The notes under the pieces are model-generated. The model saw nothing but the letters and a program-made list of their open reading frames with translations. It did no database searches and was not told the DNA's origin. 64,000 nucleotides of DNA from Agromyces mediolanus (GTDB lineage Bacteria; Actinomycetota; Actinomycetes; Actinomycetales; Microbacteriaceae): NCBI RefSeq assembly GCF_023715325.1, contig NZ_JAMBNX010000002.1, positions 248,001 to 312,000 on the forward strand, given 5' to 3'. Positions 1 to 64,000 of this stretch are shown one piece after another. Within the stretch, counting starts at the first letter, position 1; every line of letters starts with the position of its first letter. The position numbers were made by a program, and so were the translations under genes.

Positions 1-264
1 CGAGGCGCGGATGCCGCGATCCTCCGGGCGCGGGCGCTTCGCGATGCGGCGCCGCGTTCGCCGCTGGCGACGGCGATCCGGGAGTACGCGGCGGAGCGGT
101 TCCCCGCTCCACCCGGGACCATCGGCACCGACGGGGGCGGGGCGACCGGGCCCCGGTCGGGCGCCGCCCGGACGGGACGCCCGGCGCCCGAGTCCTCGGG
201 TTCCGGCATCCGTGGAACGCGTCTCCTCGATCGCGTGCGACGCCGCCCGCCGCACTACGCTTGA
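1..264 (+). CDS. C-terminal end of an unidentified protein (5' truncated)
   Basis: Frame +1 is open from the first base to a TGA at 262-264 and uses GC-rich third positions typical of coding DNA here, so this is probably the last 87 codons of a gene that starts outside the window. The first third looks like an alpha-helical domain (residues such as AAILRARALRDAA and AIREYAAERF); the rest is a Gly/Pro/Arg-rich tail. I do not recognise the family. The stop lies 3 nt before the pdtaS start, yet pdtaS has its own -10 box inside the last codons of this gene. Confidence 0.4.
   Translation, partial: RGADAAILRARALRDAAPRSPLATAIREYAAERFPAPPGTIGTDGGGATGPRSGAARTGRPAPESSGSGIRGTRLLDRVRRRPPHYA
256..261 (+). 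promoter_or_regulatory. -10 box TACGCT for leaderless pdtaS
   Basis: TACGCT matches TANNNT and is followed by exactly 6 nt and the GTG start at 268, the spacing expected if the transcript begins at the start codon. There is no Shine-Dalgarno sequence, which fits leaderless translation. Confidence 0.5.
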
Positions 265-267
265 GCT

Positions 268-1761
268 GTGTCGACCCTCAGTGAACTCGTCCTCGCCCAG
301 GGCCGCAGCAGTCAGGCCGACGTCGACTGGCTGCACATGCTCGTCGGCGACCTGCAGCTGCTCGCCGATCTCGCCTTCGCGGACATCGTGCTGTGGGTGC
401 CGTCCGGCGACGACGACTTCGTCGCGGTCGCGCACTCGCGTCCGTCGAGCGCCGCGACGCTCTTCTACCGCGACTTCGTCGGTCAGCGCATCAAGCCGCA
501 GTGGCGGGAGCTCGTCACGCAGGCGTACTCGGGCGCGCAGATCGTCGATTCCTCCGCTCCCGACTGGTACGAGGAGATGCCGACCAGGGTTCGCGCCGTC
601 CCCGTCATGCGACGGCTCGCCGAGGCGAGCACCGCCGTGGCCCCCGAGCCGGTCGCCGTGATCACCCGCCACACGAACCTGGGCGCGACCCGGACCCCGA
701 GCCGGCAGGAGCTGACGTTCAACGACTGCGCCGGCGAGCTGTTCCAGATGATCGCCTCCGGTGACTTCCCCGATCTGGGGGCGCCGACCGGGCCGCGCCG
801 CGGTGCGCCCCGCGCCTCCGACGGGCTCATCCGGCTCGACGTCGACGGCATCACCACCTTCGCGAGCCCGAACGCCCTCTCGGCGTTCAACCGCATGGGC
901 TTCGACGACGAGCTGGAGGGCGAGTCGCTCGCCGACGTCACCACCCGCCTGCTCGCCGGCAAGCTGGTCGTCGACGAGTCGCTGCCGCTCGTCGTGACCG
1001 GCCGCGCCCCCTGGCGAACCGACGTGGAGTCCCGGGGGGTCACCGTCTCCCTGCGAGCCATCCCGATCCGCCGCACGGGCGAGCGCATCGGCGCGATCGT
1101 GCTCACGCGCGACGTCACCGAACTCCGCCACCAGGAGCAGGAGCTCATCACGAAGGACGCGACCATCCGGGAGATCCACCACCGGGTGAAGAACAACCTG
1201 CAGACGGTGGCGTCGCTGCTGCGCATCCAGGCGCGGCGCACCCACTCCGACGAGGCGCGCGAGGCGCTCACGCAGGCGATGCGCCGGGTCGGCGCGATCG
1301 CGGTCGTGCACGACACACTGTCGACCGGTCTCTCGCAGAACGTCGACTTCGACGAGGTCTTCGACCGGGCGCTGCTGCTCGTCGCCGAGGTCGCCGCGGC
1401 GCACAACACGACGGCGCACCCGAAGCGTTCGGGGAGTTTCGGCGTCCTGCCGAGCGAGTACGCGACCCCCCTCGCGCTGGCACTGACCGAGCTCGTCACC
1501 AACGCGGTCGAGCACGGGCTCGCGGGCCGCGTCGGCGAGGTCGAGGTGGTGGCCGACCGATCCGACCAGGTGCTGACCGTGCAGGTCCGTGACACCGGTT
1601 CGGGGCTGCCGGAGGGGCGGGTCGGCGAGGGGCTCGGCACGCAGATCGTGCGCACCCTCATCCAGGGCGAGCTCGGCGGGACGATCGACTGGCACACCGT
1701 CGTCGGAACCGGCACCGAGGTGACCATCGAGGTGCCGATGCGCTGGATCGCCCCGGCCTGA
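268..1761 (+). CDS. pdtaS: Sensor histidine kinase PdtaS
   Basis: A 497-residue cytosolic kinase with no membrane segment. The order is an N-terminal GAF-like domain (about 1-165), a PAS domain (about 185-285), a HisKA_2 dimerisation domain and a HATPase domain. The H-box reads IREIHHRVKNNLQ with His304/His305. The N-box (TELVTNAVEHG) and glycine boxes (DTGSGLPEG, GLGTQIVRTL) are intact. This is the architecture of mycobacterial PdtaS, which phosphorylates the ANTAR RNA-binding regulator PdtaR; no pdtaR lies in this window, which is usual for this orphan kinase. The GTG at 268 is supported by the leaderless -10 box; an earlier start would overlap the upstream gene. Confidence 0.88.
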   Translation: MSTLSELVLAQGRSSQADVDWLHMLVGDLQLLADLAFADIVLWVPSGDDDFVAVAHSRPSSAATLFYRDFVGQRIKPQWRELVTQAYSGAQIVDSSAPDWYEEMPTRVRAVPVMRRLAEASTAVAPEPVAVITRHTNLGATRTPSRQELTFNDCAGELFQMIASGDFPDLGAPTGPRRGAPRASDGLIRLDVDGITTFASPNALSAFNRMGFDDELEGESLADVTTRLLAGKLVVDESLPLVVTGRAPWRTDVESRGVTVSLRAIPIRRTGERIGAIVLTRDVTELRHQEQELITKDATIREIHHRVKNNLQTVASLLRIQARRTHSDEAREALTQAMRRVGAIAVVHDTLSTGLSQNVDFDEVFDRALLLVAEVAAAHNTTAHPKRSGSFGVLPSEYATPLALALTELVTNAVEHGLAGRVGEVEVVADRSDQVLTVQVRDTGSGLPEGRVGEGLGTQIVRTLIQGELGGTIDWHTVVGTGTEVTIEVPMRWIAPA

Positions 1762-1823
1762 GCGGGCGCGCGGGCGGTCGGCGCACTCCGGGCCGGTCGG
1801 GGGACTCGCGCCTCGGGGCGGCC

Positions 1824-1829
1824 TACCAT
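1824..1829 (+). promoter_or_regulatory. -10 box TACCAT deciding the bcp start
   Basis: TACCAT is followed by 7 nt and then the ATG at 1837. The ATG at 1828 lies inside the box itself, so 1837 is the better, leaderless start of bcp. Confidence 0.45.
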
Positions 1830-1836
1830 GGTCGGT

Positions 1837-2313
1837 ATGAACGATGCACGACTCGCCCCCGGCGATCTCGCCCCCGACTTCACGCTCGACGACCAGGACG
1901 GCACTCCCGTGACGCTCTCGTCGCTCCGCGGCGGCAAGGTGGTGCTCTACTTCTATCCCGAGGCGATGACCCCGGGCTGCACCACCGAGGCGTGCGACTT
2001 CCGTGACAGCCTCAACTCGTTCAAGGCCGCGGGCATCCGTGTGCTCGGCGTCTCCAAGGACGAGGTCGAGAAGCTGAAGCGCTTCGCCGAGCGCGACCGA
2101 CTGAACTTCACCCTGCTCGCCGACCCGGATCTCGCGGTCCAGCAGGCCTACGGCGTCTGGGGCGAGAAGTCGCTCTACGGCAAGATCGTCGTCGGCTCGA
2201 TCCGTTCCACCTTCGTGGTCGACGAGGACGGCCGCATCGCGAAGGCCTTCTACAACGTGAAGGCCACCGGGCACGTCGCCCGGATCCGCCGCGAGCTCGG
2301 CCTCGACGGCTGA
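1837..2313 (+). CDS. bcp: Thiol peroxidase, Bcp/PrxQ type
   Basis: A 158-residue one-domain peroxiredoxin that reduces hydroperoxides with thioredoxin-type donors. Its core has YFYPEAMTPGCTTEACDF: the peroxidatic Cys48 and, five residues on, resolving Cys53, the PrxQ arrangement for an intramolecular disulfide. Length is normal for the family. The start is the second ATG, placed 7 nt after a -10 box; the ATG three codons earlier is possible but sits in the promoter. It stands alone between pdtaS and a convergent membrane gene, and its role fits the sigR/whiB1 redox block nearby. Confidence 0.9.
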   Translation: MNDARLAPGDLAPDFTLDDQDGTPVTLSSLRGGKVVLYFYPEAMTPGCTTEACDFRDSLNSFKAAGIRVLGVSKDEVEKLKRFAERDRLNFTLLADPDLAVQQAYGVWGEKSLYGKIVVGSIRSTFVVDEDGRIAKAFYNVKATGHVARIRRELGLDG

Positions 2314-2325
2314 CCCATCGCCGCA

Positions 2326-2341
2326 CACCGCCGGGGCGGTG
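2326..2341. terminator. Hairpin between convergent bcp and membrane gene
   Basis: CACCGCC-GG-GGCGGTG is a perfect 7-bp inverted repeat 12 nt after the bcp stop and 9 nt after the end of the opposing gene. It is GC-rich without a T-run, the usual look of actinobacterial intrinsic terminators, and could serve both strands. Confidence 0.5.
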
Positions 2342-2349
2342 CCGGGCGC

Positions 2350-2802
2350 TCAGTGCTCCGGTGCCGCCCCGGCGTTCCCGTAGGCGCGGCGCACCGACGG
2401 CGCGAGCATCAGCACGACGACGACGATCGCCGGGATGAGGAGCGCCCACCCGAGATCGGGCCTGGCGAAAAAGCCCTGGAAGGCGCCGGCCGCGACGGAG
2501 ACCTGGAGCACCTGCCAGACGATGGCGCCGGCCCTCGACCAGCCGGCACGGCGGATCGAGGCGACCGCCACGGCGGCGGTGAAGACGGCGCCGATCGCGA
2601 CGAGCACGACGAGTGCGACGGCGGTCGCGTAGGACGACGGCGCGAGCGTGAAGAGATCGACGACGAGCCAGATCAGCACGCCCGCCACGGCGAGCGCCTC
2701 GAGCACGAGCAGCACGTTCACGATCGCGAGTGCCGCGCGGGGGACTCCCTGATCAGCGGGCGGTTCCTCGGCTGAGGCGGGGCGGTCGGAGCTCTGATTC
2801 AC
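2350..2802 (-). CDS. Four-helix membrane protein, function unknown
   Basis: A 150-residue protein with a short polar N-terminus (SSDRPASAEEPPAD) followed by four hydrophobic segments at about residues 23-50, 57-82, 94-110 and 115-135. It resembles the many small integral membrane proteins of actinobacteria that have no assigned function, and I cannot place it in a named family. The start is a GTG at 2802. It is transcribed away from whiB1 across a 235-bp gap. Confidence 0.65.
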   Translation of the reverse strand: MNQSSDRPASAEEPPADQGVPRAALAIVNVLLVLEALAVAGVLIWLVVDLFTLAPSSYATAVALVVLVAIGAVFTAAVAVASIRRAGWSRAGAIVWQVLQVSVAAGAFQGFFARPDLGWALLIPAIVVVVLMLAPSVRRAYGNAGAAPEH

Positions 2803-2871
2803 AGCGATATCCCATACACGGCTATTGATTCGACCCCGTCGCTATGCCACGATTTACAAGGCCGAGTTGAT

Positions 2872-2889
2872 GCTCACAGGGTGGTGAGC
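2872..2889. promoter_or_regulatory. Inverted repeat upstream of whiB1
   Basis: GCTCAC-N6-GTGAGC is a perfect 6-bp inverted repeat in the divergent gap between the membrane gene and whiB1. A second small palindrome (GATCA-N4-TGATC, 2891-2904) follows directly. Either could be an operator. The half-sites resemble CRP/Cmr half-sites but in opposite polarity to the CRP consensus, so the identity of a binding protein is open. Confidence 0.3.
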
Positions 2890-3024
2890 CGATCAATCAT
2901 GATCCTACTTCCCGAGACTTGGCTTTCCCCCCGCAACACCGCCACCGAGTTCGTGCGTACGCGAGTACGTCCGAACGAATTGGCCGCGCGAGAGCGCGCG
3001 AGCGTGACTGCGACGAGTAGCAAC

Positions 3025-3030
3025 AAGGAG
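3025..3030 (+). promoter_or_regulatory. Strong ribosome binding site of whiB1
   Basis: AAGGAG lies 7 nt before the ATG at 3038. It fixes the start and shows that whiB1, unlike many neighbours, has a leadered transcript. Confidence 0.7.
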
Positions 3031-3037
3031 CATCTCC

Positions 3038-3286
3038 ATGGATTGGCGCGACAAAGCCGCCTGCCTCACCGCCGACCCCGAACTGTTCTTCCCGGTGGGG
3101 AACACTGGTCCGGCCGTCGACCAGATCGAGAAGGCGAAGGCCGTCTGCGCCCGTTGCACGGTCACCGAGATCTGCCTGCAGTACGCCCTCGAGACCGGTC
3201 AGGACTCGGGCGTCTGGGGTGGCCTCAGCGAAGACGAGCGCCGCGCTCTGAAGCGCCGCGCCGCGCGCGCCCGCCGCGCCGGCTGA
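3038..3286 (+). CDS. whiB1: Iron-sulfur regulator WhiB1
   Basis: An 82-residue Wbl protein. The four cluster cysteines are Cys9, Cys37, Cys40 and Cys46 (C-x2-C-x5-C after the first), followed by the GVWGGLSEDER beta-turn signature and a basic tail ([10 protein letters not shown]) for DNA contact. The cysteine positions and length match mycobacterial WhiB1, an essential 4Fe-4S protein that senses nitric oxide and binds the sigma factor SigA. It sits between pdtaS and sigR, a grouping also known in mycobacteria. A long upstream gap with small inverted repeats suggests regulated expression. Confidence 0.93.
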   Translation: MDWRDKAACLTADPELFFPVGNTGPAVDQIEKAKAVCARCTVTEICLQYALETGQDSGVWGGLSEDERRALKRRAARARRAG

Positions 3287-3305
3287 CCACCGCACCACGA
3301 CCTCC

Positions 3306-3353
3306 ATCGAGCCGAGGCCGGACGACACCACCCCGTCCGGTGCTCGGCTCGAT
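3306..3353. terminator. Bidirectional terminator between whiB1 and rsgA
   Basis: Arms ATCGAGCCGAG and CTCGGCTCGAT, continued inward by CCGGAC/GTCCGG around an 11-nt loop, make a stem of about 16 bp with one bulge. It lies 20 nt after whiB1 and touches the rsgA stop codon, so it can end both convergent transcripts. Confidence 0.65.
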
Positions 3354-4423
3354 CAGTGTCCGCCGCGATCGGCGGCGCCCGGTGCGGTCGAGAACGTCTC
3401 GAGCAGCCGCTGCAGCGAGTCCAGCCGGGCCCGCCCGGTCTCGTCGAGCTCGCCGTCCGCGGCCGCGTCGTTGAGCGCGCAATCCGGGGCGTCGGGCAGG
3501 TGGGTGCATCCCCTCGGACAGCGTTCCGCGATCTCGGCGAGGTCGGTGAACGAGCGCAGGATGTTCGCGGGGTCGACATGGCCGAGGCCGAACGAGCGCA
3601 CGCCGGGGGTGTCGATGACCCAGCCGTCGCCCTCCGCGGCCTCGAGGCGGAGCGAGACCGTCGACGATGAGGTGTGCCGGCCGCGCCCGGTGACGTCGTT
3701 CACGCGGCCGGTGGCGCGCTCCGCGCTCGGCACCAGGGCGTTCACGAGCGTCGACTTGCCGACGCCGGAGTGTCCGACGAAGACCGTGCGGTGCCCCACG
3801 AGCGCCGCGCGGATCTCGTCGAGCGGCATGTCCTCGGCGGCCGAGCGGAACACCGGCAAGTCGAGCCCGGCGAAGCTCTGCAGGAAGGGCTCGGGGTCGG
3901 CGAGGTCGGTCTTGGTGATGCAGAGGAGCGGGGTGATGCCGGCGTCGTAGGCGGCGACCAGGTAGCGGTCGACGAGCCGGGTGCGCGGTTCCGGGTTCGC
4001 TGCGGCGACGACGACGAGCATCTGGTCGGCGTTCGCCACGATGATGCGCTCGACGGCGTCGGTGTCGTCGGCGCTCCGCCGCAGGAGGCTCGTGCGCTCG
4101 CCGATCCGGACGATGCGGGCGAGGGTGCCGTCGGCACCCGTCGTATCGCCGACGACGTCGACGAGGTCGCCCGTCACGACGGACTTCCGCTTCAGCTCGC
4201 GCGCGCGTGCCGCGGTGACCTCGCGCTCGTCCGGGCCGCCCTCGTCGACCAGCACCGCGTACCGGCCCCGGTCGACTCCGAGCACGCGACCCTGCACGGC
4301 GTCGGCGTGCTCCGGGCGCTGCTTCGTGCGCGGGCGGCTGCCACGGCGGCTCGGACGCACCCGGATGTCGGACTCGTCGAACTCGGGCTCGTCGTCCTCG
4401 TCGTCGGCGTCCCACCAGCTCAT
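3353..4423 (-). CDS. rsgA: Ribosome small-subunit GTPase RsgA
   Basis: A 356-residue circularly permuted GTPase that checks late 30S assembly. The motifs come in permuted order: G4 TKTD (170-173), G1 GHSGVGKS (217-224), G3 DTPG (271-274). The zinc finger has Cys302, Cys306, His308 and Cys315. The N-terminus has an acidic/basic extension (residues 1-40) before the OB-fold, which is common in actinobacteria. The start is an ATG whose last bases overlap the aroA stop (ATGA), so the two genes are co-transcribed and probably translationally coupled. The pairing aroA-rsgA is conserved in actinobacteria. Confidence 0.92.
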   Translation of the reverse strand: MSWWDADDEDDEPEFDESDIRVRPSRRGSRPRTKQRPEHADAVQGRVLGVDRGRYAVLVDEGGPDEREVTAARARELKRKSVVTGDLVDVVGDTTGADGTLARIVRIGERTSLLRRSADDTDAVERIIVANADQMLVVVAAANPEPRTRLVDRYLVAAYDAGITPLLCITKTDLADPEPFLQSFAGLDLPVFRSAAEDMPLDEIRAALVGHRTVFVGHSGVGKSTLVNALVPSAERATGRVNDVTGRGRHTSSSTVSLRLEAAEGDGWVIDTPGVRSFGLGHVDPANILRSFTDLAEIAERCPRGCTHLPDAPDCALNDAAADGELDETGRARLDSLQRLLETFSTAPGAADRGGH

Positions 4424-5781
4424 CGCAGCAGCCCGCCCCAGAGCTCGGGGAACTGCGGCAGCGTCTTGCCCGTCGAGGCGATGTCGTCGATGATGACGCC
4501 CGGCACGGCGAGGCCGACGATGGCGCCCGTCGTCGCCATGCGGTGATCGGCGTAGGCGCGCCATCCGCCCTCGTGCAGCGGTGCCGGCTCGATGCGGAGC
4601 CCGTCGTCGAGTTCGGTGACGCGGCCGCCGAGGCCGTTCAGCTCCGCCGCGAGCGCAGCGAGCCGGTCGGTCTCGTGATGGCGGATGTGACCGATGCCGG
4701 TGAACGTCGAGGGGCCGTCGGCGAACGCCGCGATCGCGACGAGGTTCGGTACCAGCTCGCCCGCCTCGCCTAGATCGAGGTCGACGGCGCGGATGCCGCC
4801 GGCGGCCGCGCCGACGGCCCGGACGGTGAGGCGGTCGCCGGTGCGCTCGACCTCGGCGCCGAAGCGCGGCAGCAGGGTCTCGAGCTGCGCGCCGACCTGC
4901 GTGGTGGTCTCCGGCCATCCTGAGACCGTCACCTCGCCGCCGGCGACGAGCGCGGCCGCGAGGAACGGCGCGGCGTTCGAGAGATCCGGTTCGATCTCGA
5001 CGTCGGTGGCGGCGATGGCGCCGGGCGCGACGATCCAGCGGCCGGGCTCCGGCGACTCGACGACGACGCCCCGGCGCGCGAGCGCCGCGACCGTCATCTC
5101 GATGTGCGGCATGCTCGGCAGCCGCTCGCCGGTGTGCCGGAGGTCGAGGCCCTGCTCGAAACGCGGGGCGGACAGCAGCAGTCCGGAGACGAACTGGCTC
5201 GAGGCCGAGGCGTCGATCTCCAGCACGCCCCCGGCGATGCGGCCCGTGCCGTGCACGGTGAACGGGAGGGCGCCGCGGCGGTCGTCGTCGAGGTCGACGC
5301 CGAGGCCCTTGAGGCCGTCGATGACGCCGGACATCGGCCGCCGCCTGGCGGCCTCGTCGCCGTCGAAGGTGGTCGGGCCGAGCGCCAGTGCGGCCACGGG
5401 CGGCACGAAGCGCATGACCGTGCCGGCGAGGCCGCAGTCGACCGTCGTCGATCCGAGGAGCTCCTCGGCGGGCGTCACCCGCAGGTCGTCGCCGAATCCG
5501 CCGCGGCCGGGCAGACGCTCGAAACCGACGCCGAGGGCGGAGAGCGCCTCGACCATGAGCTCGCTGTCGCGGGACCAGAGGGGCGCGCGCAGCACGGACG
5601 GCCCGTCGGCGAGGGCGGCGAGCACGAGCTCCCGGTTCGTCAGCGACTTCGAGCCCGGCACGGACACGGTCGCGTGCAGCGGCCGGCTCGCGGTGGGCGC
5701 GAGCCAGCCCGGGTCGGGCTCGGTCCGGCGGGCGTCGCCGTACGGGTCGAACTCGGGCTCGGAATATGGCGTGATCTGCAT
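4420..5781 (-). CDS. aroA: 5-enolpyruvylshikimate-3-phosphate synthase
   Basis: A 453-residue enzyme of the shikimate pathway (shikimate-3-phosphate plus PEP to EPSP). It contains the substrate-binding [16 protein letters not shown] segment near residue 40, [12 protein letters not shown] near 130 and, near the C-terminus, [19 protein letters not shown] 35-residue N-terminal extension precedes the first motif. It begins at an ATG with a TACTGT -10 box 9 nt upstream and no ribosome binding site. The start codon overlaps the SigR-type promoter of the divergent sigR gene. It is the first gene of the aroA-rsgA operon. Confidence 0.92.
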
Positions 5782-5786
5782 CGGTT
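5761..5786 (+). promoter_or_regulatory. SigR/SigH-type promoter of sigR
   Basis: GGAAT at 5761-5765, then 18 bp, then GTT at 5784-5786. This is the SigR consensus (GGAAT-N18-GTT) known from Streptomyces, placed before sigR itself, so sigR should be self-activated. The promoter overlaps the start codon of divergent aroA, and the aroA -10 (complement of 5791-5796) lies just inside, so the two promoters could interfere. Confidence 0.7.
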
Positions 5787-5829
5787 ATCAACAGTAGCGT
5801 CCGTGCGGGCGCGGGAGGAGAGGGTGCAG

Positions 5830-5892
5830 GTGAGCCTCGCACTGCTGGAGCGGACGGCGGCCGAACAGGTCGACGATCTAGGATGGCCGGTG
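5830..5892 (+). other. In-frame N-terminal extension of SigR (possible long isoform)
   Basis: The SigR frame stays open upstream of the ATG at 5893. A GTG at 5830 has a strong Shine-Dalgarno sequence (GGGAGGAG, 5813-5820) 9 nt before it and would add 21 residues ([21 protein letters not shown], shown as M at the start in the cell). The transcript from the SigR promoter at 5761-5786 would contain this site. A second -10-like TAGGAT at 5879-5884 could give a short transcript beginning at about 5890. Streptomyces coelicolor uses just this layout to make an unstable long SigR. Confidence 0.45.
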
Positions 5893-6516
5893 ATGACCGG
5901 TGATGAGATCGACGAGCCCAAGGTCGAGGCCGAGCGCCCGCTGGGCGAGCTGTTCGAGGAGCAGGCGCTGCCCTTCATCGATCAGCTGTACGCCGCCGCG
6001 CTGCGGATGACCAAGAACCCCGCCGACGCGCAAGACCTCGTGCAGGAGACCTTCGTGAAGGCCTACGCCGCCTTCGCCCAGTTCAAGCAGGGCACGAACC
6101 TCAAGGCCTGGCTGTACCGCATCCTCACGAACACCTTCATCAACACGTACCGCAAGAAGCAGCGGGAGCCGTACCAGGGCACGATCGACGAGCTCGAGGA
6201 CTGGCAGCTCGGCGGCGCCGAGTCGACGACGGCCGCGACGAGCCGCTCCGCCGAGGCGGAGGCGATCGACCACCTGCCCGACAGCGCAGTGAAAGACGCC
6301 CTGCAGGCACTCCCGGAGGACTTCCGTCTGGCGGTCTACTTCGCCGACGTCGAGGGTTTCTCCTACCAGGAGATCGCCGACATGATGAACACCCCGATCG
6401 GGACCGTGATGAGCCGCCTGCACCGTGGCCGGCGGATGCTTCGCGAGTCCCTCGCCGACTACGCCCTCGAGCAGGGCATCCGGTCGGCGGCCAACCCCAC
6501 CAGGAGCAAGAAATGA
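5893..6516 (+). CDS. sigR: ECF sigma factor SigR/SigH (thiol-oxidative stress)
   Basis: A 207-residue group IV sigma factor. Region 2 contains [21 protein letters not shown] and [15 protein letters not shown]; region 4 contains [30 protein letters not shown]. Both are typical of SigR (Streptomyces) and SigH (Mycobacterium), which direct thioredoxin, mycothiol and protease genes on disulfide stress. The ATG at 5893 has AGGA 9 nt upstream; a longer form from 5830 is possible. Its stop overlaps the rshA start (ATGA), giving the usual sigma/anti-sigma operon. Confidence 0.93.
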
Positions 6517-6767
6517 ACGACTGCGGCTGCGAGAAGGCGCGGGCCGAGCTCGAGGAGTACCTGCACAACGAGCTCTGCAGCGAGGATGCCGCCGACATCC
6601 GGGCGCACATGGAGAACTGCCCCGAGTGCTCCGGCGAGCTGAAGGTCGGCATCACCATCACCGAGGTCGTGCAGCGGGCGTGCCGCGAGAGCGCGCCCGA
6701 CGAGCTGCGCACCGTCGTGCTCACGCGGATCCGCGAGATCCAGGCGCACGCCGTCTTCGCTGACTAG
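6513..6767 (+). CDS. rshA: Zinc-binding anti-sigma factor RshA/RsrA
   Basis: An 84-residue ZAS-family protein that holds SigR inactive until oxidised. The motif His32-x3-Cys36-x2-Cys39 is present, and the N-terminal NDCGC supplies Cys4 and Cys6, one of which corresponds to the redox cysteine of RsrA. On disulfide stress such proteins lose zinc and release the sigma factor. The start overlaps the sigR stop by ATGA. Its size is near mycobacterial RshA and shorter than Streptomyces RsrA. Confidence 0.92.
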
Positions 6768-6841
6768 TCCGGCGGTCCGGGCGCGGCCAACCTTTCGATG
6801 GACGCGCCGCGGCCGGCGTCCGGCCTAACGTCGAGAGCATC

Positions 6842-9034
6842 ATGAACGATGCACACCTTCGACCCGCCCGTTCCGGAGTGCCGCGCTGGCTCCGCGTGCT
6901 GCTCCCCGCCGTCCTGATCCTGCTCTGGACGGCGGCGTTCGGCATCGGCGGGGCCTCGTTCGGCGCCATCTCCGAGGTGCAGACGAACGACCAGACCCAG
7001 TTCCTCCCCGCGAGCGCCGAGGCCACCGAGGTCCACGCGCTCGAGGAGGGGTTCCGCACCGGCGACGAGGTCCCCGCGATCGTCGTCTACGCGAGCGAGG
7101 ACGGCGCGAAGCTCGACCCTGCGGCGCTCGCTGAGATCGACGACGTCCGCGGGCTCGTGGCCGGCGTGCAGGGCGCGGGGGAGACCTCGCCGGTCATCCC
7201 CTCGGAGGACGGCGCCGCGGCCCAGTTCGTCGTCCCGGTCGACTCCGCAGCGGATGGCGGCGTCGACGAAGTGGTCGGCGAGGTGCGGGACCTCGTCGCC
7301 GAGCATCCCGTCGACGGCGCCACGAGCGCCGTGACCGGGCCGGCGGGGTTCACCGCCGACCTCGTCGCCGCCTTCGCCGGCATCGACGGCCTGCTGCTCG
7401 CCGTCGCGCTCGCCGCGGTGTTCATCATCCTGGTCGTCGTCTACCGCTCGCTCCTGCTGCCGTTCATCGTGCTCTTCACGAGCCTCTCGGCGCTCTGCGC
7501 CTCGGTGTTCGTCGTCGTCGCGCTCGCGCGCAGCGGAGCGATCCTGCTGAGCGGTCAGACGCAGGGCATCCTGTTCATCCTCGTCATCGGGGCGGCGACC
7601 GACTACGCCCTGCTGTACACGGCGCGCTACCGGGAGGCCCTCGAAGCGTCGCCGGGCAAGTGGGCGGCGACGCTGACCGCGCTCCGCCGCGCCTGGGAGC
7701 CGATCGTCGCCTCGGGCGGCACGGTGATCGCCGGGCTCCTGATCCTGCTGTTCAGCGAGCTCAACTCAAACAAGGCCCTCGGGCCGGTCGCGGCCATCGG
7801 CATCGTCGCGGCGATCCTCGCCGCGCTCACCCTGTTGCCGGCACTCCTCCTCTGGGCCGGTCGCACGGCATTCTGGCCGCGGAGGCTCCACCGACCGGAT
7901 GCCTCGAGCATCGGTGGGGCGGCGGAGCCCGAGCTGCCCGCCACCGGGCTCTGGGCGAAGCTGGCGGGGCTCGTGGGCCGCCGCCCCCGCCTCGTCTGGG
8001 TGCTCTCCGTGCTGCTGCTCGCCGGCCTCTCGCTCGGGCTCGCGAGGCTCGACGCCGACGGGGTGCCCTCGAGCGAGTTCGTGCTCGGGCAGTCCGAGGC
8101 CCGCGACGGGCAGGAGCTCCTCGCCGAGCACTTCCCGGGCGGCTCCGGCGCGCCCGCCGCGATCGTCGGCCCGGAGGACGAGCTGCAGGCGATGGCCGAC
8201 ACCGCGCTCGCGACGGACGGCGTGGCGAGTGTCGCCGTCGTCTCGGCGGACTCCCCGTCGGGCACCGCGCCGGTGACGGCCGACGGCATCGGCGCGTTCG
8301 GCCCGCCCGGAACGCCGGCGCCGGAGCCCACGGTCGTCGACGGCCGGGTGCTGCTGCAGGCGACCCTCGACGACGCGCCCGACTCGGCGGCCGCCGAGCA
8401 CACCGTCCGGGCGCTGCGCGACGCGCTCGACGCGGTGTCGGCCGACGCGCTCGTCGGCGGCCCCACGGCCGTCGCCCTCGACACGAACGACGCCGCGATC
8501 GCCGACCGGACGCTGATCATCCCGCTCGTGCTCGCCGCGATCCTCCTGATCCTGATGCTGCTGCTGCGCGCCATCGTGGCGCCACTGCTGCTCATCGCGA
8601 GCGTCGTGCTGTCCTACACGGCGGCCCTCGGTGTCTCGGCCTGGGTGTTCGAGGGGATCTTCCGCTTCCCCGGGGCCGACCCGAGCGTGCCGCTGTTCGG
8701 CTTCGTGTTCCTCGTGGCGCTCGGGGTGGACTACAACATCTTCCTGATGACCCGCGTGCGCGAGGAGTCCCTGCGCTTCGGGGCGCGCGAGGGCGTGCTG
8801 CGGGGGCTCCGCCTGACCGGCGGGGTGATCACCTCGGCGGGGCTCGTGCTCGCGGCGACGTTCGCGGCGCTCGGGGTGCTGCCGATCCTCTTCCTCGCGC
8901 AGATCTCCTTCATCGTGGCGTTCGGGGTGCTGCTCGACACCTTCCTCGTGCGGACGCTGCTCGTGCCGGCGCTCGCCTACGATCTCGGCCGGTCGATCTG
9001 GTGGCCGTCGAAGCTCGCCCGCGGGCGGCGCTGA
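6842..9034 (+). CDS. MMPL-family membrane transporter
   Basis: A 730-residue RND-superfamily protein with two repeated halves, each with an extracytoplasmic loop after the first helix and a bundle of about five helices. The two proton-relay Asp-Tyr pairs are visible as GAATDYALLYTARYRE in the first half and GVDYNIFLMTRVREE in the second, the MMPL signature. Members export lipids or small molecules; the substrate here is unknown. A TAACGT box ends 10 nt before the ATG, so the leader is only a few nt. A large hairpin terminator follows the gene. It is not in an operon. Confidence 0.87.
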   Translation: MNDAHLRPARSGVPRWLRVLLPAVLILLWTAAFGIGGASFGAISEVQTNDQTQFLPASAEATEVHALEEGFRTGDEVPAIVVYASEDGAKLDPAALAEIDDVRGLVAGVQGAGETSPVIPSEDGAAAQFVVPVDSAADGGVDEVVGEVRDLVAEHPVDGATSAVTGPAGFTADLVAAFAGIDGLLLAVALAAVFIILVVVYRSLLLPFIVLFTSLSALCASVFVVVALARSGAILLSGQTQGILFILVIGAATDYALLYTARYREALEASPGKWAATLTALRRAWEPIVASGGTVIAGLLILLFSELNSNKALGPVAAIGIVAAILAALTLLPALLLWAGRTAFWPRRLHRPDASSIGGAAEPELPATGLWAKLAGLVGRRPRLVWVLSVLLLAGLSLGLARLDADGVPSSEFVLGQSEARDGQELLAEHFPGGSGAPAAIVGPEDELQAMADTALATDGVASVAVVSADSPSGTAPVTADGIGAFGPPGTPAPEPTVVDGRVLLQATLDDAPDSAAAEHTVRALRDALDAVSADALVGGPTAVALDTNDAAIADRTLIIPLVLAAILLILMLLLRAIVAPLLLIASVVLSYTAALGVSAWVFEGIFRFPGADPSVPLFGFVFLVALGVDYNIFLMTRVREESLRFGAREGVLRGLRLTGGVITSAGLVLAATFAALGVLPILFLAQISFIVAFGVLLDTFLVRTLLVPALAYDLGRSIWWPSKLARGRR

Positions 9035-9043
9035 CCGCGCACG

Positions 9044-9093
9044 CGAACGCCGAAGGGCGCGGATGCCTCGGCATCCGCGCCCTTCGGCGTTCG
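9044..9093. terminator. Perfect 24-bp hairpin between mmpL and kgd
   Basis: Two 24-nt arms (CGAACGCCGAAGGGCG... and its exact reverse complement) are separated by only two bases and sit between the stops of two convergent genes. This is the strongest hairpin in the window and a bidirectional terminator. Its tip is made of the recurring octamer CGGATGCC paired with GGCATCCG. Confidence 0.85.
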
Positions 9094-9102
9094 TCGCTCG
9101 TG

Positions 9103-12918
<3,816 letters not shown>

Positions 12919-13051
12919 AGCCTCTCGCCCACTCTCTCCGTTGATGAAAGGATTCCGCGGAGATCGGACCGGCCGCGCTCGCGACCGCGCCCCGATCACC
13001 CACCCAAGCCTAAACCCGTTGCGACCCGGCCGAGGACCCCACGCCTGGCAG

Positions 13052-13057
13052 TAGCGT
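13052..13057 (+). promoter_or_regulatory. -10 box TAGCGT for leaderless guaB1
   Basis: TAGCGT is followed by 7 nt and the ATG at 13065. This rules out a GTG at 13056 that would lie within the promoter. Confidence 0.5.
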
Positions 13058-13064
13058 GGGAGCC

Positions 13065-14504
13065 ATGGAGTTCTATCGCACGGCGCCGACGCACGACCTG
13101 ACGTACTCCGACGTGTTCCTCGTCCCGAGCCGCTCCGGAGTTCCGAGCCGGCTCGACGTCTCGCTCGCCCCCGACGACGGCTCGGGCGGCTCGATCCCCA
13201 TCGTCTCGGCGAACATGAACTCGATCACGGGTCCGCGCCTCGCCGCCACGCTCGCCCGTCGCGGCGGCATCGGCGTGCTGCCGCAGGACCTCCACCTGCA
13301 AGACCTGGCGGAGTCCATCCGCTGGGTCAAGGCGCAATCGCCGAGCTTCGACATCCCGCACCGCTTCTCACCCGACCAGACGGTGGCCGACGCGCTCGTC
13401 GCCCTCCCCGCGGCGGCCGGCCACGGCCTCGTGCTCGAGGACGAGCACGGCGGGTTCCGCGGCTGCATCCCGGCCGAGCGGCTCGCCACGGCGCTGTCCG
13501 ACGCGCGGCTCGGCGATCTCGTGCACGGGGGCAGTCCCGCGCTCGACGCCGAGGACGTCGACACGGCGCGGCGCGCCTTCGACCTGATGGTGGAGGCGGA
13601 GCTCGAGTTCGCCCCGGTGCTCCGGCACGGGAAGGTGGTCGGCACGCTCAGTCGGCGCAGCGCCCTCCGCGGCACGATCTACGAGGCGAACGTCGACGGC
13701 GACGGGCGGCTCCGGGTCGCCGCGGCGGTCGGCATCAACGGCGACGTCGAGGCGAAGGCGCGTGCGCTCGCCGCCGCCGGGGTCGACATGCTCGTCCTCG
13801 ACACCGCGCACGGGCACCAGGAGGGCATGGTCGCGGCAGTGCGCCGGGTCCGCGACCTCGAGCTCGGCCTGCCGATCGTCGCGGGCAACGTGGTCACCGA
13901 GCAGGCCGTGGCCGATCTCGTCGGGGCCGGGGCCGACGTGCTGAAGGTCGGCGTCGGACCGGGCGCGATGTGCACCACCCGGATGATGACCGCCGTCGGG
14001 CGGCCGCAGTTCTCCGCCGTGCTCGAGACGGCCGAGGCCGCGACGGCGCTGGGTGCGAAGGTCTGGGCGGACGGGGGCGTGCGCTACCCGCGCGACGTCG
14101 CGCTCGCGCTCGCGGCGGGGGCGGCGTCCGTGATGATCGGCTCGTGGTTCGCGGGCACCATCGAGGCGCCCGGCGTGCTGCGCTCGGACGCGGACGGCCG
14201 CTTGTACAAGGAGAGCTGGGGGATGGCCTCCACGAAGGCCGTCCGCGAGCGCTTCGACCGGCTGTCGCCGTACGAGCTGGCGCGCAAGGAGCTCTTCGCC
14301 GAGGGCATCTCCTCCTCGGCGATCTACCTCGACCCGCTCCGTCCCTCGCTCGAGGACCTGCTCGACATGATCACGTCCGGCGTGCGCAGCTCCTTCACGT
14401 ACGCGGGCGCGCGTTCGCTGGCGGAGTTCCGGGATCGGGCGCTCGTCGGCATCCAGTCGGCGGCCGGATACGAAGAGGGCAAGGCGCTGCCAGTCAGCTG
14501 GTGA
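13065..14504 (+). CDS. guaB1: GuaB1-family IMPDH-like enzyme, probable GMP reductase
   Basis: A 479-residue (beta/alpha)8-barrel enzyme with a CBS pair at about residues 105-200 between barrel strands. The catalytic loop GVGPGAMCTTRMMT carries Cys303, and IVSANMNSITG near residue 48 and WADGGVRYPRDVALALAAGA form the phosphate site. GuaB1 differs from true IMP dehydrogenase GuaB2; the Mycobacterium smegmatis protein has been shown to be a CBS-regulated GMP reductase (GMP to IMP), so that is the best prediction. Leaderless start at ATG 13065. Confidence 0.85.
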   Translation: MEFYRTAPTHDLTYSDVFLVPSRSGVPSRLDVSLAPDDGSGGSIPIVSANMNSITGPRLAATLARRGGIGVLPQDLHLQDLAESIRWVKAQSPSFDIPHRFSPDQTVADALVALPAAAGHGLVLEDEHGGFRGCIPAERLATALSDARLGDLVHGGSPALDAEDVDTARRAFDLMVEAELEFAPVLRHGKVVGTLSRRSALRGTIYEANVDGDGRLRVAAAVGINGDVEAKARALAAAGVDMLVLDTAHGHQEGMVAAVRRVRDLELGLPIVAGNVVTEQAVADLVGAGADVLKVGVGPGAMCTTRMMTAVGRPQFSAVLETAEAATALGAKVWADGGVRYPRDVALALAAGAASVMIGSWFAGTIEAPGVLRSDADGRLYKESWGMASTKAVRERFDRLSPYELARKELFAEGISSSAIYLDPLRPSLEDLLDMITSGVRSSFTYAGARSLAEFRDRALVGIQSAAGYEEGKALPVSW

Positions 14505-14546
14505 CGGATGCGGCGGCTTCCCAGTCTCCGGGCGGGACGCCGCCGA

Positions 14547-14552
14547 TATACT
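14547..14552 (+). promoter_or_regulatory. -10 box TATACT for leader ORF and CNNM operon
   Basis: TATACT is the closest match to the sigma-70 -10 consensus in this part of the window. It would start transcription near 14559-14560, two or three nt before the ATG of the leader ORF at 14562. Confidence 0.55.
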
Positions 14553-14561
14553 GGGCGGACC

Positions 14562-14639
14562 ATGGACGAACCTCCTTCTGCGACCCCGCCCGGCCATAGA
14601 CCCTCGCCCGTGACGCGTCGGGGAGGTGCCCGTGTCTGA
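14562..14639 (+). CDS. Proline-rich 25-codon leader ORF before the CNNM genes
   Basis: Reads MDEPPSATPPGHRPSP and then VTRRGGARV, ending in a TGA that overlaps the GTG start of the next gene by 8 nt. Six of 25 residues are proline, and Asp-Glu-Pro-Pro follows the start at once. Codons are unlike the surroundings (CCT CCT TCT, CAT AGA). It is transcribed from the first nucleotides of the mRNA and covers the downstream Shine-Dalgarno GGGAGG (14621-14626). Proline/acidic leader peptides sense Mg2+ in the enterobacterial mgtL case; the downstream genes here are of the Mg2+-linked CNNM family. Translation is inferred, not shown. Confidence 0.45.
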   Translation: MDEPPSATPPGHRPSPVTRRGGARV

Positions 14640-15957
14640 GTGGATTCTGCTCGGAATCGGGGTGCTTCTCACGATCGGCACGGGCTTGTTCGTTGCGAGC
14701 GAGTTCGCGCTCGTCAACCTCGATCGCGCCGACCTCGAGGCGCGTCGCGCCAGGGGCGAGACCCGCTTGGGTCTCACGATCCAGGCGCTGAAGATCACCT
14801 CCACCCACCTCTCGAGTGCGCAGCTCGGCATCACGCTGACGACGCTGCTCACGGGCTACACGATGGAGCCGGCGATCTCCTCGCTGCTCGCGGGGCCGCT
14901 CACCGCGATCGGCCTGCCCGAGGAGCTCGTGCGGCCGGTCGGGGCGACCACCGCGGTCGTCATCGCCACCCTGCTGTCGATGCTCGTCGGCGAGCTCGTG
15001 CCGAAGAACTTCGCGCTCGCGCTCCCGCTCGCCACGGCGAAGGTCGTCATCCCGTTCCAGACCGCGTTCACCTGGGTGTTCCGCCCGGCGATCGCGGTGC
15101 TGAACGGCAGCGCGAACGCGGTCATCCGCTCCTTCGGCATCGAGCCCAAGGAAGAGCTGTCCGGTGCGCGTTCGGCCGAGGAGCTGAGCTCGCTCGTGCG
15201 CCGCTCGGCGAGCGCCGGGCTGCTCGAGCAGGACACGGCGACGCTGCTCGGCCGCACGCTGCGCTTCTCCGGGCACGATGCCTCCGACGTGATGACCCCC
15301 CGCCCGCGGCTCGCGGCGGTGCAACGGCTCGAACCGGCGGAGGCCGTCATCGAGCTCGCGCGCCAGACCGGCTACTCGCGCTTCCCCGTCTACGACGAGA
15401 ACCTCGACGACATCGTCGGCGTCGTGCACGTGAAGCAGGCCGTCGCGGTGCCGCGCGAGCGCCGCGGCGAGGTGCCGACCTCGGCGCTGCAGTCCGACGC
15501 GCTCCGAGTGCCGGAGACGATGAAGCTCGACTCGCTCCTCGGCGAGCTGCGCGCCCGCGGCTTCCAGATGGCGGTGATCGTCGACGAGTACGGCGGCACC
15601 GCCGGCGTCGCGACGCTCGAGGACCTCGTGGAGGAGCTGGTCGGCGAGGTCGCCGACGAGCACGACCGCACACGCGCGGGCATCGTCCGCCGCGGCGACG
15701 AGATCAGCTTCCCCGGCATCCTCCGGCCCGACGAGCTCGAGGAGCGCACCGGCATCCGCGTGCCCGAGAACGGCGACTACGAGACGGTCGCCGGGTTCAT
15801 CACCGCGGCGCTCGGGCGGCTGCCCGTCGTCGGCGACACCGTCGAGATCGACGAGGGGCGGCTCGAGGTGCGCCGCCTCGACGGCCGCCGCGTCGACCGG
15901 GTGAGGTTCATCCCCACCCCGCTCCCGACGGCTGACGAGGAAGGGGACGAGCGATGA
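14632..15957 (+). CDS. CNNM/CorC-type membrane protein (hemolysin family)
   Basis: A 441-residue protein with a DUF21 transmembrane domain (about 1-190, four hydrophobic stretches; VASEFALVNLDRADLEARRARG and VGELVPKNFALA are typical), a CBS pair (about 205-335; VMTPRPRLAAV, YSRFPVYDENLDDIVG) and a C-terminal CorC_HlyC domain (about 355-430). Homologues such as MpfA and human CNNM export Mg2+ or affect divalent-cation balance. GTG 14632 has GGGAGG with a 5-nt spacer. The stop overlaps the next start (ATGA), forming a two-gene operon behind the proline-rich leader ORF. Confidence 0.87.
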   Translation: MSEWILLGIGVLLTIGTGLFVASEFALVNLDRADLEARRARGETRLGLTIQALKITSTHLSSAQLGITLTTLLTGYTMEPAISSLLAGPLTAIGLPEELVRPVGATTAVVIATLLSMLVGELVPKNFALALPLATAKVVIPFQTAFTWVFRPAIAVLNGSANAVIRSFGIEPKEELSGARSAEELSSLVRRSASAGLLEQDTATLLGRTLRFSGHDASDVMTPRPRLAAVQRLEPAEAVIELARQTGYSRFPVYDENLDDIVGVVHVKQAVAVPRERRGEVPTSALQSDALRVPETMKLDSLLGELRARGFQMAVIVDEYGGTAGVATLEDLVEELVGEVADEHDRTRAGIVRRGDEISFPGILRPDELEERTGIRVPENGDYETVAGFITAALGRLPVVGDTVEIDEGRLEVRRLDGRRVDRVRFIPTPLPTADEEGDER

Positions 15958-16991
15958 GCGACTGGGCCGGCCTCGCCTGGCTGTTCGTGCTGCTGCTCGC
16001 GAACGCCTTCTTCGTGGGCGCCGAGTTCGCCGTCATCTCGGCGCGGCGCTCGCAGATCGAACCGCTCGCCGAGCAGGGCAAGCGCAGCGCCAAGACCGCC
16101 CTCTGGGCGATGGAGCACGCGACGCTGATGCTGGCGATGAGCCAGCTCGGCATCACGATCTGTTCGCTGCTGATCCTGAACGTCTCCGAGCCGGCGATCC
16201 ACCACCTGCTCGAGGTCCCGCTGGCCCTCACCGGCTGGAGCGAGGAGGTGATCGGGACGATCGCGTTCATCATCACGCTGGTGCTCGTGAGCTACCTGCA
16301 CGTGGTGTTCGGCGAGATGGTGCCGAAGAACCTCTCCTTCTCGGTGCCGGACCGCGCCGTGCTGCTGCTCGCGCCGCCGCTGGTGTTCATCGCCCGCATG
16401 CTGAAGTTCGTGATCGTCGCCCTGAACGCGACGGCGAACGGGGTGCTGCGGCTCTTCGGCGTCGAGCCGAAGAACGAGGCGAACTCGACGTTCACGCTCG
16501 ACGAGGTGCAGACCATCGTCGACCAGTCGCGCCGCGAGGGCGTGCTCGACGACGCGAGCGGCACGCTGAGCGCGGCGTTCGAGTTCACGACGAAGCGCGT
16601 CTCCGACGTGGCGGTGCCGATGGACTCGCTCGTCAGCCTCCCGCCGGGGGCGACCCCGCGCGACGTGGAACGGGCGGTCGCCAAGCACGGCTTCTCGCGC
16701 TACGTCATCCTGGGCGACGACGGGGAGCCCGACGGCTACGTGCACCTGAAGGACGTCATCGATCTCGACGACGGCGAGTTCGACGACCCGCTGCCCGCGA
16801 AGCGGGTGCGCCGACTGGTGTCGGTGTTCGACGGCACCGAGGTCGAGGACGCTCTGTCGACGATGCGCCGGCTCGGCACCCATGTCGCCCGGGCCTTCGA
16901 CCGCCAGGGCGCGACGACGGGCGTGGTGTTCCTGGAGGACATCATCGAGGAGCTCGTCGGAGAGGTGCAGGACGCGACTCGGCGCGGATGA
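15954..16991 (+). CDS. CNNM-type membrane protein lacking the CorC domain
   Basis: A 345-residue paralogue of the preceding gene: DUF21 membrane domain (about 1-185; VGAEFAVISARRSQIEPLAEQG, FGEMVPKNLSFS) and a CBS pair (VSDVAVPMDSLVSL, FSRYVILGDDGEPDG) that ends with the conserved VVFLEDIIEELVGEVQD. The C-terminal CorC_HlyC domain found in its partner is missing. Such long/short pairs are common in actinobacteria and may form a hetero-oligomer. Translation is coupled by an ATGA overlap. Confidence 0.87.
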   Translation: MSDWAGLAWLFVLLLANAFFVGAEFAVISARRSQIEPLAEQGKRSAKTALWAMEHATLMLAMSQLGITICSLLILNVSEPAIHHLLEVPLALTGWSEEVIGTIAFIITLVLVSYLHVVFGEMVPKNLSFSVPDRAVLLLAPPLVFIARMLKFVIVALNATANGVLRLFGVEPKNEANSTFTLDEVQTIVDQSRREGVLDDASGTLSAAFEFTTKRVSDVAVPMDSLVSLPPGATPRDVERAVAKHGFSRYVILGDDGEPDGYVHLKDVIDLDDGEFDDPLPAKRVRRLVSVFDGTEVEDALSTMRRLGTHVARAFDRQGATTGVVFLEDIIEELVGEVQDATRRG

Positions 16992-16997
16992 GGCGTG

Positions 16998-17028
16998 CGC
17001 GGCGGCGGGGCGTGCCCCCGCCGCCGCG
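16998..17028. terminator. Terminator of the CNNM operon
   Basis: CGCGGCGGCGGGG, loop CGTGC, CCCCGCCGCCGCG: a perfect 13-bp stem 6 nt after the last CNNM stop codon. Confidence 0.65.
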
Positions 17029-17100
17029 TCGTCGCCTCGGACGCCGGGCGGATGCCGGCAGGCGTAAACTCGTCTCGACCCGAGGAATCGAGATTCACTC

Positions 17101-17532
17101 ATGTTTGAGACGATCCTGGCGACGGCGGTCCTGCCGGCGCACGACCTCGACCGCGCCGAGCGCTGGTGGGCGGAGGTGCTCGGCCGCCAGCCGATCGGCG
17201 GCGAGCCCGGGGGCGAGACGCTGTTCTACGAGATCGGCGGCGTGCCGGTGATGGTGTACCGCACCGGGTTCGCCGGCACCGCGCAGAACACCGCCTTCAA
17301 TCTGCTGACCGACGACCTCGACCGCGACATGGCCGCGTTCCGCGCCGCCGGGGTGACCTTCCACGAATACGAGCTCCCCGGCCTCGGCACGGTCGACGGC
17401 GTCGCCGAGCTCGGCGATGAGCGCGCGGCCTGGTTCAGCGACAGCGAGGGAAACATCTTCTCGCTCAGCGAGCCCGCGGCGGAGTCGGCGGCGCTCGTCG
17501 AACGGCTGCGGGCCCGCGGCCGTTCCAGCTGA
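17101..17532 (+). CDS. VOC-superfamily (glyoxalase-like) protein
   Basis: A 143-residue protein made of two beta-alpha-beta-beta-beta halves: ILATAVLPAHDLDRAERWWAEVLG at the start and GVAELGDERAAWFSDSEGNIFSLSE near the end. The fold hosts glyoxalases, extradiol dioxygenases and antibiotic-binding proteins; the metal ligands are not obvious, so no reaction can be assigned. A TAAACT -10 box at 17065-17070 would give a leader of about 24 nt containing a weak GAGG. It converges with the HAD gene. Confidence 0.72.
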   Translation: MFETILATAVLPAHDLDRAERWWAEVLGRQPIGGEPGGETLFYEIGGVPVMVYRTGFAGTAQNTAFNLLTDDLDRDMAAFRAAGVTFHEYELPGLGTVDGVAELGDERAAWFSDSEGNIFSLSEPAAESAALVERLRARGRSS

Positions 17533-17538
17533 GTGCGC

Positions 17539-18183
17539 TCAGCCGGCCCGCTCGCGGAGCCAGCGCTCGAGGCCCGCCGCGTCGATGAAGACGTGGCCGT
17601 CGCCGCCGACCGCTCGCGCACCCTCGACGTTCTCGGCGCGGTTGTCGATGAACAGGAACTCGCCCGGCGCGATGCCGAGCTCGGCGATGACGTGCTCGTA
17701 GATGTCGGCGTTCGGCTTCACCAGGCCGAGCTCGCCGCTCACGAACACCCGCTCGAACAGTGGGCCGAACGAGCCGTGCCGGAGCCACCCCGAGAAATCC
17801 GCACCCGCGTTGGACAGCAGTGCCAGACGGGTGCCGCCGGCCTGCAGCGCGTGCAGCACGGCGAGCGTGCCCGGGTCGACGCTGAGCCACCCGCGGTGGT
17901 CGATCGCCCAGAGCTCGTGCACGTCGACCGGCGAGAACTCGGTGCCGAGACCCGCGGCGACCGCCGCCCAGTACCCGGCGATCGAGAGCGTGCCCTGGTC
18001 GAGGCCCTCGCGGTGCGCCCAGTACTCCGTCCAGAACGCGGCCTCCTGCCCGGGCGCGACGCGCGCACGGGCGACGAGGGCGGCCCGGTCGGCCGGGCCC
18101 GGCTCCCGGGAGATCACCTCGCCGTAGTCGAAGACGACGACGGCGGGGGAGAGGGCGATGGGGGCGAGGGCTGTCGGAGTCAT
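17539..18183 (-). CDS. HAD-family hydrolase
   Basis: A 214-residue haloacid dehalogenase-like hydrolase of the IA/epoxide-hydrolase-N type. Motif I is VVFDYGEVIS (Asp nucleophile; the usual second Asp is Gly, as in several IA members), motif II LLSNAG, motif III lysine in GLVKPN, motif IV FIDNRAENV. Probable phosphatase of an unknown small phosphate ester. ATG 18183 is 7 nt from a TAGGTT box, so leaderless; that box overlaps the -10 of divergent nnrD. Confidence 0.82.
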   Translation of the reverse strand: MTPTALAPIALSPAVVVFDYGEVISREPGPADRAALVARARVAPGQEAAFWTEYWAHREGLDQGTLSIAGYWAAVAAGLGTEFSPVDVHELWAIDHRGWLSVDPGTLAVLHALQAGGTRLALLSNAGADFSGWLRHGSFGPLFERVFVSGELGLVKPNADIYEHVIAELGIAPGEFLFIDNRAENVEGARAVGGDGHVFIDAAGLERWLRERAG

Positions 18184-18190
18184 CCCCGCC

Positions 18191-18200
18191 AACCTATCGT
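18191..18200. promoter_or_regulatory. Overlapping divergent -10 boxes of the HAD gene and nnrD
   Basis: On the plus strand TATCGT (18195-18200) is 6 nt before the nnrD ATG. On the minus strand TAGGTT (complement of 18191-18196) is 7 nt before the HAD ATG. The two boxes share 18195-18196, and the two start codons are only 23 bp apart. Confidence 0.55.
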
Positions 18201-18206
18201 TGAAGC

Positions 18207-19055
18207 ATGAGCGCTGGTGGATGGCAGGAATGGCGGGCCGAGGACGCGGCGGAGTGGCTGCGGCCAACCACCGCGGAAGACGATAAGTACTCCCGCGGCG
18301 TCCTCGGCGTGGTGACCGGCTCCCACGAGTACCCCGGTGCGGCGCTCCTCGGGGTCGAGGCGGCCACCCGGAGCGGAGTCGGAATGGTGCGCTACACGGG
18401 GCCGCGGCCGGTGCGTGCGCTCGTGCTGGCCCGCGCCCCCGAGGCGGTCACGACCGCCGGGCGGGTGCAGGCCTGGCTGCTGGGCTCGGGAATGGACCCC
18501 TCGCGCCGCTCCTTCGTGCTCATCGGCGAGCTCGAGCACGCGCTCGCCTCCGGGGTGCCGGTCGTGCTCGACGCGGGCGCCCTCGACCTGGTCGGCGCGC
18601 ATTCGGCGCCCACCGTCATCACCCCGCACGCCCGCGAGCTCGCCACCCTCCTCGCCGATCGGGAGGTGCGAACGAGCGTGGAGGAGGTCCGCAGCGACCC
18701 GGCCGCGTGGGCGGCGCGCGCCGCGCGAGAGATCGGTGTCGTGGTGCTGCTGAAGGGCGCGGTGACGCACATCGCCGATCCGGACGGCGCGGCGATCGCC
18801 GTCACCGCGCCGACGCACCGGCTCGCCACCGCCGGCTCGGGCGACGTGCTGGGCGGAATCCTCGGCGCCCTCGTCGCCGGCGCCCACGAGCGGCTCGCGA
18901 ACGACGCGCACGCGCTCGCACCGATCGCCGCCACCGCGGTGCTCGTGCACGGGCTCGCCGCGGAGCGGGCCGTCGCCGCGGTCGACGGCGGGCCGATCGT
19001 CGCCTCCGACATCACCGCGCAGGTGCAGCGGGTGCTGGGGCAGCTCGCGGGCTGA
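18207..19055 (+). CDS. nnrD: ADP-dependent NAD(P)H-hydrate dehydratase
   Basis: A 282-residue ribokinase-like repair enzyme that dehydrates damaged S-NAD(P)H hydrate. It corresponds to the C-terminal YjeF/CARKD domain alone; the epimerase half is absent. GVVTGSHEYPGAALLGVEAA (near 34-52), LLKGAVTHIADPDG (near 181) and GSGDVLGG (210-217, catalytic Asp213) are the family signatures. Leaderless start with TATCGT 6 nt upstream. Confidence 0.9.
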   Translation: MSAGGWQEWRAEDAAEWLRPTTAEDDKYSRGVLGVVTGSHEYPGAALLGVEAATRSGVGMVRYTGPRPVRALVLARAPEAVTTAGRVQAWLLGSGMDPSRRSFVLIGELEHALASGVPVVLDAGALDLVGAHSAPTVITPHARELATLLADREVRTSVEEVRSDPAAWAARAAREIGVVVLLKGAVTHIADPDGAAIAVTAPTHRLATAGSGDVLGGILGALVAGAHERLANDAHALAPIAATAVLVHGLAAERAVAAVDGGPIVASDITAQVQRVLGQLAG

Positions 19056-19092
19056 GCACCGCGCCGGATCGCCGTCGGGAGCCGCCCGGCCG

Positions 19093-19881
19093 TCAGCCGG
19101 GGAGCACGCGGGCGAGGAAGGCGCGGGTGCGCTCCTCGCGCGGTGCAGCGAAGAACTCCCGCGACGGTCCCTGCTCCACGATGCGGCCGCCGTCGAGGAA
19201 GACCACCCGGTCGGCGACGTCTCGCGCGAAGGCCATCTCATGCGTCGCCATCAGGATCGTCGTGCCGCCGTCGGCGAGCGAACGGACGAGCGCCAGTACC
19301 TCGCCGACGAGCTCAGGATCGAGGGCGCTCGTCACCTCGTCGAGGAGGAGCAGCTCGGGGCCGGTCGCGAGGGCCCGCACGATCGCGACGCGCTGCTGCT
19401 GCCCGCCCGAGAGGCGGTCGGGGTAGGCCCGCGCGAAGTTGGCCAGGCCGATCGAGGCGAGCAGCTCCTGCCCGCGGCGCTCCGCTTCGGCCTTCGACGT
19501 GCGGTGCACCAGGCGCGAGGCGAGCGTCACGTTGTCGAGCACGCTCAGGTGCGGGAACAGGTTGTAGTGCTGGAAGACGGCGCCGATCCGCGCGCGGACC
19601 GCGTCGGCATCCACTCGCGGATCGCTGATGTCGCGACCCGCGAGCCGGATGACGCCGTCATCGATCGGCTCGAGGAGGTTCGCGGTGCGCAGCAGCGTCG
19701 ACTTGCCCGAGCCGGAGGCGCCGATGAGGGCGACGACCTCGTGCGCGCGCACCTCGAGGTCGACGCCGTCGAGCACGACGTGCTCGCCGTACGCGCGGCG
19801 GACGCCCGAGAGGGCGAGCACGGGCTCGCGCTCGCCCGCGGCCCCGGCGGGCGGCTGCGCCTCGTCGGCCGCGCGGCTCAT
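19093..19881 (-). CDS. Amino-acid ABC transporter ATP-binding protein
   Basis: A 262-residue PAAT-type ATPase (GlnQ/ArtP family). Walker A GASGSGKST, Q-loop VFQHYNLFPHLSVLDN, signature LSGGQQQRVAI, Walker B LLLLDEVTSALDPE and switch ATHEM are all intact. The signature and VTSALDPE strongly favour the polar amino-acid subclass. Its ATG overlaps the permease stop (ATGA), and it is the last gene of the three-gene importer SBP-permease-ATPase. Confidence 0.92.
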   Translation of the reverse strand: MSRAADEAQPPAGAAGEREPVLALSGVRRAYGEHVVLDGVDLEVRAHEVVALIGASGSGKSTLLRTANLLEPIDDGVIRLAGRDISDPRVDADAVRARIGAVFQHYNLFPHLSVLDNVTLASRLVHRTSKAEAERRGQELLASIGLANFARAYPDRLSGGQQQRVAIVRALATGPELLLLDEVTSALDPELVGEVLALVRSLADGGTTILMATHEMAFARDVADRVVFLDGGRIVEQGPSREFFAAPREERTRAFLARVLPG

Positions 19882-20744
19882 ACGATGCTCCCGATCTGCT
19901 CGCGCCGCCGCATCCGCGCCGTCACCCAGTCCGTGAGCCGCACCATCGGCAGCGCGAGGAGGACGAACAGCAACCCGGCGACGACGTAGGGCGTGAAGTT
20001 GAAGTAGTGCGCCGTCTCGATCTGCGCCGCCCGCACCGCGTCGACCGCGCCGAGCACCGAGATCAGCCCGACGTCCTTCTGCATCGCGACGAAATCGTTC
20101 ATCAGCGCCGGCGTCACCTTGCGGATCGCTTGCGGTAGCACGACCCGGCGCATCGTCTGCGCGTGACTCAGGCCGAGCGAGCGGGCGGCGAGCCGCTGCG
20201 AGGGGTGCACCGCCTCGATGCCGGCCCGGAACACCTCGGCGACGTACGCGGAGTAGACGAGCACGATCGCGATCGTGCCCCAGACCGCGACCGGCAGCCG
20301 TGGGAAGAACTCGAGCGCGGGCACCCCGTAGCCGACGAGGTAGAGCACGATGAGCAGCGGCACCCCGCGGAAGAGGTCGGTGTAGCCGGCCGCGATCGCT
20401 CGGAGCGGGAAGAACACCGGGCCGCGGAGGGTGCGCAGGGTCGCCAGCGTGATGGCGACGAGCAGCACGCCGACGGCGGCGAAGACGAGCACCTGGAGGT
20501 TCAGCAGCAGCCCCTGGGCGATGCGGGGGAGGGACGCGATCGCGACCTCGGGGTCGAAGAAGGTCTCCGCAACCCGCGCCCACCCCGGCGACCCCAGCAC
20601 CGCCCAGGCGAGCAGGCCGGCGAAGACGAGGGTGCTGAGTGCGCTCACGAGCACCGAGCGCCAGGTCTGCCGACGGCGGAACGCCCGACGGCCGAGCTCG
20701 AGTTCGCTCGGCCGCCAGGCGCCGTCGGGGGATGCTGCGCTCAT
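19878..20744 (-). CDS. Amino-acid ABC transporter permease
   Basis: A 288-residue membrane protein of the HisM/GlnP family with about five to six helices after a basic N-terminus. The EAA loop is present as YVAEVFRAGIEAVHPSQR followed by AARSLGLSHAQTMRRVVLPQA. FRGVPLLIVLYLVGYG is the typical earlier conserved stretch. It follows the binding-protein gene by 40 bp and overlaps the ATPase gene. A single permease suggests a homodimeric channel. Confidence 0.9.
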   Translation of the reverse strand: MSAASPDGAWRPSELELGRRAFRRRQTWRSVLVSALSTLVFAGLLAWAVLGSPGWARVAETFFDPEVAIASLPRIAQGLLLNLQVLVFAAVGVLLVAITLATLRTLRGPVFFPLRAIAAGYTDLFRGVPLLIVLYLVGYGVPALEFFPRLPVAVWGTIAIVLVYSAYVAEVFRAGIEAVHPSQRLAARSLGLSHAQTMRRVVLPQAIRKVTPALMNDFVAMQKDVGLISVLGAVDAVRAAQIETAHYFNFTPYVVAGLLFVLLALPMVRLTDWVTARMRRREQIGSIV

Positions 20745-20784
20745 GCGGCCGCCGGAGCTGAGCCGGCCGGAGCGGCCACGCGGG

Positions 20785-21621
20785 TCACTTGAGGACGGGC
20801 GCCGTGTCGTCGCCGCCGAGCCACTTCGCCGCGAGCTCGTCGAGCGTGCCGTTCTCGCGGAGCGCGTCGACCGCGGCGGTGACCTTCCCGGTCAGCGGGG
20901 AGTCCTTCGCGAGCACGAGGCCGAATTGGTCGCCGCCGCCCGTCGAGGGCAGCTGACCGATGATCTTGCCGCCGTCGAGCTCGGCGCCCGTCAGGTAGAA
21001 CGCGGTCGGCAGGTCGACGACGATCGCGTCGACGGTGCCGCTCTGCAGCGCGAGCTTCGCGTCGTCGTTCGTGTTGAAGATCTGCGCTCCGCCCTCGGGG
21101 GCGATCGTCTCCTCGACCGCGGCGAGGCTCGTCGTGCCGGTCTGCGCGCCGATCTTGAACGGCTTCAGCTCGGCGATCGTCGTCGCGCCGGCCGCGGGGG
21201 AGGCGTCGACCGTGACGACCACCTGCGTGGTCTCGTAGTAGGGCGAGGAGAAGTCGACCGCCTGCTTGCGCTCGTCGGTGACGGAGAACTGCTGGAGGTT
21301 GAAGTCGAAGTCCTTCGGCCCCGGTGCGATGGCCTGCTCGAAGGTGGACCGGACCCAGACGACGTCGTCCTTCGCGAAACCGAGCTCGTCGGCGACCGCG
21401 TAGGCCACGGCCGACTCGAAGCCCTCGCCGGACTCGGGGGCGTCGTCGATCACCCAGGGGAAGTAGGCGGGCTGACCCGTGCCGATCGTGAGCTTGCCGT
21501 CGGTCACGTAGCCCTCGGCGCTCGGGCCGGCGGCCTGGCCGTCACCACCAGCAGTGCAGCCGGCGAGGGCGAGGGCCGCTGCGGCGGCGAGGGCGACGGC
21601 GGTGAGCGTGCGACGGGTCAT
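20785..21621 (-). CDS. Amino-acid ABC transporter substrate-binding lipoprotein
   Basis: A 278-residue family 3 solute-binding protein. The N-terminus has an arginine-containing signal (MTRRTLTAV) and lipobox LALAGC with Cys22. The mature part starts with KLTIGTGQPAYFPWV and has GFESAVAYAVADELG and AVDFSSPYYETTQ. Ligand is a polar amino acid or related compound; specificity cannot be read. GGAAGG 7 nt before ATG 21621 fixes the start. First gene of the importer. Confidence 0.88.
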   Translation of the reverse strand: MTRRTLTAVALAAAAALALAGCTAGGDGQAAGPSAEGYVTDGKLTIGTGQPAYFPWVIDDAPESGEGFESAVAYAVADELGFAKDDVVWVRSTFEQAIAPGPKDFDFNLQQFSVTDERKQAVDFSSPYYETTQVVVTVDASPAAGATTIAELKPFKIGAQTGTTSLAAVEETIAPEGGAQIFNTNDDAKLALQSGTVDAIVVDLPTAFYLTGAELDGGKIIGQLPSTGGGDQFGLVLAKDSPLTGKVTAAVDALRENGTLDELAAKWLGGDDTAPVLK

Positions 21622-21711
21622 GGCTGGGCCTTCCGATCGGGATGGCTCAAGCTTGGCCGAACTCGCCGGATTCCGCAGCACGCATGGCGTCGTATGACAT
21701 CGCGACGCGGC

Positions 21712-21717
21712 TAGGCT
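21712..21717 (+). promoter_or_regulatory. -10 box TAGGCT for leaderless glycosyltransferase gene
   Basis: TAGGCT, 7 nt, then ATG 21725. Confidence 0.5.
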
Positions 21718-21724
21718 CTGAGCC

Positions 21725-23044
21725 ATGCCGGTTCGGGTGGGGGGTCGTCGCGCGAGCCGTGGCATCCGCCGTCTCCTCGCCGGACGGGGCGCGATCTGGA
21801 TTGCCTTCGCGCTCGTGCACGCCGGGCTCGTCGCGCTGAACCTGTTCGCGCCCGGGCTGCCGCTCGGTGACGTGACGGGCGTCTACCGGGTCTGGGCGGA
21901 GAACGCGGCGCACGGGTACGCGCGGATGGGGATCGACCTGCCGTGGGTCTACCCGATCCTCGCCTTCGCCCCGATGGCGGTCTCGCTCGCCTTCGGCGGG
22001 GAGTGGTTCGGCGAGACGTGGCTCGCCCTGGTGACGCTGCTGAACGGCATCACCCTGTCGGTGCTGCTGGGCCGCGCGGCGCTCTCGCGGCACCGCCGGC
22101 TCGCCGCCTGGTGGTGGCTCTGCTTCCTCGCCCTGCTCGGTCCGATCGCGCTCGGGCGGATCGACGCCGTGACCGTGCCCTTCGCCATGCTCGGGCTGCT
22201 CTTCGCCGCCGGGCGGCCACGCGTCGCGGCGGTGCTGCTCACCGTCGGCGCGTGGATCAAGGTGTGGCCGGCGGCGCTCGTCGCGGCGCTCGTCGTGGTG
22301 CTCCGTCGTCGCGCCGAGGTCGCGATGATCGCGCTCGCGCTGAGTTTCGGCATCCTCGCGGTGAGCCTCGTGGCCGGCGCCGGGGCCAACGCGGTCGGCT
22401 TCATCTGGGAGCAGGCGGGCCGGGGCCTGCAGGTCGAGGCGCCGCTCGCGGTGCTCTGGCTGTGGGGGATCGTCGCCGGCGCCCCGGGCGTGCACGTGTC
22501 GTACGACCGCGAGATCCTGACCTACCAGGTGTACGGTCCGGGGGTCGAGGTGGCGGCCTGGCTCACGACGCCGCTGCTCGCCGTGGGGGTCGCGGCCGTG
22601 CTCGCCGTCGGCATCCGCGCCGTCCGTCGCGGGGCGCCGCTCGGCCGACTGCTGCCGCCGCTCGCCCTCGCCTTCGTCGTCGTGCTGCTGCTCGGCAACA
22701 AGGTCGGCTCGCCGCAGTTCGTCACCTGGCTCGCGGCACCCGTCGTGCTCGGACTCGTGCTGCGTTCCGCACGCTTCACGGTGCCCGCCCTCCTCGCGGC
22801 CGGCGCCGCGCTGATCACCCACGTCATCTACCCGTACTGGTACGGCTGGCTGCTCGTCGCAGACCCGGCGTTCGTGCTGCTCCTCACCGGGAAGGTGGTG
22901 CTGCTCGCCCTCCTGCTCGTGTGGGCGCTGCGGCGGCTGTGGCAGGCTGGGAACCGGGTCGCGCTCCCGGCGGGATACCCGATCGCTGTCGATGGAGTCA
23001 CGGTCGAGTCTCGGGCGGGCGATCGACGGGAGGGACTGAGATGA
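21725..23044 (+). CDS. GT87-like polyprenol-phosphate-dependent glycosyltransferase
   Basis: A 439-residue integral membrane protein with about ten helices, of the DUF2029/GT-C alpha-1,2-mannosyltransferase type. Supporting segments are ALGRIDAVTVPFAMLGLLF (acidic residue in a loop, typical of GT-C) and GAWIKVWPAALVAAL (the W-x-K-x-x-P motif of GT87). Such enzymes extend lipoglycans or cell-wall glycans using polyprenyl-phospho-mannose on the outer face of the membrane. The donor and acceptor cannot be read. The stop overlaps the next gene by ATGA. Confidence 0.75.
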   Translation: MPVRVGGRRASRGIRRLLAGRGAIWIAFALVHAGLVALNLFAPGLPLGDVTGVYRVWAENAAHGYARMGIDLPWVYPILAFAPMAVSLAFGGEWFGETWLALVTLLNGITLSVLLGRAALSRHRRLAAWWWLCFLALLGPIALGRIDAVTVPFAMLGLLFAAGRPRVAAVLLTVGAWIKVWPAALVAALVVVLRRRAEVAMIALALSFGILAVSLVAGAGANAVGFIWEQAGRGLQVEAPLAVLWLWGIVAGAPGVHVSYDREILTYQVYGPGVEVAAWLTTPLLAVGVAAVLAVGIRAVRRGAPLGRLLPPLALAFVVVLLLGNKVGSPQFVTWLAAPVVLGLVLRSARFTVPALLAAGAALITHVIYPYWYGWLLVADPAFVLLLTGKVVLLALLLVWALRRLWQAGNRVALPAGYPIAVDGVTVESRAGDRREGLR

Positions 23045-23391
23045 TCCGCGTACTGCGGGACAGCGAGGAGTGGGACTCCCCGCATCTCGAGCTGCTCCAA
23101 TCGAACATTCTGGAGCAGCTCGACGCGGAGAACATGCTCTGCGACCTGGGGCTCGAGGCCGACGCCCTGGAGAGACTGGCCTGGGCCCTGACGGCGAACA
23201 TCCAGTATGCGTTCGACGTGCGTTGGGCGCCGAAGTGGGTGCCGAAGGGGTCCCCGCACATCTGGGGCCAGTGGGACCAAACATTCGCACGGTGCAACGA
23301 GTGCCTCGCCGAGAGCCCTGCGCTCGCCTCGGAGAACCAGGCAAAGGCGTGGTTCTCCTCGCACCGGGTGATTCACGAGAACACGGAGTAG
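23041..23391 (+). CDS. Small hypothetical protein with a CNEC motif
   Basis: A 116-residue soluble protein I do not recognise. It has Cys34, Cys85 and Cys88 (FARCNECL), and an unusual tryptophan-rich stretch (VRWAPKWVPKGSPHIWGQW, about 60-78). A GGGAGG Shine-Dalgarno precedes ATG 23041, which overlaps the stop of the upstream glycosyltransferase (ATGA). Codons such as AGA, TAT, ACA and ATT occur, so base use is less GC-biased than in neighbours, which may mean recent arrival or low expression. Confidence 0.62.
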   Translation: MIRVLRDSEEWDSPHLELLQSNILEQLDAENMLCDLGLEADALERLAWALTANIQYAFDVRWAPKWVPKGSPHIWGQWDQTFARCNECLAESPALASENQAKAWFSSHRVIHENTE

Positions 23392-23400
23392 GGAGCAGAC

Positions 23401-23706
23401 ATGCTGGTGGCATTCTCAGTCGCGCCGAGCGGCACGGGCCGGAGCGACGGGTCGGTGCACGACGCCGTCGCGGCGGCGGTGAAGATCGTGCGGGAGTCCG
23501 GGCTGCCGAACCGCACCACCTCAATGTTCACCGAGATCGAGGGGGAGTGGGACGAGGTCTTCGACGTGGTCCGGCGGGCGACCGAGGCCGTCGGTGCGTA
23601 CGGCTCGCGCGTCTCGCTCGTGCTGAAGGCCGACATCCGCCCGGGCTACGCCGGGGAGCTCGACGCGAAGGTCGAGCGGCTGGAGCAGGCGATCGACGAG
23701 TCGTAG
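23401..23706 (+). CDS. MTH1187/YqgV-family thiamine-binding-like protein
   Basis: A 101-residue single-domain ferredoxin-like protein of the former DUF77 family: MLVAFSVAPSGTGRSDGSV at the start, GLPNRTTSMFTEIEGEWDEVF in the middle and VSLVLKADIRPG near the end. Family members bind thiamine or a related pyrimidine. GGGAGC 5 nt before the ATG is the ribosome site. It follows the CNEC protein by 9 bp and is the last gene of the unit; a CGGATGCC hairpin follows. Confidence 0.78.
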   Translation: MLVAFSVAPSGTGRSDGSVHDAVAAAVKIVRESGLPNRTTSMFTEIEGEWDEVFDVVRRATEAVGAYGSRVSLVLKADIRPGYAGELDAKVERLEQAIDES

Positions 23707-23709
23707 CAG

Positions 23710-23750
23710 GCGGATGCCGCGAACGCACGACGGCGGATGACGGCATCCGC
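23710..23750. terminator. Hairpin after the thiamine-binding-like gene
   Basis: GCGGATGCCG (23710-23719) and CGGCATCCGC (23741-23750) form a perfect 10-bp stem with a 21-nt loop, 3 nt past the stop codon. The arms are the recurring octamer in inverted orientation. Confidence 0.55.
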
Positions 23751-23786
23751 TTGTCGAATCGATTCGAGGCGTGGCAGAATCGCCGA

Positions 23787-25064
23787 GTGATCCCCGACTC
23801 CTCCGGGCCGACGACGCTGTCGCCGGCCCGTCTTCGTTTCGCGCTGCTGGCGCTCGCCCTCGGCGGCTTCGGCATCGGCGCCACCGAGTTCGTCGCGATG
23901 GGCCTGCTCCCCGACATCGCGGGCGACCTGCTGCCCGGCCTCGCCGCCACCTCGCCCGACGAGGCGAACGCGCAGGCCGGCTGGCTCATCTCGGCGTACG
24001 CCCTCGGGGTCGTCGTGGGTGCGCCCACGATCGCCGCGGCGGCCGCGAAGTGGCCGCGCAAGCGGCTGCTGCTGGCGCTCGCCGCCTGGTTCGCCCTCGG
24101 CACGCTCGCCTCGGCGCTGCTGCCGAGCTTCGGCCTGGTGCTCGTCGCCCGCTTCGTCGCGGCCCTGCCGCACGGCGCGTACTTCGGCATCGCCTCGCTC
24201 GTCGCGGCGAGCCTGATGGGTCCGGGCAAGCGCGCCCGCGGCGTCGCGCTCGTGCTCTCGGGGCTCACCATCGCGAACGTCGTCGGCGTGCCGAGCATCA
24301 CCTGGCTCGGGCAGCTCGCCGGCTGGCGGATCGCCTACCTCGCCGTCGCCGTGATCTTCGTGCTCACCTTCCTCGCCATCGCCGCGGCGGTGCCGTGGCA
24401 GGCGGGGGACCCCGCGGCGAGCATCCGTCGGGAGCTCGGGGCATTCCGCCGCTCGCAGGTGTGGTTCGCGATCGCGATCGGCGCGATCGGCTTCGGCGGC
24501 TTCTTCGCGATGTACAGCTACATCGCCCCGCTCGCCACCGAGGTGACGGGGCTCCAGGCGGCCTTCGTGCCCTTCGTGCTCGTCGCCACGGGACTCGGCA
24601 TGACCGTCGGCAACCTCATCGGCGGCCGGCTCGCCGACTGGAGCGTGCGCCGCACCATGTACCTGTTCTTCGTCGCCCTCGCGGCCGCGCTGCTCCTCCT
24701 CGCCCTGACGGCGAGCCATCCGCTCGGCCTGTTCGGCGGGGTGTTCCTCGTCGGCGTGACGTCGTCGGCGCTCGCGCCGACCATCCAGACCCGCCTCATG
24801 GACGTCGCGCGCGACAGCCAATCGATCGCCGCCGCGCTGAACCACTCGGCGCTGAACGTCGGCAACAGCCTGGGCGCGGTGCTCGGCGGGCTCGTGATCG
24901 CCGGCGGCCTCGGCTACCTCGCCCCGATCTGGGTCGGCTTCGCGCTCACGCTTGCGGGCATCGCCCTCGCGTTCGCGAGCTTCGCGCTCGACCGTCGGCG
25001 GATCGGACGTGGCGTCGACGTGCCGTACGCGACGGGCGCAGTCGCGGCGGCCGAGCGGGACTGA
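23787..25064 (+). CDS. MFS transporter, DHA1/AraJ-like
   Basis: A 425-residue 12-helix major facilitator. The N-terminal segment GGFGIGATEFVAMGLLPDIA and the loop GWLISAYALGVVVGAP match the arabinose-efflux/chloramphenicol-resistance-like DHA1 branch. AKWPRKRLLLAL corresponds to the A-motif loop between helices 2 and 3. Substrate unknown; drug or metabolite efflux is likely. The GTG at 23787 follows a CAGAAT box by 6 nt, so the gene appears leaderless. It is monocistronic. Confidence 0.85.
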   Translation: MIPDSSGPTTLSPARLRFALLALALGGFGIGATEFVAMGLLPDIAGDLLPGLAATSPDEANAQAGWLISAYALGVVVGAPTIAAAAAKWPRKRLLLALAAWFALGTLASALLPSFGLVLVARFVAALPHGAYFGIASLVAASLMGPGKRARGVALVLSGLTIANVVGVPSITWLGQLAGWRIAYLAVAVIFVLTFLAIAAAVPWQAGDPAASIRRELGAFRRSQVWFAIAIGAIGFGGFFAMYSYIAPLATEVTGLQAAFVPFVLVATGLGMTVGNLIGGRLADWSVRRTMYLFFVALAAALLLLALTASHPLGLFGGVFLVGVTSSALAPTIQTRLMDVARDSQSIAAALNHSALNVGNSLGAVLGGLVIAGGLGYLAPIWVGFALTLAGIALAFASFALDRRRIGRGVDVPYATGAVAAAERD

Positions 25065-25103
25065 GCGGCGCCGCCGGTCGCGTGCCGCCGGCCGCGCGCC
25101 GCG

Positions 25104-25760
25104 TCAGTCGGTCTGCAGCAGGATGCCGTCAGCGATGGCGCGCTTGCGGAGCGCGACCTTCGTGCCGACGTCGTAGCCGGCGACGCGGTACTTCTCACGG
25201 ATGCGCTTCAGGTAGCTCTTCGCCGTCTCCTCGGAGATGCCGAGCTGGAACGCGACGGCCTTCACCGGCTGCCCGGCGCCGTAGAGCGCCATGACGCGCC
25301 GCTCCTGCGCGGAGAGCTTCGGGGCCTGCACCGCGTCGGCGTCGGCGAGCGTCGTCTCGAGCTCCGGCGTGATGTACGAGTCGCCGAGCCGCGCCGCCCG
25401 GATCGCCTCGACGATGGTCTCGACCGGCTCCGACTTCACGAGGTACCCGAGCGCACCGGCGTTCAACGCCTCCCGCACCACCGCGGGCTCCGAGTAGGTG
25501 CTCATCAGCATCGTCTGCACGCCGGCGGACTTCAGCATCGACAGCTTCAGGGAGACCGGGATGTTGTCGCGCAGGTCGAGGTCGAGGAGCACGACGTCGG
25601 CCGGGAACTCCGGATGCGCGAGCAGCTCCGACCAGGACGGCACCGCGGCGACGAGCTGGATGTCGGGCGCGGCACCGCGCAGCCACTCGGATAGGGCGCC
25701 GAGCAGCATGCGGTGATCGTCGACGATCGCCAGGCGGATCGGTGTGGCCGGTTCAGGCAT
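25104..25760 (-). CDS. NarL/FixJ-family response regulator (LuxR HTH)
   Basis: A 218-residue regulator. The receiver domain has Asp14/Asp15, phospho-acceptor Asp60 (DVVLLDLDL), Ser88 and Lys109 (YLVKS). The C-terminal HTH contains LSAQERRVMALYGAGQPVKAVAFQLGISEETAKSYLK and IREKYRVAG. GAGGGGAAG precedes ATG 25760. It is the last gene of a three-gene operon; the upstream stop and this start abut (TGAATG). It should be phosphorylated by the kinase encoded at 27002-28156. Confidence 0.9.
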   Translation of the reverse strand: MPEPATPIRLAIVDDHRMLLGALSEWLRGAAPDIQLVAAVPSWSELLAHPEFPADVVLLDLDLRDNIPVSLKLSMLKSAGVQTMLMSTYSEPAVVREALNAGALGYLVKSEPVETIVEAIRAARLGDSYITPELETTLADADAVQAPKLSAQERRVMALYGAGQPVKAVAFQLGISEETAKSYLKRIREKYRVAGYDVGTKVALRKRAIADGILLQTD

Positions 25761-27005
25761 TCATCTTCCCCTCGTTCGGGCGCTTCGAGGCGCCGAAGCG
25801 GCTGCCGGGGCGTTCGGGTCGACCGGGCAGACGAGTTCGATCCTGATCGAATCCGACGCGGACACGACCTCGTGACTTCCGAGACTACCGAGTGCATCCC
25901 AGATGGCGGGGTCCAGATGACGCCGCGCCACGCCGGAGACCTCGATCTCGATCGCGAGCGGGCCGCGTTCGTCGTCGTCGAACGGCTCGCTGCGGACCCG
26001 GACGACGACCCTCGCCCCCGCCGCCCGGCGCGGGCGGCGCTCGCCCGCGATCAGCCAGAGCGCGAGCAGGAGGCCGTCGCGCTGCGCCGGGGCGAGGACG
26101 CCCGCGTCGCCCTCCGCATCGTCGATCGTGACGCGGCGGCTGAGGTACGCCGACTCGGTGACGGCGTGCTTCAGCCAGGTGTCGCTGCGGCCCTCGATGA
26201 GACGCACGCGGAGTTTCGCCGCGAGCGCGGCCGCCCGGAGGGCCGCATCGGTCGGCAGCGGGATCGGCAGGCGCCCCGAGCCGACGTCTTCGAGCAGAGA
26301 CTCGGCGTCGAAGTCGAGCCGGGCGAGCTCCTCGGACGCGCGCATGCCGACGGCACTCCGCGGGGTCTGCACGGTGCTCTGCACGAGGGAGAGGTCGAGC
26401 TCGCGCCCGACGAGGCGACGGAAGCCCACGATCGCGAGCGCGGCGACGACGACCGGCAGCACGGCGGACACCGCCACGGCGACGCCCACCACGACGAGCG
26501 AGCCCGCGGCGGGCAGCTGCACGAGCGCGGCGATCGCGATCGCCGCGCCGATGACCCCGGCGACCGCGACGGGGACCCGCCGGCCGCGCAGCGTCGTCAC
26601 GGGCATCAGGACGACGGCGGATGCCGCGGCCGCCGTCGGCGCGATGCCAAGATCGAGCAGCCCCTGGGTCGCGACGAGGTCGAGGCCGACGGGCACCGCG
26701 AGCGCGGTGAACAGGGCGAGGTAGACCCACGCCGGCATCCGCGGCGAGAAGAGCCGGGAGACGACCCCGCCGGCGAGGATCACCGCGAGCGCGATCCAGC
26801 CCGCCCAGGGGTCGCGGCCCGCCGGATAGGCGCCCGCCGTGGCGAGGAGATGCACGAGGTGGCCGACGACGAGCACGGCGGCGGCGATCGTGATGCCGGC
26901 CGACATCCGCCGCCCGCCGTGCCGCTCGCGCATGTCGACGGCGGCGCGGGCCGAGCGGGCCGGGCGCCGGAAGGAGCGTTCGATGGTGGTGTGCAGTCCG
27001 CTCAT
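25761..27005 (-). CDS. Membrane protein resembling a degenerate sensor kinase
   Basis: A 414-residue protein with about six transmembrane segments (about 34-215) and a soluble C-terminal part. The layout is that of a DesK-type kinase, but I find no LHD phospho-site and no N- or G-box for ATP. The C-terminal part has ESAYLSRRVTIDDAEGDAG and ends in Ala/Pro/Arg-rich residues. It lies between an intact kinase and the response regulator with overlapping ends on both sides (ATGA and TGAATG), so it probably takes part in the same signalling, as a ligand sensor or pseudokinase. Confidence 0.6.
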   Translation of the reverse strand: MSGLHTTIERSFRRPARSARAAVDMRERHGGRRMSAGITIAAAVLVVGHLVHLLATAGAYPAGRDPWAGWIALAVILAGGVVSRLFSPRMPAWVYLALFTALAVPVGLDLVATQGLLDLGIAPTAAAASAVVLMPVTTLRGRRVPVAVAGVIGAAIAIAALVQLPAAGSLVVVGVAVAVSAVLPVVVAALAIVGFRRLVGRELDLSLVQSTVQTPRSAVGMRASEELARLDFDAESLLEDVGSGRLPIPLPTDAALRAAALAAKLRVRLIEGRSDTWLKHAVTESAYLSRRVTIDDAEGDAGVLAPAQRDGLLLALWLIAGERRPRRAAGARVVVRVRSEPFDDDERGPLAIEIEVSGVARRHLDPAIWDALGSLGSHEVVSASDSIRIELVCPVDPNAPAAASAPRSARTRGR

Positions 27006-28156
27006 GGCTTCGGCACCTCGAGCATGACGGTCGTGCCGGCTCCGGGGGAGGAGAACACTCTGGCGCGCCCCCCGACGGCGTGCAGCCGGCCGACGACGGA
27101 CTCGGCGAAGCCCAGCCGGCCGGGCTCGACCGCGTCGGTCTGGAAGCCGCTGCCGGCATCCGTGATCATCGCGCGCACCGCGCGCTCGTCGTCGGTCACC
27201 GTGACGTCCGCTTCGTTCACGCCCGAGTGGCGACGCACGTTCTCGAGGCACTCGCCGAGCGCGCCGAGCAGCGCGTCGAGGCTGTCGCGGGGGAGCAGCA
27301 GCTGGCCAGCCCCGTGCCAGTTCACGTCGAGCCCCATCCGGGCGAAACGCTGGCGGACGGACTCGAAGGTCGAGCCGAGCGCGTCCTCGTCGGCCTCCGG
27401 GGCGTACATCGGGTGCGAGCCGACCTCGAGCGGCACGCCCAGGCGCAGCTGGCGCAGAAGGCGCGCGTCGTCGCGGGCCTGATCGCGGAGCGCGGACTGC
27501 CCGACGCCGACCCCGGAGTGCGCGAGGAGGCTGAGGGTGGCGAGCACGGTGTCGTGGAGGAGGCGGGCATCCTGGCGCTGCTGGGACTCCGCTTCGCTCG
27601 CGAGCCGCTCGGCCTCGTGCGCGCGACCCACCTCCGAGATCCGATCGGCCGCGCGGTCGATCGACTGCGCGGTCCAGGTCGCGAGCAGGCTGCACGCGGC
27701 CCAGCCGGCGATCGCGGCGACGATCGGCAGCAGCGAACCGCGACCGGCCACGGCGCCGAACCAGACGGCGATGACGACGAGCGCGCCGAGGCTCGCGACG
27801 AGGAGCTGCCCGTGCCGCCGCGGGACGAGGGTCAGGGCGAGCGCGGCGGTCGCGGCTCCGGCGAGGGCGGCGATGGCCGTCGACCCGGCCGGCCCCGGGG
27901 TGTCGAGCCCGATGAGGAGGATGGCGGCCACGCCGGCGGCGACCGCGCCGAGCGCCGGGCCGAGCTCGCCGCGCTCCGTGTGCAGCACGATCGCGCCGGC
28001 CACGAGCAGGGTCAGCACGATGGCCACGATCCGGGCGACGAGGCCGGTGGAGTCGGGGACGAGCAGGCACAGCACCGCACCGGCGCACCCGGAGAGGCCG
28101 GTCAGCCGCGCGAGCCGGGCGAGGAGCCGGTCGCGTTCGTTGTGGATGCGATGCAC
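27002..28156 (-). CDS. DesK/NarX-type sensor histidine kinase
   Basis: A 384-residue kinase with five to six helices (about 18-160), a HisKA_3 domain with RQDARLLHDTVLATLSLLA (phospho-acceptor His201) and a HATPase domain with LGECLENVRRHSG (N-box) and DAGSGFQ / PGAGTTVMLEVP (G-boxes). I place the start at GTG 28156, preceded by GAGGAAG; the frame continues open upstream but with no good start. Its stop overlaps the next gene (ATGA). It is the phospho-donor of the three-gene system. Confidence 0.82.
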   Translation of the reverse strand: MHRIHNERDRLLARLARLTGLSGCAGAVLCLLVPDSTGLVARIVAIVLTLLVAGAIVLHTERGELGPALGAVAAGVAAILLIGLDTPGPAGSTAIAALAGAATAALALTLVPRRHGQLLVASLGALVVIAVWFGAVAGRGSLLPIVAAIAGWAACSLLATWTAQSIDRAADRISEVGRAHEAERLASEAESQQRQDARLLHDTVLATLSLLAHSGVGVGQSALRDQARDDARLLRQLRLGVPLEVGSHPMYAPEADEDALGSTFESVRQRFARMGLDVNWHGAGQLLLPRDSLDALLGALGECLENVRRHSGVNEADVTVTDDERAVRAMITDAGSGFQTDAVEPGRLGFAESVVGRLHAVGGRARVFSSPGAGTTVMLEVPKP

Positions 28157-28317
28157 GATCTTCCTCAGCCGAACAAGGGCGCCCTCGACGGCAGCCCGAT
28201 AGTCGAACCCTAGTGCAGAGTGCGCGGGCCGCGCGCGGCCCGCCGGCGAGACCTCCCCGGGGGGACCGTTCGGGCCGGTGCCCGGGGCGGCCTTCCGGCC
28301 GGCGATCGGGGTGGGTG

Positions 28318-29523
28318 TCAGGCCGCGAGCAGCTCCGCGATCGCGCGGCCCACGGCGTCGGACTCGATCAGGAAGGCGTCGTGCCCGTACTCGGAGTCGA
28401 GCACGACCGGGTCCGGGCCGTGCACGCTGCCGCGCAGCTGCGCGGCGATCTCGCGCTGCCCCGCGAGCGGGAAGTAGCGGTCGCTCTCGATGCCGAGTAC
28501 GAGGCTCTTCGCCCGGATGCCGGCGAGGGCCGCCGCCGTGCCGCCGCGGCCGCGGCCGACATCGTGCGAGTTCATCGCCTCGGTGAGCACGAGGTAGCTG
28601 TTCGCGTCGAAGCGGCGGGTGAACTTGTTGCCGTGGAAGTCCAGGTACGACTCGACGGCGAAGCGCCCGCCGCCGCCGAGCGGGTCGAGTCCCGACTGCC
28701 AGCTGCGCGCGAAGCGGTCGTTGAGCTCGCTCGCCGTGCGGTAGTTCAGCATCGCCATCCGGCGGGCGAGCGCGAGGCCGCGGCTCGGGCCCTCGCCGTC
28801 GGGCGCGTCGTAGTAGGCGCCGCCGGCGAAGGCGGGGTCGGAGCGGATGGCCTCCAGCTGCACGGAGTTCAGCGCGATCTGGTCGGCGGTCGCGGCGGGC
28901 GGACCGGCGAGCACCGCGATCCGTTCGACCCGATCGGGGGCCGTGATCGCCCATTCGAGCACGTGCATCCCGCCCATCGAGCCGCCGACGACCGCCGCGA
29001 AACGCTCGAGTCCGAGCTCGTCGGCGAGCGCCTGCTGGGCGGCGACCTGGTCGCGGATCGTGAGGAACGGGAAGCGCCCGCCCCACTCGGCGCCGTCCGG
29101 GGCGAGCGAAGCCGGCCCCGTCGAGCCCTGGCAGCCGCCGAGCACGTTCGGCGCGATGACGAACCAGCGCTCGGTGTCGATCGCGCGGCCGGGGCCGACG
29201 ACGTCCTCCCACCAGCCGGCGCTCGGGTGCCCTGGGCCGGCTGAGCCGAGGACGTGGCTGTCGCCGGTGAGGGCGTGCAGCACGAGCACGGCGTTGTCGC
29301 GGGCGGGCGAGAGCTCGCCCCAGGTCTCGTACGCGATCGTGACCTCGGGCAGCGTCTCGCCGGACTCGAGCCGCACCGTGCCGATCTCGGCGAAGCGGCG
29401 GTCGCCGACCGGGTCGCCGATGCGCCAGGCGCCGGTTGCGGGGGCCCGGCCGAGCAGGCTGTGCGCCCGCGCCTCCGGCACGATGCTCGCCGGGACGACG
29501 TCCGCCTGCGTCTGCCAGTCCAT
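28318..29523 (-). CDS. metX: Homoserine O-acetyltransferase
   Basis: A 401-residue alpha/beta-hydrolase that activates homoserine with acetyl-CoA for methionine synthesis. LHALTGDSH (oxyanion region), the nucleophile elbow GGSMGG with Ser182, an Asp within IESDRYFP, and His381 in YGHDAFL make the triad. NVLGGCQGSTGP is the MetX signature. GGGGAG lies 10 nt before ATG 29523. It is transcribed in the same direction as metY upstream but a terminator hairpin and a repeat element separate them, so metX probably has its own promoter (TAACAAT on the minus strand near 29563). Confidence 0.93.
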   Translation of the reverse strand: MDWQTQADVVPASIVPEARAHSLLGRAPATGAWRIGDPVGDRRFAEIGTVRLESGETLPEVTIAYETWGELSPARDNAVLVLHALTGDSHVLGSAGPGHPSAGWWEDVVGPGRAIDTERWFVIAPNVLGGCQGSTGPASLAPDGAEWGGRFPFLTIRDQVAAQQALADELGLERFAAVVGGSMGGMHVLEWAITAPDRVERIAVLAGPPAATADQIALNSVQLEAIRSDPAFAGGAYYDAPDGEGPSRGLALARRMAMLNYRTASELNDRFARSWQSGLDPLGGGGRFAVESYLDFHGNKFTRRFDANSYLVLTEAMNSHDVGRGRGGTAAALAGIRAKSLVLGIESDRYFPLAGQREIAAQLRGSVHGPDPVVLDSEYGHDAFLIESDAVGRAIAELLAA

Positions 29524-29585
29524 GTCTTCGATTCTCCCCGAGCGGGCGGCGCCGCCGGGCATTGTTACGGAAGCTCGAGCCCTCG

Positions 29586-29667
29586 CACAACTCAGGAACG
29601 GGGTCCCGCCGCGACGCGGAATCGGCGGATCACGGCAGCAATAAGTGGCAGATGTTCCTGAGTTGTG
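29586..29667. repeat. Intergenic inverted-end element, copy A
   Basis: Left end CACAACTCAGGAAC (29586-29599) and right end GTTCCTGAGTTGTG (29654-29667) are exact reverse complements, 54 nt apart. CAGAT directly precedes the right end as in the other copies. Further out, CCTCGCAC and GTGCGAGG extend the symmetry with a 5-nt offset. It lies between metY and metX. Confidence 0.75.
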
Positions 29668-29687
29668 TGAAGTGCGAGGGGGAACGG

Positions 29688-29719
29688 CGGATGCCGCAGG
29701 CGTCGGCCTGCGGCATCCG
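29688..29719. terminator. Terminator of metY
   Basis: CGGATGCCGCAGGC, loop GTCG, GCCTGCGGCATCCG: a perfect 14-bp stem 20 nt past the metY stop on the minus strand. The base of the stem is the recurring octamer pair. Confidence 0.7.
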
Positions 29720-29739
29720 GGGTCGTGCTGGGCTCCGCG

Positions 29740-31062
29740 TTACGCGCGGAGCGCCTCCGAGGCGGCCCGGGCGGCGGCGAGACCGGCCTCGAGGTCGGCC
29801 TTCAGGTCATCGATGTTCTCGATGCCGACCGACAGGCGCACGAGGCCCGGGGTCACGCCCGAGGTGAGCTGCTGCTCGGGGGTGAGCTGCGAGTGCGTCG
29901 TCGAGGCCGGATGGATGACGAGCGAGCGCACGTCGCCGATGTTCGCGAGGTGCGAGAACAGCGAGAGGTTGTCGACGAGCGCGCGGCCGGCGTCGACGCC
30001 GCCCTTCAGCTCGAACGACAGCACCGCGCCGACGCCCTTCGGCGAGTACGTGTTCGCCGCGGCGTACCACGGGCTCGAGGGCAGGCCCGAGTAGTTGACG
30101 GTCGCGACGTCCGGGTGGTCGTCCAGCCACTCGGCGATCTCCTGGGCGTTCTGCACGTGGCGCTCGATGCGCAGCGACAGCGTCTCGATGCCCTGGATGA
30201 GCAGCCACGCGCTGTTCGGCGAGATCGCGGCGCCGAGGTCGCGCAGCAGCTGCACGCGCGCCTTGATGATGTAGGCGAGGCCGTCGCCGACCGCGGCCGT
30301 GTAGCTCGCGCCGTGGTACGAGGGGTCGGGCTCGGTGAGGCCGGGGAACTTCTCGACGTTCTTCGACCACTCGAACGTGCCGCCGTCGACGATGATGCCG
30401 CCGATGGTGGTGCCGTGGCCGCCGAGGAACTTCGTCGCCGAGTGGATGACGATGTCCGCGCCGTGCTCGAAGGGGCGGATGAGGTAGGGCGTCGCGATCG
30501 TGTTGTCGACCACGAGCGGGATGCCGGCGTCGTGCGCGATGCCCGCGACGAGACCGATGTCGAGCACGTTGATCTTCGGGTTGCCGATCGTCTCGGCGAA
30601 GAAGAGCTTCGTGTTCGGGCGCACCGCGCGGCGCCACTCCTCGGCGTCGTCCTGGTTCTCGACGAAGGTGGTCTCGATGCCGAGCTTCGCGAGGGTGTAC
30701 TTGAAGAGGTTGTAGGTGCCGCCGTAGATCGAGCTCGACGAGACGATGTGGTCGCCCGCCTGGGCGATGTTCAGCACCGAGAAGGTCGCCGCCGACTGGC
30801 CGGAGGCGAGCAGCAGCGCGCCGGTGCCACCCTCGAGGGCGGCGACCCGCTCCTCGACGACCGCCTGGGTCGGGTTCTGGATGCGGGTGTAGATGTTGCC
30901 GAACTCGGCGAGCGCGAAGAGGTTCTGCGCGTGCTCGGCGTTGTCGAAGACGTACGAGGTGGTCTGGTAGATCGGGGTCGCGCGGGCCTTCGTGATCGGG
31001 TCGGGGGCGGCGCCGGAGTGGACCTGCTTGGTCTCGAAGCGCCAGTCGGCTGCGTTGCTCAT
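29740..31062 (-). CDS. metY: O-acetylhomoserine sulfhydrylase
   Basis: A 440-residue PLP enzyme of the Cys/Met metabolism family that makes homocysteine from O-acetylhomoserine and sulfide. Lys211 in IHSATKFLGGHGT binds PLP; ALEGGTGALLLASGQSA and YGGTYNLFKYTLAKLGIE are typical of MetY rather than MetB. Its length (about 430-440) also fits MetY. GAAGGAGAG precedes the ATG and a TAGCGT -10 box lies on the minus strand at 31114-31119. It works with metX downstream. Confidence 0.93.
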   Translation of the reverse strand: MSNAADWRFETKQVHSGAAPDPITKARATPIYQTTSYVFDNAEHAQNLFALAEFGNIYTRIQNPTQAVVEERVAALEGGTGALLLASGQSAATFSVLNIAQAGDHIVSSSSIYGGTYNLFKYTLAKLGIETTFVENQDDAEEWRRAVRPNTKLFFAETIGNPKINVLDIGLVAGIAHDAGIPLVVDNTIATPYLIRPFEHGADIVIHSATKFLGGHGTTIGGIIVDGGTFEWSKNVEKFPGLTEPDPSYHGASYTAAVGDGLAYIIKARVQLLRDLGAAISPNSAWLLIQGIETLSLRIERHVQNAQEIAEWLDDHPDVATVNYSGLPSSPWYAAANTYSPKGVGAVLSFELKGGVDAGRALVDNLSLFSHLANIGDVRSLVIHPASTTHSQLTPEQQLTSGVTPGLVRLSVGIENIDDLKADLEAGLAAARAASEALRA

Positions 31063-31180
31063 CGAGCTCTCCTTCGGTTCGGCCGGCTCGGGTGGCCCGG
31101 CCGTGTTGCGACCACGCTAGGCGGGGCGCGCAGGCCGGGCAACGCGACCCGACACACGGCGTAACCGCTGGCCGGCCGGC

Positions 31181-32341
31181 TCAGTCGCGCGGTGCGGGCG
31201 GGGCCGTGGGCGGCGTCGTGCCGGCCGGGCCCGGCGGGAGCGCCTCCGGCGGCAGCACGATCGTGCCGGTCGCGGTCGACGGCTCCGGCCGGAACAGCCA
31301 CCTGGCGCGCGGCTCGACGAGCGGGCGGAAGAGGCGGCGCACCGGCTTCAGCGACAGCACGATCGAGATGCCGACGCAGAACACGATCATCGCGGGCAGC
31401 ACCCAGAACGGCTGGTCGCCCTCCAGCACGCCCGACTCCCGGAACGGGAACAGCACGAAGCTGTGCAGCAGGTAGATGTACATGGTCGCCGTGCCGAACG
31501 GCGTGAACCAGTGCGCCCCGCGCGGCATCAGGGTGAGGAACGCGACGGCGAGCACCATCGCGGCGAGGAGCAGCCCGAGCCGGATGGCGCCCGTCCACGG
31601 TTCGTCGTAGCCGAGATCGGGGTACGACTCGTCGTACAGCAGGAAGCGGCGGAGCTTCACATCGCGCCACCATTCGATGGCGGTCGGCATGGCCACGAGC
31701 ACGGCGAGGAACAGGGCGATCGCCCCGGCGCGCCAGCGCCAGGCCACCCGGGCCGGGAGCGCCAGCCAGCGGCCGGTGATGCGCCACTGGCGGAGCTTCC
31801 AGCCGAAGACGAAGAACGGCAGCATGCCGAAGGTACGGCTGAGGGCGAGCGTCGAGTCGATGGTCTCCGAGTAGCCCGCCGCGACCGAGATCACGATCGC
31901 GATGACGAGCGGCGCCCGCAGCATCACCAGGTACGGCAGCACCACGCGCCAGACGGCGAGCGCGATGAGGAACCAGAGCGTCCACGACGGCGTCGCGTAG
32001 TCGAGGCCGACGCCCGTGCCGAGCAGGAACCGCAGCACCGTCCAGATGGTCTCGAAGATCAGGTACGGCAGCACGATGTCGGTGATGACCTGGCGGATGG
32101 ACCGGGCCGTCGGCGGGCCCGATTTCGCGAAGTAGCCCGAGACGGTGACGAACACCGCGACGTGGAACGAGTAGATGAACAGGTAGACGCTGTACGCCGA
32201 GTTCGACTCGCCGATGAGAGGCAGGATGCCGTGGCCGACGACCACCAGCACGATCGCGATCCACCTCGCGTTGTCCCAGAGCGGCACCCGCTTCTTCGCG
32301 TGCGGCTGGGACTTCGTCGGCGTCGTCGGCGTGGAAGGCAT
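31181..32341 (-). CDS. Acyltransferase 3-family membrane protein
   Basis: A 386-residue protein with about ten helices. The start LWDNARWIAIVLVVVGHGI has the histidine (VVVGHG) conserved in this family as the catalytic residue, followed by VSGYFAKSG. Members transfer acetyl or other acyl groups to exopolysaccharide, cell-wall sugar or peptidoglycan. The sequence resembles fucose-4-O-acetylase-like proteins more than OafA; the acceptor is unknown. The Pro-rich C-terminus (LPPEALPPGPAGTTPP) is cytosolic. The -10 TATTCT overlaps the -10 of divergent SDR gene. Confidence 0.83.
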   Translation of the reverse strand: MPSTPTTPTKSQPHAKKRVPLWDNARWIAIVLVVVGHGILPLIGESNSAYSVYLFIYSFHVAVFVTVSGYFAKSGPPTARSIRQVITDIVLPYLIFETIWTVLRFLLGTGVGLDYATPSWTLWFLIALAVWRVVLPYLVMLRAPLVIAIVISVAAGYSETIDSTLALSRTFGMLPFFVFGWKLRQWRITGRWLALPARVAWRWRAGAIALFLAVLVAMPTAIEWWRDVKLRRFLLYDESYPDLGYDEPWTGAIRLGLLLAAMVLAVAFLTLMPRGAHWFTPFGTATMYIYLLHSFVLFPFRESGVLEGDQPFWVLPAMIVFCVGISIVLSLKPVRRLFRPLVEPRARWLFRPEPSTATGTIVLPPEALPPGPAGTTPPTAPPAPRD

Positions 32342-32363
32342 CGCCCCATTCTCCCAGCACGGG

Positions 32364-32370
32364 CAGAATA
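32364..32370. promoter_or_regulatory. Overlapping divergent -10 boxes of acyltransferase and SDR genes
   Basis: CAGAAT (32364-32369, plus strand) is 6 nt before the SDR ATG; TATTCT (complement of 32365-32370) lies upstream of the acyltransferase gene on the minus strand. Five positions are shared, so both polymerases would contact the same DNA. Confidence 0.5.
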
Positions 32371-32375
32371 GGCGC

Positions 32376-33158
32376 ATGAACGGCAGACGGGCAGTGGTCA
32401 CCGGGGCGAGCTCGGGCATCGGCGAGGCCACGGTGCGGGCGCTCCGCGCCGACGGCTGGGACGTCGTCGCCGTCGCGCGGCGCGCGGATCGGCTCCGGGC
32501 GCTCGCCGACCGGACCGGCGCCGCGTTCCAGGTGTGCGACGTCACCCGCCAGGAGGAGGTCGACGCGCTCGCCGCCGCGCTCGCCGAGGGCGGCCCCGTG
32601 CACGGCCTCGTGAACAACGCCGGCGGGGCGAAGGGGGTCGCCTCCGTGGAGGCATCCGACCCCGAGGACTGGCGCTGGATGTTCGAGGTGAACGTGCTCG
32701 GCCTGCAGCGCGTGACCGCCGCGCTCCTGCCCCTGCTGCGGCAGGGGGCCGCGGAGCGCGGCGTCGCCGACCTCGTGAACGTCACCTCGATCGCCGGGCA
32801 TGTGCCGTACGCGGGAGGCGGCGGGTACGACGCCGCGAAGTCGGCGGCGCACGCCGTCACCGCCGTGCTGCGCCTGGAGCTGAACGGTGAGCCGATCCGC
32901 GTCGTCGAGGTCGCGCCGGGCATGGTGCGCACGGAGGAGTTCTCGCTCGTCCGCTACGGCGGCGACCGCGAGAAGGCGGATGCCGTGTACGCGGGGGTGG
33001 CGGAGCCGCTCGGCGCCGACGACGTCGCCGCCGTCATCGCCGACGCGATGGGCAAACCGGCGCATGTGGACCTCGACCTCATCGTCGTGAAGCCGGTCGC
33101 CCAGGCCGCCCCGCACCTGCTGGCGCGCGGCCCGCTCGAGGTGCGGACCGGGCGATGA
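32376..33158 (+). CDS. Short-chain dehydrogenase/reductase
   Basis: A 260-residue classical SDR. The cofactor site is VVTGASSGIGEA, then NNAGG, and the catalytic Ser in NVTSIAG with Tyr-x3-Lys in GGYDAAKSA. RR after the first strand loop favours NADP(H). VAPGMVRTEEF is the usual motif after the active site. It resembles YdfG/serine 3-dehydrogenase types that reduce 3-hydroxy acids or aldehydes; the substrate is open. Leaderless start at ATG 32376; stop overlaps the K+ channel gene (ATGA). Confidence 0.88.
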   Translation: MNGRRAVVTGASSGIGEATVRALRADGWDVVAVARRADRLRALADRTGAAFQVCDVTRQEEVDALAAALAEGGPVHGLVNNAGGAKGVASVEASDPEDWRWMFEVNVLGLQRVTAALLPLLRQGAAERGVADLVNVTSIAGHVPYAGGGGYDAAKSAAHAVTAVLRLELNGEPIRVVEVAPGMVRTEEFSLVRYGGDREKADAVYAGVAEPLGADDVAAVIADAMGKPAHVDLDLIVVKPVAQAAPHLLARGPLEVRTGR

Positions 33159-33952
33159 GCGGGGCGGGGGGCGAGCACGACCGCGAGACCGCCCGCCGCC
33201 GCGCCTGGGAGGAGCGCACGACCGGGCCGCTCGTCGTCCTCGGCGCCGCCTTCCTCGTGGCGTACGCGACGCTCGTGCTCGCCGACGCGCTCCCCGCTTG
33301 GCTAGTGCTCGCGCTGCAGCTGCTGCTGATCCTCTCGTGGGCGACCTTCGTCGTCGACGTCGTGGTGCGCTGCGCGCTCACCCCGCGCGGGCAGCGTACC
33401 GCCTTCCTCGTGCACCACCCGCTCGACGTGCTCTCGGCCGTACTGCCCGTGTTCCGGGCGCTGCGGGTGGTGAGCCTCGTGCACCGGGTCCGGTACTTCC
33501 GCGGTCACGGCGGCGACGCGTTCCGGGCGCGGATCGTCTCGTCCATGCTCGTCTACGCCGTCGTCTTCATCATCTTCATCGCGCTCGCGACGCTGAACGC
33601 CGAGCGCGACGCCCCGGGCGCGACGATCCAGAGCTTCGGCGACGCGATCTGGTGGGCCTGCGTCACCATCGCCACCGTCGGCTACGGCGACATGTACCCC
33701 GTGACCGTGACCGGTCGCATCTTCGCGGTCATGCTGATGATCGGCGGCATCGCGATCGTCGGCACCGCCTCGGCGACGATCGTGTCGCTGTTCACCGAGC
33801 GGCTGGGCCAGCTCCGCGAGCGGCCGCACGAGACCGGCGAGGGGCGCGGGACGACGGACCGGGAGCGCGAACGGCGCCGCGAGGGGCGGGCCGCGGATGC
33901 CGGCGCCGCCGCCGACGCCGTACCCTTGCAGGATGACCTTCGACGCGAATGA
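33155..33952 (+). CDS. Voltage-gated-like potassium channel
   Basis: A 265-residue ion channel. After a basic N-terminus come helices at about 24-45, 48-70 and a loop HHPLDVLSAVLPVFRALRVVSLVHRVRYFR with regularly spaced Arg that looks like an S4 segment. The pore follows helix 130-148 and has the selectivity filter TVGYGD (174-179) and inner helix 189-213. The C-terminal tail is Arg/Glu-rich and has no RCK domain. The gene overlaps the SDR gene at its start and the phosphoribosyltransferase gene at its end. Confidence 0.85.
   Translation: MSGAGGEHDRETARRRAWEERTTGPLVVLGAAFLVAYATLVLADALPAWLVLALQLLLILSWATFVVDVVVRCALTPRGQRTAFLVHHPLDVLSAVLPVFRALRVVSLVHRVRYFRGHGGDAFRARIVSSMLVYAVVFIIFIALATLNAERDAPGATIQSFGDAIWWACVTIATVGYGDMYPVTVTGRIFAVMLMIGGIAIVGTASATIVSLFTERLGQLRERPHETGEGRGTTDRERERRREGRAADAGAAADAVPLQDDLRRE
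33918..33923 (+). promoter_or_regulatory. -10 box TACCCT inside the K+ channel gene
   Basis: TACCCT, 6 nt, then ATG 33930 of the phosphoribosyltransferase gene; an internal leaderless promoter that would uncouple it from the channel gene. Confidence 0.45.
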
Positions 33953-34448
33953 CGCGGCCATCGGCGAACCCGGTGTGCGTCGCGAGATCCTCGGCTGGGA
34001 CCAGTTCGGCGAGGCGGCGAGGACCCTCGCCGCGGACGTGCTCGGGTCGGGGTTCCGCCCCGACGTCGTCATCGCGATCGCGCGCGGCGGGCTGCTGCTC
34101 GCCGGGGCGATCTCGTACGCGCTCGGCACGAAGCAATGCGGCTCCATCAACGTGGAGTTCTACACCGACATCGAGCAGGTGCTGCCCGAGCCGATCGTGC
34201 ACCCGCCGATGCTTGACGCGCCCGCACTCGCCGGCTTGAAGGTGCTGCTCGTCGACGACGTCTCCGACTCGGGCCGCACGCTCGCGAAGGTCCTCGAACT
34301 GCTCACCGACGTCGGCTCCGAGGTGCGCACGGCGACGCTCTACACGAAGTCGCGCACGGTGCTCGTGCCCGACTACAGCTACCGCGCCACCGACGACTGG
34401 ATCGTCTTCCCCTGGTCGGCGCAGCCGCCGGTGCAGGTCACCGCGTGA
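33930..34448 (+). CDS. Phosphoribosyltransferase, xanthine-guanine type
   Basis: A 172-residue type I PRTase. The PRPP loop is [19 protein letters not shown], and [14 protein letters not shown] is the N-terminal phosphate-binding loop. Closest to the Gpt/Hpt-like group used for purine salvage, though the substrate base cannot be read. Start ATG 33930 is 6 nt from a -10 box and 23 bp inside the end of the channel gene. The next gene overlaps by GTGA. Confidence 0.82.
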
Positions 34449-35161
34449 GCGTCCACCTGCTGGGCGGCGGCGCGCTGGAGCCGGCGGACGCCGCGCTGTA
34501 CGCCCCGTTCCTCGCCGAAGCGGCGGCGCGCGCCCGGGCCGCGGGCCGCCCCGTGCCCCGGATCGCGATCCTGTCGATCCACCCGGGCGGGCCGGAGCGC
34601 GCCGAGGCGCTGCGCCGGGTGCTCGCCGCGGCCGGCGAGGTGGAGGCGCACCTCACCAGCTCGCCCGGTGGCGAGGAGCTCCCGCCCACCGCGATCTCGG
34701 ACGTCGACGGCATCCTCGTCGGCGGCGGCATCGTGGAGCAGGTGCGCGCCGCACTCGAACCCCTCTTCGGCGAGCTGCGCCGACAGGTCGCGGGCGGCGT
34801 GCCCTACCTCGGCGTCTCGGCCGGCGCCATGATCGCCGCCGAGGGTGCGCTCGGCGGCGGCTCCCGCATCGACGGCGTGCTCGTCGCGCCCGAAGACCCG
34901 GACGAGGGGGGTGCGGAGTTCGAGGCGGACGCCGGCATCGGTCTCGTCGACGTCGCGATCGACGTGCACGTCGCGCAGCGCGGCACGCTCTCCAGACTCG
35001 TCGCCGCCGTCGAGTCCGGGCTCATCGACGGCGCGCTCGGCATCGACGAGCGCACCGTGCTCATCGTCGGCGACGGCGGGCTCCGCGTCGAGGGCGTCGG
35101 CAGCGTGTGGCGGGTGCTGCCGGGCGACGGCGGCGTGCTCGTCTCGACGATCGGCGCATGA
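34445..35161 (+). CDS. Peptidase E/cyanophycinase-like (S51) protein
   Basis: A 238-residue class I glutamine-amidotransferase-fold protein. The nucleophile elbow [15 protein letters not shown] has a Ser as in S51 peptidases (PepE, cyanophycinase), and [13 protein letters not shown] precedes it. His in [16 protein letters not shown] could complete the catalytic site: cyanophycinases have a similar H-x-x-x-R-G-R-x-x-R-L. Likely a small peptidase or cyanophycinase-like hydrolase. GTG start overlaps the previous stop (GTGA). Confidence 0.75.
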
Positions 35162-35859
35162 TGGCGCCCGCGAAGACCCTGCCGGAGCTCGCCGAGGCCG
35201 GGCTCATCGACCCGGGCTGGGCGGCGGCGCTCGAACCCGTCGCCCCGCGCATCGCGGAGCTCGGCGACTTCCTGCGCGCCGAGCAGGCCGCCGGGCACGG
35301 CTACCTCCCGGCCGGCGACCGCGTGCTGCGCGCCTTCTCGCAGCCGATCGGCGACGTCCGGGTGCTCATCGTGGGCCAGGACCCGTACCCCACCCCGGGC
35401 CATCCGATCGGCCTCAGCTTCGCCGTCGAGGCGCACGTCCGCCCGCTGCCGCGCAGCCTCGGCAACATCTACAAAGAGCTGCGCGACGATCTCGGCGTGG
35501 AGCCCCCGGCGCACGGCGACCTCGGCGCCTGGAGCCGCAACGGGGTCATGCTCCTGAACCGCGTGCTGACGGTGCGCCCGGGCACACCGGCCTCGCACCG
35601 GGGCAAGGGCTGGGAGGCCGTCACCGACCACGCCATCCGCACCCTCGTCGCCCGCGGCGCGCCGCTCGTCGCGATCCTCTGGGGGCGTGACGCGCAGTCG
35701 CTGAAGCCGCTGCTCGGCGAGGTCCCGACCGTCGAGTCGGTGCATCCGAGCCCGCTCTCGGCCTCGCGCGGCTTCTTCGGCTCGAAGCCGTTCAGCCGGG
35801 CGAACGCGCTGCTCGAGGCGCAGGGCGGTGCGCCCGTGGACTGGTCGCTGCCCGCCTGA
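35158..35859 (+). CDS. ung: Uracil-DNA glycosylase, family 1
   Basis: A 233-residue repair enzyme that removes uracil from DNA. The water-activating loop is [17 protein letters not shown] (Asp75), [11 protein letters not shown] holds the uracil-binding Asn, and the minor-groove loop is [15 protein letters not shown] with the catalytic His. All residues of an active UNG are present. Two adjacent ATGs (35158, 35161) are possible; the first overlaps the stop of the S51-like gene. Confidence 0.94.
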
Positions 35860-35916
35860 GCCGCGCCACCGACCGACTGGATCCGCCGCCGAAACGTGGA
35901 CGCAACACCGGACGCG

Positions 35917-35922
35917 TAGGCT
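35917..35922 (+). promoter_or_regulatory. -10 box TAGGCT for leaderless GNAT gene
   Basis: TAGGCT, 7 nt, ATG 35930. Confidence 0.5.
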
Positions 35923-35929
35923 GACCGCC

Positions 35930-36508
35930 ATGCTCGAGGAGGAATACCAGCAGCGGCGCGTGCCGCCGCCGCACCTGCGGCCGGTCGAGCCCGCCGAGGC
36001 GCCGTTCGAGTACGTCATCCGGCCGGCGAGCCCCGCCGACCTGCCGAGCGTGCGCGAGATCTACAACCACTACGTCGCGAACTCCACGGTCACGTTCGAC
36101 GAGGACGCGATGACCCTCCGCGCGTGGCGGCAGAAGTACGCCATGCTCGACAAGCTCGGCCTGCCGTTCCTCGTCGCCGAGTCGCCGTCCGGGCAATTGC
36201 TCGGCTACGCGCTCGCCGCGCCCTGGCGGCAGCGGCGTGCGTACCGCTACACCGTCGAGAACTCGATCTACCTCGGGCCGGCGGCGTCCGGCAAGGGCCT
36301 CGGCCGGGCGCTGCTCGGCGCACTCATCGACGCCTCGACGGCGGCGGGGCTCCGCGAGATGATCGCCGTCATCGCCGATCAGGGCGCCGAGGCGTCGCTC
36401 GCGCTGCACGAGAAGTTCGGCTTCGTGGAGATCGGCCGGATGGGCCGGGTCGGCTTCAAGTTCGACCGTTGGCTCGGCACGGTGCTGCTACAGAAGAACC
36501 TCCGCTGA
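35930..36508 (+). CDS. GNAT acetyltransferase, phosphinothricin-acetyltransferase-like
   Basis: A 192-residue N-acetyltransferase. The sequence IRPASPADLPSVREIYNHYVANSTVTFDE is typical of the PAT/Pat-like group, and the acetyl-CoA loop is LGPAASGKGLGRALLGALID. ALHEKFGFVEIGRMGRVGFKF closes the fold. It carries about 27 extra residues at the N-terminus. Natural substrates of this group include methionine sulfoximine and other amino-acid analogues; specificity is unknown. Confidence 0.82.
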   Translation: MLEEEYQQRRVPPPHLRPVEPAEAPFEYVIRPASPADLPSVREIYNHYVANSTVTFDEDAMTLRAWRQKYAMLDKLGLPFLVAESPSGQLLGYALAAPWRQRRAYRYTVENSIYLGPAASGKGLGRALLGALIDASTAAGLREMIAVIADQGAEASLALHEKFGFVEIGRMGRVGFKFDRWLGTVLLQKNLR

Positions 36509-36530
36509 GCGGGCGGGCTCCCGTCGGTCG

Positions 36531-36536
36531 TAGGCT
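36531..36536 (+). promoter_or_regulatory. -10 box TAGGCT for leaderless amidase gene
   Basis: TAGGCT, 6 nt, ATG 36543. Confidence 0.5.
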
Positions 36537-36542
36537 CGACGG

Positions 36543-37976
36543 ATGAGCGAACCGGTGGAACTGCACGACGCGACCGCCCTCGAACTGCACCAGCTGCTCC
36601 AGCGCGGCCGCATCTCGCCGAGCGAGCTCGCCGCCCATTTCCTCGCGAGGATCGAGCGGCTGGGGCCCGAGCTCGGCGCCTTCGCCCACGTGGACGCGGA
36701 TGCCGCGCTCGAACGCGCCCGGCTCGTCGAGCGGGCGGTGCCGAAGACGGCGCCGCCCTGGGGCATGCCGCTCGCGGACAAGGACCTGCAGCTCCGCGCC
36801 GGGATGCCGGCCCGCTTCGGCTCCCGCGCCTTCGCCGGGTTCGTGCCGACCGAGTCCGATGCGCTCGTCCGCGACGTCGACCGGGCCGGCGCCGTGAGCC
36901 TCGGCAAGACGGCGACGCCCGAGTTCGGACTGCCCTCGTACACCGAAGGGCTCGCCTTCCCGCCGGCGCGCACCGCGTGGGACCTGTCCCGCGGCGCCGG
37001 CGGCTCGAGCGGTGGTGCCGCGGCGGCGGTCGCCGCCGGCCTGCTGCCGTTCGCCCCCGGGTCGGACGGCGGGGGCTCGATCCGGATCCCGGCGGCCTCC
37101 TGCGGGCTCGTCGGGCTGAAGCCCTCTCGCGGCCGGGTGCCGGGCGGCTCGGGGATCGGCAGCCTCGCCGGCCTGGGCGTCGCCGGCCCGATCGCGCGTA
37201 CCGTCGCGGATGCCGCGCTGCTCCTGGACGGGCTGGTCGCCCCAGTGGGGTATCCGGCCGAGCATCCCTTCGCGCTCCGGCCCGCCGGCGGCGACGGCCC
37301 CTTCCTCGGGGCTGCGATCCGGGGCGAGGGCCGGTTCCAGCTCGGCGTGATGACCGACACCCCGTGGGACGAGTTCACGGAGATCGTCATCGAGCCGGAG
37401 GCGCGCGCCGCCCTCGACCGGGGCATCGAGCTGGCCGAGCGGCTCGGCCACGGCGTCGAGGCGGTGCCGCCCGTGCCGGAGCCGGACTACGCCGACGCCT
37501 TCCGTGCGGTGTGGCAGGCGGGGGCCGGCGGCATCCCGGTGCGGGGCGAGGGGGAGGAGCTGCTGGAGCCGCTCACGAGGTGGCTGCTGCGTCGCGGACG
37601 GGCGCTGCCGGCGACCGAACTCGTCGCGGCACTGTCGTGGCTCTCGGACTACGAGCAGCGCGTCATCCGCCGGCTCGCGAGCTACGACGCGGTGCTCACC
37701 CCTGCGCTCGCGATGACGCCGCGCCCGGTCGGCTGGTACGACGCCGAGGATGGCGAGCGGAACTTCGCCCAGCAGGTCGCGTTCACGCCGTTCACCTCCT
37801 TCGTGAACGTGACCGGGCTGCCCGCGATCACGGTGCCGGTGAGTTTCACCGAGGGCGGCCTGCCGATGGGCGTGCAGCTCATCGGACGTCCCGGCGGCGA
37901 GGCGGTGCTGCTGTCGATCGCCGCGCAGTTCGAGCGTCGGGCGGGGATCGTGGGGCAGCGCCCGCCCGTCTGGTGA
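36543..37976 (+). CDS. Amidase-signature-family hydrolase
   Basis: A 477-residue Ser-cisSer-Lys amidase. Lys80 (PLADKDLQLRAG), the cis-Ser in RGAGGSSGGAAAAVAAG (155/156) and the nucleophile Ser179 (GSDGGGSIRIPAASCG) are all present. It is not part of a GatCAB set: no gatB or gatC is near, and the N-terminus differs from GatA. Likely hydrolyses a small amide or nitrile-derived compound. C-terminal ITVPVSFTEGGLPMGVQLIG is the usual family end. It stands alone and is followed by repeat copy B. Confidence 0.87.
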   Translation: MSEPVELHDATALELHQLLQRGRISPSELAAHFLARIERLGPELGAFAHVDADAALERARLVERAVPKTAPPWGMPLADKDLQLRAGMPARFGSRAFAGFVPTESDALVRDVDRAGAVSLGKTATPEFGLPSYTEGLAFPPARTAWDLSRGAGGSSGGAAAAVAAGLLPFAPGSDGGGSIRIPAASCGLVGLKPSRGRVPGGSGIGSLAGLGVAGPIARTVADAALLLDGLVAPVGYPAEHPFALRPAGGDGPFLGAAIRGEGRFQLGVMTDTPWDEFTEIVIEPEARAALDRGIELAERLGHGVEAVPPVPEPDYADAFRAVWQAGAGGIPVRGEGEELLEPLTRWLLRRGRALPATELVAALSWLSDYEQRVIRRLASYDAVLTPALAMTPRPVGWYDAEDGERNFAQQVAFTPFTSFVNVTGLPAITVPVSFTEGGLPMGVQLIGRPGGEAVLLSIAAQFERRAGIVGQRPPVW

Positions 37977-38025
37977 TCCCGCCCCGCCCCGCCCGCCTCG
38001 CCCGGTCGTGCGTCGCGCCCGGTGC

Positions 38026-38117
38026 GACAACTCAGGAACGCGTCCAGGACAGGCCCGGATTCTCGGGCCGTGCGGGAATGCTCGAGGGCCATATCGGGCA
38101 GATGTTCCTGAATTGTC
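38026..38117. repeat. Intergenic inverted-end element, copy B
   Basis: Left end GACAACTCAGGAAC (38026-38039), right end GTTCCTGAATTGTC (38104-38117), 64 nt apart, with one mismatch. The outermost pair is G-C where copies A and C have C-G. The interior holds GGCCCG-N6-CGGGCC. GGCAGAT precedes the right end. It lies between the amidase stop and the DtxR box of the siderophore operon. Confidence 0.7.
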
Positions 38118-38142
38118 TCTTCGCACACGGGGAGGCGTGTGC

Positions 38143-38166
38143 GAGACTTAGGTAATGCTTACCTCA
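38143..38166 (+). promoter_or_regulatory. DtxR/IdeR iron box and -10 of the siderophore operon
   Basis: TTAGGTAATGCTTACCTCA (38148-38166) matches the 19-bp DtxR/IdeR consensus TTAGGTTAGGCTAACCTAA at most positions. It overlaps a GAGACT -10 (38143-38148) that is 6 nt before ATG 38155, and the start codon lies inside the operator. Iron-loaded DtxR bound here would block transcription start directly. Confidence 0.8.
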
Positions 38167-39123
38167 GTAGCGGAGTCGGTCGTCCGGCCGCGACCGGCGT
38201 ACCGCACCTTCCGCGCCGCCGTCGCGCGCGCCGAACGGCTCTCGCCCCACTTCGTCCGGGTCACCTTCGCGGGTGAGGAGCTCGCCGACTTCGGCACGGC
38301 CGGTCTCGATCAGCGGGTGAAGCTCGTGTTCCCGATCGAGGGCCGCGGCTTCGCCGACTTCCCCGCGGGCGAGGACTGGTACCGCGCCTGGCGGGAGCTG
38401 CCCGCCGACCGGCGAAACGCGTTCCGCACCTACACGGTGCGCGCCGTGCGGCCGGGCCGCCGCGAGGTCGACGTCGACTTCGCCCTGCACGGCGACCTCG
38501 GCCCCGCCTCCGCCTGGGCAGCTCGCGCGAGCGAGGGCGACGAACTCCTCATCATCGGGCCGGACGAGCGCAGCCCGGAGCGCACCGTGGGCATCGATTT
38601 CCGCCCCGGCGCGGTCGACACGGTGCTGCTCGCCGGTGACGAGACCGCGGCGCCCGCGATCTGCGCGATCCTCGAGCAGCTCCCGGCGGATGCCTCGGGC
38701 GCCGCCCTCATCGAGGTGCCGAGCCCCGCCGACGTCCTCCAGGTCGCCGCGCCGGAGGGCGTCGAGGTGCGCTGGCTCGCCCGCTCGTCGGCCGACGCCG
38801 TGCACGGCGAGCGACTGGTGCCCGCGGTGCGGGACTGGGTGGCCCGGGCGACGACGCCGATCGACGACCGGCCGGCGACCGACGCCGCGGCGGACGCCTC
38901 GGCCGCCGCGCTCTCCGCGGCCGAGCTGGCCGACGGCGACGATGTCCCGCTCTGGGACGTGCCCGAGGGCCGGAGCCTCGACGGAGCCTGCTACGCGTGG
39001 CTCGCCGGCGAGGCATCCGTCATCACTTCGCTGCGTCGTTTCCTCGTGCGCGACGCCGGACTCGACCGTCGTCAGGTCGCGTTCATGGGCTACTGGCGGC
39101 GCGGTCGCGCCGAACTGGAGTGA
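38155..39123 (+). CDS. Siderophore-interacting protein (ferric-siderophore reductase)
   Basis: A 322-residue FAD/NAD(P)H reductase of the ViuB/SIP type, which releases iron from ferric siderophores in the cytoplasm. The FAD domain has NAFRTYTVRAVRPGRREVDVDF, and the second domain has VLLAGDETAAPAICAILEQLP and ends with the SIP signature YAWLAGEASVITSLRRFLV and GYWRRGRAE. There is a 40-residue low-complexity insert (about 240-275). It is the first gene of an overlapping four-gene operon under a DtxR box. Confidence 0.92.
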   Translation: MLTSVAESVVRPRPAYRTFRAAVARAERLSPHFVRVTFAGEELADFGTAGLDQRVKLVFPIEGRGFADFPAGEDWYRAWRELPADRRNAFRTYTVRAVRPGRREVDVDFALHGDLGPASAWAARASEGDELLIIGPDERSPERTVGIDFRPGAVDTVLLAGDETAAPAICAILEQLPADASGAALIEVPSPADVLQVAAPEGVEVRWLARSSADAVHGERLVPAVRDWVARATTPIDDRPATDAAADASAAALSAAELADGDDVPLWDVPEGRSLDGACYAWLAGEASVITSLRRFLVRDAGLDRRQVAFMGYWRRGRAELE

Positions 39124-40217
39124 TGCCGGCGACCGCCTCCCGCCCGGACGGATCGAGCACGCCCGAGTCCGGTGAGAGCCCCGCGGCGGCCGCCGCCGCG
39201 TCCGCGCCGGCGCCGCGCCGAACGAAGCGGGCCCGGCCCGGCCGCATCGCCCTCGTCTTCCTCGTCGCGTCCGTCGTCCTCGTGCTGATGGTGCTCGCGA
39301 GCCTCGCGTTCGGCGTCCGGGCGATGGACCCCGCCCAAGTCTGGCGGGCGATCTTCTCTCCCGACACGGCCGACCCCGACCAGTTCGTCGTGCTCCAGCT
39401 GCGCGTGCCGCGCACCGTCATCGGCCTCGTCGCGGGCGTCGCGCTCGGCCTCGCCGGCACCGTCATCCAGGGCGTCACCCGGAACCCGATCGCCGACCCG
39501 GGCCTGCTCGGCATCAACGCCGGGGCCTCCCTCGCTGTCGTTCTCGGGATCTCCTTCCTCGGCCTCGTCGACCCGCTCGGCTACATCTGGCTCGCCTTCG
39601 CCGGCGCCGCACTCGCGGCGGTCGCGGTGTTCTCGATCGGCCACGGCGAGCCGGTGCGTCTCGCGCTCGTCGGCGCCGCCGTGACGGCCTTCATCACACC
39701 GCTCATCGCGCTCGTGCTGCTGCAGGACACCGAGGCCTTCAACCAGTACCGCTTCTGGGCCGTCGGCTCCCTGACAGGTCGGGAGCTGTCGACGGTGGGC
39801 GTGCTCTGGCCCTTCCTCCTCGTCGGCGCCGTGCTCGCCTTCTTCCTGGCCCACCGGCTGAACCTCCTCGCCCTCGGCGAAGACGTCGCGAGCGCCCTCG
39901 GTCAGCGCGTCGGGGTCACCCGTGCGCTCGCCGGAGCGGCGATCGTGCTCCTGTGCGGCACCGCGACCGCGCTCGCCGGTCCGATCGCGCTCGTCGGACT
40001 CGTGGTCCCGCACGCGGCGCGCCGGCTCATCGGCAGCGACTACCGGCTCGTGATGCCGCTCGCGCTGCTGCTCGGGCCGATCATGCTGCTCGCCGCCGAC
40101 GTCCTCGGCCGGCTCATCGTGCCGAATGCGGAACTCGAGGCGGGCGTCGTCGCGGCCTTCCTCGGCGCTCCCGTGCTCATCGCCGTCGCGCGCAGCCGGA
40201 AAGTGGCCGGCCTGTGA
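39123..40217 (+). CDS. FecCD-family iron-siderophore permease 1
   Basis: A 364-residue membrane protein with about ten helices after a 40-residue Ala/Pro/Arg-rich N-terminus. Conserved segments are LRVPRTVIGLVAGVALGLAGTVIQGVTRNPIADPGLLGINAGAS (read in parts), FWAVGSL and GLVVPHAARRLIGSDYR. It pairs with the next permease as a heterodimer, the FepD/FepG or FecC/FecD arrangement. Its ATG shares one base with the SIP stop (TGATG). Confidence 0.92.
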   Translation: MPATASRPDGSSTPESGESPAAAAAASAPAPRRTKRARPGRIALVFLVASVVLVLMVLASLAFGVRAMDPAQVWRAIFSPDTADPDQFVVLQLRVPRTVIGLVAGVALGLAGTVIQGVTRNPIADPGLLGINAGASLAVVLGISFLGLVDPLGYIWLAFAGAALAAVAVFSIGHGEPVRLALVGAAVTAFITPLIALVLLQDTEAFNQYRFWAVGSLTGRELSTVGVLWPFLLVGAVLAFFLAHRLNLLALGEDVASALGQRVGVTRALAGAAIVLLCGTATALAGPIALVGLVVPHAARRLIGSDYRLVMPLALLLGPIMLLAADVLGRLIVPNAELEAGVVAAFLGAPVLIAVARSRKVAGL

Positions 40218-41284
40218 GCGCGGTGGAGGCCGAGCGCGACCGCACGGCGACGACACGGCCGGCCGGGGTCGCGCTGCTGCACCAGGTGCGCCGCCGACGC
40301 CGCAGGCGCGAGCTCACGGTCGTGCTGATCGTCGCGGCCCTGGGGCTCGCCGTCGCGCTCGCCGCCGCCTCGCTCGGTGCCGCCGCCGTCTCTCCCGACC
40401 GGGTGCTCGCGGTGCTGCTCGGGCAGGGCGAGCGGGTGGAGCGCTTCGTCGTGCTCGAACTGCGTCTGCCGCGGATCGTGGCCGCCCTCGTCGTCGGCTG
40501 GGCCTTCGGCCTGTCCGGCTCGGTGTTCCAGGCGGTGCTGCGCAATCCGCTCGCGAGCCCCGATATCCTCGGCATCTCGTCGGGCGCGAGCCTCGGTGCG
40601 GTCTGGGCGATGCTCGGACTCGGCCTTGCGGGCGTCTGGGTCGCCGGCTTCGCCTTCGCGGGGGGTCTCGCCGTCGCCGTGATCATCTGGGCGGCCGCCT
40701 GGCGCCAGGGGTTGCACGGCATCCGCTTCGTGCTCGTCGGCGTGGGGCTCGCGTACGTCTGCGGCTCGACGGTCAGCTGGCTGCTCGCCCGCGGCGACGT
40801 CCGGCAGGCGCAACAGGCGCTGCACTGGACGGTCGGCAGCGTCGCGGACGTGCGGGGCGACGACCTCGCCGGGCTCCTCCTCGGGGTCGCCGTCATGTCG
40901 CTCGCGGTGGCGCTCGCCTCCAGGATGCTCGCCGTGCTCGCACTCGGCGACGACCACGCCGCCTCGCTCGGCGCGCGGGCGCACACGGGTCGCGTGGTCC
41001 TGCTCGCCGCGGCCGTCGGGCTCGTCGCCGTCGCCGCGGCGATCGCCGGCCCGATCGCGTTCGTCGCGCTCATCGCCCCCGCCGTCGCCCGCCGACTCGT
41101 CGGCGGCGGCGGCGCGGCACTCGTCGCCTCGGCCGTCGTCGGCGGCGTGCTCACGCTCTCCGCGGACGTCGTCGGCCAGTTCGCGATCCCGGGGGTCACC
41201 GCCCCCGTCGGCATCGTCACCGGCCTCATCGGCGCCCCCTATCTGCTCTGGCTGCTCGCCCGCACCGAGAGGACTCGCGCATGA
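40214..41284 (+). CDS. FecCD-family iron-siderophore permease 2
   Basis: A 356-residue partner permease with about ten helices. LRLPRIVAALVVGWAFGLSG, FQAVLRNPLASPDILGISSG and FVALIAPAVARRLVGG correspond to the conserved family segments. The N-terminal tail is Arg-rich (RRRRRRELTVV). GTG start overlaps the previous stop (GTGA). Confidence 0.92.
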   Translation: MSAVEAERDRTATTRPAGVALLHQVRRRRRRRELTVVLIVAALGLAVALAAASLGAAAVSPDRVLAVLLGQGERVERFVVLELRLPRIVAALVVGWAFGLSGSVFQAVLRNPLASPDILGISSGASLGAVWAMLGLGLAGVWVAGFAFAGGLAVAVIIWAAAWRQGLHGIRFVLVGVGLAYVCGSTVSWLLARGDVRQAQQALHWTVGSVADVRGDDLAGLLLGVAVMSLAVALASRMLAVLALGDDHAASLGARAHTGRVVLLAAAVGLVAVAAAIAGPIAFVALIAPAVARRLVGGGGAALVASAVVGGVLTLSADVVGQFAIPGVTAPVGIVTGLIGAPYLLWLLARTERTRA

Positions 41285-42198
41285 CCCCCCGCGCACGCAC
41301 CGTCGACCCGGCCGAGGCATCCGTCGCCCCGGGCGGAGCTGCCGCGCCGCCAGGCGACCACGCCCTGGGACTCGCCGCCGACGGGGTGAGTCTCGGCTAC
41401 GACGGCCGGCGCATCATCGACGACCTCTCGTTGCGGCTGCCGGCCGGGCGCATCACGGCCATCGTCGGCCCGAACGCGTGCGGCAAGTCGACCCTCCTGC
41501 GCGGTCTCGCCCGCCTGCACCCGCTCGAGGGCGGCCGAGTCACGCTCGACGGCCGGGACGTCGGGCGGATGCCGCGCCGCGACCTCGCCCGACGGCTCGG
41601 CGTGCTGCCGCAATCCTCGATCGCCCCCGACGGCGTGCGTGTCGCCGATCTGGTGGGCCGGGGCCGCTACCCGCATCAGGGCTGGTTCGGTCGGCATTCG
41701 AGCGGTGACGACCGGGCTGTGGCGGAGGCGCTCGAGGCGACGGGCACGGCCGAGCTCGCCGACCGGCCGATCGACGAGCTCTCCGGGGGGCAGCGCCAGC
41801 GGGTGTGGATCGCGATGGTGCTCGCGCAGCAGCCCGACGTGATGCTGCTCGACGAGCCGACCACGTACCTCGATCTTGCGCACCAGCTCGAGCTGCTGGA
41901 CCTGCTGACCTCGCTGAACCGGGAGCGGGGCACGACGATCGTGATGGTGCTGCACGAGCTGAACCTCGCCGCCCGGTACGCCGATCACCTCGTCGTGATG
42001 TCGGGCGGCCGGGTGGTGGCCGAGGGGGAGCCGGCCCGCGTGCTCGACCGCGACACGGTACACGGAGCGTTCGGGCTCGAGGCCGAGGTGATCGACGATC
42101 CGGTCTCCGGCGGGCCGCTCATCGTGCCGATCGGGCGTTTCCACGCGGGGCAGCCCGTCACCGGAGGTCATCCCGGTTCCCATTCCACTGAAGCTTAG
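41281..42198 (+). CDS. Iron-siderophore ABC transporter ATPase (FecE/FepC type)
   Basis: A 305-residue ATPase: Walker A VGPNACGKST, Q-loop VLPQSSIAPDGVRVADLVGRGR, signature LSGGQRQRVWIAMVLAQ, Walker B VMLLDEPTTYLDLAHQ, switch LHELN. These are diagnostic of the FepC/FhuC subclass. A 30-residue N-terminal extension is present. ATG overlaps the permease stop, and the TAG stop lies inside the DtxR box that controls the following binding-protein gene. Confidence 0.93.
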   Translation: MTPRARTVDPAEASVAPGGAAAPPGDHALGLAADGVSLGYDGRRIIDDLSLRLPAGRITAIVGPNACGKSTLLRGLARLHPLEGGRVTLDGRDVGRMPRRDLARRLGVLPQSSIAPDGVRVADLVGRGRYPHQGWFGRHSSGDDRAVAEALEATGTAELADRPIDELSGGQRQRVWIAMVLAQQPDVMLLDEPTTYLDLAHQLELLDLLTSLNRERGTTIVMVLHELNLAARYADHLVVMSGGRVVAEGEPARVLDRDTVHGAFGLEAEVIDDPVSGGPLIVPIGRFHAGQPVTGGHPGSHSTEA

Positions 42199-42213
42199 GT
42201 TAGCCTGTCCTTA
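42195..42213 (+). promoter_or_regulatory. DtxR/IdeR iron box before the siderophore-binding protein
   Basis: TTAGGTTAGCCTGTCCTTA: the left half is a perfect match to the DtxR consensus and the right half is weaker. TAGCCT (42201-42206) could be the -10, giving a leader of about 30 nt with AAGGAG (42232-42237). Confidence 0.75.
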
Positions 42214-42242
42214 TCATCCCCCGACCGACTCAAGGAGTCTCC

Positions 42243-43271
42243 GTGCGTTCTCGCCGTCCCCTGCTCGCCGTGGCCGCCGCCGCCGTCACCGCGATCGCCC
42301 TCTCCGCCTGCGCCGGCGGGAGCGCCGAGCCCACGCCGAGTGACGCCGCCGTCACCGGGGAGGGCTTCCCGATCACGATGGAACACGCCCTCGGCGAGAC
42401 CGTGATCGAGAAGGCACCCGAACGCGTCGCCACCTGGGGCTGGGGCTCCACCGAGGCGGCCGTCGCCCTCGGCGTCTACCCCGTCGCGATCGGCGAGCAG
42501 GTGTGGACGGTCGGCGCCGACAACTACCTTCCGTGGGTCGAGGCGGCCTACGAGGACGCCGGCGTCGAGCTGCCGACCCTGCTGAGCGACCCGGAGGGCG
42601 GCGCGACCGTGCCCTACGAGGAGTTCATCGAGGCCGACCCCGACCTGATCCTCGCCCCGTACTCCGGCCTCACGCAGGAGCAGTACGACACGCTCTCCGA
42701 GATCGCCCCGGTCGTCGCATACCCCGAGGCGCCGTGGACCACCCCCTGGGACGAGGAGATCCGCATCACCGCCGAGGCGCTCGGCCTCGCCGAGCAGGGC
42801 GACGAGCTGCTGGCCTCGATCTCGGACCAGCTCGCCGAGACCGCCGCGGCCCACCCCGAGTTCGCCGGCAAGACCTTCGCCGGCATCTGGGACGGCGACG
42901 GCTTCGTCTCGGTCTACACGGCGGCCGACTCCAGGATCGAGGTGCTGACCGAGCTCGGCCTCGAGGTCGCACCGAGCGTCTCGAAGCTCGACACGAGCGA
43001 CGGCGGCTTCTACTACGAGCTGAGCTACGAGCAGCTCGACCAGCTCGACGCCGACTTCATCGTGAGCTACCACTCCTCGAAGGAGGAGGCCGACGCGTTC
43101 CTCACCAAGCCCGAGGTGCAGGCCATCCCCGCGGTCGCCGCGGGCAGGGTCGCCCAGGTCTCCGACCCCGTCACGGTCTCGTCGGTGTCGCCGCCGACCG
43201 CGCTCAGCTTCGACTGGGAGGGCGGCCTGCCGACCCTCGTCGACGCGATCGCGGCGGCGCTCGCCAAGTAG
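42243..43271 (+). CDS. Iron-siderophore substrate-binding lipoprotein
   Basis: A 342-residue FecB/FepB-type binding protein. The signal peptide ends in the lipobox IALSAC. MEHALGETVIEKAPERVATWGWGSTEAAVALG is the typical first beta-alpha segment, and FIEADPDLILAPYSGLTQEQYDTLSEIAPVV the central one (read in parts). AAGGAG 5 nt before GTG 42243 sets the start. It follows the transporter operon but has its own DtxR box, which allows higher expression than the membrane parts. Confidence 0.93.
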   Translation: MRSRRPLLAVAAAAVTAIALSACAGGSAEPTPSDAAVTGEGFPITMEHALGETVIEKAPERVATWGWGSTEAAVALGVYPVAIGEQVWTVGADNYLPWVEAAYEDAGVELPTLLSDPEGGATVPYEEFIEADPDLILAPYSGLTQEQYDTLSEIAPVVAYPEAPWTTPWDEEIRITAEALGLAEQGDELLASISDQLAETAAAHPEFAGKTFAGIWDGDGFVSVYTAADSRIEVLTELGLEVAPSVSKLDTSDGGFYYELSYEQLDQLDADFIVSYHSSKEEADAFLTKPEVQAIPAVAAGRVAQVSDPVTVSSVSPPTALSFDWEGGLPTLVDAIAAALAK

Positions 43272-43283
43272 TCGGCCTCCGCT

Positions 43284-43330
43284 GGTTCCCTGAGCCCGTC
43301 GAAGGGCCGCTTCGACACGCTCGGCGAACC
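43284..43330. terminator. Imperfect palindrome after the siderophore-binding gene
   Basis: GGTTCCCTGAGC...GTCGAAG, then GGCCG, then CTTCGAC...GCTCGGCGAACC: a 47-bp imperfect hairpin 12 nt after the stop. From memory, closely similar CTTCGACAAGCTCAGGG-type hairpins are common between genes in other actinobacteria, so this looks like a widespread repeat acting as terminator. Confidence 0.55.
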
Positions 43331-43376
43331 GCCGAGGCATCCGGGCCGTTCCGTGTCGCTCGCCGTCCCTGCCTTC

Positions 43377-43469
43377 CACAACTCAGGAACAATCCGACCG
43401 GCATCCCTGCGAAGCCGCGCTTCGCGCAACGGCACGTCGCGCATAATCGCCAGATGTTCCTGAGTTGTG
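43377..43469. repeat. Intergenic inverted-end element, copy C
   Basis: Left end CACAACTCAGGAAC (43377-43390), right end GTTCCTGAGTTGTG (43456-43469), exact reverse complements 65 nt apart. The interior contains GCGAAG-N5-CTTCGC. CCAGAT precedes the right end. It lies between two convergent genes. Confidence 0.75.
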
Positions 43470-43509
43470 TAGGCGGCGGAGGGAGCGGGGGCGGCGGCGG
43501 GGAGCGGCG

Positions 43510-43923
43510 TCAGCGACGGCGGGGGAGGTAGCCGCCGTCCTCGAGGCCGGCCTCGATCTCGAACCGGTTCTTCAGCGGGTCGCGCCCGGCGACGAAGTAG
43601 AGCAGCGGGAAGAGCATGCCGTACCTCCGCCACTGCTGTCGGTGCACCGCCTCGTGCACGAGCACTCGCCGGCCGACGTTGCGGTCGGTGAGGTAGCAGC
43701 CGCCGACGCAGGATCCGCCGCGGCCGAACGTCCACTTCGGCATCCCCTGGAAGACCCAGAGCCCGTTGCGGCGCTCGACGCGTCCGGTGCTCCAGAGCGA
43801 GCCCCAGACGAACCCGACCGCCGTGGCCCACCAGTAGCCGACCCGGCTGACGGGCGAGTCGGTGAGGCGCAGCACGAAGCGGCGCGGCTCCCGGGACGGG
43901 ATGCCGCGGGCCCCGCCCGTCAC
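43510..43923 (-). CDS. Small protein with an HExxH motif
   Basis: A 137-residue protein I cannot name. VLVHEAVHRQQWRRYGM holds His90-Glu91-x-x-His94, the zinc-metalloprotease signature, and FEIEAGLEDGGY downstream offers Glu122/Glu124 as a third ligand. Upstream there are Cys72 and Cys76 and a hydrophobic stretch (WWATAVGFVWGSLW). The size would fit a minimal gluzincin, but activity is not certain. GTG start overlaps the arginase-family stop (GTGA), so the two are co-transcribed. Confidence 0.6.
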   Translation of the reverse strand: MTGGARGIPSREPRRFVLRLTDSPVSRVGYWWATAVGFVWGSLWSTGRVERRNGLWVFQGMPKWTFGRGGSCVGGCYLTDRNVGRRVLVHEAVHRQQWRRYGMLFPLLYFVAGRDPLKNRFEIEAGLEDGGYLPRRR

Positions 43924-44771
43924 GCCTCGCCCCGGTCGGCCGAGGTGAGCGCGGCGACGAGGCGCAGGATGGTCGGCAGATCGTCCTCGGCGGCCAGGGG
44001 CGAGCCCGGGGCGAAGCCCGCGATCGCCGCGCCCGCGATCGGGAAGCGGGCGACCACCGCGCGGAGCGTCGCGGCGAGGGTCGCGGCGTCGACCCCGAAC
44101 GGGAGCGGGTAGGACAGCCCGGCGAGCGCGGACGGGTCGAGCACATCGAGGTCCATGTGCACGAACACCCGCTTCGCACCGGTCGCCTCGAGGGCGCCGA
44201 CCACGACCGTCGGATCGGAGAGGTCCTCGACGGTGAGGGTCTGCACCCCGTGCTCGTCGATGTAGCGGCGCTCCTCGTCGTCGAACGCGCGGGCGCCGCC
44301 GAGCACGATGCGCCCGGGCGGGATCCGGTGCGTTTCGTCGAGGGTGAGGCCGTCCGCGCCCTCACCGGCGATGGCGCGGAGGGTCATCCCGCCGAAGCCG
44401 CCGGAGGGCGAACTGTCCGGCGTGTTCAGATCGGGGTGGGCGTCGAGCCAGAGCACCGCGAGCTCGCCGTCGCCGCGTGCCGAGGCGTGCCCGACCGCGG
44501 CGAGCGAGGCCCCGCAGTCGCCGCCGATCGTGAGCGCCCAGTCGGGCACCTGTTCGAGGGCGAGCTCGGCGGCGTCGCGCACCCGGCGGATCGTGCTGTA
44601 CCGCTGGATGCCGGTGCCGAGGGCCTCGCCGGCCTCGACGGGCACCTCGACGGCGATGGTCGCGGCCGACGGCAGGTCGCCGCGGATCGCCTCGGCCCCG
44701 TCGACGTGGCTCATCGCGCGAGCGGAGACGGAACCCTGCCAGAGGGGGACGACGACGAAGGTGGCCGGCAT
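43920..44771 (-). CDS. Arginase/agmatinase-family protein
   Basis: A 283-residue ureohydrolase-fold enzyme. Metal motifs are GGDCGAS (83-89), LDAHPDLNTP (Asp110, His112, Asp114) and VHMDLDVLDP (Asp207, Asp209). The usual His of GGDHS is Cys86, seen in some actinobacterial members, so it may use another metal or substrate (guanidino compound or formimino acid). ATG 44771 is 7 nt from GATACT on the minus strand, a leaderless layout. Confidence 0.82.
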   Translation of the reverse strand: MPATFVVVPLWQGSVSARAMSHVDGAEAIRGDLPSAATIAVEVPVEAGEALGTGIQRYSTIRRVRDAAELALEQVPDWALTIGGDCGASLAAVGHASARGDGELAVLWLDAHPDLNTPDSSPSGGFGGMTLRAIAGEGADGLTLDETHRIPPGRIVLGGARAFDDEERRYIDEHGVQTLTVEDLSDPTVVVGALEATGAKRVFVHMDLDVLDPSALAGLSYPLPFGVDAATLAATLRAVVARFPIAGAAIAGFAPGSPLAAEDDLPTILRLVAALTSADRGEA

Positions 44772-44778
44772 GGACTCC

Positions 44779-44784
44779 AGTATC
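44779..44784 (-). promoter_or_regulatory. -10-like GATACT for the arginase-family gene
   Basis: On the minus strand GATACT is followed by 7 nt and the ATG at 44771. Confidence 0.4.
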
Positions 44785-44815
44785 GCCCCTTCGCGGAGCA
44801 TCGGGGGAGAAACGG

Positions 44816-44848
44816 CGGATGCCCCGGGCGGTTCGCCCGGGGCATCCG
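44816..44848. terminator. Terminator of pspA
   Basis: CGGATGCCCCGGGCG, loop GTT, CGCCCGGGGCATCCG: a perfect 15-bp stem 17 nt past the pspA stop on the minus strand. The outer part of both arms is the recurring octamer. Confidence 0.75.
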
Positions 44849-44865
44849 ACTCGCGCGCGGACGGA

Positions 44866-45600
44866 TCAGCCGCCGATCGCGCCCTGGCCGCCGCCGGCCT
44901 TCAGCGCGGCGAGCCGCGCGTCGACCTCGGTGAGCTCGCCGAGGTCGTCGAGCTCGTTGAACTGGGCGTCGAGGCTCGACGCGGCGATCTCGGCCTGGCC
45001 CCGGACGAGCGCCTCCTCGCGGCGGATCTTCTGCTCGAAGCGGCCGAGGTCGCTCGTCGGGTCGAGGATGTCGATCGACTTGACCGCGTCCTGCACCTGA
45101 CGCTGCGCCTGGGCGGTCTTCGCGCGGGCGACGAGCTCGTTGCGCTTGTTCTGCAGCTCGACGAGCTTCTGCTTCATGCCGTTCAGGCCGGCCTTCAGCT
45201 TGTCGACGACGTCGGTCTGCGCCGCGATCTGCGGCTCGGCGGCCTTCGCCTCGTTCTCGGACGAGATCTGCCGGCTGAGGGCGACCTTCGCGAGGTTGTC
45301 GAACTTGTCGGCCCCGGCTGCGTCGCCCGAGCCGCGGAGCTCGTCGGCCTTGCGGCTCGCAGCGAGGGCCTTGTCGCCCCACTCCTTCGCGGCGTCGACG
45401 TCCTCGCGGTGGTCGTCCTCGAGGAGGCGCAGGTTGCCGATCGTCTCCGCGATGGCGGCCTCGGCGTCGGCGATGGAGTTCGTGTAGTCGCGCACCATCT
45501 GATCGAGCATCTTCTGCGGGTCTTCGGCCTCGTCGAGCAGCGCGTTGATGTTCGCGCGGACGAGCTGCGAGATGCGACCGAAGATGGACTGTTTGACCAT
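44866..45600 (-). CDS. pspA: PspA/IM30/Vipp1-family membrane-stress protein
   Basis: A 244-residue almost wholly coiled-coil protein. The amphipathic start MVKQSIFGRISQLVRANINALLDEAEDP binds membranes in this family (read in parts), followed by QMVRDYTNSIADAEAAIAETI and long heptads. The C-terminus has NELDDLGELTEVDARLAALK. PspA/ESCRT-III-like proteins coat and repair stressed membranes. AAAGGA 7 nt before the ATG is its ribosome site. It lies directly downstream of a TPM-domain protein, as in other actinobacteria. Confidence 0.9.
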   Translation of the reverse strand: MVKQSIFGRISQLVRANINALLDEAEDPQKMLDQMVRDYTNSIADAEAAIAETIGNLRLLEDDHREDVDAAKEWGDKALAASRKADELRGSGDAAGADKFDNLAKVALSRQISSENEAKAAEPQIAAQTDVVDKLKAGLNGMKQKLVELQNKRNELVARAKTAQAQRQVQDAVKSIDILDPTSDLGRFEQKIRREEALVRGQAEIAASSLDAQFNELDDLGELTEVDARLAALKAGGGQGAIGG

Positions 45601-45626
45601 GGCGGTTCCTTTCCTGTGGCGGGTCA

Positions 45627-45647
45627 GCGGATGCCGTCGGCATCCGC
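45627..45647. terminator. Hairpin between the TPM gene and pspA
   Basis: GCGGATGCC, loop GTC, GGCATCCGC: a 9-bp perfect stem made only of the recurring octamer and its complement. It would lower read-through from the TPM gene into pspA. Confidence 0.55.
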
Positions 45648-45715
45648 GGGGTCGTCGGGCCGGCCGGGGCCGGCGGGTCGGCCGGGGCCGGTGCGTGTGG
45701 GGCGGGCTGTGCGGA

Positions 45716-47746
45716 TCAGAATCGGCCTCCGCTCCCGCGGCGGGATCGCGTGCCTGAGCCGCCGAAGCTCCCTGCGGAGCGGCGCCCGGAGCTGCCGCCG
45801 CCGAATCCGCCGAAGCCGCCCGACGAGCTTGAGCCGCCGCCCCAACCGCTGCTCGAGCGGCGTCCGCCGCCGCCTCCTCCGAGCAGGTTGTCGATGAGGA
45901 TGCCGCCGAGCACGGCACCGAACAGGTCGCCGCCGGAGCTCCGCCCGGCCGGGGCCGCGGGGCCGCCGAATCCGCCGCCGTAACCGCCCCCACCGCCGAA
46001 TCCGCCGACGTCGGTGCGCGCGAGCGAGATCGCCTCGTCGGCGAGGCGTTCGGCCTGCTGCGCGGTGGCGAGCGCCGCGACGGGGTCGCCGGGCGCCTGG
46101 CTGCCTGCCTCGGTGACGAGCCGGCGCGCCTCGGCGACCCTGGTGCGCGCCTCCGGGCCGATCGCGCCGCGGCGCGCCACGATGTAGTCCTCCGCCGTCT
46201 GCGCTTTGGCCGAGGCGGCAGCGAGGGTGCGCTGCAGCTGCGCGGCCGCGCGCTGGGCGCGTTCGGCCGCGTCGCGCGCCCCGGCGATGGCCTGATCGAT
46301 GGCGGCGTTCGCCTGCGCGAGCCGCGCCTGCAGGGCGAGGGGATCACGAGCGGCGCCCGAGAGTGCGCTGCGGAGCGCGGCCGCCTCCGCGGCGGTCTGC
46401 TCGGCGAGTGCCGCGAGCCCGTCGCCCGGCATCCCGCGGGCCGTCTGCACGTCGTGCTCGAGATCCGCCACCCCGGCGGCGACCGCCGCGTCCGCGGCGG
46501 AGAGTTCGGCCGCGAGCCGTTCCACCGCCGCCGCGAGCAGCTTCGCCTGGTCGACGGCCTCCTCGGCGGCGCGGATCTCGACGGCGGCGGGACCCTGTTC
46601 GCCGCGAGCGATGGCGGCCTCCGCCTCGGTCATCGCCTCGCGGGCGAAGTCGAGGCGGGCGCGAGCCTGCGTCGGGTTGTCGGCGATCGCGGCCAGCGCC
46701 GGGCCCGCGTACTGCGCCTGGAGCGAGGCGAGCCGCGCGGCCGCCGGGGCGGCATTCGTCTCGACCGAGGCGGCGGCCTGACGCACGCGGGCGAGCGCCT
46801 CGGGTGCGGTCCGCTCGAGTTCGCGGAGGGCGTCGAAACGTTCCGCCTGCGCGTCGAGCAGGGCGTCGGCCTCGCCGGTCACGCGGATAATCGTCGTGTA
46901 CCACTCGCGGCGCTGCTCGTCGGTGTCGGGGACCTCGTCGTCGAGCTGTTGCTGGATCGCGAACGCCTCGCGCACCTTGCCCTTCGCCGCGGCGAGCGCC
47001 TCCCGGAAGGGCGCGGTGGCCTCGTCGCCGTAGGAGGCGACGGCGAAGCCGAGCTCCTCCTCGCTCGTCTTCAGGGCGTCGTCGATCTGCACGAGCGCCC
47101 CGCCGGCCGTGCGGCGCAGCTCCTCGAGCGACGGCGGTGGGGGACCGGCCGCCCCGGCGGCCCCGGCGCCGCGCCGACGGCGCGAGCGCACCACGAGCAC
47201 GATGACGACCACGACGGCCGCGACGACGAGGAGGGCGATGACCCAGCCCCACCAGCCGCCGCCCGCGCCGGCGCCGCCCGCGATCGCGTCGGCCGCGGCG
47301 GTCGCGGCGCCCGCCCAGTCGCCGTCGCGGAGGCGCGGTTCGACGATCTCCGAGCTGATGCGGTCGAGCTCCGCGTCGGAGAGGGAGGCGTTCTGGTCGG
47401 CCGAGAGGTAGTAGGCGCGGCCGTCGACGGCGACCGCGAGGAGGTAGTCCTCGGCGCCCATGTTCGCGCCGACGGCGGTGTCCGCCGCCCATTCGACGGC
47501 GGAGGAGGGATTCGTGAACTCGTCGACGTAGGCGACGTAGAGCTGGCGGCCGCTGCGGTCGCCGGCCGCGACGAGGGCCTGCTCGACCGAGGCGAGCTGC
47601 TCGCCGAGCACGCCCGCCTGATCGACCACGGGCGAACTGCCGAACGAGACCGGGTCCTCGGCGTGCGCGATGCCCGCGGGCACGGCCACCGCGGCCAGGA
47701 CGGCGCCGAGCGCCAGCAGCATCGAACCCAGACGTCGCTTCGACAT
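45716..47746 (-). CDS. TPM-domain membrane protein with long helical region
   Basis: A 676-residue protein: signal peptide (1-29, ending AHA), extracytoplasmic TPM domain (about 35-155; VVDQAGVLGEQLASVEQAL, VDGRAYYLSADQNA), one transmembrane helix (about 168-190) with RRRR after it, a long Ala/Glu-rich helical region (about 215-575) and a Gly/Ser-rich tail ending in GGRF. TPM domains are linked to photosystem repair and to membrane quality control. GGAGGG 10 nt before ATG 47746 and a TAGACT -10 on the minus strand (47785-47790) support the start. It probably acts with PspA. Confidence 0.8.
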   Translation of the reverse strand: MSKRRLGSMLLALGAVLAAVAVPAGIAHAEDPVSFGSSPVVDQAGVLGEQLASVEQALVAAGDRSGRQLYVAYVDEFTNPSSAVEWAADTAVGANMGAEDYLLAVAVDGRAYYLSADQNASLSDAELDRISSEIVEPRLRDGDWAGAATAAADAIAGGAGAGGGWWGWVIALLVVAAVVVVIVLVVRSRRRRGAGAAGAAGPPPPSLEELRRTAGGALVQIDDALKTSEEELGFAVASYGDEATAPFREALAAAKGKVREAFAIQQQLDDEVPDTDEQRREWYTTIIRVTGEADALLDAQAERFDALRELERTAPEALARVRQAAASVETNAAPAAARLASLQAQYAGPALAAIADNPTQARARLDFAREAMTEAEAAIARGEQGPAAVEIRAAEEAVDQAKLLAAAVERLAAELSAADAAVAAGVADLEHDVQTARGMPGDGLAALAEQTAAEAAALRSALSGAARDPLALQARLAQANAAIDQAIAGARDAAERAQRAAAQLQRTLAAASAKAQTAEDYIVARRGAIGPEARTRVAEARRLVTEAGSQAPGDPVAALATAQQAERLADEAISLARTDVGGFGGGGGYGGGFGGPAAPAGRSSGGDLFGAVLGGILIDNLLGGGGGGRRSSSGWGGGSSSSGGFGGFGGGSSGRRSAGSFGGSGTRSRRGSGGRF

Positions 47747-47830
47747 GTACCAGCAGCCCTCCGCCCCGGGACCAGACGCTCCAGAGTCTATGTCCCGCCC
47801 CCGAACGGGCGCCACCGCGCGGGCCCGCGT

Positions 47831-48637
47831 TCAGCGGACGGTCAGCTCCACGGCCTCCGAGACGAGCGGGACGCCGAGCGCGGCACCGGGGGCGGCGAGC
47901 GCCACTGCGGCGCTCAGCCGGTACTCGCCGGGGGCCAGCGCCGGGAGGGCGCCGGGATCGGCGAGCGAGGCGTCGTCGTCGCAGCGCACGGCCCGCAGGG
48001 TGGCGGCGAGCTCAACCGAGGCACCGGGATCGAGCTCCAGCGGGGTCCGGACGGCTTCGAGCCCGCTCGTGTGCCACCGTGTCACCTCGTCGGCGATCGT
48101 CAGGGCTGGGCCGGCGAACAGCTCGCCGCGGTAGCGCGTCTCACCCGTGTTGGTGAGGACCACGGTCGCCTGCGCGCTGCCGCCGGCGTCGAGCCGGCCG
48201 ACCGAGGCGATCGAGATCGTGAGGCCGTCGGCGCCGGGCGCGGTCGCCCCGACCGGGGGCGCGCCGCAGGCGTTCAGGCGGTCGACCGGTCGCAGCACGA
48301 GCTCCTCCTCCGGCGGCTCGTCGGCGGGGGCGACTCCGGTCGAGGGAAGCGACTGCCCCTCGGTCTCGGCATCCGTATCGGCCGACGAGCTCACCGGCGC
48401 GTCGGCCGTGGTCGACCCGGCGTTCAGCCCGAGACCGCCGGTCAGTGCGATCCCGCCGATGGCGAGCACCGCGACCGCGGCGGCGGTCCCGCCGACGAGG
48501 GTCGTGCGCCGTCGCCGGCGTTCCCGGCGACTGCGGGCGAGCACCTCGTCGAGGTCGAGCCGGGCGCCCCCGGCGTTCGAGGCATCCGCTCGCAGCGCCC
48601 GCCGCAGCTCATCGGGGTCAGGAGGTGGGGTGGGCAT
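47831..48637 (-). CDS. Probable membrane-bound anti-sigma factor
   Basis: A 268-residue protein with an N-terminal cytosolic part (LDEVLARSRRERRRRR), one helix (about 46-66) and an extracytoplasmic domain with a Ser/Asp-rich spacer and a beta-rich end (SAQATVVLTNTGETRYRGELF). Two Cys (DRLNACG and AVRCDDD) could form a disulfide. The start lies 20 bp inside the end of the ECF sigma gene, the standard place of a cognate anti-sigma factor. There is no ZAS motif. Confidence 0.65.
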   Translation of the reverse strand: MPTPPPDPDELRRALRADASNAGGARLDLDEVLARSRRERRRRRTTLVGGTAAAVAVLAIGGIALTGGLGLNAGSTTADAPVSSSADTDAETEGQSLPSTGVAPADEPPEEELVLRPVDRLNACGAPPVGATAPGADGLTISIASVGRLDAGGSAQATVVLTNTGETRYRGELFAGPALTIADEVTRWHTSGLEAVRTPLELDPGASVELAATLRAVRCDDDASLADPGALPALAPGEYRLSAAVALAAPGAALGVPLVSEAVELTVR

Positions 48638-49154
48638 GTTCGCCTCCCGTTCTCGCGGCCGGATCGGCCGCGGCCAGCACGGAGGAGAGCGCCCTGAGCC
48701 CGTCGCTCAGGTAGCGCTTGACCGAGCCCTCGGCGATGCCGAGGAGCCGCGCGATCTCGGCGACCGGCAGGTCCTCGTAATACCGCAGCACGAGGCACGC
48801 CGACTGACGCGGCGAGAGCGCGCGGAGCCGCTCGGCGAGGTCGATCCGTTCATCCACCGCATCGGCGGCGGAGACGGGGAGATCCGGTTCGACGGCCAGG
48901 TGCCTGACCCGGCGCCAGGTGTCCCGCCGCCTGGAGCGGTCGATGACGAGGTTCAGGATGGCCCGGCGCACGTACGCTTCGGCGCGCGGCAGCTCCAGCG
49001 AGCGCCGGGGCCTGCCGAAGGTGCGGACGAGGGCGTCCTGCACGAGATCCGCGGCCTCCTCGCGGTCGCCGCAGAGCAGGTACGCGTACCGCAGGAGGGC
49101 GTCGCCGCGTTCGGCGACGAGCCGCTCCGCTACCCGGTCCCATGCGCTCGCCAC
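48618..49154 (-). CDS. ECF sigma factor, SigE-like group
   Basis: A 178-residue group IV sigma factor. Region 2 has LRYAYLLCGDREEAADLVQDALVRTF, the core region AYVRRAILNLVIDRSRRR, and region 4 LRALSPRQSACLVLRYYEDLPVAEIARLLGIAEGSVKRYLSDGL (read in parts). The wording LLCGD and QDALVRTF matches the actinobacterial SigE-family ECFs. GGGAGGAA precedes GTG 49154. It is coupled to the membrane anti-sigma gene; the signal is unknown. Confidence 0.85.
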   Translation of the reverse strand: MASAWDRVAERLVAERGDALLRYAYLLCGDREEAADLVQDALVRTFGRPRRSLELPRAEAYVRRAILNLVIDRSRRRDTWRRVRHLAVEPDLPVSAADAVDERIDLAERLRALSPRQSACLVLRYYEDLPVAEIARLLGIAEGSVKRYLSDGLRALSSVLAAADPAARTGGEHAHPTS

Positions 49155-49304
49155 GTTGGTTCCTCCCGACGACGGACGATCCGCCGTCACCCATACAGAC
49201 GAACGAGTCGCCGGTTCGGTTGGGGCAGCCGTCTCCCCGACGCTACCGGGCCCTGCCGGCCGCGGCGGGCATCGGGCGGGATCATCGCGCACGAGCCGGA
49301 AACA

Positions 49305-49338
49305 CGAATGACGCGGGACTCGTGTCCCGCGTCATTCG
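49305..49338. terminator. Terminator of tRNA-Arg
   Basis: CGAATGACGCGGGAC, loop TCGT, GTCCCGCGTCATTCG: a perfect 15-bp stem 6 nt after the tRNA 3' end on the minus strand, followed there by GTGTTTCC. Confidence 0.75.
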
Positions 49339-49344
49339 AACTCG

Positions 49345-49417
49345 TGCCCCCGGAGGGATTCGAACCCCCGACCTACGGTACCGGAAACCGGCGCTCTATC
49401 CCCTGAGCTACGGAGGC
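49345..49417 (-). tRNA. tRNA-Arg (anticodon CCG)
   Basis: On the minus strand: acceptor GCCTCCG pairs with CGGGGGC (one G-T), D arm GCTC-AGGGGATA-GAGC, anticodon loop TTCCGGT with anticodon CCG, T arm GGGGG-TTCGAAT-CCCTC. The discriminator base is A and CCA is not encoded. The anticodon stem has one C-T mismatch at its outer pair. It reads the CGG codon, which is frequent in this genome. Confidence 0.93.
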
Positions 49418-49467
49418 GCACAGCTGTCAACAGTAGCACCCCGCGAGGGGCGATCCGAACGCCGCGG

Positions 49468-50661
49468 TCAGTGCACGACGAGGCTCGCGACGGTGTCGAG
49501 CAGGTCCTCGCGCACCTTGGCGCGGAGGTAGGTGCGGGCGCCGCGGAGGACCGGGACGTCGCGCACCTCGGTCGCCACGACCTCGGGGTACCAGCGGCTG
49601 ATCCGCCGGATCGCCGACTGCACGACGACCGCGAGCTCGTCGCCGCCGATCGCCGCGACCGGGCCGGCGAGCACCAGCTGGCGAGGGTCGAGCGTGGCGA
49701 GCAGCGGCAGCACGGCATGTGCGATCCGCTCGCCGAACTCGGCGGTGAAGCGGGCGCGGACCTCGGGGCCGGCGGCCGCGAGGGCGGCGAGCGCCGTGGG
49801 GTGGTCGCCGGCGGGCAGCCCCTCGGCGCGGACGAAGCGCTCGACCGCGCGGCCGCCGACGAGGTCCTGCACGGTCTGCGCCTCGGGGTCCATCGCGCGC
49901 GCCTCGGCCGACAGGGGCAGGAAGCCGATCTCGCCCGCGCCGCCGAAGCTGCCCCGATGCAGGTCGCCCGCGACGTCGAAGGAGGCGCCGACGCCGTTGC
50001 CGAGCCACACGAGCGCGAACACCTCGCCGTCGACCCCGGCGCCGGAGTCGCGCTCGGCGACGGCGGCGAGGTTCACGTCGTTCTCGATGAACACCGTCCG
50101 GTCGAGCGCCGCCTCGAGCGTCGCCCGGACGTGCAGCACCGGCCAGCCGGGAAGCGTCTCGGTGAACAGAGCGCCCTCCTCACCCGGGTCGACGTAGCCC
50201 GCGGTGCCGATCACGACGGTGTGCACCGCCGCTGGATCGGTGCCGGCCGCGGCGCTCGCGTCGGCGATCGCCCGTCGGATCTCGGCGACCGCGTCACGGT
50301 CGGCGACTGCGGCGGGCAGGGCGAAGCGGGCGACCGGATGCTCCGTGCCGACCGCGTCGACGACGGTCGCCCGGAGCTCGGCCGCATCGAGATCGACGGC
50401 CACGCCGAGCGGCCGGTCGACGCGCGCGGCGTAGAGGGCGGCGTTCCGGCCGGGGCTGCCGGCGACCGTGCCGCGCTCCTCGATCACGCCGGCCGCGAGG
50501 AGCCGGGTCATCATCAGCGACGCCGTGGGCTTGGAGACGCCGACGATCTCGCAGATGCGGTTGCGGGTGAGCGGACCGTGGTCGAGCAGAGCGGAGAGCC
50601 CCACCCGGTCGTTGACCGCGCCGAGCCACGATGGCGTCCCCTTGGCAGATCGCGCCGCCAT
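49468..50661 (-). CDS. ROK-family transcriptional regulator
   Basis: A 397-residue protein: winged-helix DNA-binding domain (about 15-75; LTRNRICEIVGVSKPTASLMMTRLLAAG in parts) and a ROK sugar-kinase-like domain (TVVIGTAGYVDPGE, FIENDVNLAAVAE with the catalytic-type Asp, GSFGGAGEIGFLPL). The zinc motif CxCGxxGC of many ROK proteins is missing. Such proteins repress sugar-use genes and respond to a sugar or sugar phosphate. No sugar operon is adjacent. GAGAGGAG precedes ATG 50661. Confidence 0.85.
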   Translation of the reverse strand: MAARSAKGTPSWLGAVNDRVGLSALLDHGPLTRNRICEIVGVSKPTASLMMTRLLAAGVIEERGTVAGSPGRNAALYAARVDRPLGVAVDLDAAELRATVVDAVGTEHPVARFALPAAVADRDAVAEIRRAIADASAAAGTDPAAVHTVVIGTAGYVDPGEEGALFTETLPGWPVLHVRATLEAALDRTVFIENDVNLAAVAERDSGAGVDGEVFALVWLGNGVGASFDVAGDLHRGSFGGAGEIGFLPLSAEARAMDPEAQTVQDLVGGRAVERFVRAEGLPAGDHPTALAALAAAGPEVRARFTAEFGERIAHAVLPLLATLDPRQLVLAGPVAAIGGDELAVVVQSAIRRISRWYPEVVATEVRDVPVLRGARTYLRAKVREDLLDTVASLVVH

Positions 50662-50699
50662 CTTCGCTCCTCTCCGCTCCGGTCCACCCGGGACCGGCG

Positions 50700-51326
50700 T
50701 CACGCCGGCAGGTTCGACAGCACCGCCTCGACGAGCTGCTGGGCGTCGCCCGGCTCGAAGAGCGCACTCGACTCGATGACGACCCAGTAGCCGGACTCGG
50801 TGAAGATCTGCGCCTCGCCGGTGTTGCCGGATTGGCGGAAGTAGCCCTCCACCGCGGGCGGGGTGCCGTAGGTGGGGACGGCGTTGGAGGAGGACGCCGC
50901 CTGATTGCGCGCCGACTCCAGGACGGAGGGGGTGGGGGTCGCCACGCCGAGCTGGATCGGGTCGCCGCTCGTCTGGTTCAGCCAGCCGCACGCGGTGCCG
51001 CCGGCGTCGACCGTCGCGGTGACATCGGCGGAGGTGGGCTCGAAGCCGTCCTGCAGGCCGAAGTTCGGGTTGAAGGCGTAGATCTGCTCCGGAGTGATGA
51101 GCGTGTCGCAGTCTGCGGCGAACGGCGTCGGAGTCTCCGAGGGCGTGGGCGTCGGCGATTCGCTCGGAGCCCCGGTCGTCGCCGTCGGCGCCGAGCTCGG
51201 CGACCCGCTCGGCGCGGGGGACTCGCTCGCGCAGCCGGCGAGCGCGGCGGTCGCCGTCAGAGCGACGAGGAGCGCCGAGACGGCCCTCGGTGACCGGACG
51301 GCGGGGGAGCGGTGCATGCGCGACAT
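50700..51326 (-). CDS. Lipoprotein of unknown function
   Basis: A 208-residue secreted lipoprotein. The lipobox is ALAGC with Cys32, followed by a 40-residue Ser/Pro/Thr linker and a globular part with two Cys (ADCDTLITPEQIYAF and TACGWLN) that may form a disulfide. The pattern resembles DUF3558-type actinobacterial lipoproteins, but I am not sure. ATG 51326 lies 7 nt from TAGGGT on the minus strand, so leaderless. It is divergent from argS. Confidence 0.7.
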   Translation of the reverse strand: MSRMHRSPAVRSPRAVSALLVALTATAALAGCASESPAPSGSPSSAPTATTGAPSESPTPTPSETPTPFAADCDTLITPEQIYAFNPNFGLQDGFEPTSADVTATVDAGGTACGWLNQTSGDPIQLGVATPTPSVLESARNQAASSSNAVPTYGTPPAVEGYFRQSGNTGEAQIFTESGYWVVIESSALFEPGDAQQLVEAVLSNLPA

Positions 51327-51333
51327 GGGAGGA

Positions 51334-51359
51334 ACCCTATCAATCACGAACGATAGGAT
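51334..51359. promoter_or_regulatory. Back-to-back leaderless promoters of the lipoprotein gene and argS
   Basis: Minus strand TAGGGT (complement of 51334-51339) is 7 nt before the lipoprotein ATG; plus strand TAGGAT (51354-51359) is 6 nt before the argS GTG at 51366. Only 39 bp separate the two start codons, so their -35 regions must overlap. Confidence 0.5.
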
Positions 51360-51365
51360 TCGTGC

Positions 51366-53039
51366 GTGACTCCAGCCGATCTTTCGCATGCCCTGTCCGA
51401 CCTCGTCGCCGCCCTCGTGGAGCGACGTCGCGCGGCGGGCGCGGAGCTCGAGCTCGAGGTCACCCCGGAGCAGATCGTGCTCGAGCGGCCGAAGCTGCGC
51501 GAGCACGGCGACTGGGCCTCGAGCATCGCGCTGCGCATCGCGAAGCCGCTCGGCGCGAACCCCCGCGAGATCGCCACGGAGCTCGCTGCGGGCCTTGCGG
51601 AGCTCGACGGTGTCGCGAGCGCCGAGGTCGCCGGCCCCGGCTTCATCAACATCCGCCTCGACGCCGCTGCCGCCGGCGCCCTCGCGAAGACGATCGTCGA
51701 CGCCGGGGCCGGGTACGGACACGGCACGAGCCAGGCCGGCCGGGTGATCAACATGGAGTTCGTCTCGGCGAACCCCACCGGCCCCCTGCACATCGGCCAC
51801 ACCCGTTGGGCGGCGCTCGGCGACTCGATCAGCCGCGTGCTGCGCGCCGCGGGCGCCGAGGTCGCGAACGAGTACTACATCAACGACGCCGGCAACCAGA
51901 TGGACAACTTCGGGGCGTCGGTGCTCGCCGCCGCGAAGGGCGAGCCCACGCCCGAAGGCGGCTACCCGGGCCAGTACATCGCCGACCTCGCGAAGATCGT
52001 GCTCGAGCGCGAGCCGAACCTCGGCGAGCTCGACGACGCGGCCGCGCTGCACACCGCTCGCGAGATCGCCTACGAGCACCAGCTGGCCGAGATCAAGGCC
52101 TCGCTCGACCGCTTCAACGTGCACTTCGACGTGTGGACGAGCGAGCGCCGCCTGCACCAGAAGGACGACGAGGGCGTCTCCGCGATCGACGCGGCGCTCG
52201 AGCGGCTGCGCGCCCAGGGCCACGTCTACGAGGCCGACGACGCGATCTGGGTGAAGACGACCGACTTCGGCGACGACAAAGATCGCGTGTTCTGCCGCTC
52301 GAACGGCGTGCCCACCTACTTCGCCGCCGACGCCGCGTACTACCTCGACAAGGGCGACCGCGGCTTCGAGCACAAGATGTACCTGCTCGGCGCCGACCAC
52401 CACGGCTACGTGCACCGGCTGAAGGCCGTCGCGGGCGCCGCGGGCGAGGACCCCGAGCGCGATATCGAGATCCTCATCGGCCAGCTCGTCTCCGTGAACG
52501 GCGCACGGCTGTCCAAGCGCGCCGGGAACATCATCGAGCTCGACGACCTGCAGGCCTGGCTCGGCACCGACGCGCTCCGGTACACGCTCGCCCGCTACCC
52601 GGCCGACTCGCCGATCGCGATCGACCCGGAGGTGCTGAAGCGCCGCACCAACGACAACCCCGTCTTCTACGTGCAGTACGCGCACGCCCGCACGGCGGCC
52701 GTCGCGCGGAACGCCGCGGCGTCCGGCGTCGACCGCTCCGAGTTCGCTCCGGAGCTGCTCGAGCACGAGACGGAGTCGGCCCTGCTCGGCGCCCTGCAGG
52801 AGTTCCCGCGCGTCGTGGCGCAGGCGGCGGAGCTGCGCGAGCCGCACCGCGTCGCCCGGTATCTCGAGGAGCTCGCCGCGCTCTATCACCGCTGGTACGA
52901 CACCTGCCGGGTGCTGCCGCTCGGCGAGGAGCCGGTCGGCGCGCTGCACCGCACCCGGCTGTGGCTGAACGACGCCGCGGGCCAGGTGCTCCGCAACGGC
53001 CTCGATCTCCTCGGCGTCTCGGCGCCCGAGCGGATGTGA
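51366..53039 (+). CDS. argS: Arginyl-tRNA synthetase
   Basis: A 557-residue class I synthetase. The HIGH motif is SANPTGPLHIGHTRWAALGD, and the KMSKS equivalent is GARLSKRAGNIIEL, as is usual for ArgRS. The N-terminal Add-1 domain (tRNA D-loop recognition) covers about 1-100, and the C-terminal DALR anticodon domain about 440-557. Leaderless start at GTG 51366. It is followed by a DUF2993 gene 10 bp downstream, before the lysA-hom-thrC-thrB operon, an order I recall from other actinobacteria. Confidence 0.95.
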   Translation: MTPADLSHALSDLVAALVERRRAAGAELELEVTPEQIVLERPKLREHGDWASSIALRIAKPLGANPREIATELAAGLAELDGVASAEVAGPGFINIRLDAAAAGALAKTIVDAGAGYGHGTSQAGRVINMEFVSANPTGPLHIGHTRWAALGDSISRVLRAAGAEVANEYYINDAGNQMDNFGASVLAAAKGEPTPEGGYPGQYIADLAKIVLEREPNLGELDDAAALHTAREIAYEHQLAEIKASLDRFNVHFDVWTSERRLHQKDDEGVSAIDAALERLRAQGHVYEADDAIWVKTTDFGDDKDRVFCRSNGVPTYFAADAAYYLDKGDRGFEHKMYLLGADHHGYVHRLKAVAGAAGEDPERDIEILIGQLVSVNGARLSKRAGNIIELDDLQAWLGTDALRYTLARYPADSPIAIDPEVLKRRTNDNPVFYVQYAHARTAAVARNAAASGVDRSEFAPELLEHETESALLGALQEFPRVVAQAAELREPHRVARYLEELAALYHRWYDTCRVLPLGEEPVGALHRTRLWLNDAAGQVLRNGLDLLGVSAPERM

Positions 53040-53049
53040 CGAGGGCACG

Positions 53050-53856
53050 ATGAGCGAGGCCGCGACGGTGCCGATCGACCCGGCTCCTGGCGCCCGGGAG
53101 CCGAAGCCGAAACGGCGCGGGCTCCGCGCTCTCGTCATCGTGCTCGTGGTGGTGGTCGTGCTCGGCGTGGCCGCGGTCGTCGCCGACGGCATCGCCCGCG
53201 GCATCGCGCAGCAGCAGGTGTCGGCGAAGATCCAGCAGAAGCTGCCCGAGGGCGTGCAGGGCGACGTCGACGTCCGCATCGGGGGATTCTCCGTCATCGC
53301 CCAGTACCTCTCCGGCCGCATGGACGAGGTCGAGCTCTCCGCCCCCGAGCTCGAGGTGCGCGGCGCGCCGGTCGCGGTCGACGTCACTCTCCACGGGGTG
53401 CCCGTCGACCTCGCCGAACCGGTCGGCCGGCTCTCCGCCCGCGTCTCGATCGGGCAGGACGCGCTGAACACCCTCATCGCCGAAGCGGGCACCGCCGCGG
53501 CGGTGGGCACCGTCGAGCTCGGCGACGGCACGGTCGGCTACGCCGGCCAGGCCGAGCTGCTCGGCTTCACGGTGGACTACACGGCGAGCGCGCGCCCGGA
53601 GGCCGCCGGCGACGAGGTGCTGCTCACCCCGGTCGACGTCTCCGTGGGCGCCCTCGGCGGCAGTATCGACGTCTCAGGGCTCGTCGAGCGGCTGCTCGGT
53701 GAGGAGCCGATCGCCGTGTGCGTCGCGCAGTACCTGCCGGAGGGGCTCCGGGCGGAGCGGGTGCAGGTCGAGCCGGGAACGGCCACGGGGTGGCTCGGCG
53801 CGGAGCGCTTCGTGCTCGACGGCGAGAGCCTGGCGACGACCGGGAACTGCGACTGA
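53050..53856 (+). CDS. DUF2993 (LmeA-like) phospholipid-binding protein
   Basis: A 268-residue protein with a polar N-terminus, one transmembrane anchor (about 27-48) and an extracytoplasmic domain. DGIARGIAQQQVSAKIQQKL and the repeated beta segments (VDVRIGGFSVIAQYLSGRMDEVEL in parts) identify DUF2993. Mycobacterial LmeA binds phosphatidylinositol species and takes part in lipomannan elongation, so an envelope role is likely. No ribosome site other than GAGGG is visible; it is probably co-transcribed with argS. Confidence 0.82.
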   Translation: MSEAATVPIDPAPGAREPKPKRRGLRALVIVLVVVVVLGVAAVVADGIARGIAQQQVSAKIQQKLPEGVQGDVDVRIGGFSVIAQYLSGRMDEVELSAPELEVRGAPVAVDVTLHGVPVDLAEPVGRLSARVSIGQDALNTLIAEAGTAAAVGTVELGDGTVGYAGQAELLGFTVDYTASARPEAAGDEVLLTPVDVSVGALGGSIDVSGLVERLLGEEPIAVCVAQYLPEGLRAERVQVEPGTATGWLGAERFVLDGESLATTGNCD

Positions 53857-53909
53857 GTCCGGCGCTCCGAACGCGTCGTCATCAATTTCAGCGGCTCCCG
53901 CACGCTCGA

Positions 53910-53915
53910 TAGACT
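53910..53915 (+). promoter_or_regulatory. -10 box TAGACT of the lysA operon
   Basis: TAGACT would start transcription near 53922, giving a leader of about 100 nt. The palindrome ATCCGCC-GA-GGCGGAT (53923-53938) lies at the predicted 5' end and could be a hairpin or an operator. I see no lysine riboswitch: the leader is too short. Confidence 0.5.
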
Positions 53916-54022
53916 CGCGATGATCCGCCGAGGCGGATGACGCCGACTGGCTTCAGGGACCAATCCGGGTTCGCTCGCCGCGCAGCACGCCCCCAAGCTC
54001 CCGCATCCCGTGAGGTTCGTAC

Positions 54023-55456
54023 GTGGCAGGACACGCAGCAGACCGCGGCACCCTCGAGGTGCCCACCGACCCCAACGCGCTCGCCGAGGGCGTGTGGCCC
54101 GCGAGCGCGACGCGCGACGCCGAGGGCCGGCTCGTCGTCGGCGGCGTCGACGCCGCGACGCTGGCGTCCCGCTTCGGCACGCCGCTGTACGTGCTCGACG
54201 AGGGCGAGGTGCGGGCCAGGGCCATCCGCACCCGCGAGGCCTTCGAGGCCGCGGCGCGCCGAATCGGCACCGAGACGACGGTGTACTACGCGGGCAAGGC
54301 CTTCCTCTCCACGGCGATCGTCCGCTGGGTGACCGAGTCCGGTCTCGCGGTCGACGTCTGCTCGGGAGGCGAGCTCGCCGTCGCTCTCGCCGCCGGGGCC
54401 GACCCCGCGCGGCTCGGCTTCCACGGCAACAACAAGTCGGAGACGGAGATCGCCGCCGCGGTCGAGGCGGGCGTGGGCGCCCTCATCATCGACAGCGAGA
54501 TCGAGATCGAGCGGGTCGCCCGGGCGGCGGCCGCAGCCGGGCGCGTGCAGCGCGTCCGGCTCCGGGTGAACAGCGGCGTGCACGCCTCGACGCACGAGTT
54601 CCTCGCCACCGCCCACGAGGACCAGAAGTTCGGCGTCACGCTCGGCCGTGCGGTCGAGCTCGGCGAGCGCATCCGCTCGCACCCCTCGCTCGAGTTCCTG
54701 GGCCTGCACTGCCACATCGGCTCGCAGATCTTCGACGCGGCCGGCTTCGCCGAGTCGGCGGCGCGGCTCCTCGCCGAGCACGCCGCGCTCCTCGCCACGG
54801 GCCCCGTGCCCGAGCTGAACCTCGGCGGCGGCTTCGGCATCGCCTACACCGCGGCCGACGATCCGGCGCCCATCGAGCGCATCGCCGACGGCATCGCCGA
54901 CGCGGTGGCCGAGGGCTGCCGCGCCCTCGGCATCCCCGTTCCGAAGCTCGCCTTCGAGCCCGGCCGCACCATCGTGGGTCCCGCCGGCATCACCCTCTAC
55001 CGGGTCGGCACGGTGAAGCCCGTGCCGACCGAGGAGGGCTGGCGGCACTACGTCTCGGTCGACGGCGGCATGAGCGACAACGCGCGCTTCGCGCTCTACG
55101 GGGCCGACTACTCGGCCCGGCTCGCCTCGCGCAGCTCGGCGGAGCCCGCCGCGCTCGTCCGCATCGCGGGCAAGCACTGCGAGGCCGGCGACATCGTGGT
55201 CGACCGCGAGTACCTGCCGCACGACGTCGGGCCGGGCGATCTCGTCGCCGTCGCCGCGACCGGAGCGTACTGCTGGTCGCTCTCGAGCAACTACAACCAC
55301 GTGCCCCGCCCGGCGGTCGTCGCCGTCGACGGGGGCGCCGCGCGCGTCATCGTCCGCGGCGAGACCATCGCCGATCTCCTCGCCCGCGACGTCGGGCACG
55401 AGGCATCCGGAACCACGGACGCCGTCTCCACCCCAGCCGAAGGGACCTCAGAATGA
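54023..55456 (+). CDS. lysA: Diaminopimelate decarboxylase
   Basis: A 477-residue fold-III PLP enzyme, last step of lysine synthesis. Lys92 in YYAGKAFLS binds PLP; LGLHCHIGSQI, ELNLGGGFGIAY and EPGRTIVGPAG are the phosphate- and substrate-binding signatures. SGGELAVALAAG and the C-terminal VSVDGGMSDNARFALYGADY agree with LysA. GAGG lies 7 nt before GTG 54023. First gene of the lysA-hom-thrC-thrB operon; stop overlaps the hom start (ATGA). Confidence 0.94.
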   Translation: MAGHAADRGTLEVPTDPNALAEGVWPASATRDAEGRLVVGGVDAATLASRFGTPLYVLDEGEVRARAIRTREAFEAAARRIGTETTVYYAGKAFLSTAIVRWVTESGLAVDVCSGGELAVALAAGADPARLGFHGNNKSETEIAAAVEAGVGALIIDSEIEIERVARAAAAAGRVQRVRLRVNSGVHASTHEFLATAHEDQKFGVTLGRAVELGERIRSHPSLEFLGLHCHIGSQIFDAAGFAESAARLLAEHAALLATGPVPELNLGGGFGIAYTAADDPAPIERIADGIADAVAEGCRALGIPVPKLAFEPGRTIVGPAGITLYRVGTVKPVPTEEGWRHYVSVDGGMSDNARFALYGADYSARLASRSSAEPAALVRIAGKHCEAGDIVVDREYLPHDVGPGDLVAVAATGAYCWSLSSNYNHVPRPAVVAVDGGAARVIVRGETIADLLARDVGHEASGTTDAVSTPAEGTSE

Positions 55457-56763
55457 TCGAGTACCGCTCCATCCGCGTCGCACTCCTGGGCGCAGGGTCG
55501 GTCGGATCGCAGGTCGCGAGGCTCCTCCTCGAGCACGGCGACGAGCTGGCCCAGCGCATCGGCGCGCGGCTCGAGCTCGTCGGCATCGCGGTCCGCGACG
55601 TCGACGCCCGCCGCGATGTCGAGTTGCCCCGCGAGCTCCTCACGACCGACGCGGAGACGCTCATCCTCGGCGCCGACGTCGTCATCGAGCTGATGGGGGG
55701 CATCGAACCGGCCCGGGGCCTCGTGCTCCAGGCGATCGGCTCCGGCGCCGACGTCGTCACGGGCAACAAGGCGCTCATCGCCGCGCACGGCCCGGAGCTC
55801 TTCGCCGCGGCCGAGCAGGTCGGCGCGCAGCTCTCCTACGAGGCCGCCGTCGGCGGGGCGATCCCGATCATCCGGCCGCTCCGCGACTCGCTCGCCGGCG
55901 ACCGGGTCGAGCGCATCCTCGGCATCGTGAACGGCACGACGAACTTCATCCTCGACCGCATGGACACGACGGGCGCCTCCCTCGAGGACGCCCTCGCCAC
56001 CGCGACCGAGCTCGGCTACGCCGAGGCCGACCCGACGGCCGACATCGGCGGGTACGACGCGGCGCAGAAGGCCGCGATCCTCGCGAGCCTCGCCTTCCAC
56101 ACGACGGTCCCGATCGAGGAGGTGCACCGCGAGGGCATCACCCAGGTGAGCGCGGAGCAGGTGGAGTCGGCCCGGAAGGCCGGGTACGTCGTGAAACTCC
56201 TCGCGATCTGCGAGCGGATCGCGGATGACGCGACCGGCGAGGAGGGCGTCTCGGCCCGGGTCTACCCGGCGCTCGTGCCCCGCAGCCATCCCCTCGCCGC
56301 CGTGCACGGGGCGAACAACGCGGTCTTCGTCGAGGCCGCCGCCGCCGGTCCGCTGATGTTCTACGGCGCGGGCGCCGGCGGGGTGCAGACGGCCTCCGCC
56401 GTGCTCGGCGACCTCGTCGCGATCGCCCGCCGCCACGTCATCGGCGGCCCGGGCACCGCGGAGTCGACGAACGCCGCCCTGCCGGTGCTGCCGATCGACC
56501 GCATCACGACCCGCTACGCCATCACGCTCGAGGTGGCCGACGAGCCGGGCGTGCTCGCCACGATCGCGCACGTCTTCGCCGACCACGGCGTCTCGGTCGA
56601 GCAGCTCGAGCAGACCGTCGACGAGGCCTCCGGCCGGGCTACGCTGGTCATCGGCACGCACGAGGCCAGTGAGGGCGCCCTCGCCCAGACCGTCGCCGCG
56701 CTCGCGGCGAGCCCGGTCGTCGTGTCGGTCGCGTCCGTCCTCCGAGTCGAAGGAGCCCAGTGA
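55453..56763 (+). CDS. hom: Homoserine dehydrogenase
   Basis: A 436-residue NAD(P)-dependent enzyme that makes homoserine for threonine and methionine. The Rossmann start is [29 protein letters not shown] and [11 protein letters not shown] with [14 protein letters not shown] are the catalytic regions. A C-terminal ACT domain (about 350-430; [19 protein letters not shown]) gives feedback control by threonine, as in Corynebacterium. AGGGA precedes ATG 55453. The stop overlaps the thrC start. Confidence 0.94.
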
Positions 56764-57857
56764 ACCAGCCCACCCCCAAGCCGGGTTCGCGCCAGTGGCG
56801 CGGCGTCATCCGCGAGTACGCCTCGAGGCTCGACGTCACCGACGCCACCCCCATCGTCTCCCTCGGCGAGGGGGGCACACCGCTGATCCCCGCGCCCGCG
56901 CTCGGCCGCCGAACGGGCGCCGACGTCTGGGTGAAGTTCGAGGGCATGAACCCGACCGGCTCGTTCAAGGACCGCGGCATGACCATGGCCGTCACGAAGG
57001 CGGTCGAGCGCGGCGCCGAGGTCGTGATCTGCGCCTCGACGGGCAACACGTCCGCCTCGGCGGCCGCCTATGCGGCGCACGCCGGCATCACCGCGGCGGT
57101 GCTCGTGCCCGAGGGCAAGGTCGCGATGGGCAAGCTCAGCCAGGCCGTCGCGCACGGCGCGCGCATCATCCAGCTGCAGGGCACCTTCGACGACTGCCTC
57201 GACATCGCCCGCGAGCTCGCCGACGTGCACCCCGTGCACCTCGTGAACTCGGTGAACAACGACCGCATCGAGGGGCAGAAGACGGCGGCGTTCGAGGTCG
57301 TCGAGGTGCTCGGCGACGCGCCCGACTTCCACTTCGTGCCGGTCGGCAACGCCGGCAACTACACGGCGTACACGCGCGGCTACCGCGAGGACATCCAGGC
57401 GGGCAACGCCACTCGGATGCCTCGGATGTTCGGCTTCCAGGCCGCCGGCTCGGCGCCTATCGTCCGCGGTGAGCCGGTGCGCGACCCCGAGACGATCGCG
57501 AGCGCCATCCGCATCGGCAATCCCGCCTCGTGGGAGCTCGCGCTCGCGGCACGGGACGAGACCGACGGCTACTTCGGCGCGATCGCCGACGAGCGCATCC
57601 TCGAGGCCCAGCGCATCCTCTCCGCCGAGGTCGGCATCTTCGTCGAGCCGGCGTCCGCGATCTCCGTCGCGGGCCTGCTCGAGCGTGCGGAGGCCGGGCA
57701 GGTCCCGGCCGGCTCGCGCGTCGTGCTCACCGTCACCGGCCACGGTCTGAAGGACCCGCAGTGGGCGGTCCGGCGTGCCGACGGCACGGAGGAGCAGCCG
57801 GTCGTCGTCCCGGTCGACACGGCCCAGGTCGCCTCGCTGCTGGAGCTCGGCGCGTGA
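56760..57857 (+). CDS. thrC: Threonine synthase
   Basis: A 365-residue fold-II PLP enzyme, the short actinobacterial type. Lys70 in [11 protein letters not shown] binds [19 protein letters not shown] and [16 protein letters not shown] bind the phosphates. It converts O-phosphohomoserine to threonine. GTG start overlaps the hom stop, and the stop overlaps the thrB start (GTGA). Confidence 0.94.
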
Positions 57858-58819
57858 GCGGCGGGATGCCCGGCGCGATGCCGGACCAGCAGCTGCCCGA
57901 AGCCCCCGGCATCGCGGGACGCTCCATCCTCGTGAAGGTGCCCGCCACCTCGGCGAACCTCGGCCCCGGGTTCGACACGCTCGGGCTCGCGCTCGCCCAG
58001 TACGACGAGCTCGAGGTCAGCGTGATCGACGCCGGCCTCGAGATCGAGGTGCACGGCGTCGGCGCCGGCGAGGTGCCGCTCGACGACTCGCACCTCGTCG
58101 TGCGCGCCGCGGCGCACAGCTTCGCCCGGGCGGGGTACGCCCTCCCGCCGATCCGGCTCGTCGCGCGGAACACGATCCCGCACGGCCGCGGGCTCGGCTC
58201 CTCCGGAGCGGCCATCGTCGCGGGCGTCATGATCGCGAAGGGGCTCCTCGAGGGCATCGTCGAGTTCGACGCCGACCGGCTGCTCGAGCTCGCGACCGAG
58301 CTCGAGGGCCACCCCGACAACGTCGCCCCGGCGCTCTTCGGCGGGCTCACGATCGCGTGGACCACGCCAGAGGGCCCCCGGCACAAGAAGCTCATCGTGC
58401 ACCGCGGCGTCTCGCCGCTCGTGCTCGTGCCCGAGCACGAGATGTCGACGGCGCTCGCCCGTTCGCTGCAGCCCGAGCAGGTGCCGCACGAGGACGCGGT
58501 GTTCAACGTCTCGCGCTCGGCCCTGCTCGTCGCGGCGCTCATCCAGAGCCCCGAGCTGCTGCTCGCGGCCACGGAGGACAAGCTGCACCAGAACTACCGC
58601 GCGCAGGCGATGCCCGAGACCGACGCCCTCATCCGGGCGCTGCGCGCTGCGGGGCATCCCGCGGTCGTCTCCGGTGCCGGGCCCTCGATCCTCGTCCTCG
58701 CGAGCGACCCCGCCCAGCGGGCGGAGGCCGCCGCGCTCGTGGCCGAGCGCGCGGAGACGGCGTGGCAGGCGCTGCCGCTCGCGGTCGACTTCAAGGGCGC
58801 GACGGTCCAAGCGGGCTGA
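57854..58819 (+). CDS. thrB: Homoserine kinase
   Basis: A 321-residue GHMP kinase. [21 protein letters not shown] is motif 1, [17 protein letters not shown] the ATP-binding motif 2, and [16 protein letters not shown] motif 3 (first given in part). A 20-residue extra N-terminus precedes motif 1; a later start is possible but the GTGA overlap with thrC and GGAG 9 nt upstream favour 57854. Last gene of the operon. Confidence 0.93.
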
Positions 58820-58874
58820 GCCGGCACCCGGCGGACGGTTCCGTACGGATCCGCGCGTCGCGGTTCGTCCCGAG

Positions 58875-58910
58875 GCGGGGTCGGGTGCTAGACTCGACCC
58901 CGCACCCGAC
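58875..58910 (+). promoter_or_regulatory. rho promoter flanked by inverted repeats
   Basis: The -10 TAGACT (58889-58894) sits inside two overlapping inverted repeats: GTCGGGTGC/GCACCCGAC (58880-58888 and 58902-58910) and GCGGGGTC/GACCCCGC. Transcription would begin near 58901 and give a leader of about 175 nt. Confidence 0.5.
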
Positions 58911-59076
58911 GACCGACACGCGGTTCGCGTCCGTCGCCGCATGGTGCGATTCCCGGCAATTCATTGCTCTCGCTCACGCGCAGGTCTGCGCCCCGTGCGC
59001 ATCGATCGCCCGCTGTCGAGCGACCAGCCCTTCCGAGCCCGCGAATCTCGCGGCCGGGGGAAAGGAACATACCCCA

Positions 59077-61209
59077 GTGACCAACGGAACCGACCGCGTC
59101 CAGAACGCGGCCAGCACCGCAGAACTCAAGAGCCTCAAGGTGGCCGAGCTCGTCGAGCTCGCCGGCTCCCTCGGCATCGCCGGCGCTTCGAAGCGCCGCA
59201 AGGGCGAGCTGATCGAGCTGATCGAGGCGCAGCAGGCAGCCGGCAGCGTCGAGCTCGACGTCCCGGCGGAGGCCGCTGCGGCCGTCGTCGAGGCCCCGGC
59301 CGAGCCGGCGCCCGCCGCCGAGCCCGAGGCCCCCGCGACGGAGGCCCCCGCGACGGAGGCCCCCGCGACGGAGGCCCCCGCCGAGGCACCGGTCCAGGCC
59401 GATGTGCCGGTCGAGGCATCCGCTCCGGCCGAAGCGCCCGCCGAGGCATCCGCCCCGACCGAGGCCCCCGCCCGTCGCGGCCGCCAGTCGCGTCGCGTGA
59501 CGAGCAGCGGCACCGCCGCCGTGCAGCACGTGAACGGCGGCGGAGCCGGCGTGCCGCTCGTCCCCGGCGACGACGAGGCGGCCCGCGAGGCCGCCCGCGC
59601 CGCGGTGCGCGAGGAGCTCGCGGCGGCCACCGGCGAAGCGGGCCAGCGCCCGGCCGCCGAGGCCGAGCAGGGCGAGACGCCCGAGCCCCGTCAGGGGCGC
59701 CGCCGCGGCCGCCGTGGCGGTGAGCGCAACGGCGACGACAAGCAGCAGAACGGCCGCGGTGAGTCGCAGCCCGAGGGTGAGAAGTCGCAGGGCGGTCGCA
59801 ACGGCGACGCCCGCAACGCCGAGCGCAAGAACGACAAGAACGACAAGCACGACGGCGACAAGCCCGCCGACGGCGACAAGGGCGGCGAGAAGCAGGCCCG
59901 CGAAAAGTCGGGCCAGCAGAACCAGCAGGGCGGCCAGCAGAACCAGCAGCAGGACGGCGAGGGCGGCCGTCGCAGCCGGTACCGCGACCGCAAGCGCCGC
60001 GGTCAGGGCGGGGGCGGCGACGAGGTCGAGCCCGAGATCCTCGACGACGACGTGCTGATCCCGGTCGCCGGCATCCTCGATGTCCTCGACAACTACGCCT
60101 TCGTGCGCACGACCGGCTACCTGCCCGGCCCGAGCGACGTCTACGTCTCGCTCGGCCAGGTGAAGAAGTACCACCTGCGCAAGGGCGACGCCGTGGTCGG
60201 CGCCATCAAGCAGCCCCGCGACGGCGAGGGCAACAGCCGCCAGAAGTACAACGCGCTGGTGAAGGTCGACTCCATCAACGGCCAGACGACCGATGAGGCC
60301 GCGGCGCGCGTCGACTTCCAGAAGCTCACGCCGCTCTACCCGCAGGACCGCCTGCGCCTCGAGACCGAGCCGACGAAGCTCACCCAGCGCATCATCGACC
60401 TCGTCGCCCCGATCGGCAAGGGCCAGCGCGGCCTCATCGTCGCGCCGCCGAAGGCCGGCAAGACGATCGTCCTGCAGCAGATCGCCAACGCGATCTCGCA
60501 GAACAACCCCGAGGTCCACCTCATGGTCGTGCTCGTCGACGAGCGCCCCGAAGAGGTCACCGACATGGAGCGCACGGTGAAGGGCGAGGTCATCGCCTCC
60601 ACCTTCGACCGTCCCGCCGAGGACCACACCACCGTCGCCGAGCTCGCCATCGAGCGCGCGAAGCGCCTCGTGGAGCTCGGTCACGACGTTGTCGTGCTGC
60701 TCGACTCGATCACCCGTCTCGGCCGCGCGTACAACCTCGCCGCGCCGACCTCGGGCCGCGTGCTCTCCGGCGGTGTCGACGCCTCGGCGCTGTACCCGCC
60801 GAAGCGCTTCTTCGGCGCAGCGCGCAACATCGAGAACGGCGGCTCGCTCACCATCCTCGCCACCGCGCTCGTCGAGACCGGGTCGAAGATGGACGAGGTC
60901 ATCTTCGAGGAGTTCAAGGGCACCGGCAACAGCGAGCTGCGGCTCAGCCGTCAGCTCGCCGACAAGCGGATCTTCCCGGCCGTCGACGTGAACGCGTCGT
61001 CCACCCGTCGCGAGGAGATGCTGCTGAGCCCCGACGAGGTGAAGATCACCTGGAAGCTCCGTCGTGCGCTCGCCGGCCTCGAGCCGCAGCAGGCGCTCGA
61101 GGCGGTCCTCGGCCGGCTGAAGGAGACCCAGTCGAACACCGAGTTCCTGCTCCTCATGCAGAAGTCGGCGCCGGTCGGCGGGCACTCGAACGAGTCCGAC
61201 CACCGCTGA
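59077..61209 (+). CDS. rho: Transcription termination factor Rho
   Basis: A 710-residue hexameric helicase. Residues about 17-52 are the Rho N-terminal domain ([20 protein letters not shown]), then an actinobacterial insertion of about 270 residues: Ala/Pro/Glu repeats (three ATEAP units), an Arg/Gly part and a Gln/Asn/Lys/Asp-rich part. The OB-fold starts near [20 protein letters not shown]. Walker A is PKAGKT (458-463), then [11 protein letters not shown] and [19 protein letters not shown] lies 10 nt before GTG 59077. The insertion is known in related species to bind structured RNA and alter termination. Confidence 0.95.
59335..59379 (+). repeat. Three perfect 15-bp tandem repeats in rho
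   Basis: The unit GCGACGGAGGCCCCC is repeated three times and encodes ATEAP each time. Slippage would change the insertion length in steps of five residues without breaking the frame. Confidence 0.85.
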
Positions 61210-61216
61210 TCCGCCG

Positions 61217-62293
61217 ATGTTCGAATCCGTCCAGCCGCTGATCGCCGAGCACGGCGCGCTCCAGCAGGAGCTCGCCGACCCGGCGCTGCACGCCGACCCC
61301 GCTCGAGCGAAGAAGGCGAATCGGCGCTACGCGGAGCTCTCGAAGATCGTCGCCGCCCACGACACCTGGGTGCAGGCCGGCGACGATCTCGAGGCCGCCC
61401 GCGAGCTGGCGAAGGAGGACGACGCGTTCGCCGAGGAGGTGCCGGCGCTCGAGGCCGCCCTCGCCGAGGCGCAGGAGAAGCTGCGGCGCCTGCTGATCCC
61501 GCGCGACCCCGACGACGGGCGCGATGTGATCATGGAGATCAAGGGCGGCGAGGGCGGCGCCGAGAGCGCGCTGTTCGCCGCCGACCTGCTGCGCATGTAC
61601 ATCCAGTACGCGCAGTCCAAGGGGTGGAAGACGGAGCTGCTCGAGCGCAACGAGTCCGACCTCGGCGGCTACAAGGACGTCCAGGTCGCTATCAAGTCGA
61701 ACGCCAGCGATCCCTCGCAGGGGGTGTGGGCGCACCTCAAGTACGAGGGCGGCGTGCACCGCGTGCAGCGGGTGCCGGTGACGGAGACGCAGGGGCGCAT
61801 CCACACGTCGACGACCGGGGTGCTCGTGTTCCCCGAGGTCGACGAGCCCGAAGAGGTCGACATCAACCAGAACGACCTCAAGATCGACGTCTACCGGTCT
61901 TCGGGCCCCGGCGGGCAGTCGGTGAACACCACCGACTCGGCGGTGCGCATCACGCACCTGCCCACCGGCATCGTCGTCTCGATGCAGAACGAGAAGTCGC
62001 AGCTGCAGAACCGCGAAGCGGCCATGCGCGTGCTCCGCGCCCGGCTGCTCGCCCGGCAGCAGGAGGAGCTCGCCGCGGCCGCTTCCGACGCCCGCAAGTC
62101 GCAGATCCGCTCGATGGATCGCTCGGAGCGCATCCGCACCTACAACTTCCCCGAGAATCGCATCGCCGATCACCGCACCGGGTACAAGGCGTACAACCTC
62201 GACCAGGTCATGAACGGCGCCCTCGACCCCATCATCGAGTCGGCCATCCGCGCCGACGAGGAGTCGCAGCTGGCCGCGCACGGCGACGAGTAG
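61217..62293 (+). CDS. prfA: Peptide chain release factor 1
   Basis: A 358-residue RF1. The tripeptide that reads UAA/UAG is PVT in [17 protein letters not shown], and the GGQ motif is [18 protein letters not shown]. Domain 1 is the coiled region at about 1-100. It starts 7 bp after rho, so the two are co-transcribed. In many actinobacteria prmC, whose product methylates the GGQ glutamine, follows directly; here it does not. Confidence 0.95.
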
Positions 62294-62401
62294 GCGCGGC
62301 TGCGCGGGCGCTGCGCGCTGACGGCCCGAGAACACCGGCTGCCTGGCGGCTGACGGCGAGCTGACGGCCCTCACCACCTCCGGTGACTCCCCGAGGCATC
62401 C

Positions 62402-62842
62402 GCGCCAGTTCGTGCTCGTTGCGCCACTTGGAGTGGCGCGTGGCCGTCGAAGTGGCGCGGATGCCTCGGCCCTCCGCCCTGCGGTGCGCGGGAGGGGTGC
62501 GGGCGCGCCACGTACGCGGCTGGGGGTCCGTTCGCCGCACCGGTGATGGCGGTGTGCGCCAGTTCGTGCTCGTTGCGCCACTTGGAGTGGCGCGTGGCGG
62601 TCGAAGTGGCGCGGATGCCTCGGCCCTCCGCCCTGGGCTGTGCGGGAGGGGCGCGGGCGCGCCACGTACGCGGCTGGGGGTCCGTTCGCCGCACCGGTGA
62701 TGGCGGTGTGCGCCAGTTCGTGCTCGTTGCGCCACTTGGAGTGGCGCGTGGCGGTCGAAGTGGTGCGGATGCCTCGGCCCTACGCCCTGGGCTGTGCGGG
62801 AGGTGCGTGGGATGGGTGCGGGCGCTCCACGTATGCGGCCTG
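62402..62842. repeat. 154-bp tandem repeat, about 2.9 copies
   Basis: Copies start at 62402, 62556 and 62710; the third is slightly diverged, has a short insertion and is cut off near 62842. Each carries the hairpin GCGCCACT-TGG-AGTGGCGC, a further AGTGGCGC or variant, and one CGGATGCCTC octamer. The 669-bp gap 62294-62962 holds this repeat and, before it, three GCTGACGGC words (62316-62370); I see no gene in it. Open frames through the repeat are due to GC content. Confidence 0.85.
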
Positions 62843-62962
62843 AGCCCGCGGCGCCGAAGCGCTTCGGCTTCATCCCTCCTCCACATCGTCGTGCCCGGCA
62901 GCGCCGTCCACGGAAGTCGTCCGAGCGTCCGAACGGCCTCTCAAACGGCCGATGCTGGGGCG

Positions 62963-63934
62963 ATGACCAGCCATGCGCATGAATCCACGCCCCTGCCGAT
63001 CGATCGCCATCGGCTGATCCACGCGTCCGTGGTGCTGCACGCGGGGCAGCAGGCGCAACTTCTCCGGGCGGTGCGCGCCGGCGAGGTGCAGCGTGTGCGA
63101 CGGGGCGTCTACTCGCCGGTCGGCGCCGACCCGCCGCGGCGCGGAGCCGAAAGCCACCTGCTGACCGCGTTCGCCGCGGCCGCCCAGCGCGACCACCCGG
63201 TCTTCGCTGGCTACACGTCCGCGCTGCTGCACCGGATGCCGGCGGTCGGCGCGATCCCGACGCAGGTGACCCTCCTCGCGAGCGGCGCCTCCGGGCGCAT
63301 CCGCAACGGGGTCGTCGAGCTCGGTCGGCGTGCCGACACCATCATCGAGACGCGTGACGGGATCAGGCTCACCTCGCTCGCCGACGCGGTCCTCGAAGTC
63401 GGTCGCCGCTCACCGCTCGTGACCGCGCTCGCGATGGTGGATGCGGCGATCGGTCGTCGGTTCGAGGGTGACGACCGGCCGGGCTGCACACTCGACGAAC
63501 TCGTGGCGATCCTCGATCGCCGGCGCCCGTTCCGGGGGAGTCGCCGGGTCGCCGCCGTGCTCGCTCGCGCCGACCCGTTGGCGGAGAGCCCCCTCGAGTC
63601 GTTGAGCCGGCTGCGGTTCGAGGAGTACGGATTTCCTCCGCCGCTCTCGCAGCACGAGGTGCGCCTCGTCGATGGGCGAACCGCACGGCTCGACTTCGCT
63701 TGGCCGGGCATGGGGGTCTGGGGCGAGGCCGACGGCATCGGCAAGTACGGCAGCAGCGGCCGGCACTCGGCGGAAACCGTCATCGACGAGAAACGGAGAG
63801 AGGATGCGATTCGGGCGATCACCGGGTGGCGATGCGTGCGATGGGGATGGCAGGACGCGTGGCGCGGTGTTCCCCTCGCGCGTGCCCTGCTCGACGCGGG
63901 GCTTCCCACGAGCGGCCTCGCCCGGCGGCGATGA
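62963..63934 (+). CDS. AbiEi-like / DUF559-like hypothetical protein
   Basis: A 323-residue protein. The N-terminal part (LLRAVRAGEVQRVRRGVYSPVG, about 30-50) resembles the winged-helix region of AbiEi antitoxins. The C-terminal part (TARLDFAWPGMGVWGEADG ... EKRREDAIRAITGWRCVRW) resembles DUF559/Vsr-like PD-(D/E)xK folds with Asp, Glu and Lys in order. Such proteins are common in Microbacteriaceae and their function is unknown; no AbiEii-type toxin gene is visible next to it. ATG 62963 gives the best protein start; the frame runs on upstream into the repeat. Confidence 0.65.
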   Translation: MTSHAHESTPLPIDRHRLIHASVVLHAGQQAQLLRAVRAGEVQRVRRGVYSPVGADPPRRGAESHLLTAFAAAAQRDHPVFAGYTSALLHRMPAVGAIPTQVTLLASGASGRIRNGVVELGRRADTIIETRDGIRLTSLADAVLEVGRRSPLVTALAMVDAAIGRRFEGDDRPGCTLDELVAILDRRRPFRGSRRVAAVLARADPLAESPLESLSRLRFEEYGFPPPLSQHEVRLVDGRTARLDFAWPGMGVWGEADGIGKYGSSGRHSAETVIDEKRREDAIRAITGWRCVRWGWQDAWRGVPLARALLDAGLPTSGLARRR

Positions 63935-63976
63935 ATCGGTCCGGTGCGGGCAGCTCGGTGCTGCCCCGGGGCCGGG

Positions 63977-64000
63977 TCAGATCTGCCAGTGCCAATCGTG
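63977..64000 (-). CDS. Possible C-terminus of a minus-strand gene (truncated)
   Basis: On the minus strand the last 24 bases read HDWHWQI followed by TGA. The residues look like a natural protein end and the position (convergent with the preceding gene, 42 bp away) is plausible, but eight codons cannot prove a gene. Confidence 0.25.
   Translation of the reverse strand, partial: HDWHWQI

Follow-up and report, generated by a model that had tools for sequence, protein, structure and literature searches.

The window, a stretch of 64,000 nucleotides from the genome of Agromyces mediolanus, has a GC content of 72.9% and carries 47 octamers CGGATGCC/GGCATCCG, 23 on the + and 24 on the − strand. An initial annotation had claimed about 45 such octamers and about 67 heptamers GGATGCC/GGCATCC, of which 71 were counted; its statement that the word occurs on both strands, in genes and in gaps, is borne out, with 24 genic copies and 23 outside called genes, the latter within 7.1 kb. 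Two of these 23 (32651 and 32977) sit in the ORF 32214-33158, a short-chain dehydrogenase missed by the gene caller used, and others close to the ends of the window may also belong to uncalled genes. The words and their inverted pairs are distributed as follows.

8..15, + strand, word CGGATGCC
205..212, − strand, word
2032..2039, − strand, word, Gly-Ile-Arg frame (may be codon-driven)
4790..4797, + strand, word, Gly-Ile-Arg frame (may be codon-driven)
6475..6482, − strand, word, Gly-Ile-Arg frame (may be codon-driven)
7896..7903, + strand, word, Pro-Asp-Ala frame
9060..9077, hairpin-forming inverted pair CGGATGCC..GGCATCCG, flanked by convergent genes whose ends are at 9034 and 9103
12708..12715, + strand, word, antisense, Glu-Ala-Ser frame
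15751..15758, − strand, word, Gly-Ile-Arg frame (may be codon-driven)
17049..17056, + strand, word, intergenic
21761..21768, − strand, word, intergenic
22610..22617, − strand, word, Gly-Ile-Arg frame (may be codon-driven)
23711..23749, hairpin-forming inverted pair of words directly after the called gene that ends at 23706
26618..26625, + strand, word, antisense, Ala-Ala-Ser frame
26734..26741, − strand, word, Arg-Met-Pro frame
27155..27162, − strand, word, Thr-Asp-Ala frame
28514..28521, + strand, word, Gly-Ile-Arg frame (may be codon-driven)
29688..29719, hairpin-forming inverted pair of words after the − strand gene that ends at 29740
32651..32658, − strand, word, Glu-Ala-Ser frame of ORF 32214-33158
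32977..32984, + strand, word, Ala-Asp-Ala frame of ORF 32214-33158
33894..33901, + strand, word, Ala-Asp-Ala frame
36697..36704, + strand, word, Ala-Asp-Ala frame
37207..37214, + strand, word, Ala-Asp-Ala frame
38687..38694, + strand, word, Ala-Asp-Ala frame
39012..39019, − strand, word, Glu-Ala-Ser frame
40718..40725, − strand, word, Gly-Ile-Arg frame (may be codon-driven)
41316..41323, − strand, word, Glu-Ala-Ser frame
41566..41573, + strand, word, Arg-Met-Pro frame
43336..43343, − strand, word, intergenic
44816..44848, inverted word pair (hairpin) after PspA/IM30-family gene (− strand, 45600-44866)
45628..45646, hairpin-forming inverted pair of words after the − strand gene that ends at 45716
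48368..48375, − strand, word, Thr-Asp-Ala frame
48581..48588, − strand, word, intergenic
55402..55409, − strand, word, Glu-Ala-Ser frame
57414..57421, + strand, word, Arg-Met-Pro frame
59415..59422, − strand, word, Glu-Ala-Ser frame
59445..59452, − strand, word, Glu-Ala-Ser frame
62395..62402, − strand, word outside called genes
62458..62465, + strand, word in copy 1 of a 154-bp tandem repeat
62612..62619, + strand, word in copy 2 of the repeat
62766..62773, + strand, word in copy 3 of the repeat
63233..63240, + strand, word outside called genes

The Glu-Ala-Ser copies claimed at 39012, 41316, 55402, 59415 and 59445 are in frame, as is that at 32651 within ORF 32214-33158. Two Ala-Asp-Ala copies are likewise in frame, at 36697 and 37207; their claimed positions, 36699 and 37210, were off by 2-3 bases. 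Genes of a 457 kb sample of the A. mediolanus genome were compared with a codon-aware null obtained by synonymous-codon shuffling, and contain 190 words against 57.7±6.0 expected, while its noncoding DNA has 74 against 7.3. The respective values for a second Agromyces genome are 388 against 60.6±5.7 and 93 against 6.1, and the window genes have 24 against 7.5±1.9 (maximum 13 in 500 shuffles). The sample holds 266 words as compared to 47-57 under Markov orders 1-3 and 111 and 171 under orders 4 and 5; the maximal-order model expects as many as 40 in the window because it is fed enriched 7-mers. The word is overrepresented 4.5- to 8-fold, ranks first among all 8-mers in the sample, and ranks first by unsupervised 8-mer ranking in G000, G009 and G116 (G-numbers denote genomes and g-numbers genera). 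With 2068 words in the whole genome (1047+/1021−), neither the codon-aware null nor the count elsewhere in the genome refutes the enrichment first noted. As expected of a DNA-uptake sequence (DUS), the word is short, non-palindromic, present on both strands in hundreds to thousands of copies, and commoner than composition and codons predict.

Codon usage, amino-acid context or mutation bias could account for the Gly-Ile-Arg copies, which had been ascribed to codons alone and are indeed near the null (47 vs 37.0 in the 457 kb sample). The excess over the codon-aware null extends to all six frame/orientation classes, being slight only for Gly-Ile-Arg and reaching 44 vs 1.7 and 146 vs 3.5 in other frames, and the noncoding word density is 2.3-2.9 times that of coding DNA. 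Together with the retention of the word in orthologs described below, this refutes such bias as the cause and leaves it a negligible probability.

All five inverted pairs were found where they had been claimed; they form hairpins of −17.4 to −35.5 kcal/mol directly 3' of called genes, another feature of DUS, and may terminate transcription. The PspA/IM30-family gene is followed by an exact inverted pair in 9 of the 16 rows compared, with differing loops. Among close word pairs (gap up to 40), 12 of 18 in the 457 kb sample are +−, 10 of these 12 being intergenic, and 21 of 36 in G009, 9 of these 21 being intergenic. Such hairpins, and the 154-bp tandem repeat holding three words, would also be in line with the unit-wise copying of a terminator motif or of a small repeat element of the REP/REPIN/MITE kind. 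In both samples genes hold the majority of copies, and the flanks reveal no shared unit of 20 or more bases and no strong base preference beyond ~12 bases; the flank profile refutes a REP/REPIN/MITE, and copying as a unit has next to no likelihood.

A polar recombination or segregation signal of the Chi or KOPS type would suit the density of 0.5-1.2 words per kb, and dialects of the word could follow changes of the enzyme. The strands are balanced in six stretches of 64-240 kb (56/58, 59/46, 113/105, 137/132, 49/52 and 23/24), and inverted pairs are common. The lack of orientation skew in these stretches largely refutes such a signal, which appears highly improbable. Most one-letter variants occur at 0.4-1.6 times their expected number; the exceptions are position 1 in G000 (~3), a change of position 6 into A or T (2-5) and two others near 2 in G009. 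Plain mutational decay would predict a less sharply defined word.

Conservation at orthologous sites was checked across other members of Agromyces at places with an identical local peptide. Of 634 ordered ortholog comparisons with the peptide unchanged, 497 retain the word, as compared to ~113.7 expected when the retention of codons outside words is roughly multiplied up. In the Glu-Ala-Ser frame it is kept in 266 of 327 comparisons vs 10.1 expected; outside words, 11% of conserved alanines retain the codon GCA, while words of the Glu-Ala-Ser frame are retained in 81%.

The word is widespread in Microbacteriaceae, whose genomes carry up to 4440 copies (1195-4440 across 40 Agromyces genomes). 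With the reversed word as control, 58 of 85 sampled genera are at three times control or more, so the enrichment is not refuted in relatives; 23 genomes of other families are all within 2.4 times this control. Unsupervised ranking places the word second in 43 Microbacterium loci, third in 3 Cryobacterium loci and 1285th in Leifsonia loci, which are not enriched. Small-genome genera (e.g. g32, g35 and g81) are near background for CGGATGCC, and one such member sampled, G069, has only a weak other word.

Lineage dialects, also known from DUS, are evident. In two genera poor in CGGATGCC, a quite different word, GGAGGCGCGG, occurs in 842-1578 copies in all nine g57 genomes and, in seven of the nine g53 genomes, at more than double its control. 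A further word, CGGATGCTG, shares CGGATG with CGGATGCC and trades off with it in five g23 genomes (CGGATGCTG/CGGATGCC 316/1864, 946/1286, 1030/1141, 1943/835 and 1562/537; rank correlation −0.9, n=5); G434 has 1071/619. Over eight g106 genomes the two words show no anticorrelation (rho 0.40), and CGGATGCTG is several-fold over control in many CGGATGCC-rich genomes (e.g. G142 464/71 and G313 514/119, CGGATGCTG/control). No convincing word emerged from 60-kb samples of G104 and G092; such samples are weak, since that of G090 missed its own GGAGGCGCGG.

GGATCC is a typical restriction site, and in G093 and G221 a palindrome of this type is the top word, mostly in genes. It lends something to the alternative of a site for DNA modification or self-marking by a methylase, restriction or BREX-like system, of which the initial annotation had raised methylation and restriction, as does a word that is short, exact and lineage-specific. 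Restriction sites are as a rule avoided in genomes, whereas this word is raised several-fold; a modification site does not explain that enrichment, nor the intergenic excess, the inverted pairs and the retention against codon preference, and is very unlikely.

Mobile and foreign DNA, in which a DUS should be scarce, gives a mixed picture. Two integrative elements are at word background (16 vs 11.7 and 12 vs 12.1 expected), as are one 40-kb stretch and three of four phages; phage Efeko has 9 words vs 1.8 expected, and parts of three plasmids have 12/5.3, 11/4.9, 7/4.6 and 4/4.3 (observed/expected). Related integrative elements, with the word at background, interrupt tadA in A. mediolanus and in another genus, the insertions falling at one site, the Walker A codons, and the inserted element carries a relaxase and a coupling protein. 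The three Agromyces with interrupted tadA have the 2nd, 5th and 6th lowest word densities among 40. The background density in the integrative elements, the pairs after genes and the selection-like retention in orthologs would also fit a site bound by some abundant protein of the chromosome (nucleoid, condensin loader or termination factor) and selected at thousands of places. It would need very many individually selected intragenic sites in all six frame/orientation classes; moreover, the spacing of words is random (CV 1.15 and 0.97), and word-for-word trade-off among species of one genus is not easily explained by it. Such a site is unlikely, though the most credible of the alternatives.

The competence machinery was examined in 66 genomes, as the initial annotation had proposed. 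The expected import channel, ComEC, is present in 66/66 and therefore does not track the word. TIGR03819 is matched in 66/66 genomes, over its cut-off in only 40/66, with a partial piece in G022. PilT, of the type IVa pilus machinery of both known DUS families, is over cut-off in only 28/66 genomes, not in that of A. mediolanus, nor in G000, G009, G116, G164 and G313. Hence the word, though it would work like a DUS, is not filed with the systems of Neisseriaceae and Pasteurellaceae.

Among the readings offered, that of a DNA-uptake sequence is supported as the best fit to sequence-level tests, namely strand balance, excess in every frame/orientation class, pairs after genes, ortholog retention, dialects, and a word density no higher than background in the 40-kb stretch and two integrative elements; CGGATGCC is probably a DNA-uptake sequence of Microbacteriaceae. 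Weighing against this are the sharpness of the word, its random spacing, the missing anticorrelation in g106 and the spread of CGGATGCTG, the words of phage Efeko, the unenriched Leifsonia loci, the GGATCC palindromes, the near-background small-genome genera, the universal ComEC and the uneven PilT and TIGR03819. As a non-palindromic self-tag, it would make a fragment of free DNA more likely to be bound and taken in when cells undergo natural transformation. The candidate receptor would be a component of the cell surface, with a Tad/Flp minor pilin or ComEA as the likeliest choice, and ComEC would import the strand; the Tad pilus is proposed by analogy because natural transformation of Micrococcus luteus needs tad and comEC and is lost in the mutants (PMC4322843, in part). 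Imported pieces would recombine with the chromosome, alleles with the word replacing alleles without it, so that drive would build up the word at many sites where the protein tolerates it, and most readily in intergenic DNA. As recognition drifts, a genome's word would be replaced site by site, giving rise to lineage dialects.

DNA-uptake sequences have been reported only from Neisseriaceae and Pasteurellaceae (PMC12616744). We lean towards the wider view that the Microbacteriaceae possess a third natural system, the first known beyond the Proteobacteria and from any Gram-positive phylum, which would act via Tad/Flp pilus and ComEC, have several dialects, one (CGGATGCC to CGGATGCTG) being mid-replacement among species of one genus, and be opposed by conjugative-type elements inserting into the tadA Walker A codons. 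If true, dozens of word-rich genera, graded dialect change within one genus and a different pilus would allow comparative tests of how uptake specificity arose, how word and receptor co-evolve and what part mobile elements play when transformation is shut down. Practical use may follow, as DNA with the right word may transform Microbacteriaceae more easily.

HIP1 is a highly iterated palindromic octamer in a cyanobacterial clade, and USS of the AAGTGCGGT type occur in Pasteurellaceae. CGGATGCC is also a highly iterated octamer in a clade, but is not its own reverse complement, which rejects a palindrome of the HIP1 type (GCGATCGC, listed in PMC1939737). The Pasteurellaceae USS, also of the ACAAGCGGT type (PMC3630211, in part), are similarly short and strongly overrepresented; they differ in word and Gram-negative host, and in that their uptake was measured, while uptake by the Microbacteriaceae word is predicted. 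The Neisseriaceae DUS (GCCGTCTGAA and dialects; receptor ComP) resembles the present case in its thousands of genic and intergenic copies, terminator inverted pairs and lineage dialects (PMC3630211 and PMC6370729, both in part). Its word and host phylum are unrelated, the A. mediolanus genome is without PilT over cut-off, and its dialects have a common core, whereas here CGGATG is common to only two words.

Micrococcus luteus belongs to the same order as Microbacteriaceae. Its Tad/Flp-pilus transformation is alike in ComEC and Tad genes and the lack of another competence pilus, and the term 'uptake sequence' has no hits in the available part of PMC4322843. Rhodoluna lacicola and Aurantimicrobium photophilum, of the same family as the word-rich genomes but with small genomes (<2 Mb), are naturally transformed with linear DNA (PMC11577799, in part, with no hits for 'uptake sequence', 'uptake signal' or 'pilus' in that part); small-genome genera being near background, competence in Microbacteriaceae does not require CGGATGCC. 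Mobile elements inactivate the competence genes comYC, comK, comM and comEC, and an element inserts into a competence gene at a corresponding site in several genera (PMC4774983, in part, with no hits for 'tad' in that part). The Microbacteriaceae elements differ in their target, the tadA Walker A codons, and in their relaxase and coupling protein, and are alike in inserting at a corresponding site of a putative competence gene in more than one genus.

In the initial annotation, the octamer CGGATGCC, hereafter the word, was likened to DNA-uptake sequences, and checks were proposed against a codon-aware null model, in relatives, at orthologous sites and for com and pil genes. The word counts and coordinates reported there for the window were borne out on recount. 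The named proteins that best match the PspA/IM30-family protein encoded in the window belong to Agromyces (Microbacteriaceae), with identities reaching 90%, and genus and family were assigned on that basis in the genome comparisons. The Agromyces mediolanus genome (G000; 4.04 Mb, with the window on contig C22) was sampled over 457 kb, comprising the window and 393 kb; the sample carries 266 copies as compared to the 47–57 expected from Markov models of orders 1 to 3. Shuffling of synonymous codons within each gene does not explain the word, as evident from 190 genic copies against 57.7 ± 6.0, and the noncoding copies number 74 against 7.3 (order 2 Markov), a few of which (two in the window) sit in genes missed by the home-made gene calls. 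The corresponding values in 400 kb of G009, an Agromyces genome in which the word is denser, are 388 against 60.6 ± 5.7 and 93 against 6.1. When all 8-mers were ranked by both tests, CGGATGCC came first in these two genomes and in G116.

The frame-wise excess of the word peaks where codon use cannot account for the copies. Copies in the Glu-Ala-Ser frame number 44 against 1.7 in G000 and 146 against 3.5 in G009; those in the Gly-Ile-Arg frame lie near the null, at 47 against 37.0 and 48 against 32.8, respectively. One-letter variants mostly occur about as often as expected, the exceptions being position 1 in G000 (about 3-fold) and position 6 changed to A or T (2–5-fold), and the flanking extensions are weak (TCG in G000, GCG in G009). 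The reversed word is a weak control, because it contains TAG and is hence depleted in genes; the case for enrichment therefore leans on the null models (synonymous shuffling, Markov models of low order) and on genomes of outgroups.

Retention of the word was determined in 2148 ordered pairs of reciprocal-best orthologs, drawn from 260 genes called in the window stretch and in 15 named Agromyces loci. The peptide is identical at 634 of the 1565 aligned word sites, and the word is kept at 497 of these 634, as compared to 113.7 expected when the rates at which codons are retained away from words are multiplied, an estimate that is rough at edge codons. In the Glu-Ala-Ser frame it is kept at 266 of 327 sites (10.1 expected), although the codon GCA outside words is retained in only 11% of conserved alanines. 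It is kept at 38 of 90 sites in frames of the Ala-Asp-Ala type (5.5 expected) and at 102 of 114 in the Gly-Ile-Arg frame (84.4 expected). On these alignments the gap between observed and expected retention is very large, the counts being descriptive, as the pairs are ordered and related.

Counts of CGGATGCC in 398 Microbacteriaceae genomes (85 genera) range from 8 to several thousand. When one genome per genus was considered, the word exceeded its reversed-word control at least 5-fold in 46 and at least 3-fold in 58 of the 85, and stood at less than twice the control in 12. The same ratio does not exceed 2.37 (median 1.58) in 23 genomes taken from outside the family but within the order. Around one gene in named loci, the density per kb is 1.01 in Agromyces, 0.48 in Cryobacterium, 0.46 in Microbacterium, 0.31 in Mycetocola, 0.16 in Leifsonia and 0.14–0.16 in Arthrobacter, Pseudarthrobacter and Sinomonas; the low values in some genera indicate that the word is not present in every genus of Microbacteriaceae. 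A literature search yielded, among the matches listed, no published report of such a word in the family, and the single paper matching the word did so in a probe sequence.

Word-poor genomes were searched for other words by the same two tests (codon shuffle in genes, Markov outside). In G094, of genus g57, 64 genic copies of GGAGGCGCGG were counted where 8.5 are expected, and 35 copies outside genes where 0.7 are expected. It is raised in all nine sampled g57 genomes (842–1578 copies), in seven of nine genomes of genus g53 (2.1 to 6.7 times control, at most 688 copies) and in one genome of genus g77 (399 copies), with no clear rise elsewhere among the 398 family genomes. In G434, of genus g106, CGGATGCTG occurs 22 times against 1.5 in genes and 11 against 0.2 outside. 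The genome totals are 1071 for CGGATGCTG and 619 for CGGATGCC, while CGGATGCC predominates in six of the seven sister genomes that were sampled. The two words show no anticorrelation across the eight g106 genomes, because G221 is poor in both. Across five genomes of genus g23 they trade off (rank correlation −0.9, n = 5), CGGATGCC numbering 1864, 1286, 1141, 835 and 537 and CGGATGCTG, in the same order, 316, 946, 1030, 1943 and 1562. Many genomes rich in CGGATGCC also have CGGATGCTG at several-fold its control.

Weaker or different cases are GGAGGCTCG in G382, CGATCCGC in G110 (weak) and the weak word GATCCGGATC in G154 (L046–L049, L059–L065), raised in genes (11 against 0.3) and between them (6 against 0.0). 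In G069 (L241–L244; 1.4 Mb, sample 51% GC) the weak word CATCGGTG is raised at 23 against 4.9 and 10 against 1.7, with gene calls spanning only half of the sample, and is perhaps a further dialect. No clear word was found in 60 kb each of G104 and G092, and no convincing one in G090 (60 kb) or G114 (40 kb); samples of this size are weak, those of G090 and G114 having missed words already known. In G093 (L090–L092) and G221 (L231–L236), GGATCCGC/CGGATCCG are strongly raised, mostly in genes, GGATCCGC at 40 against 4.7 and 68 against 15.8; such words have a palindromic core and were not counted as dialects. CGCCGTCG is the top 8-mer in 60 kb each of G041 (L219–L221) and G049 (L222–L224), from other families, and in six named Arthrobacter-group loci (112 against 58.6 genic, 15 against 1.9 outside); it is possibly another word, in other families.

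The strands are balanced for CGGATGCC in six stretches of 64–240 kb, which argues strongly against a polar site. Even spacing was looked for and not found, the copies being randomly spaced, and the density outside genes is 2.3–2.9 times that inside. Of the arrangements of neighbouring words less than 60 bases apart, the inverted one (+−), which gives a hairpin, is seen most often, with 13 of 20 pairs in G000 and 24 of 51 in G009. The 90 bases shown 3' of the PspA/IM30 gene were compared in 16 rows, one for the window and one for each of 15 named Agromyces loci, with a further locus, L148, left out. Nine rows have an exact inverted pair, two a single arm and five neither arm. Loops and flanks of this pair vary from species to species, and the pairs look like the outcome of repeated rebuilding, not of simple descent. 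One word also lies in each copy of a repeat downstream of the peptide chain release factor gene (61217–62293):

Window 62402–62863: 154-bp tandem repeat in three copies; the other two share 97% and 73% identity with the first.

Two related integrative elements carry 16 words against 11.7 expected and 12 against 12.1, as compared to 219 against 49.2 in a chromosome sample. A 40-kb stretch of G000 (C22:160001–200000; L009, L010; 69.1% GC) holds 4 words against 4.8 and is possibly an acquired island. Parts of three plasmids give observed/expected values of 12/5.3, 11/4.9, 7/4.6 and 4/4.3, and three of four phages are at background. Microbacterium phage Efeko (L254, 17 kb) has 9 words against 1.8, unlike three other Microbacterium phages; a scan of viral contigs with a window protein found no relative. 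The main rival reading takes the word as the binding site of an abundant chromosomal protein. From its behaviour in the sequence, CGGATGCC is probably a DNA-uptake sequence.

With regard to the machinery, every one of the 66 genomes in a selected panel has ComEC (PF03772). The Tad-type ATPase family TIGR03819 likewise has a match in all 66, over cut-off in 40, with a partial piece only in G022; thus neither match predicts the word. PilT (TIGR01420) is over cut-off in 28 of 66, and in neither G000 nor several of the word-richest genomes, and a type IVa pilus was on this ground rejected as carrier in G000. The ComEC match of G340 (C1:2981383–2982173) consists of two abutting pieces, and those of G154 (C1:343724) and G304 (C8:46339) are partial, starting from profile positions 28 and 35. 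Transformation of Micrococcus luteus is described as requiring tad genes and comEC (PMC4322843); this points to a Tad-based system, which together with ComEC would be the candidate carrier of word-linked uptake. Natural transformation has been published for Rhodoluna lacicola and Aurantimicrobium photophilum, Microbacteriaceae with genomes under 2 Mb (PMC11577799). This cuts both ways for the uptake reading: competence occurs in the family, but in small-genome members, and genera whose genomes are that small have CGGATGCC at about background, so competence in the family is not tied to this word.

In G000 the best tadA is broken within what were read by eye as its Walker A codons, and 83 kb separate the two parts; the genome retains a further TadA-like gene that is intact (422 aa, C11:698305). 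The interruptions are:

G000, C11:363854–447294 (L205–L209): tadA interrupted by an element of 82.6 kb.
G119 (another genus), C5:36459–122946 (L210–L214): tadA interrupted by an element of 85.6 kb, cut as in G000.
G030, C1:2212967–2226809: split tadA, cut at about the same residue, pieces 13 kb apart.

The first two elements are 93% identical over 38 kb. A scan of 10 of the 69 genes called for the G000 element and its surroundings found, among others, genes for a TrwC relaxase, a TraG/TrwB-type coupling protein and, at one end of the element, a large serine recombinase; the element is hence of the conjugative type. In G022 only the first tadA piece was found. G000, G030 and G022 as a set have the 2nd, 5th and 6th lowest word densities of 40 Agromyces genomes (Mann-Whitney P 0.004 against 34 with a match over cut-off, excluding three uncertain genomes and without correction for relatedness). 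Elements inserting into competence genes are known and have been interpreted as preventing transformation from removing them (PMC4774983); the tadA elements fit such a role and may act likewise. In G137 (C9:867934–923331; L215–L217), another TadA-like gene is split, with about 55 kb between its parts; the break, at about residue 134–141, differs from those above.

The likeness to uptake sequences that the initial annotation drew from density, both orientations and terminator pairs holds for the Neisseriaceae, whose uptake sequences, as described in PMC3630211, the word resembles in sequence behaviour, including dialects and terminator pairs. It is kept apart from the systems of Neisseriaceae and Pasteurellaceae, as the type of pilus that serves them was looked for in G000 and not found, and it would stand beside them as a separate case of the uptake-sequence kind.
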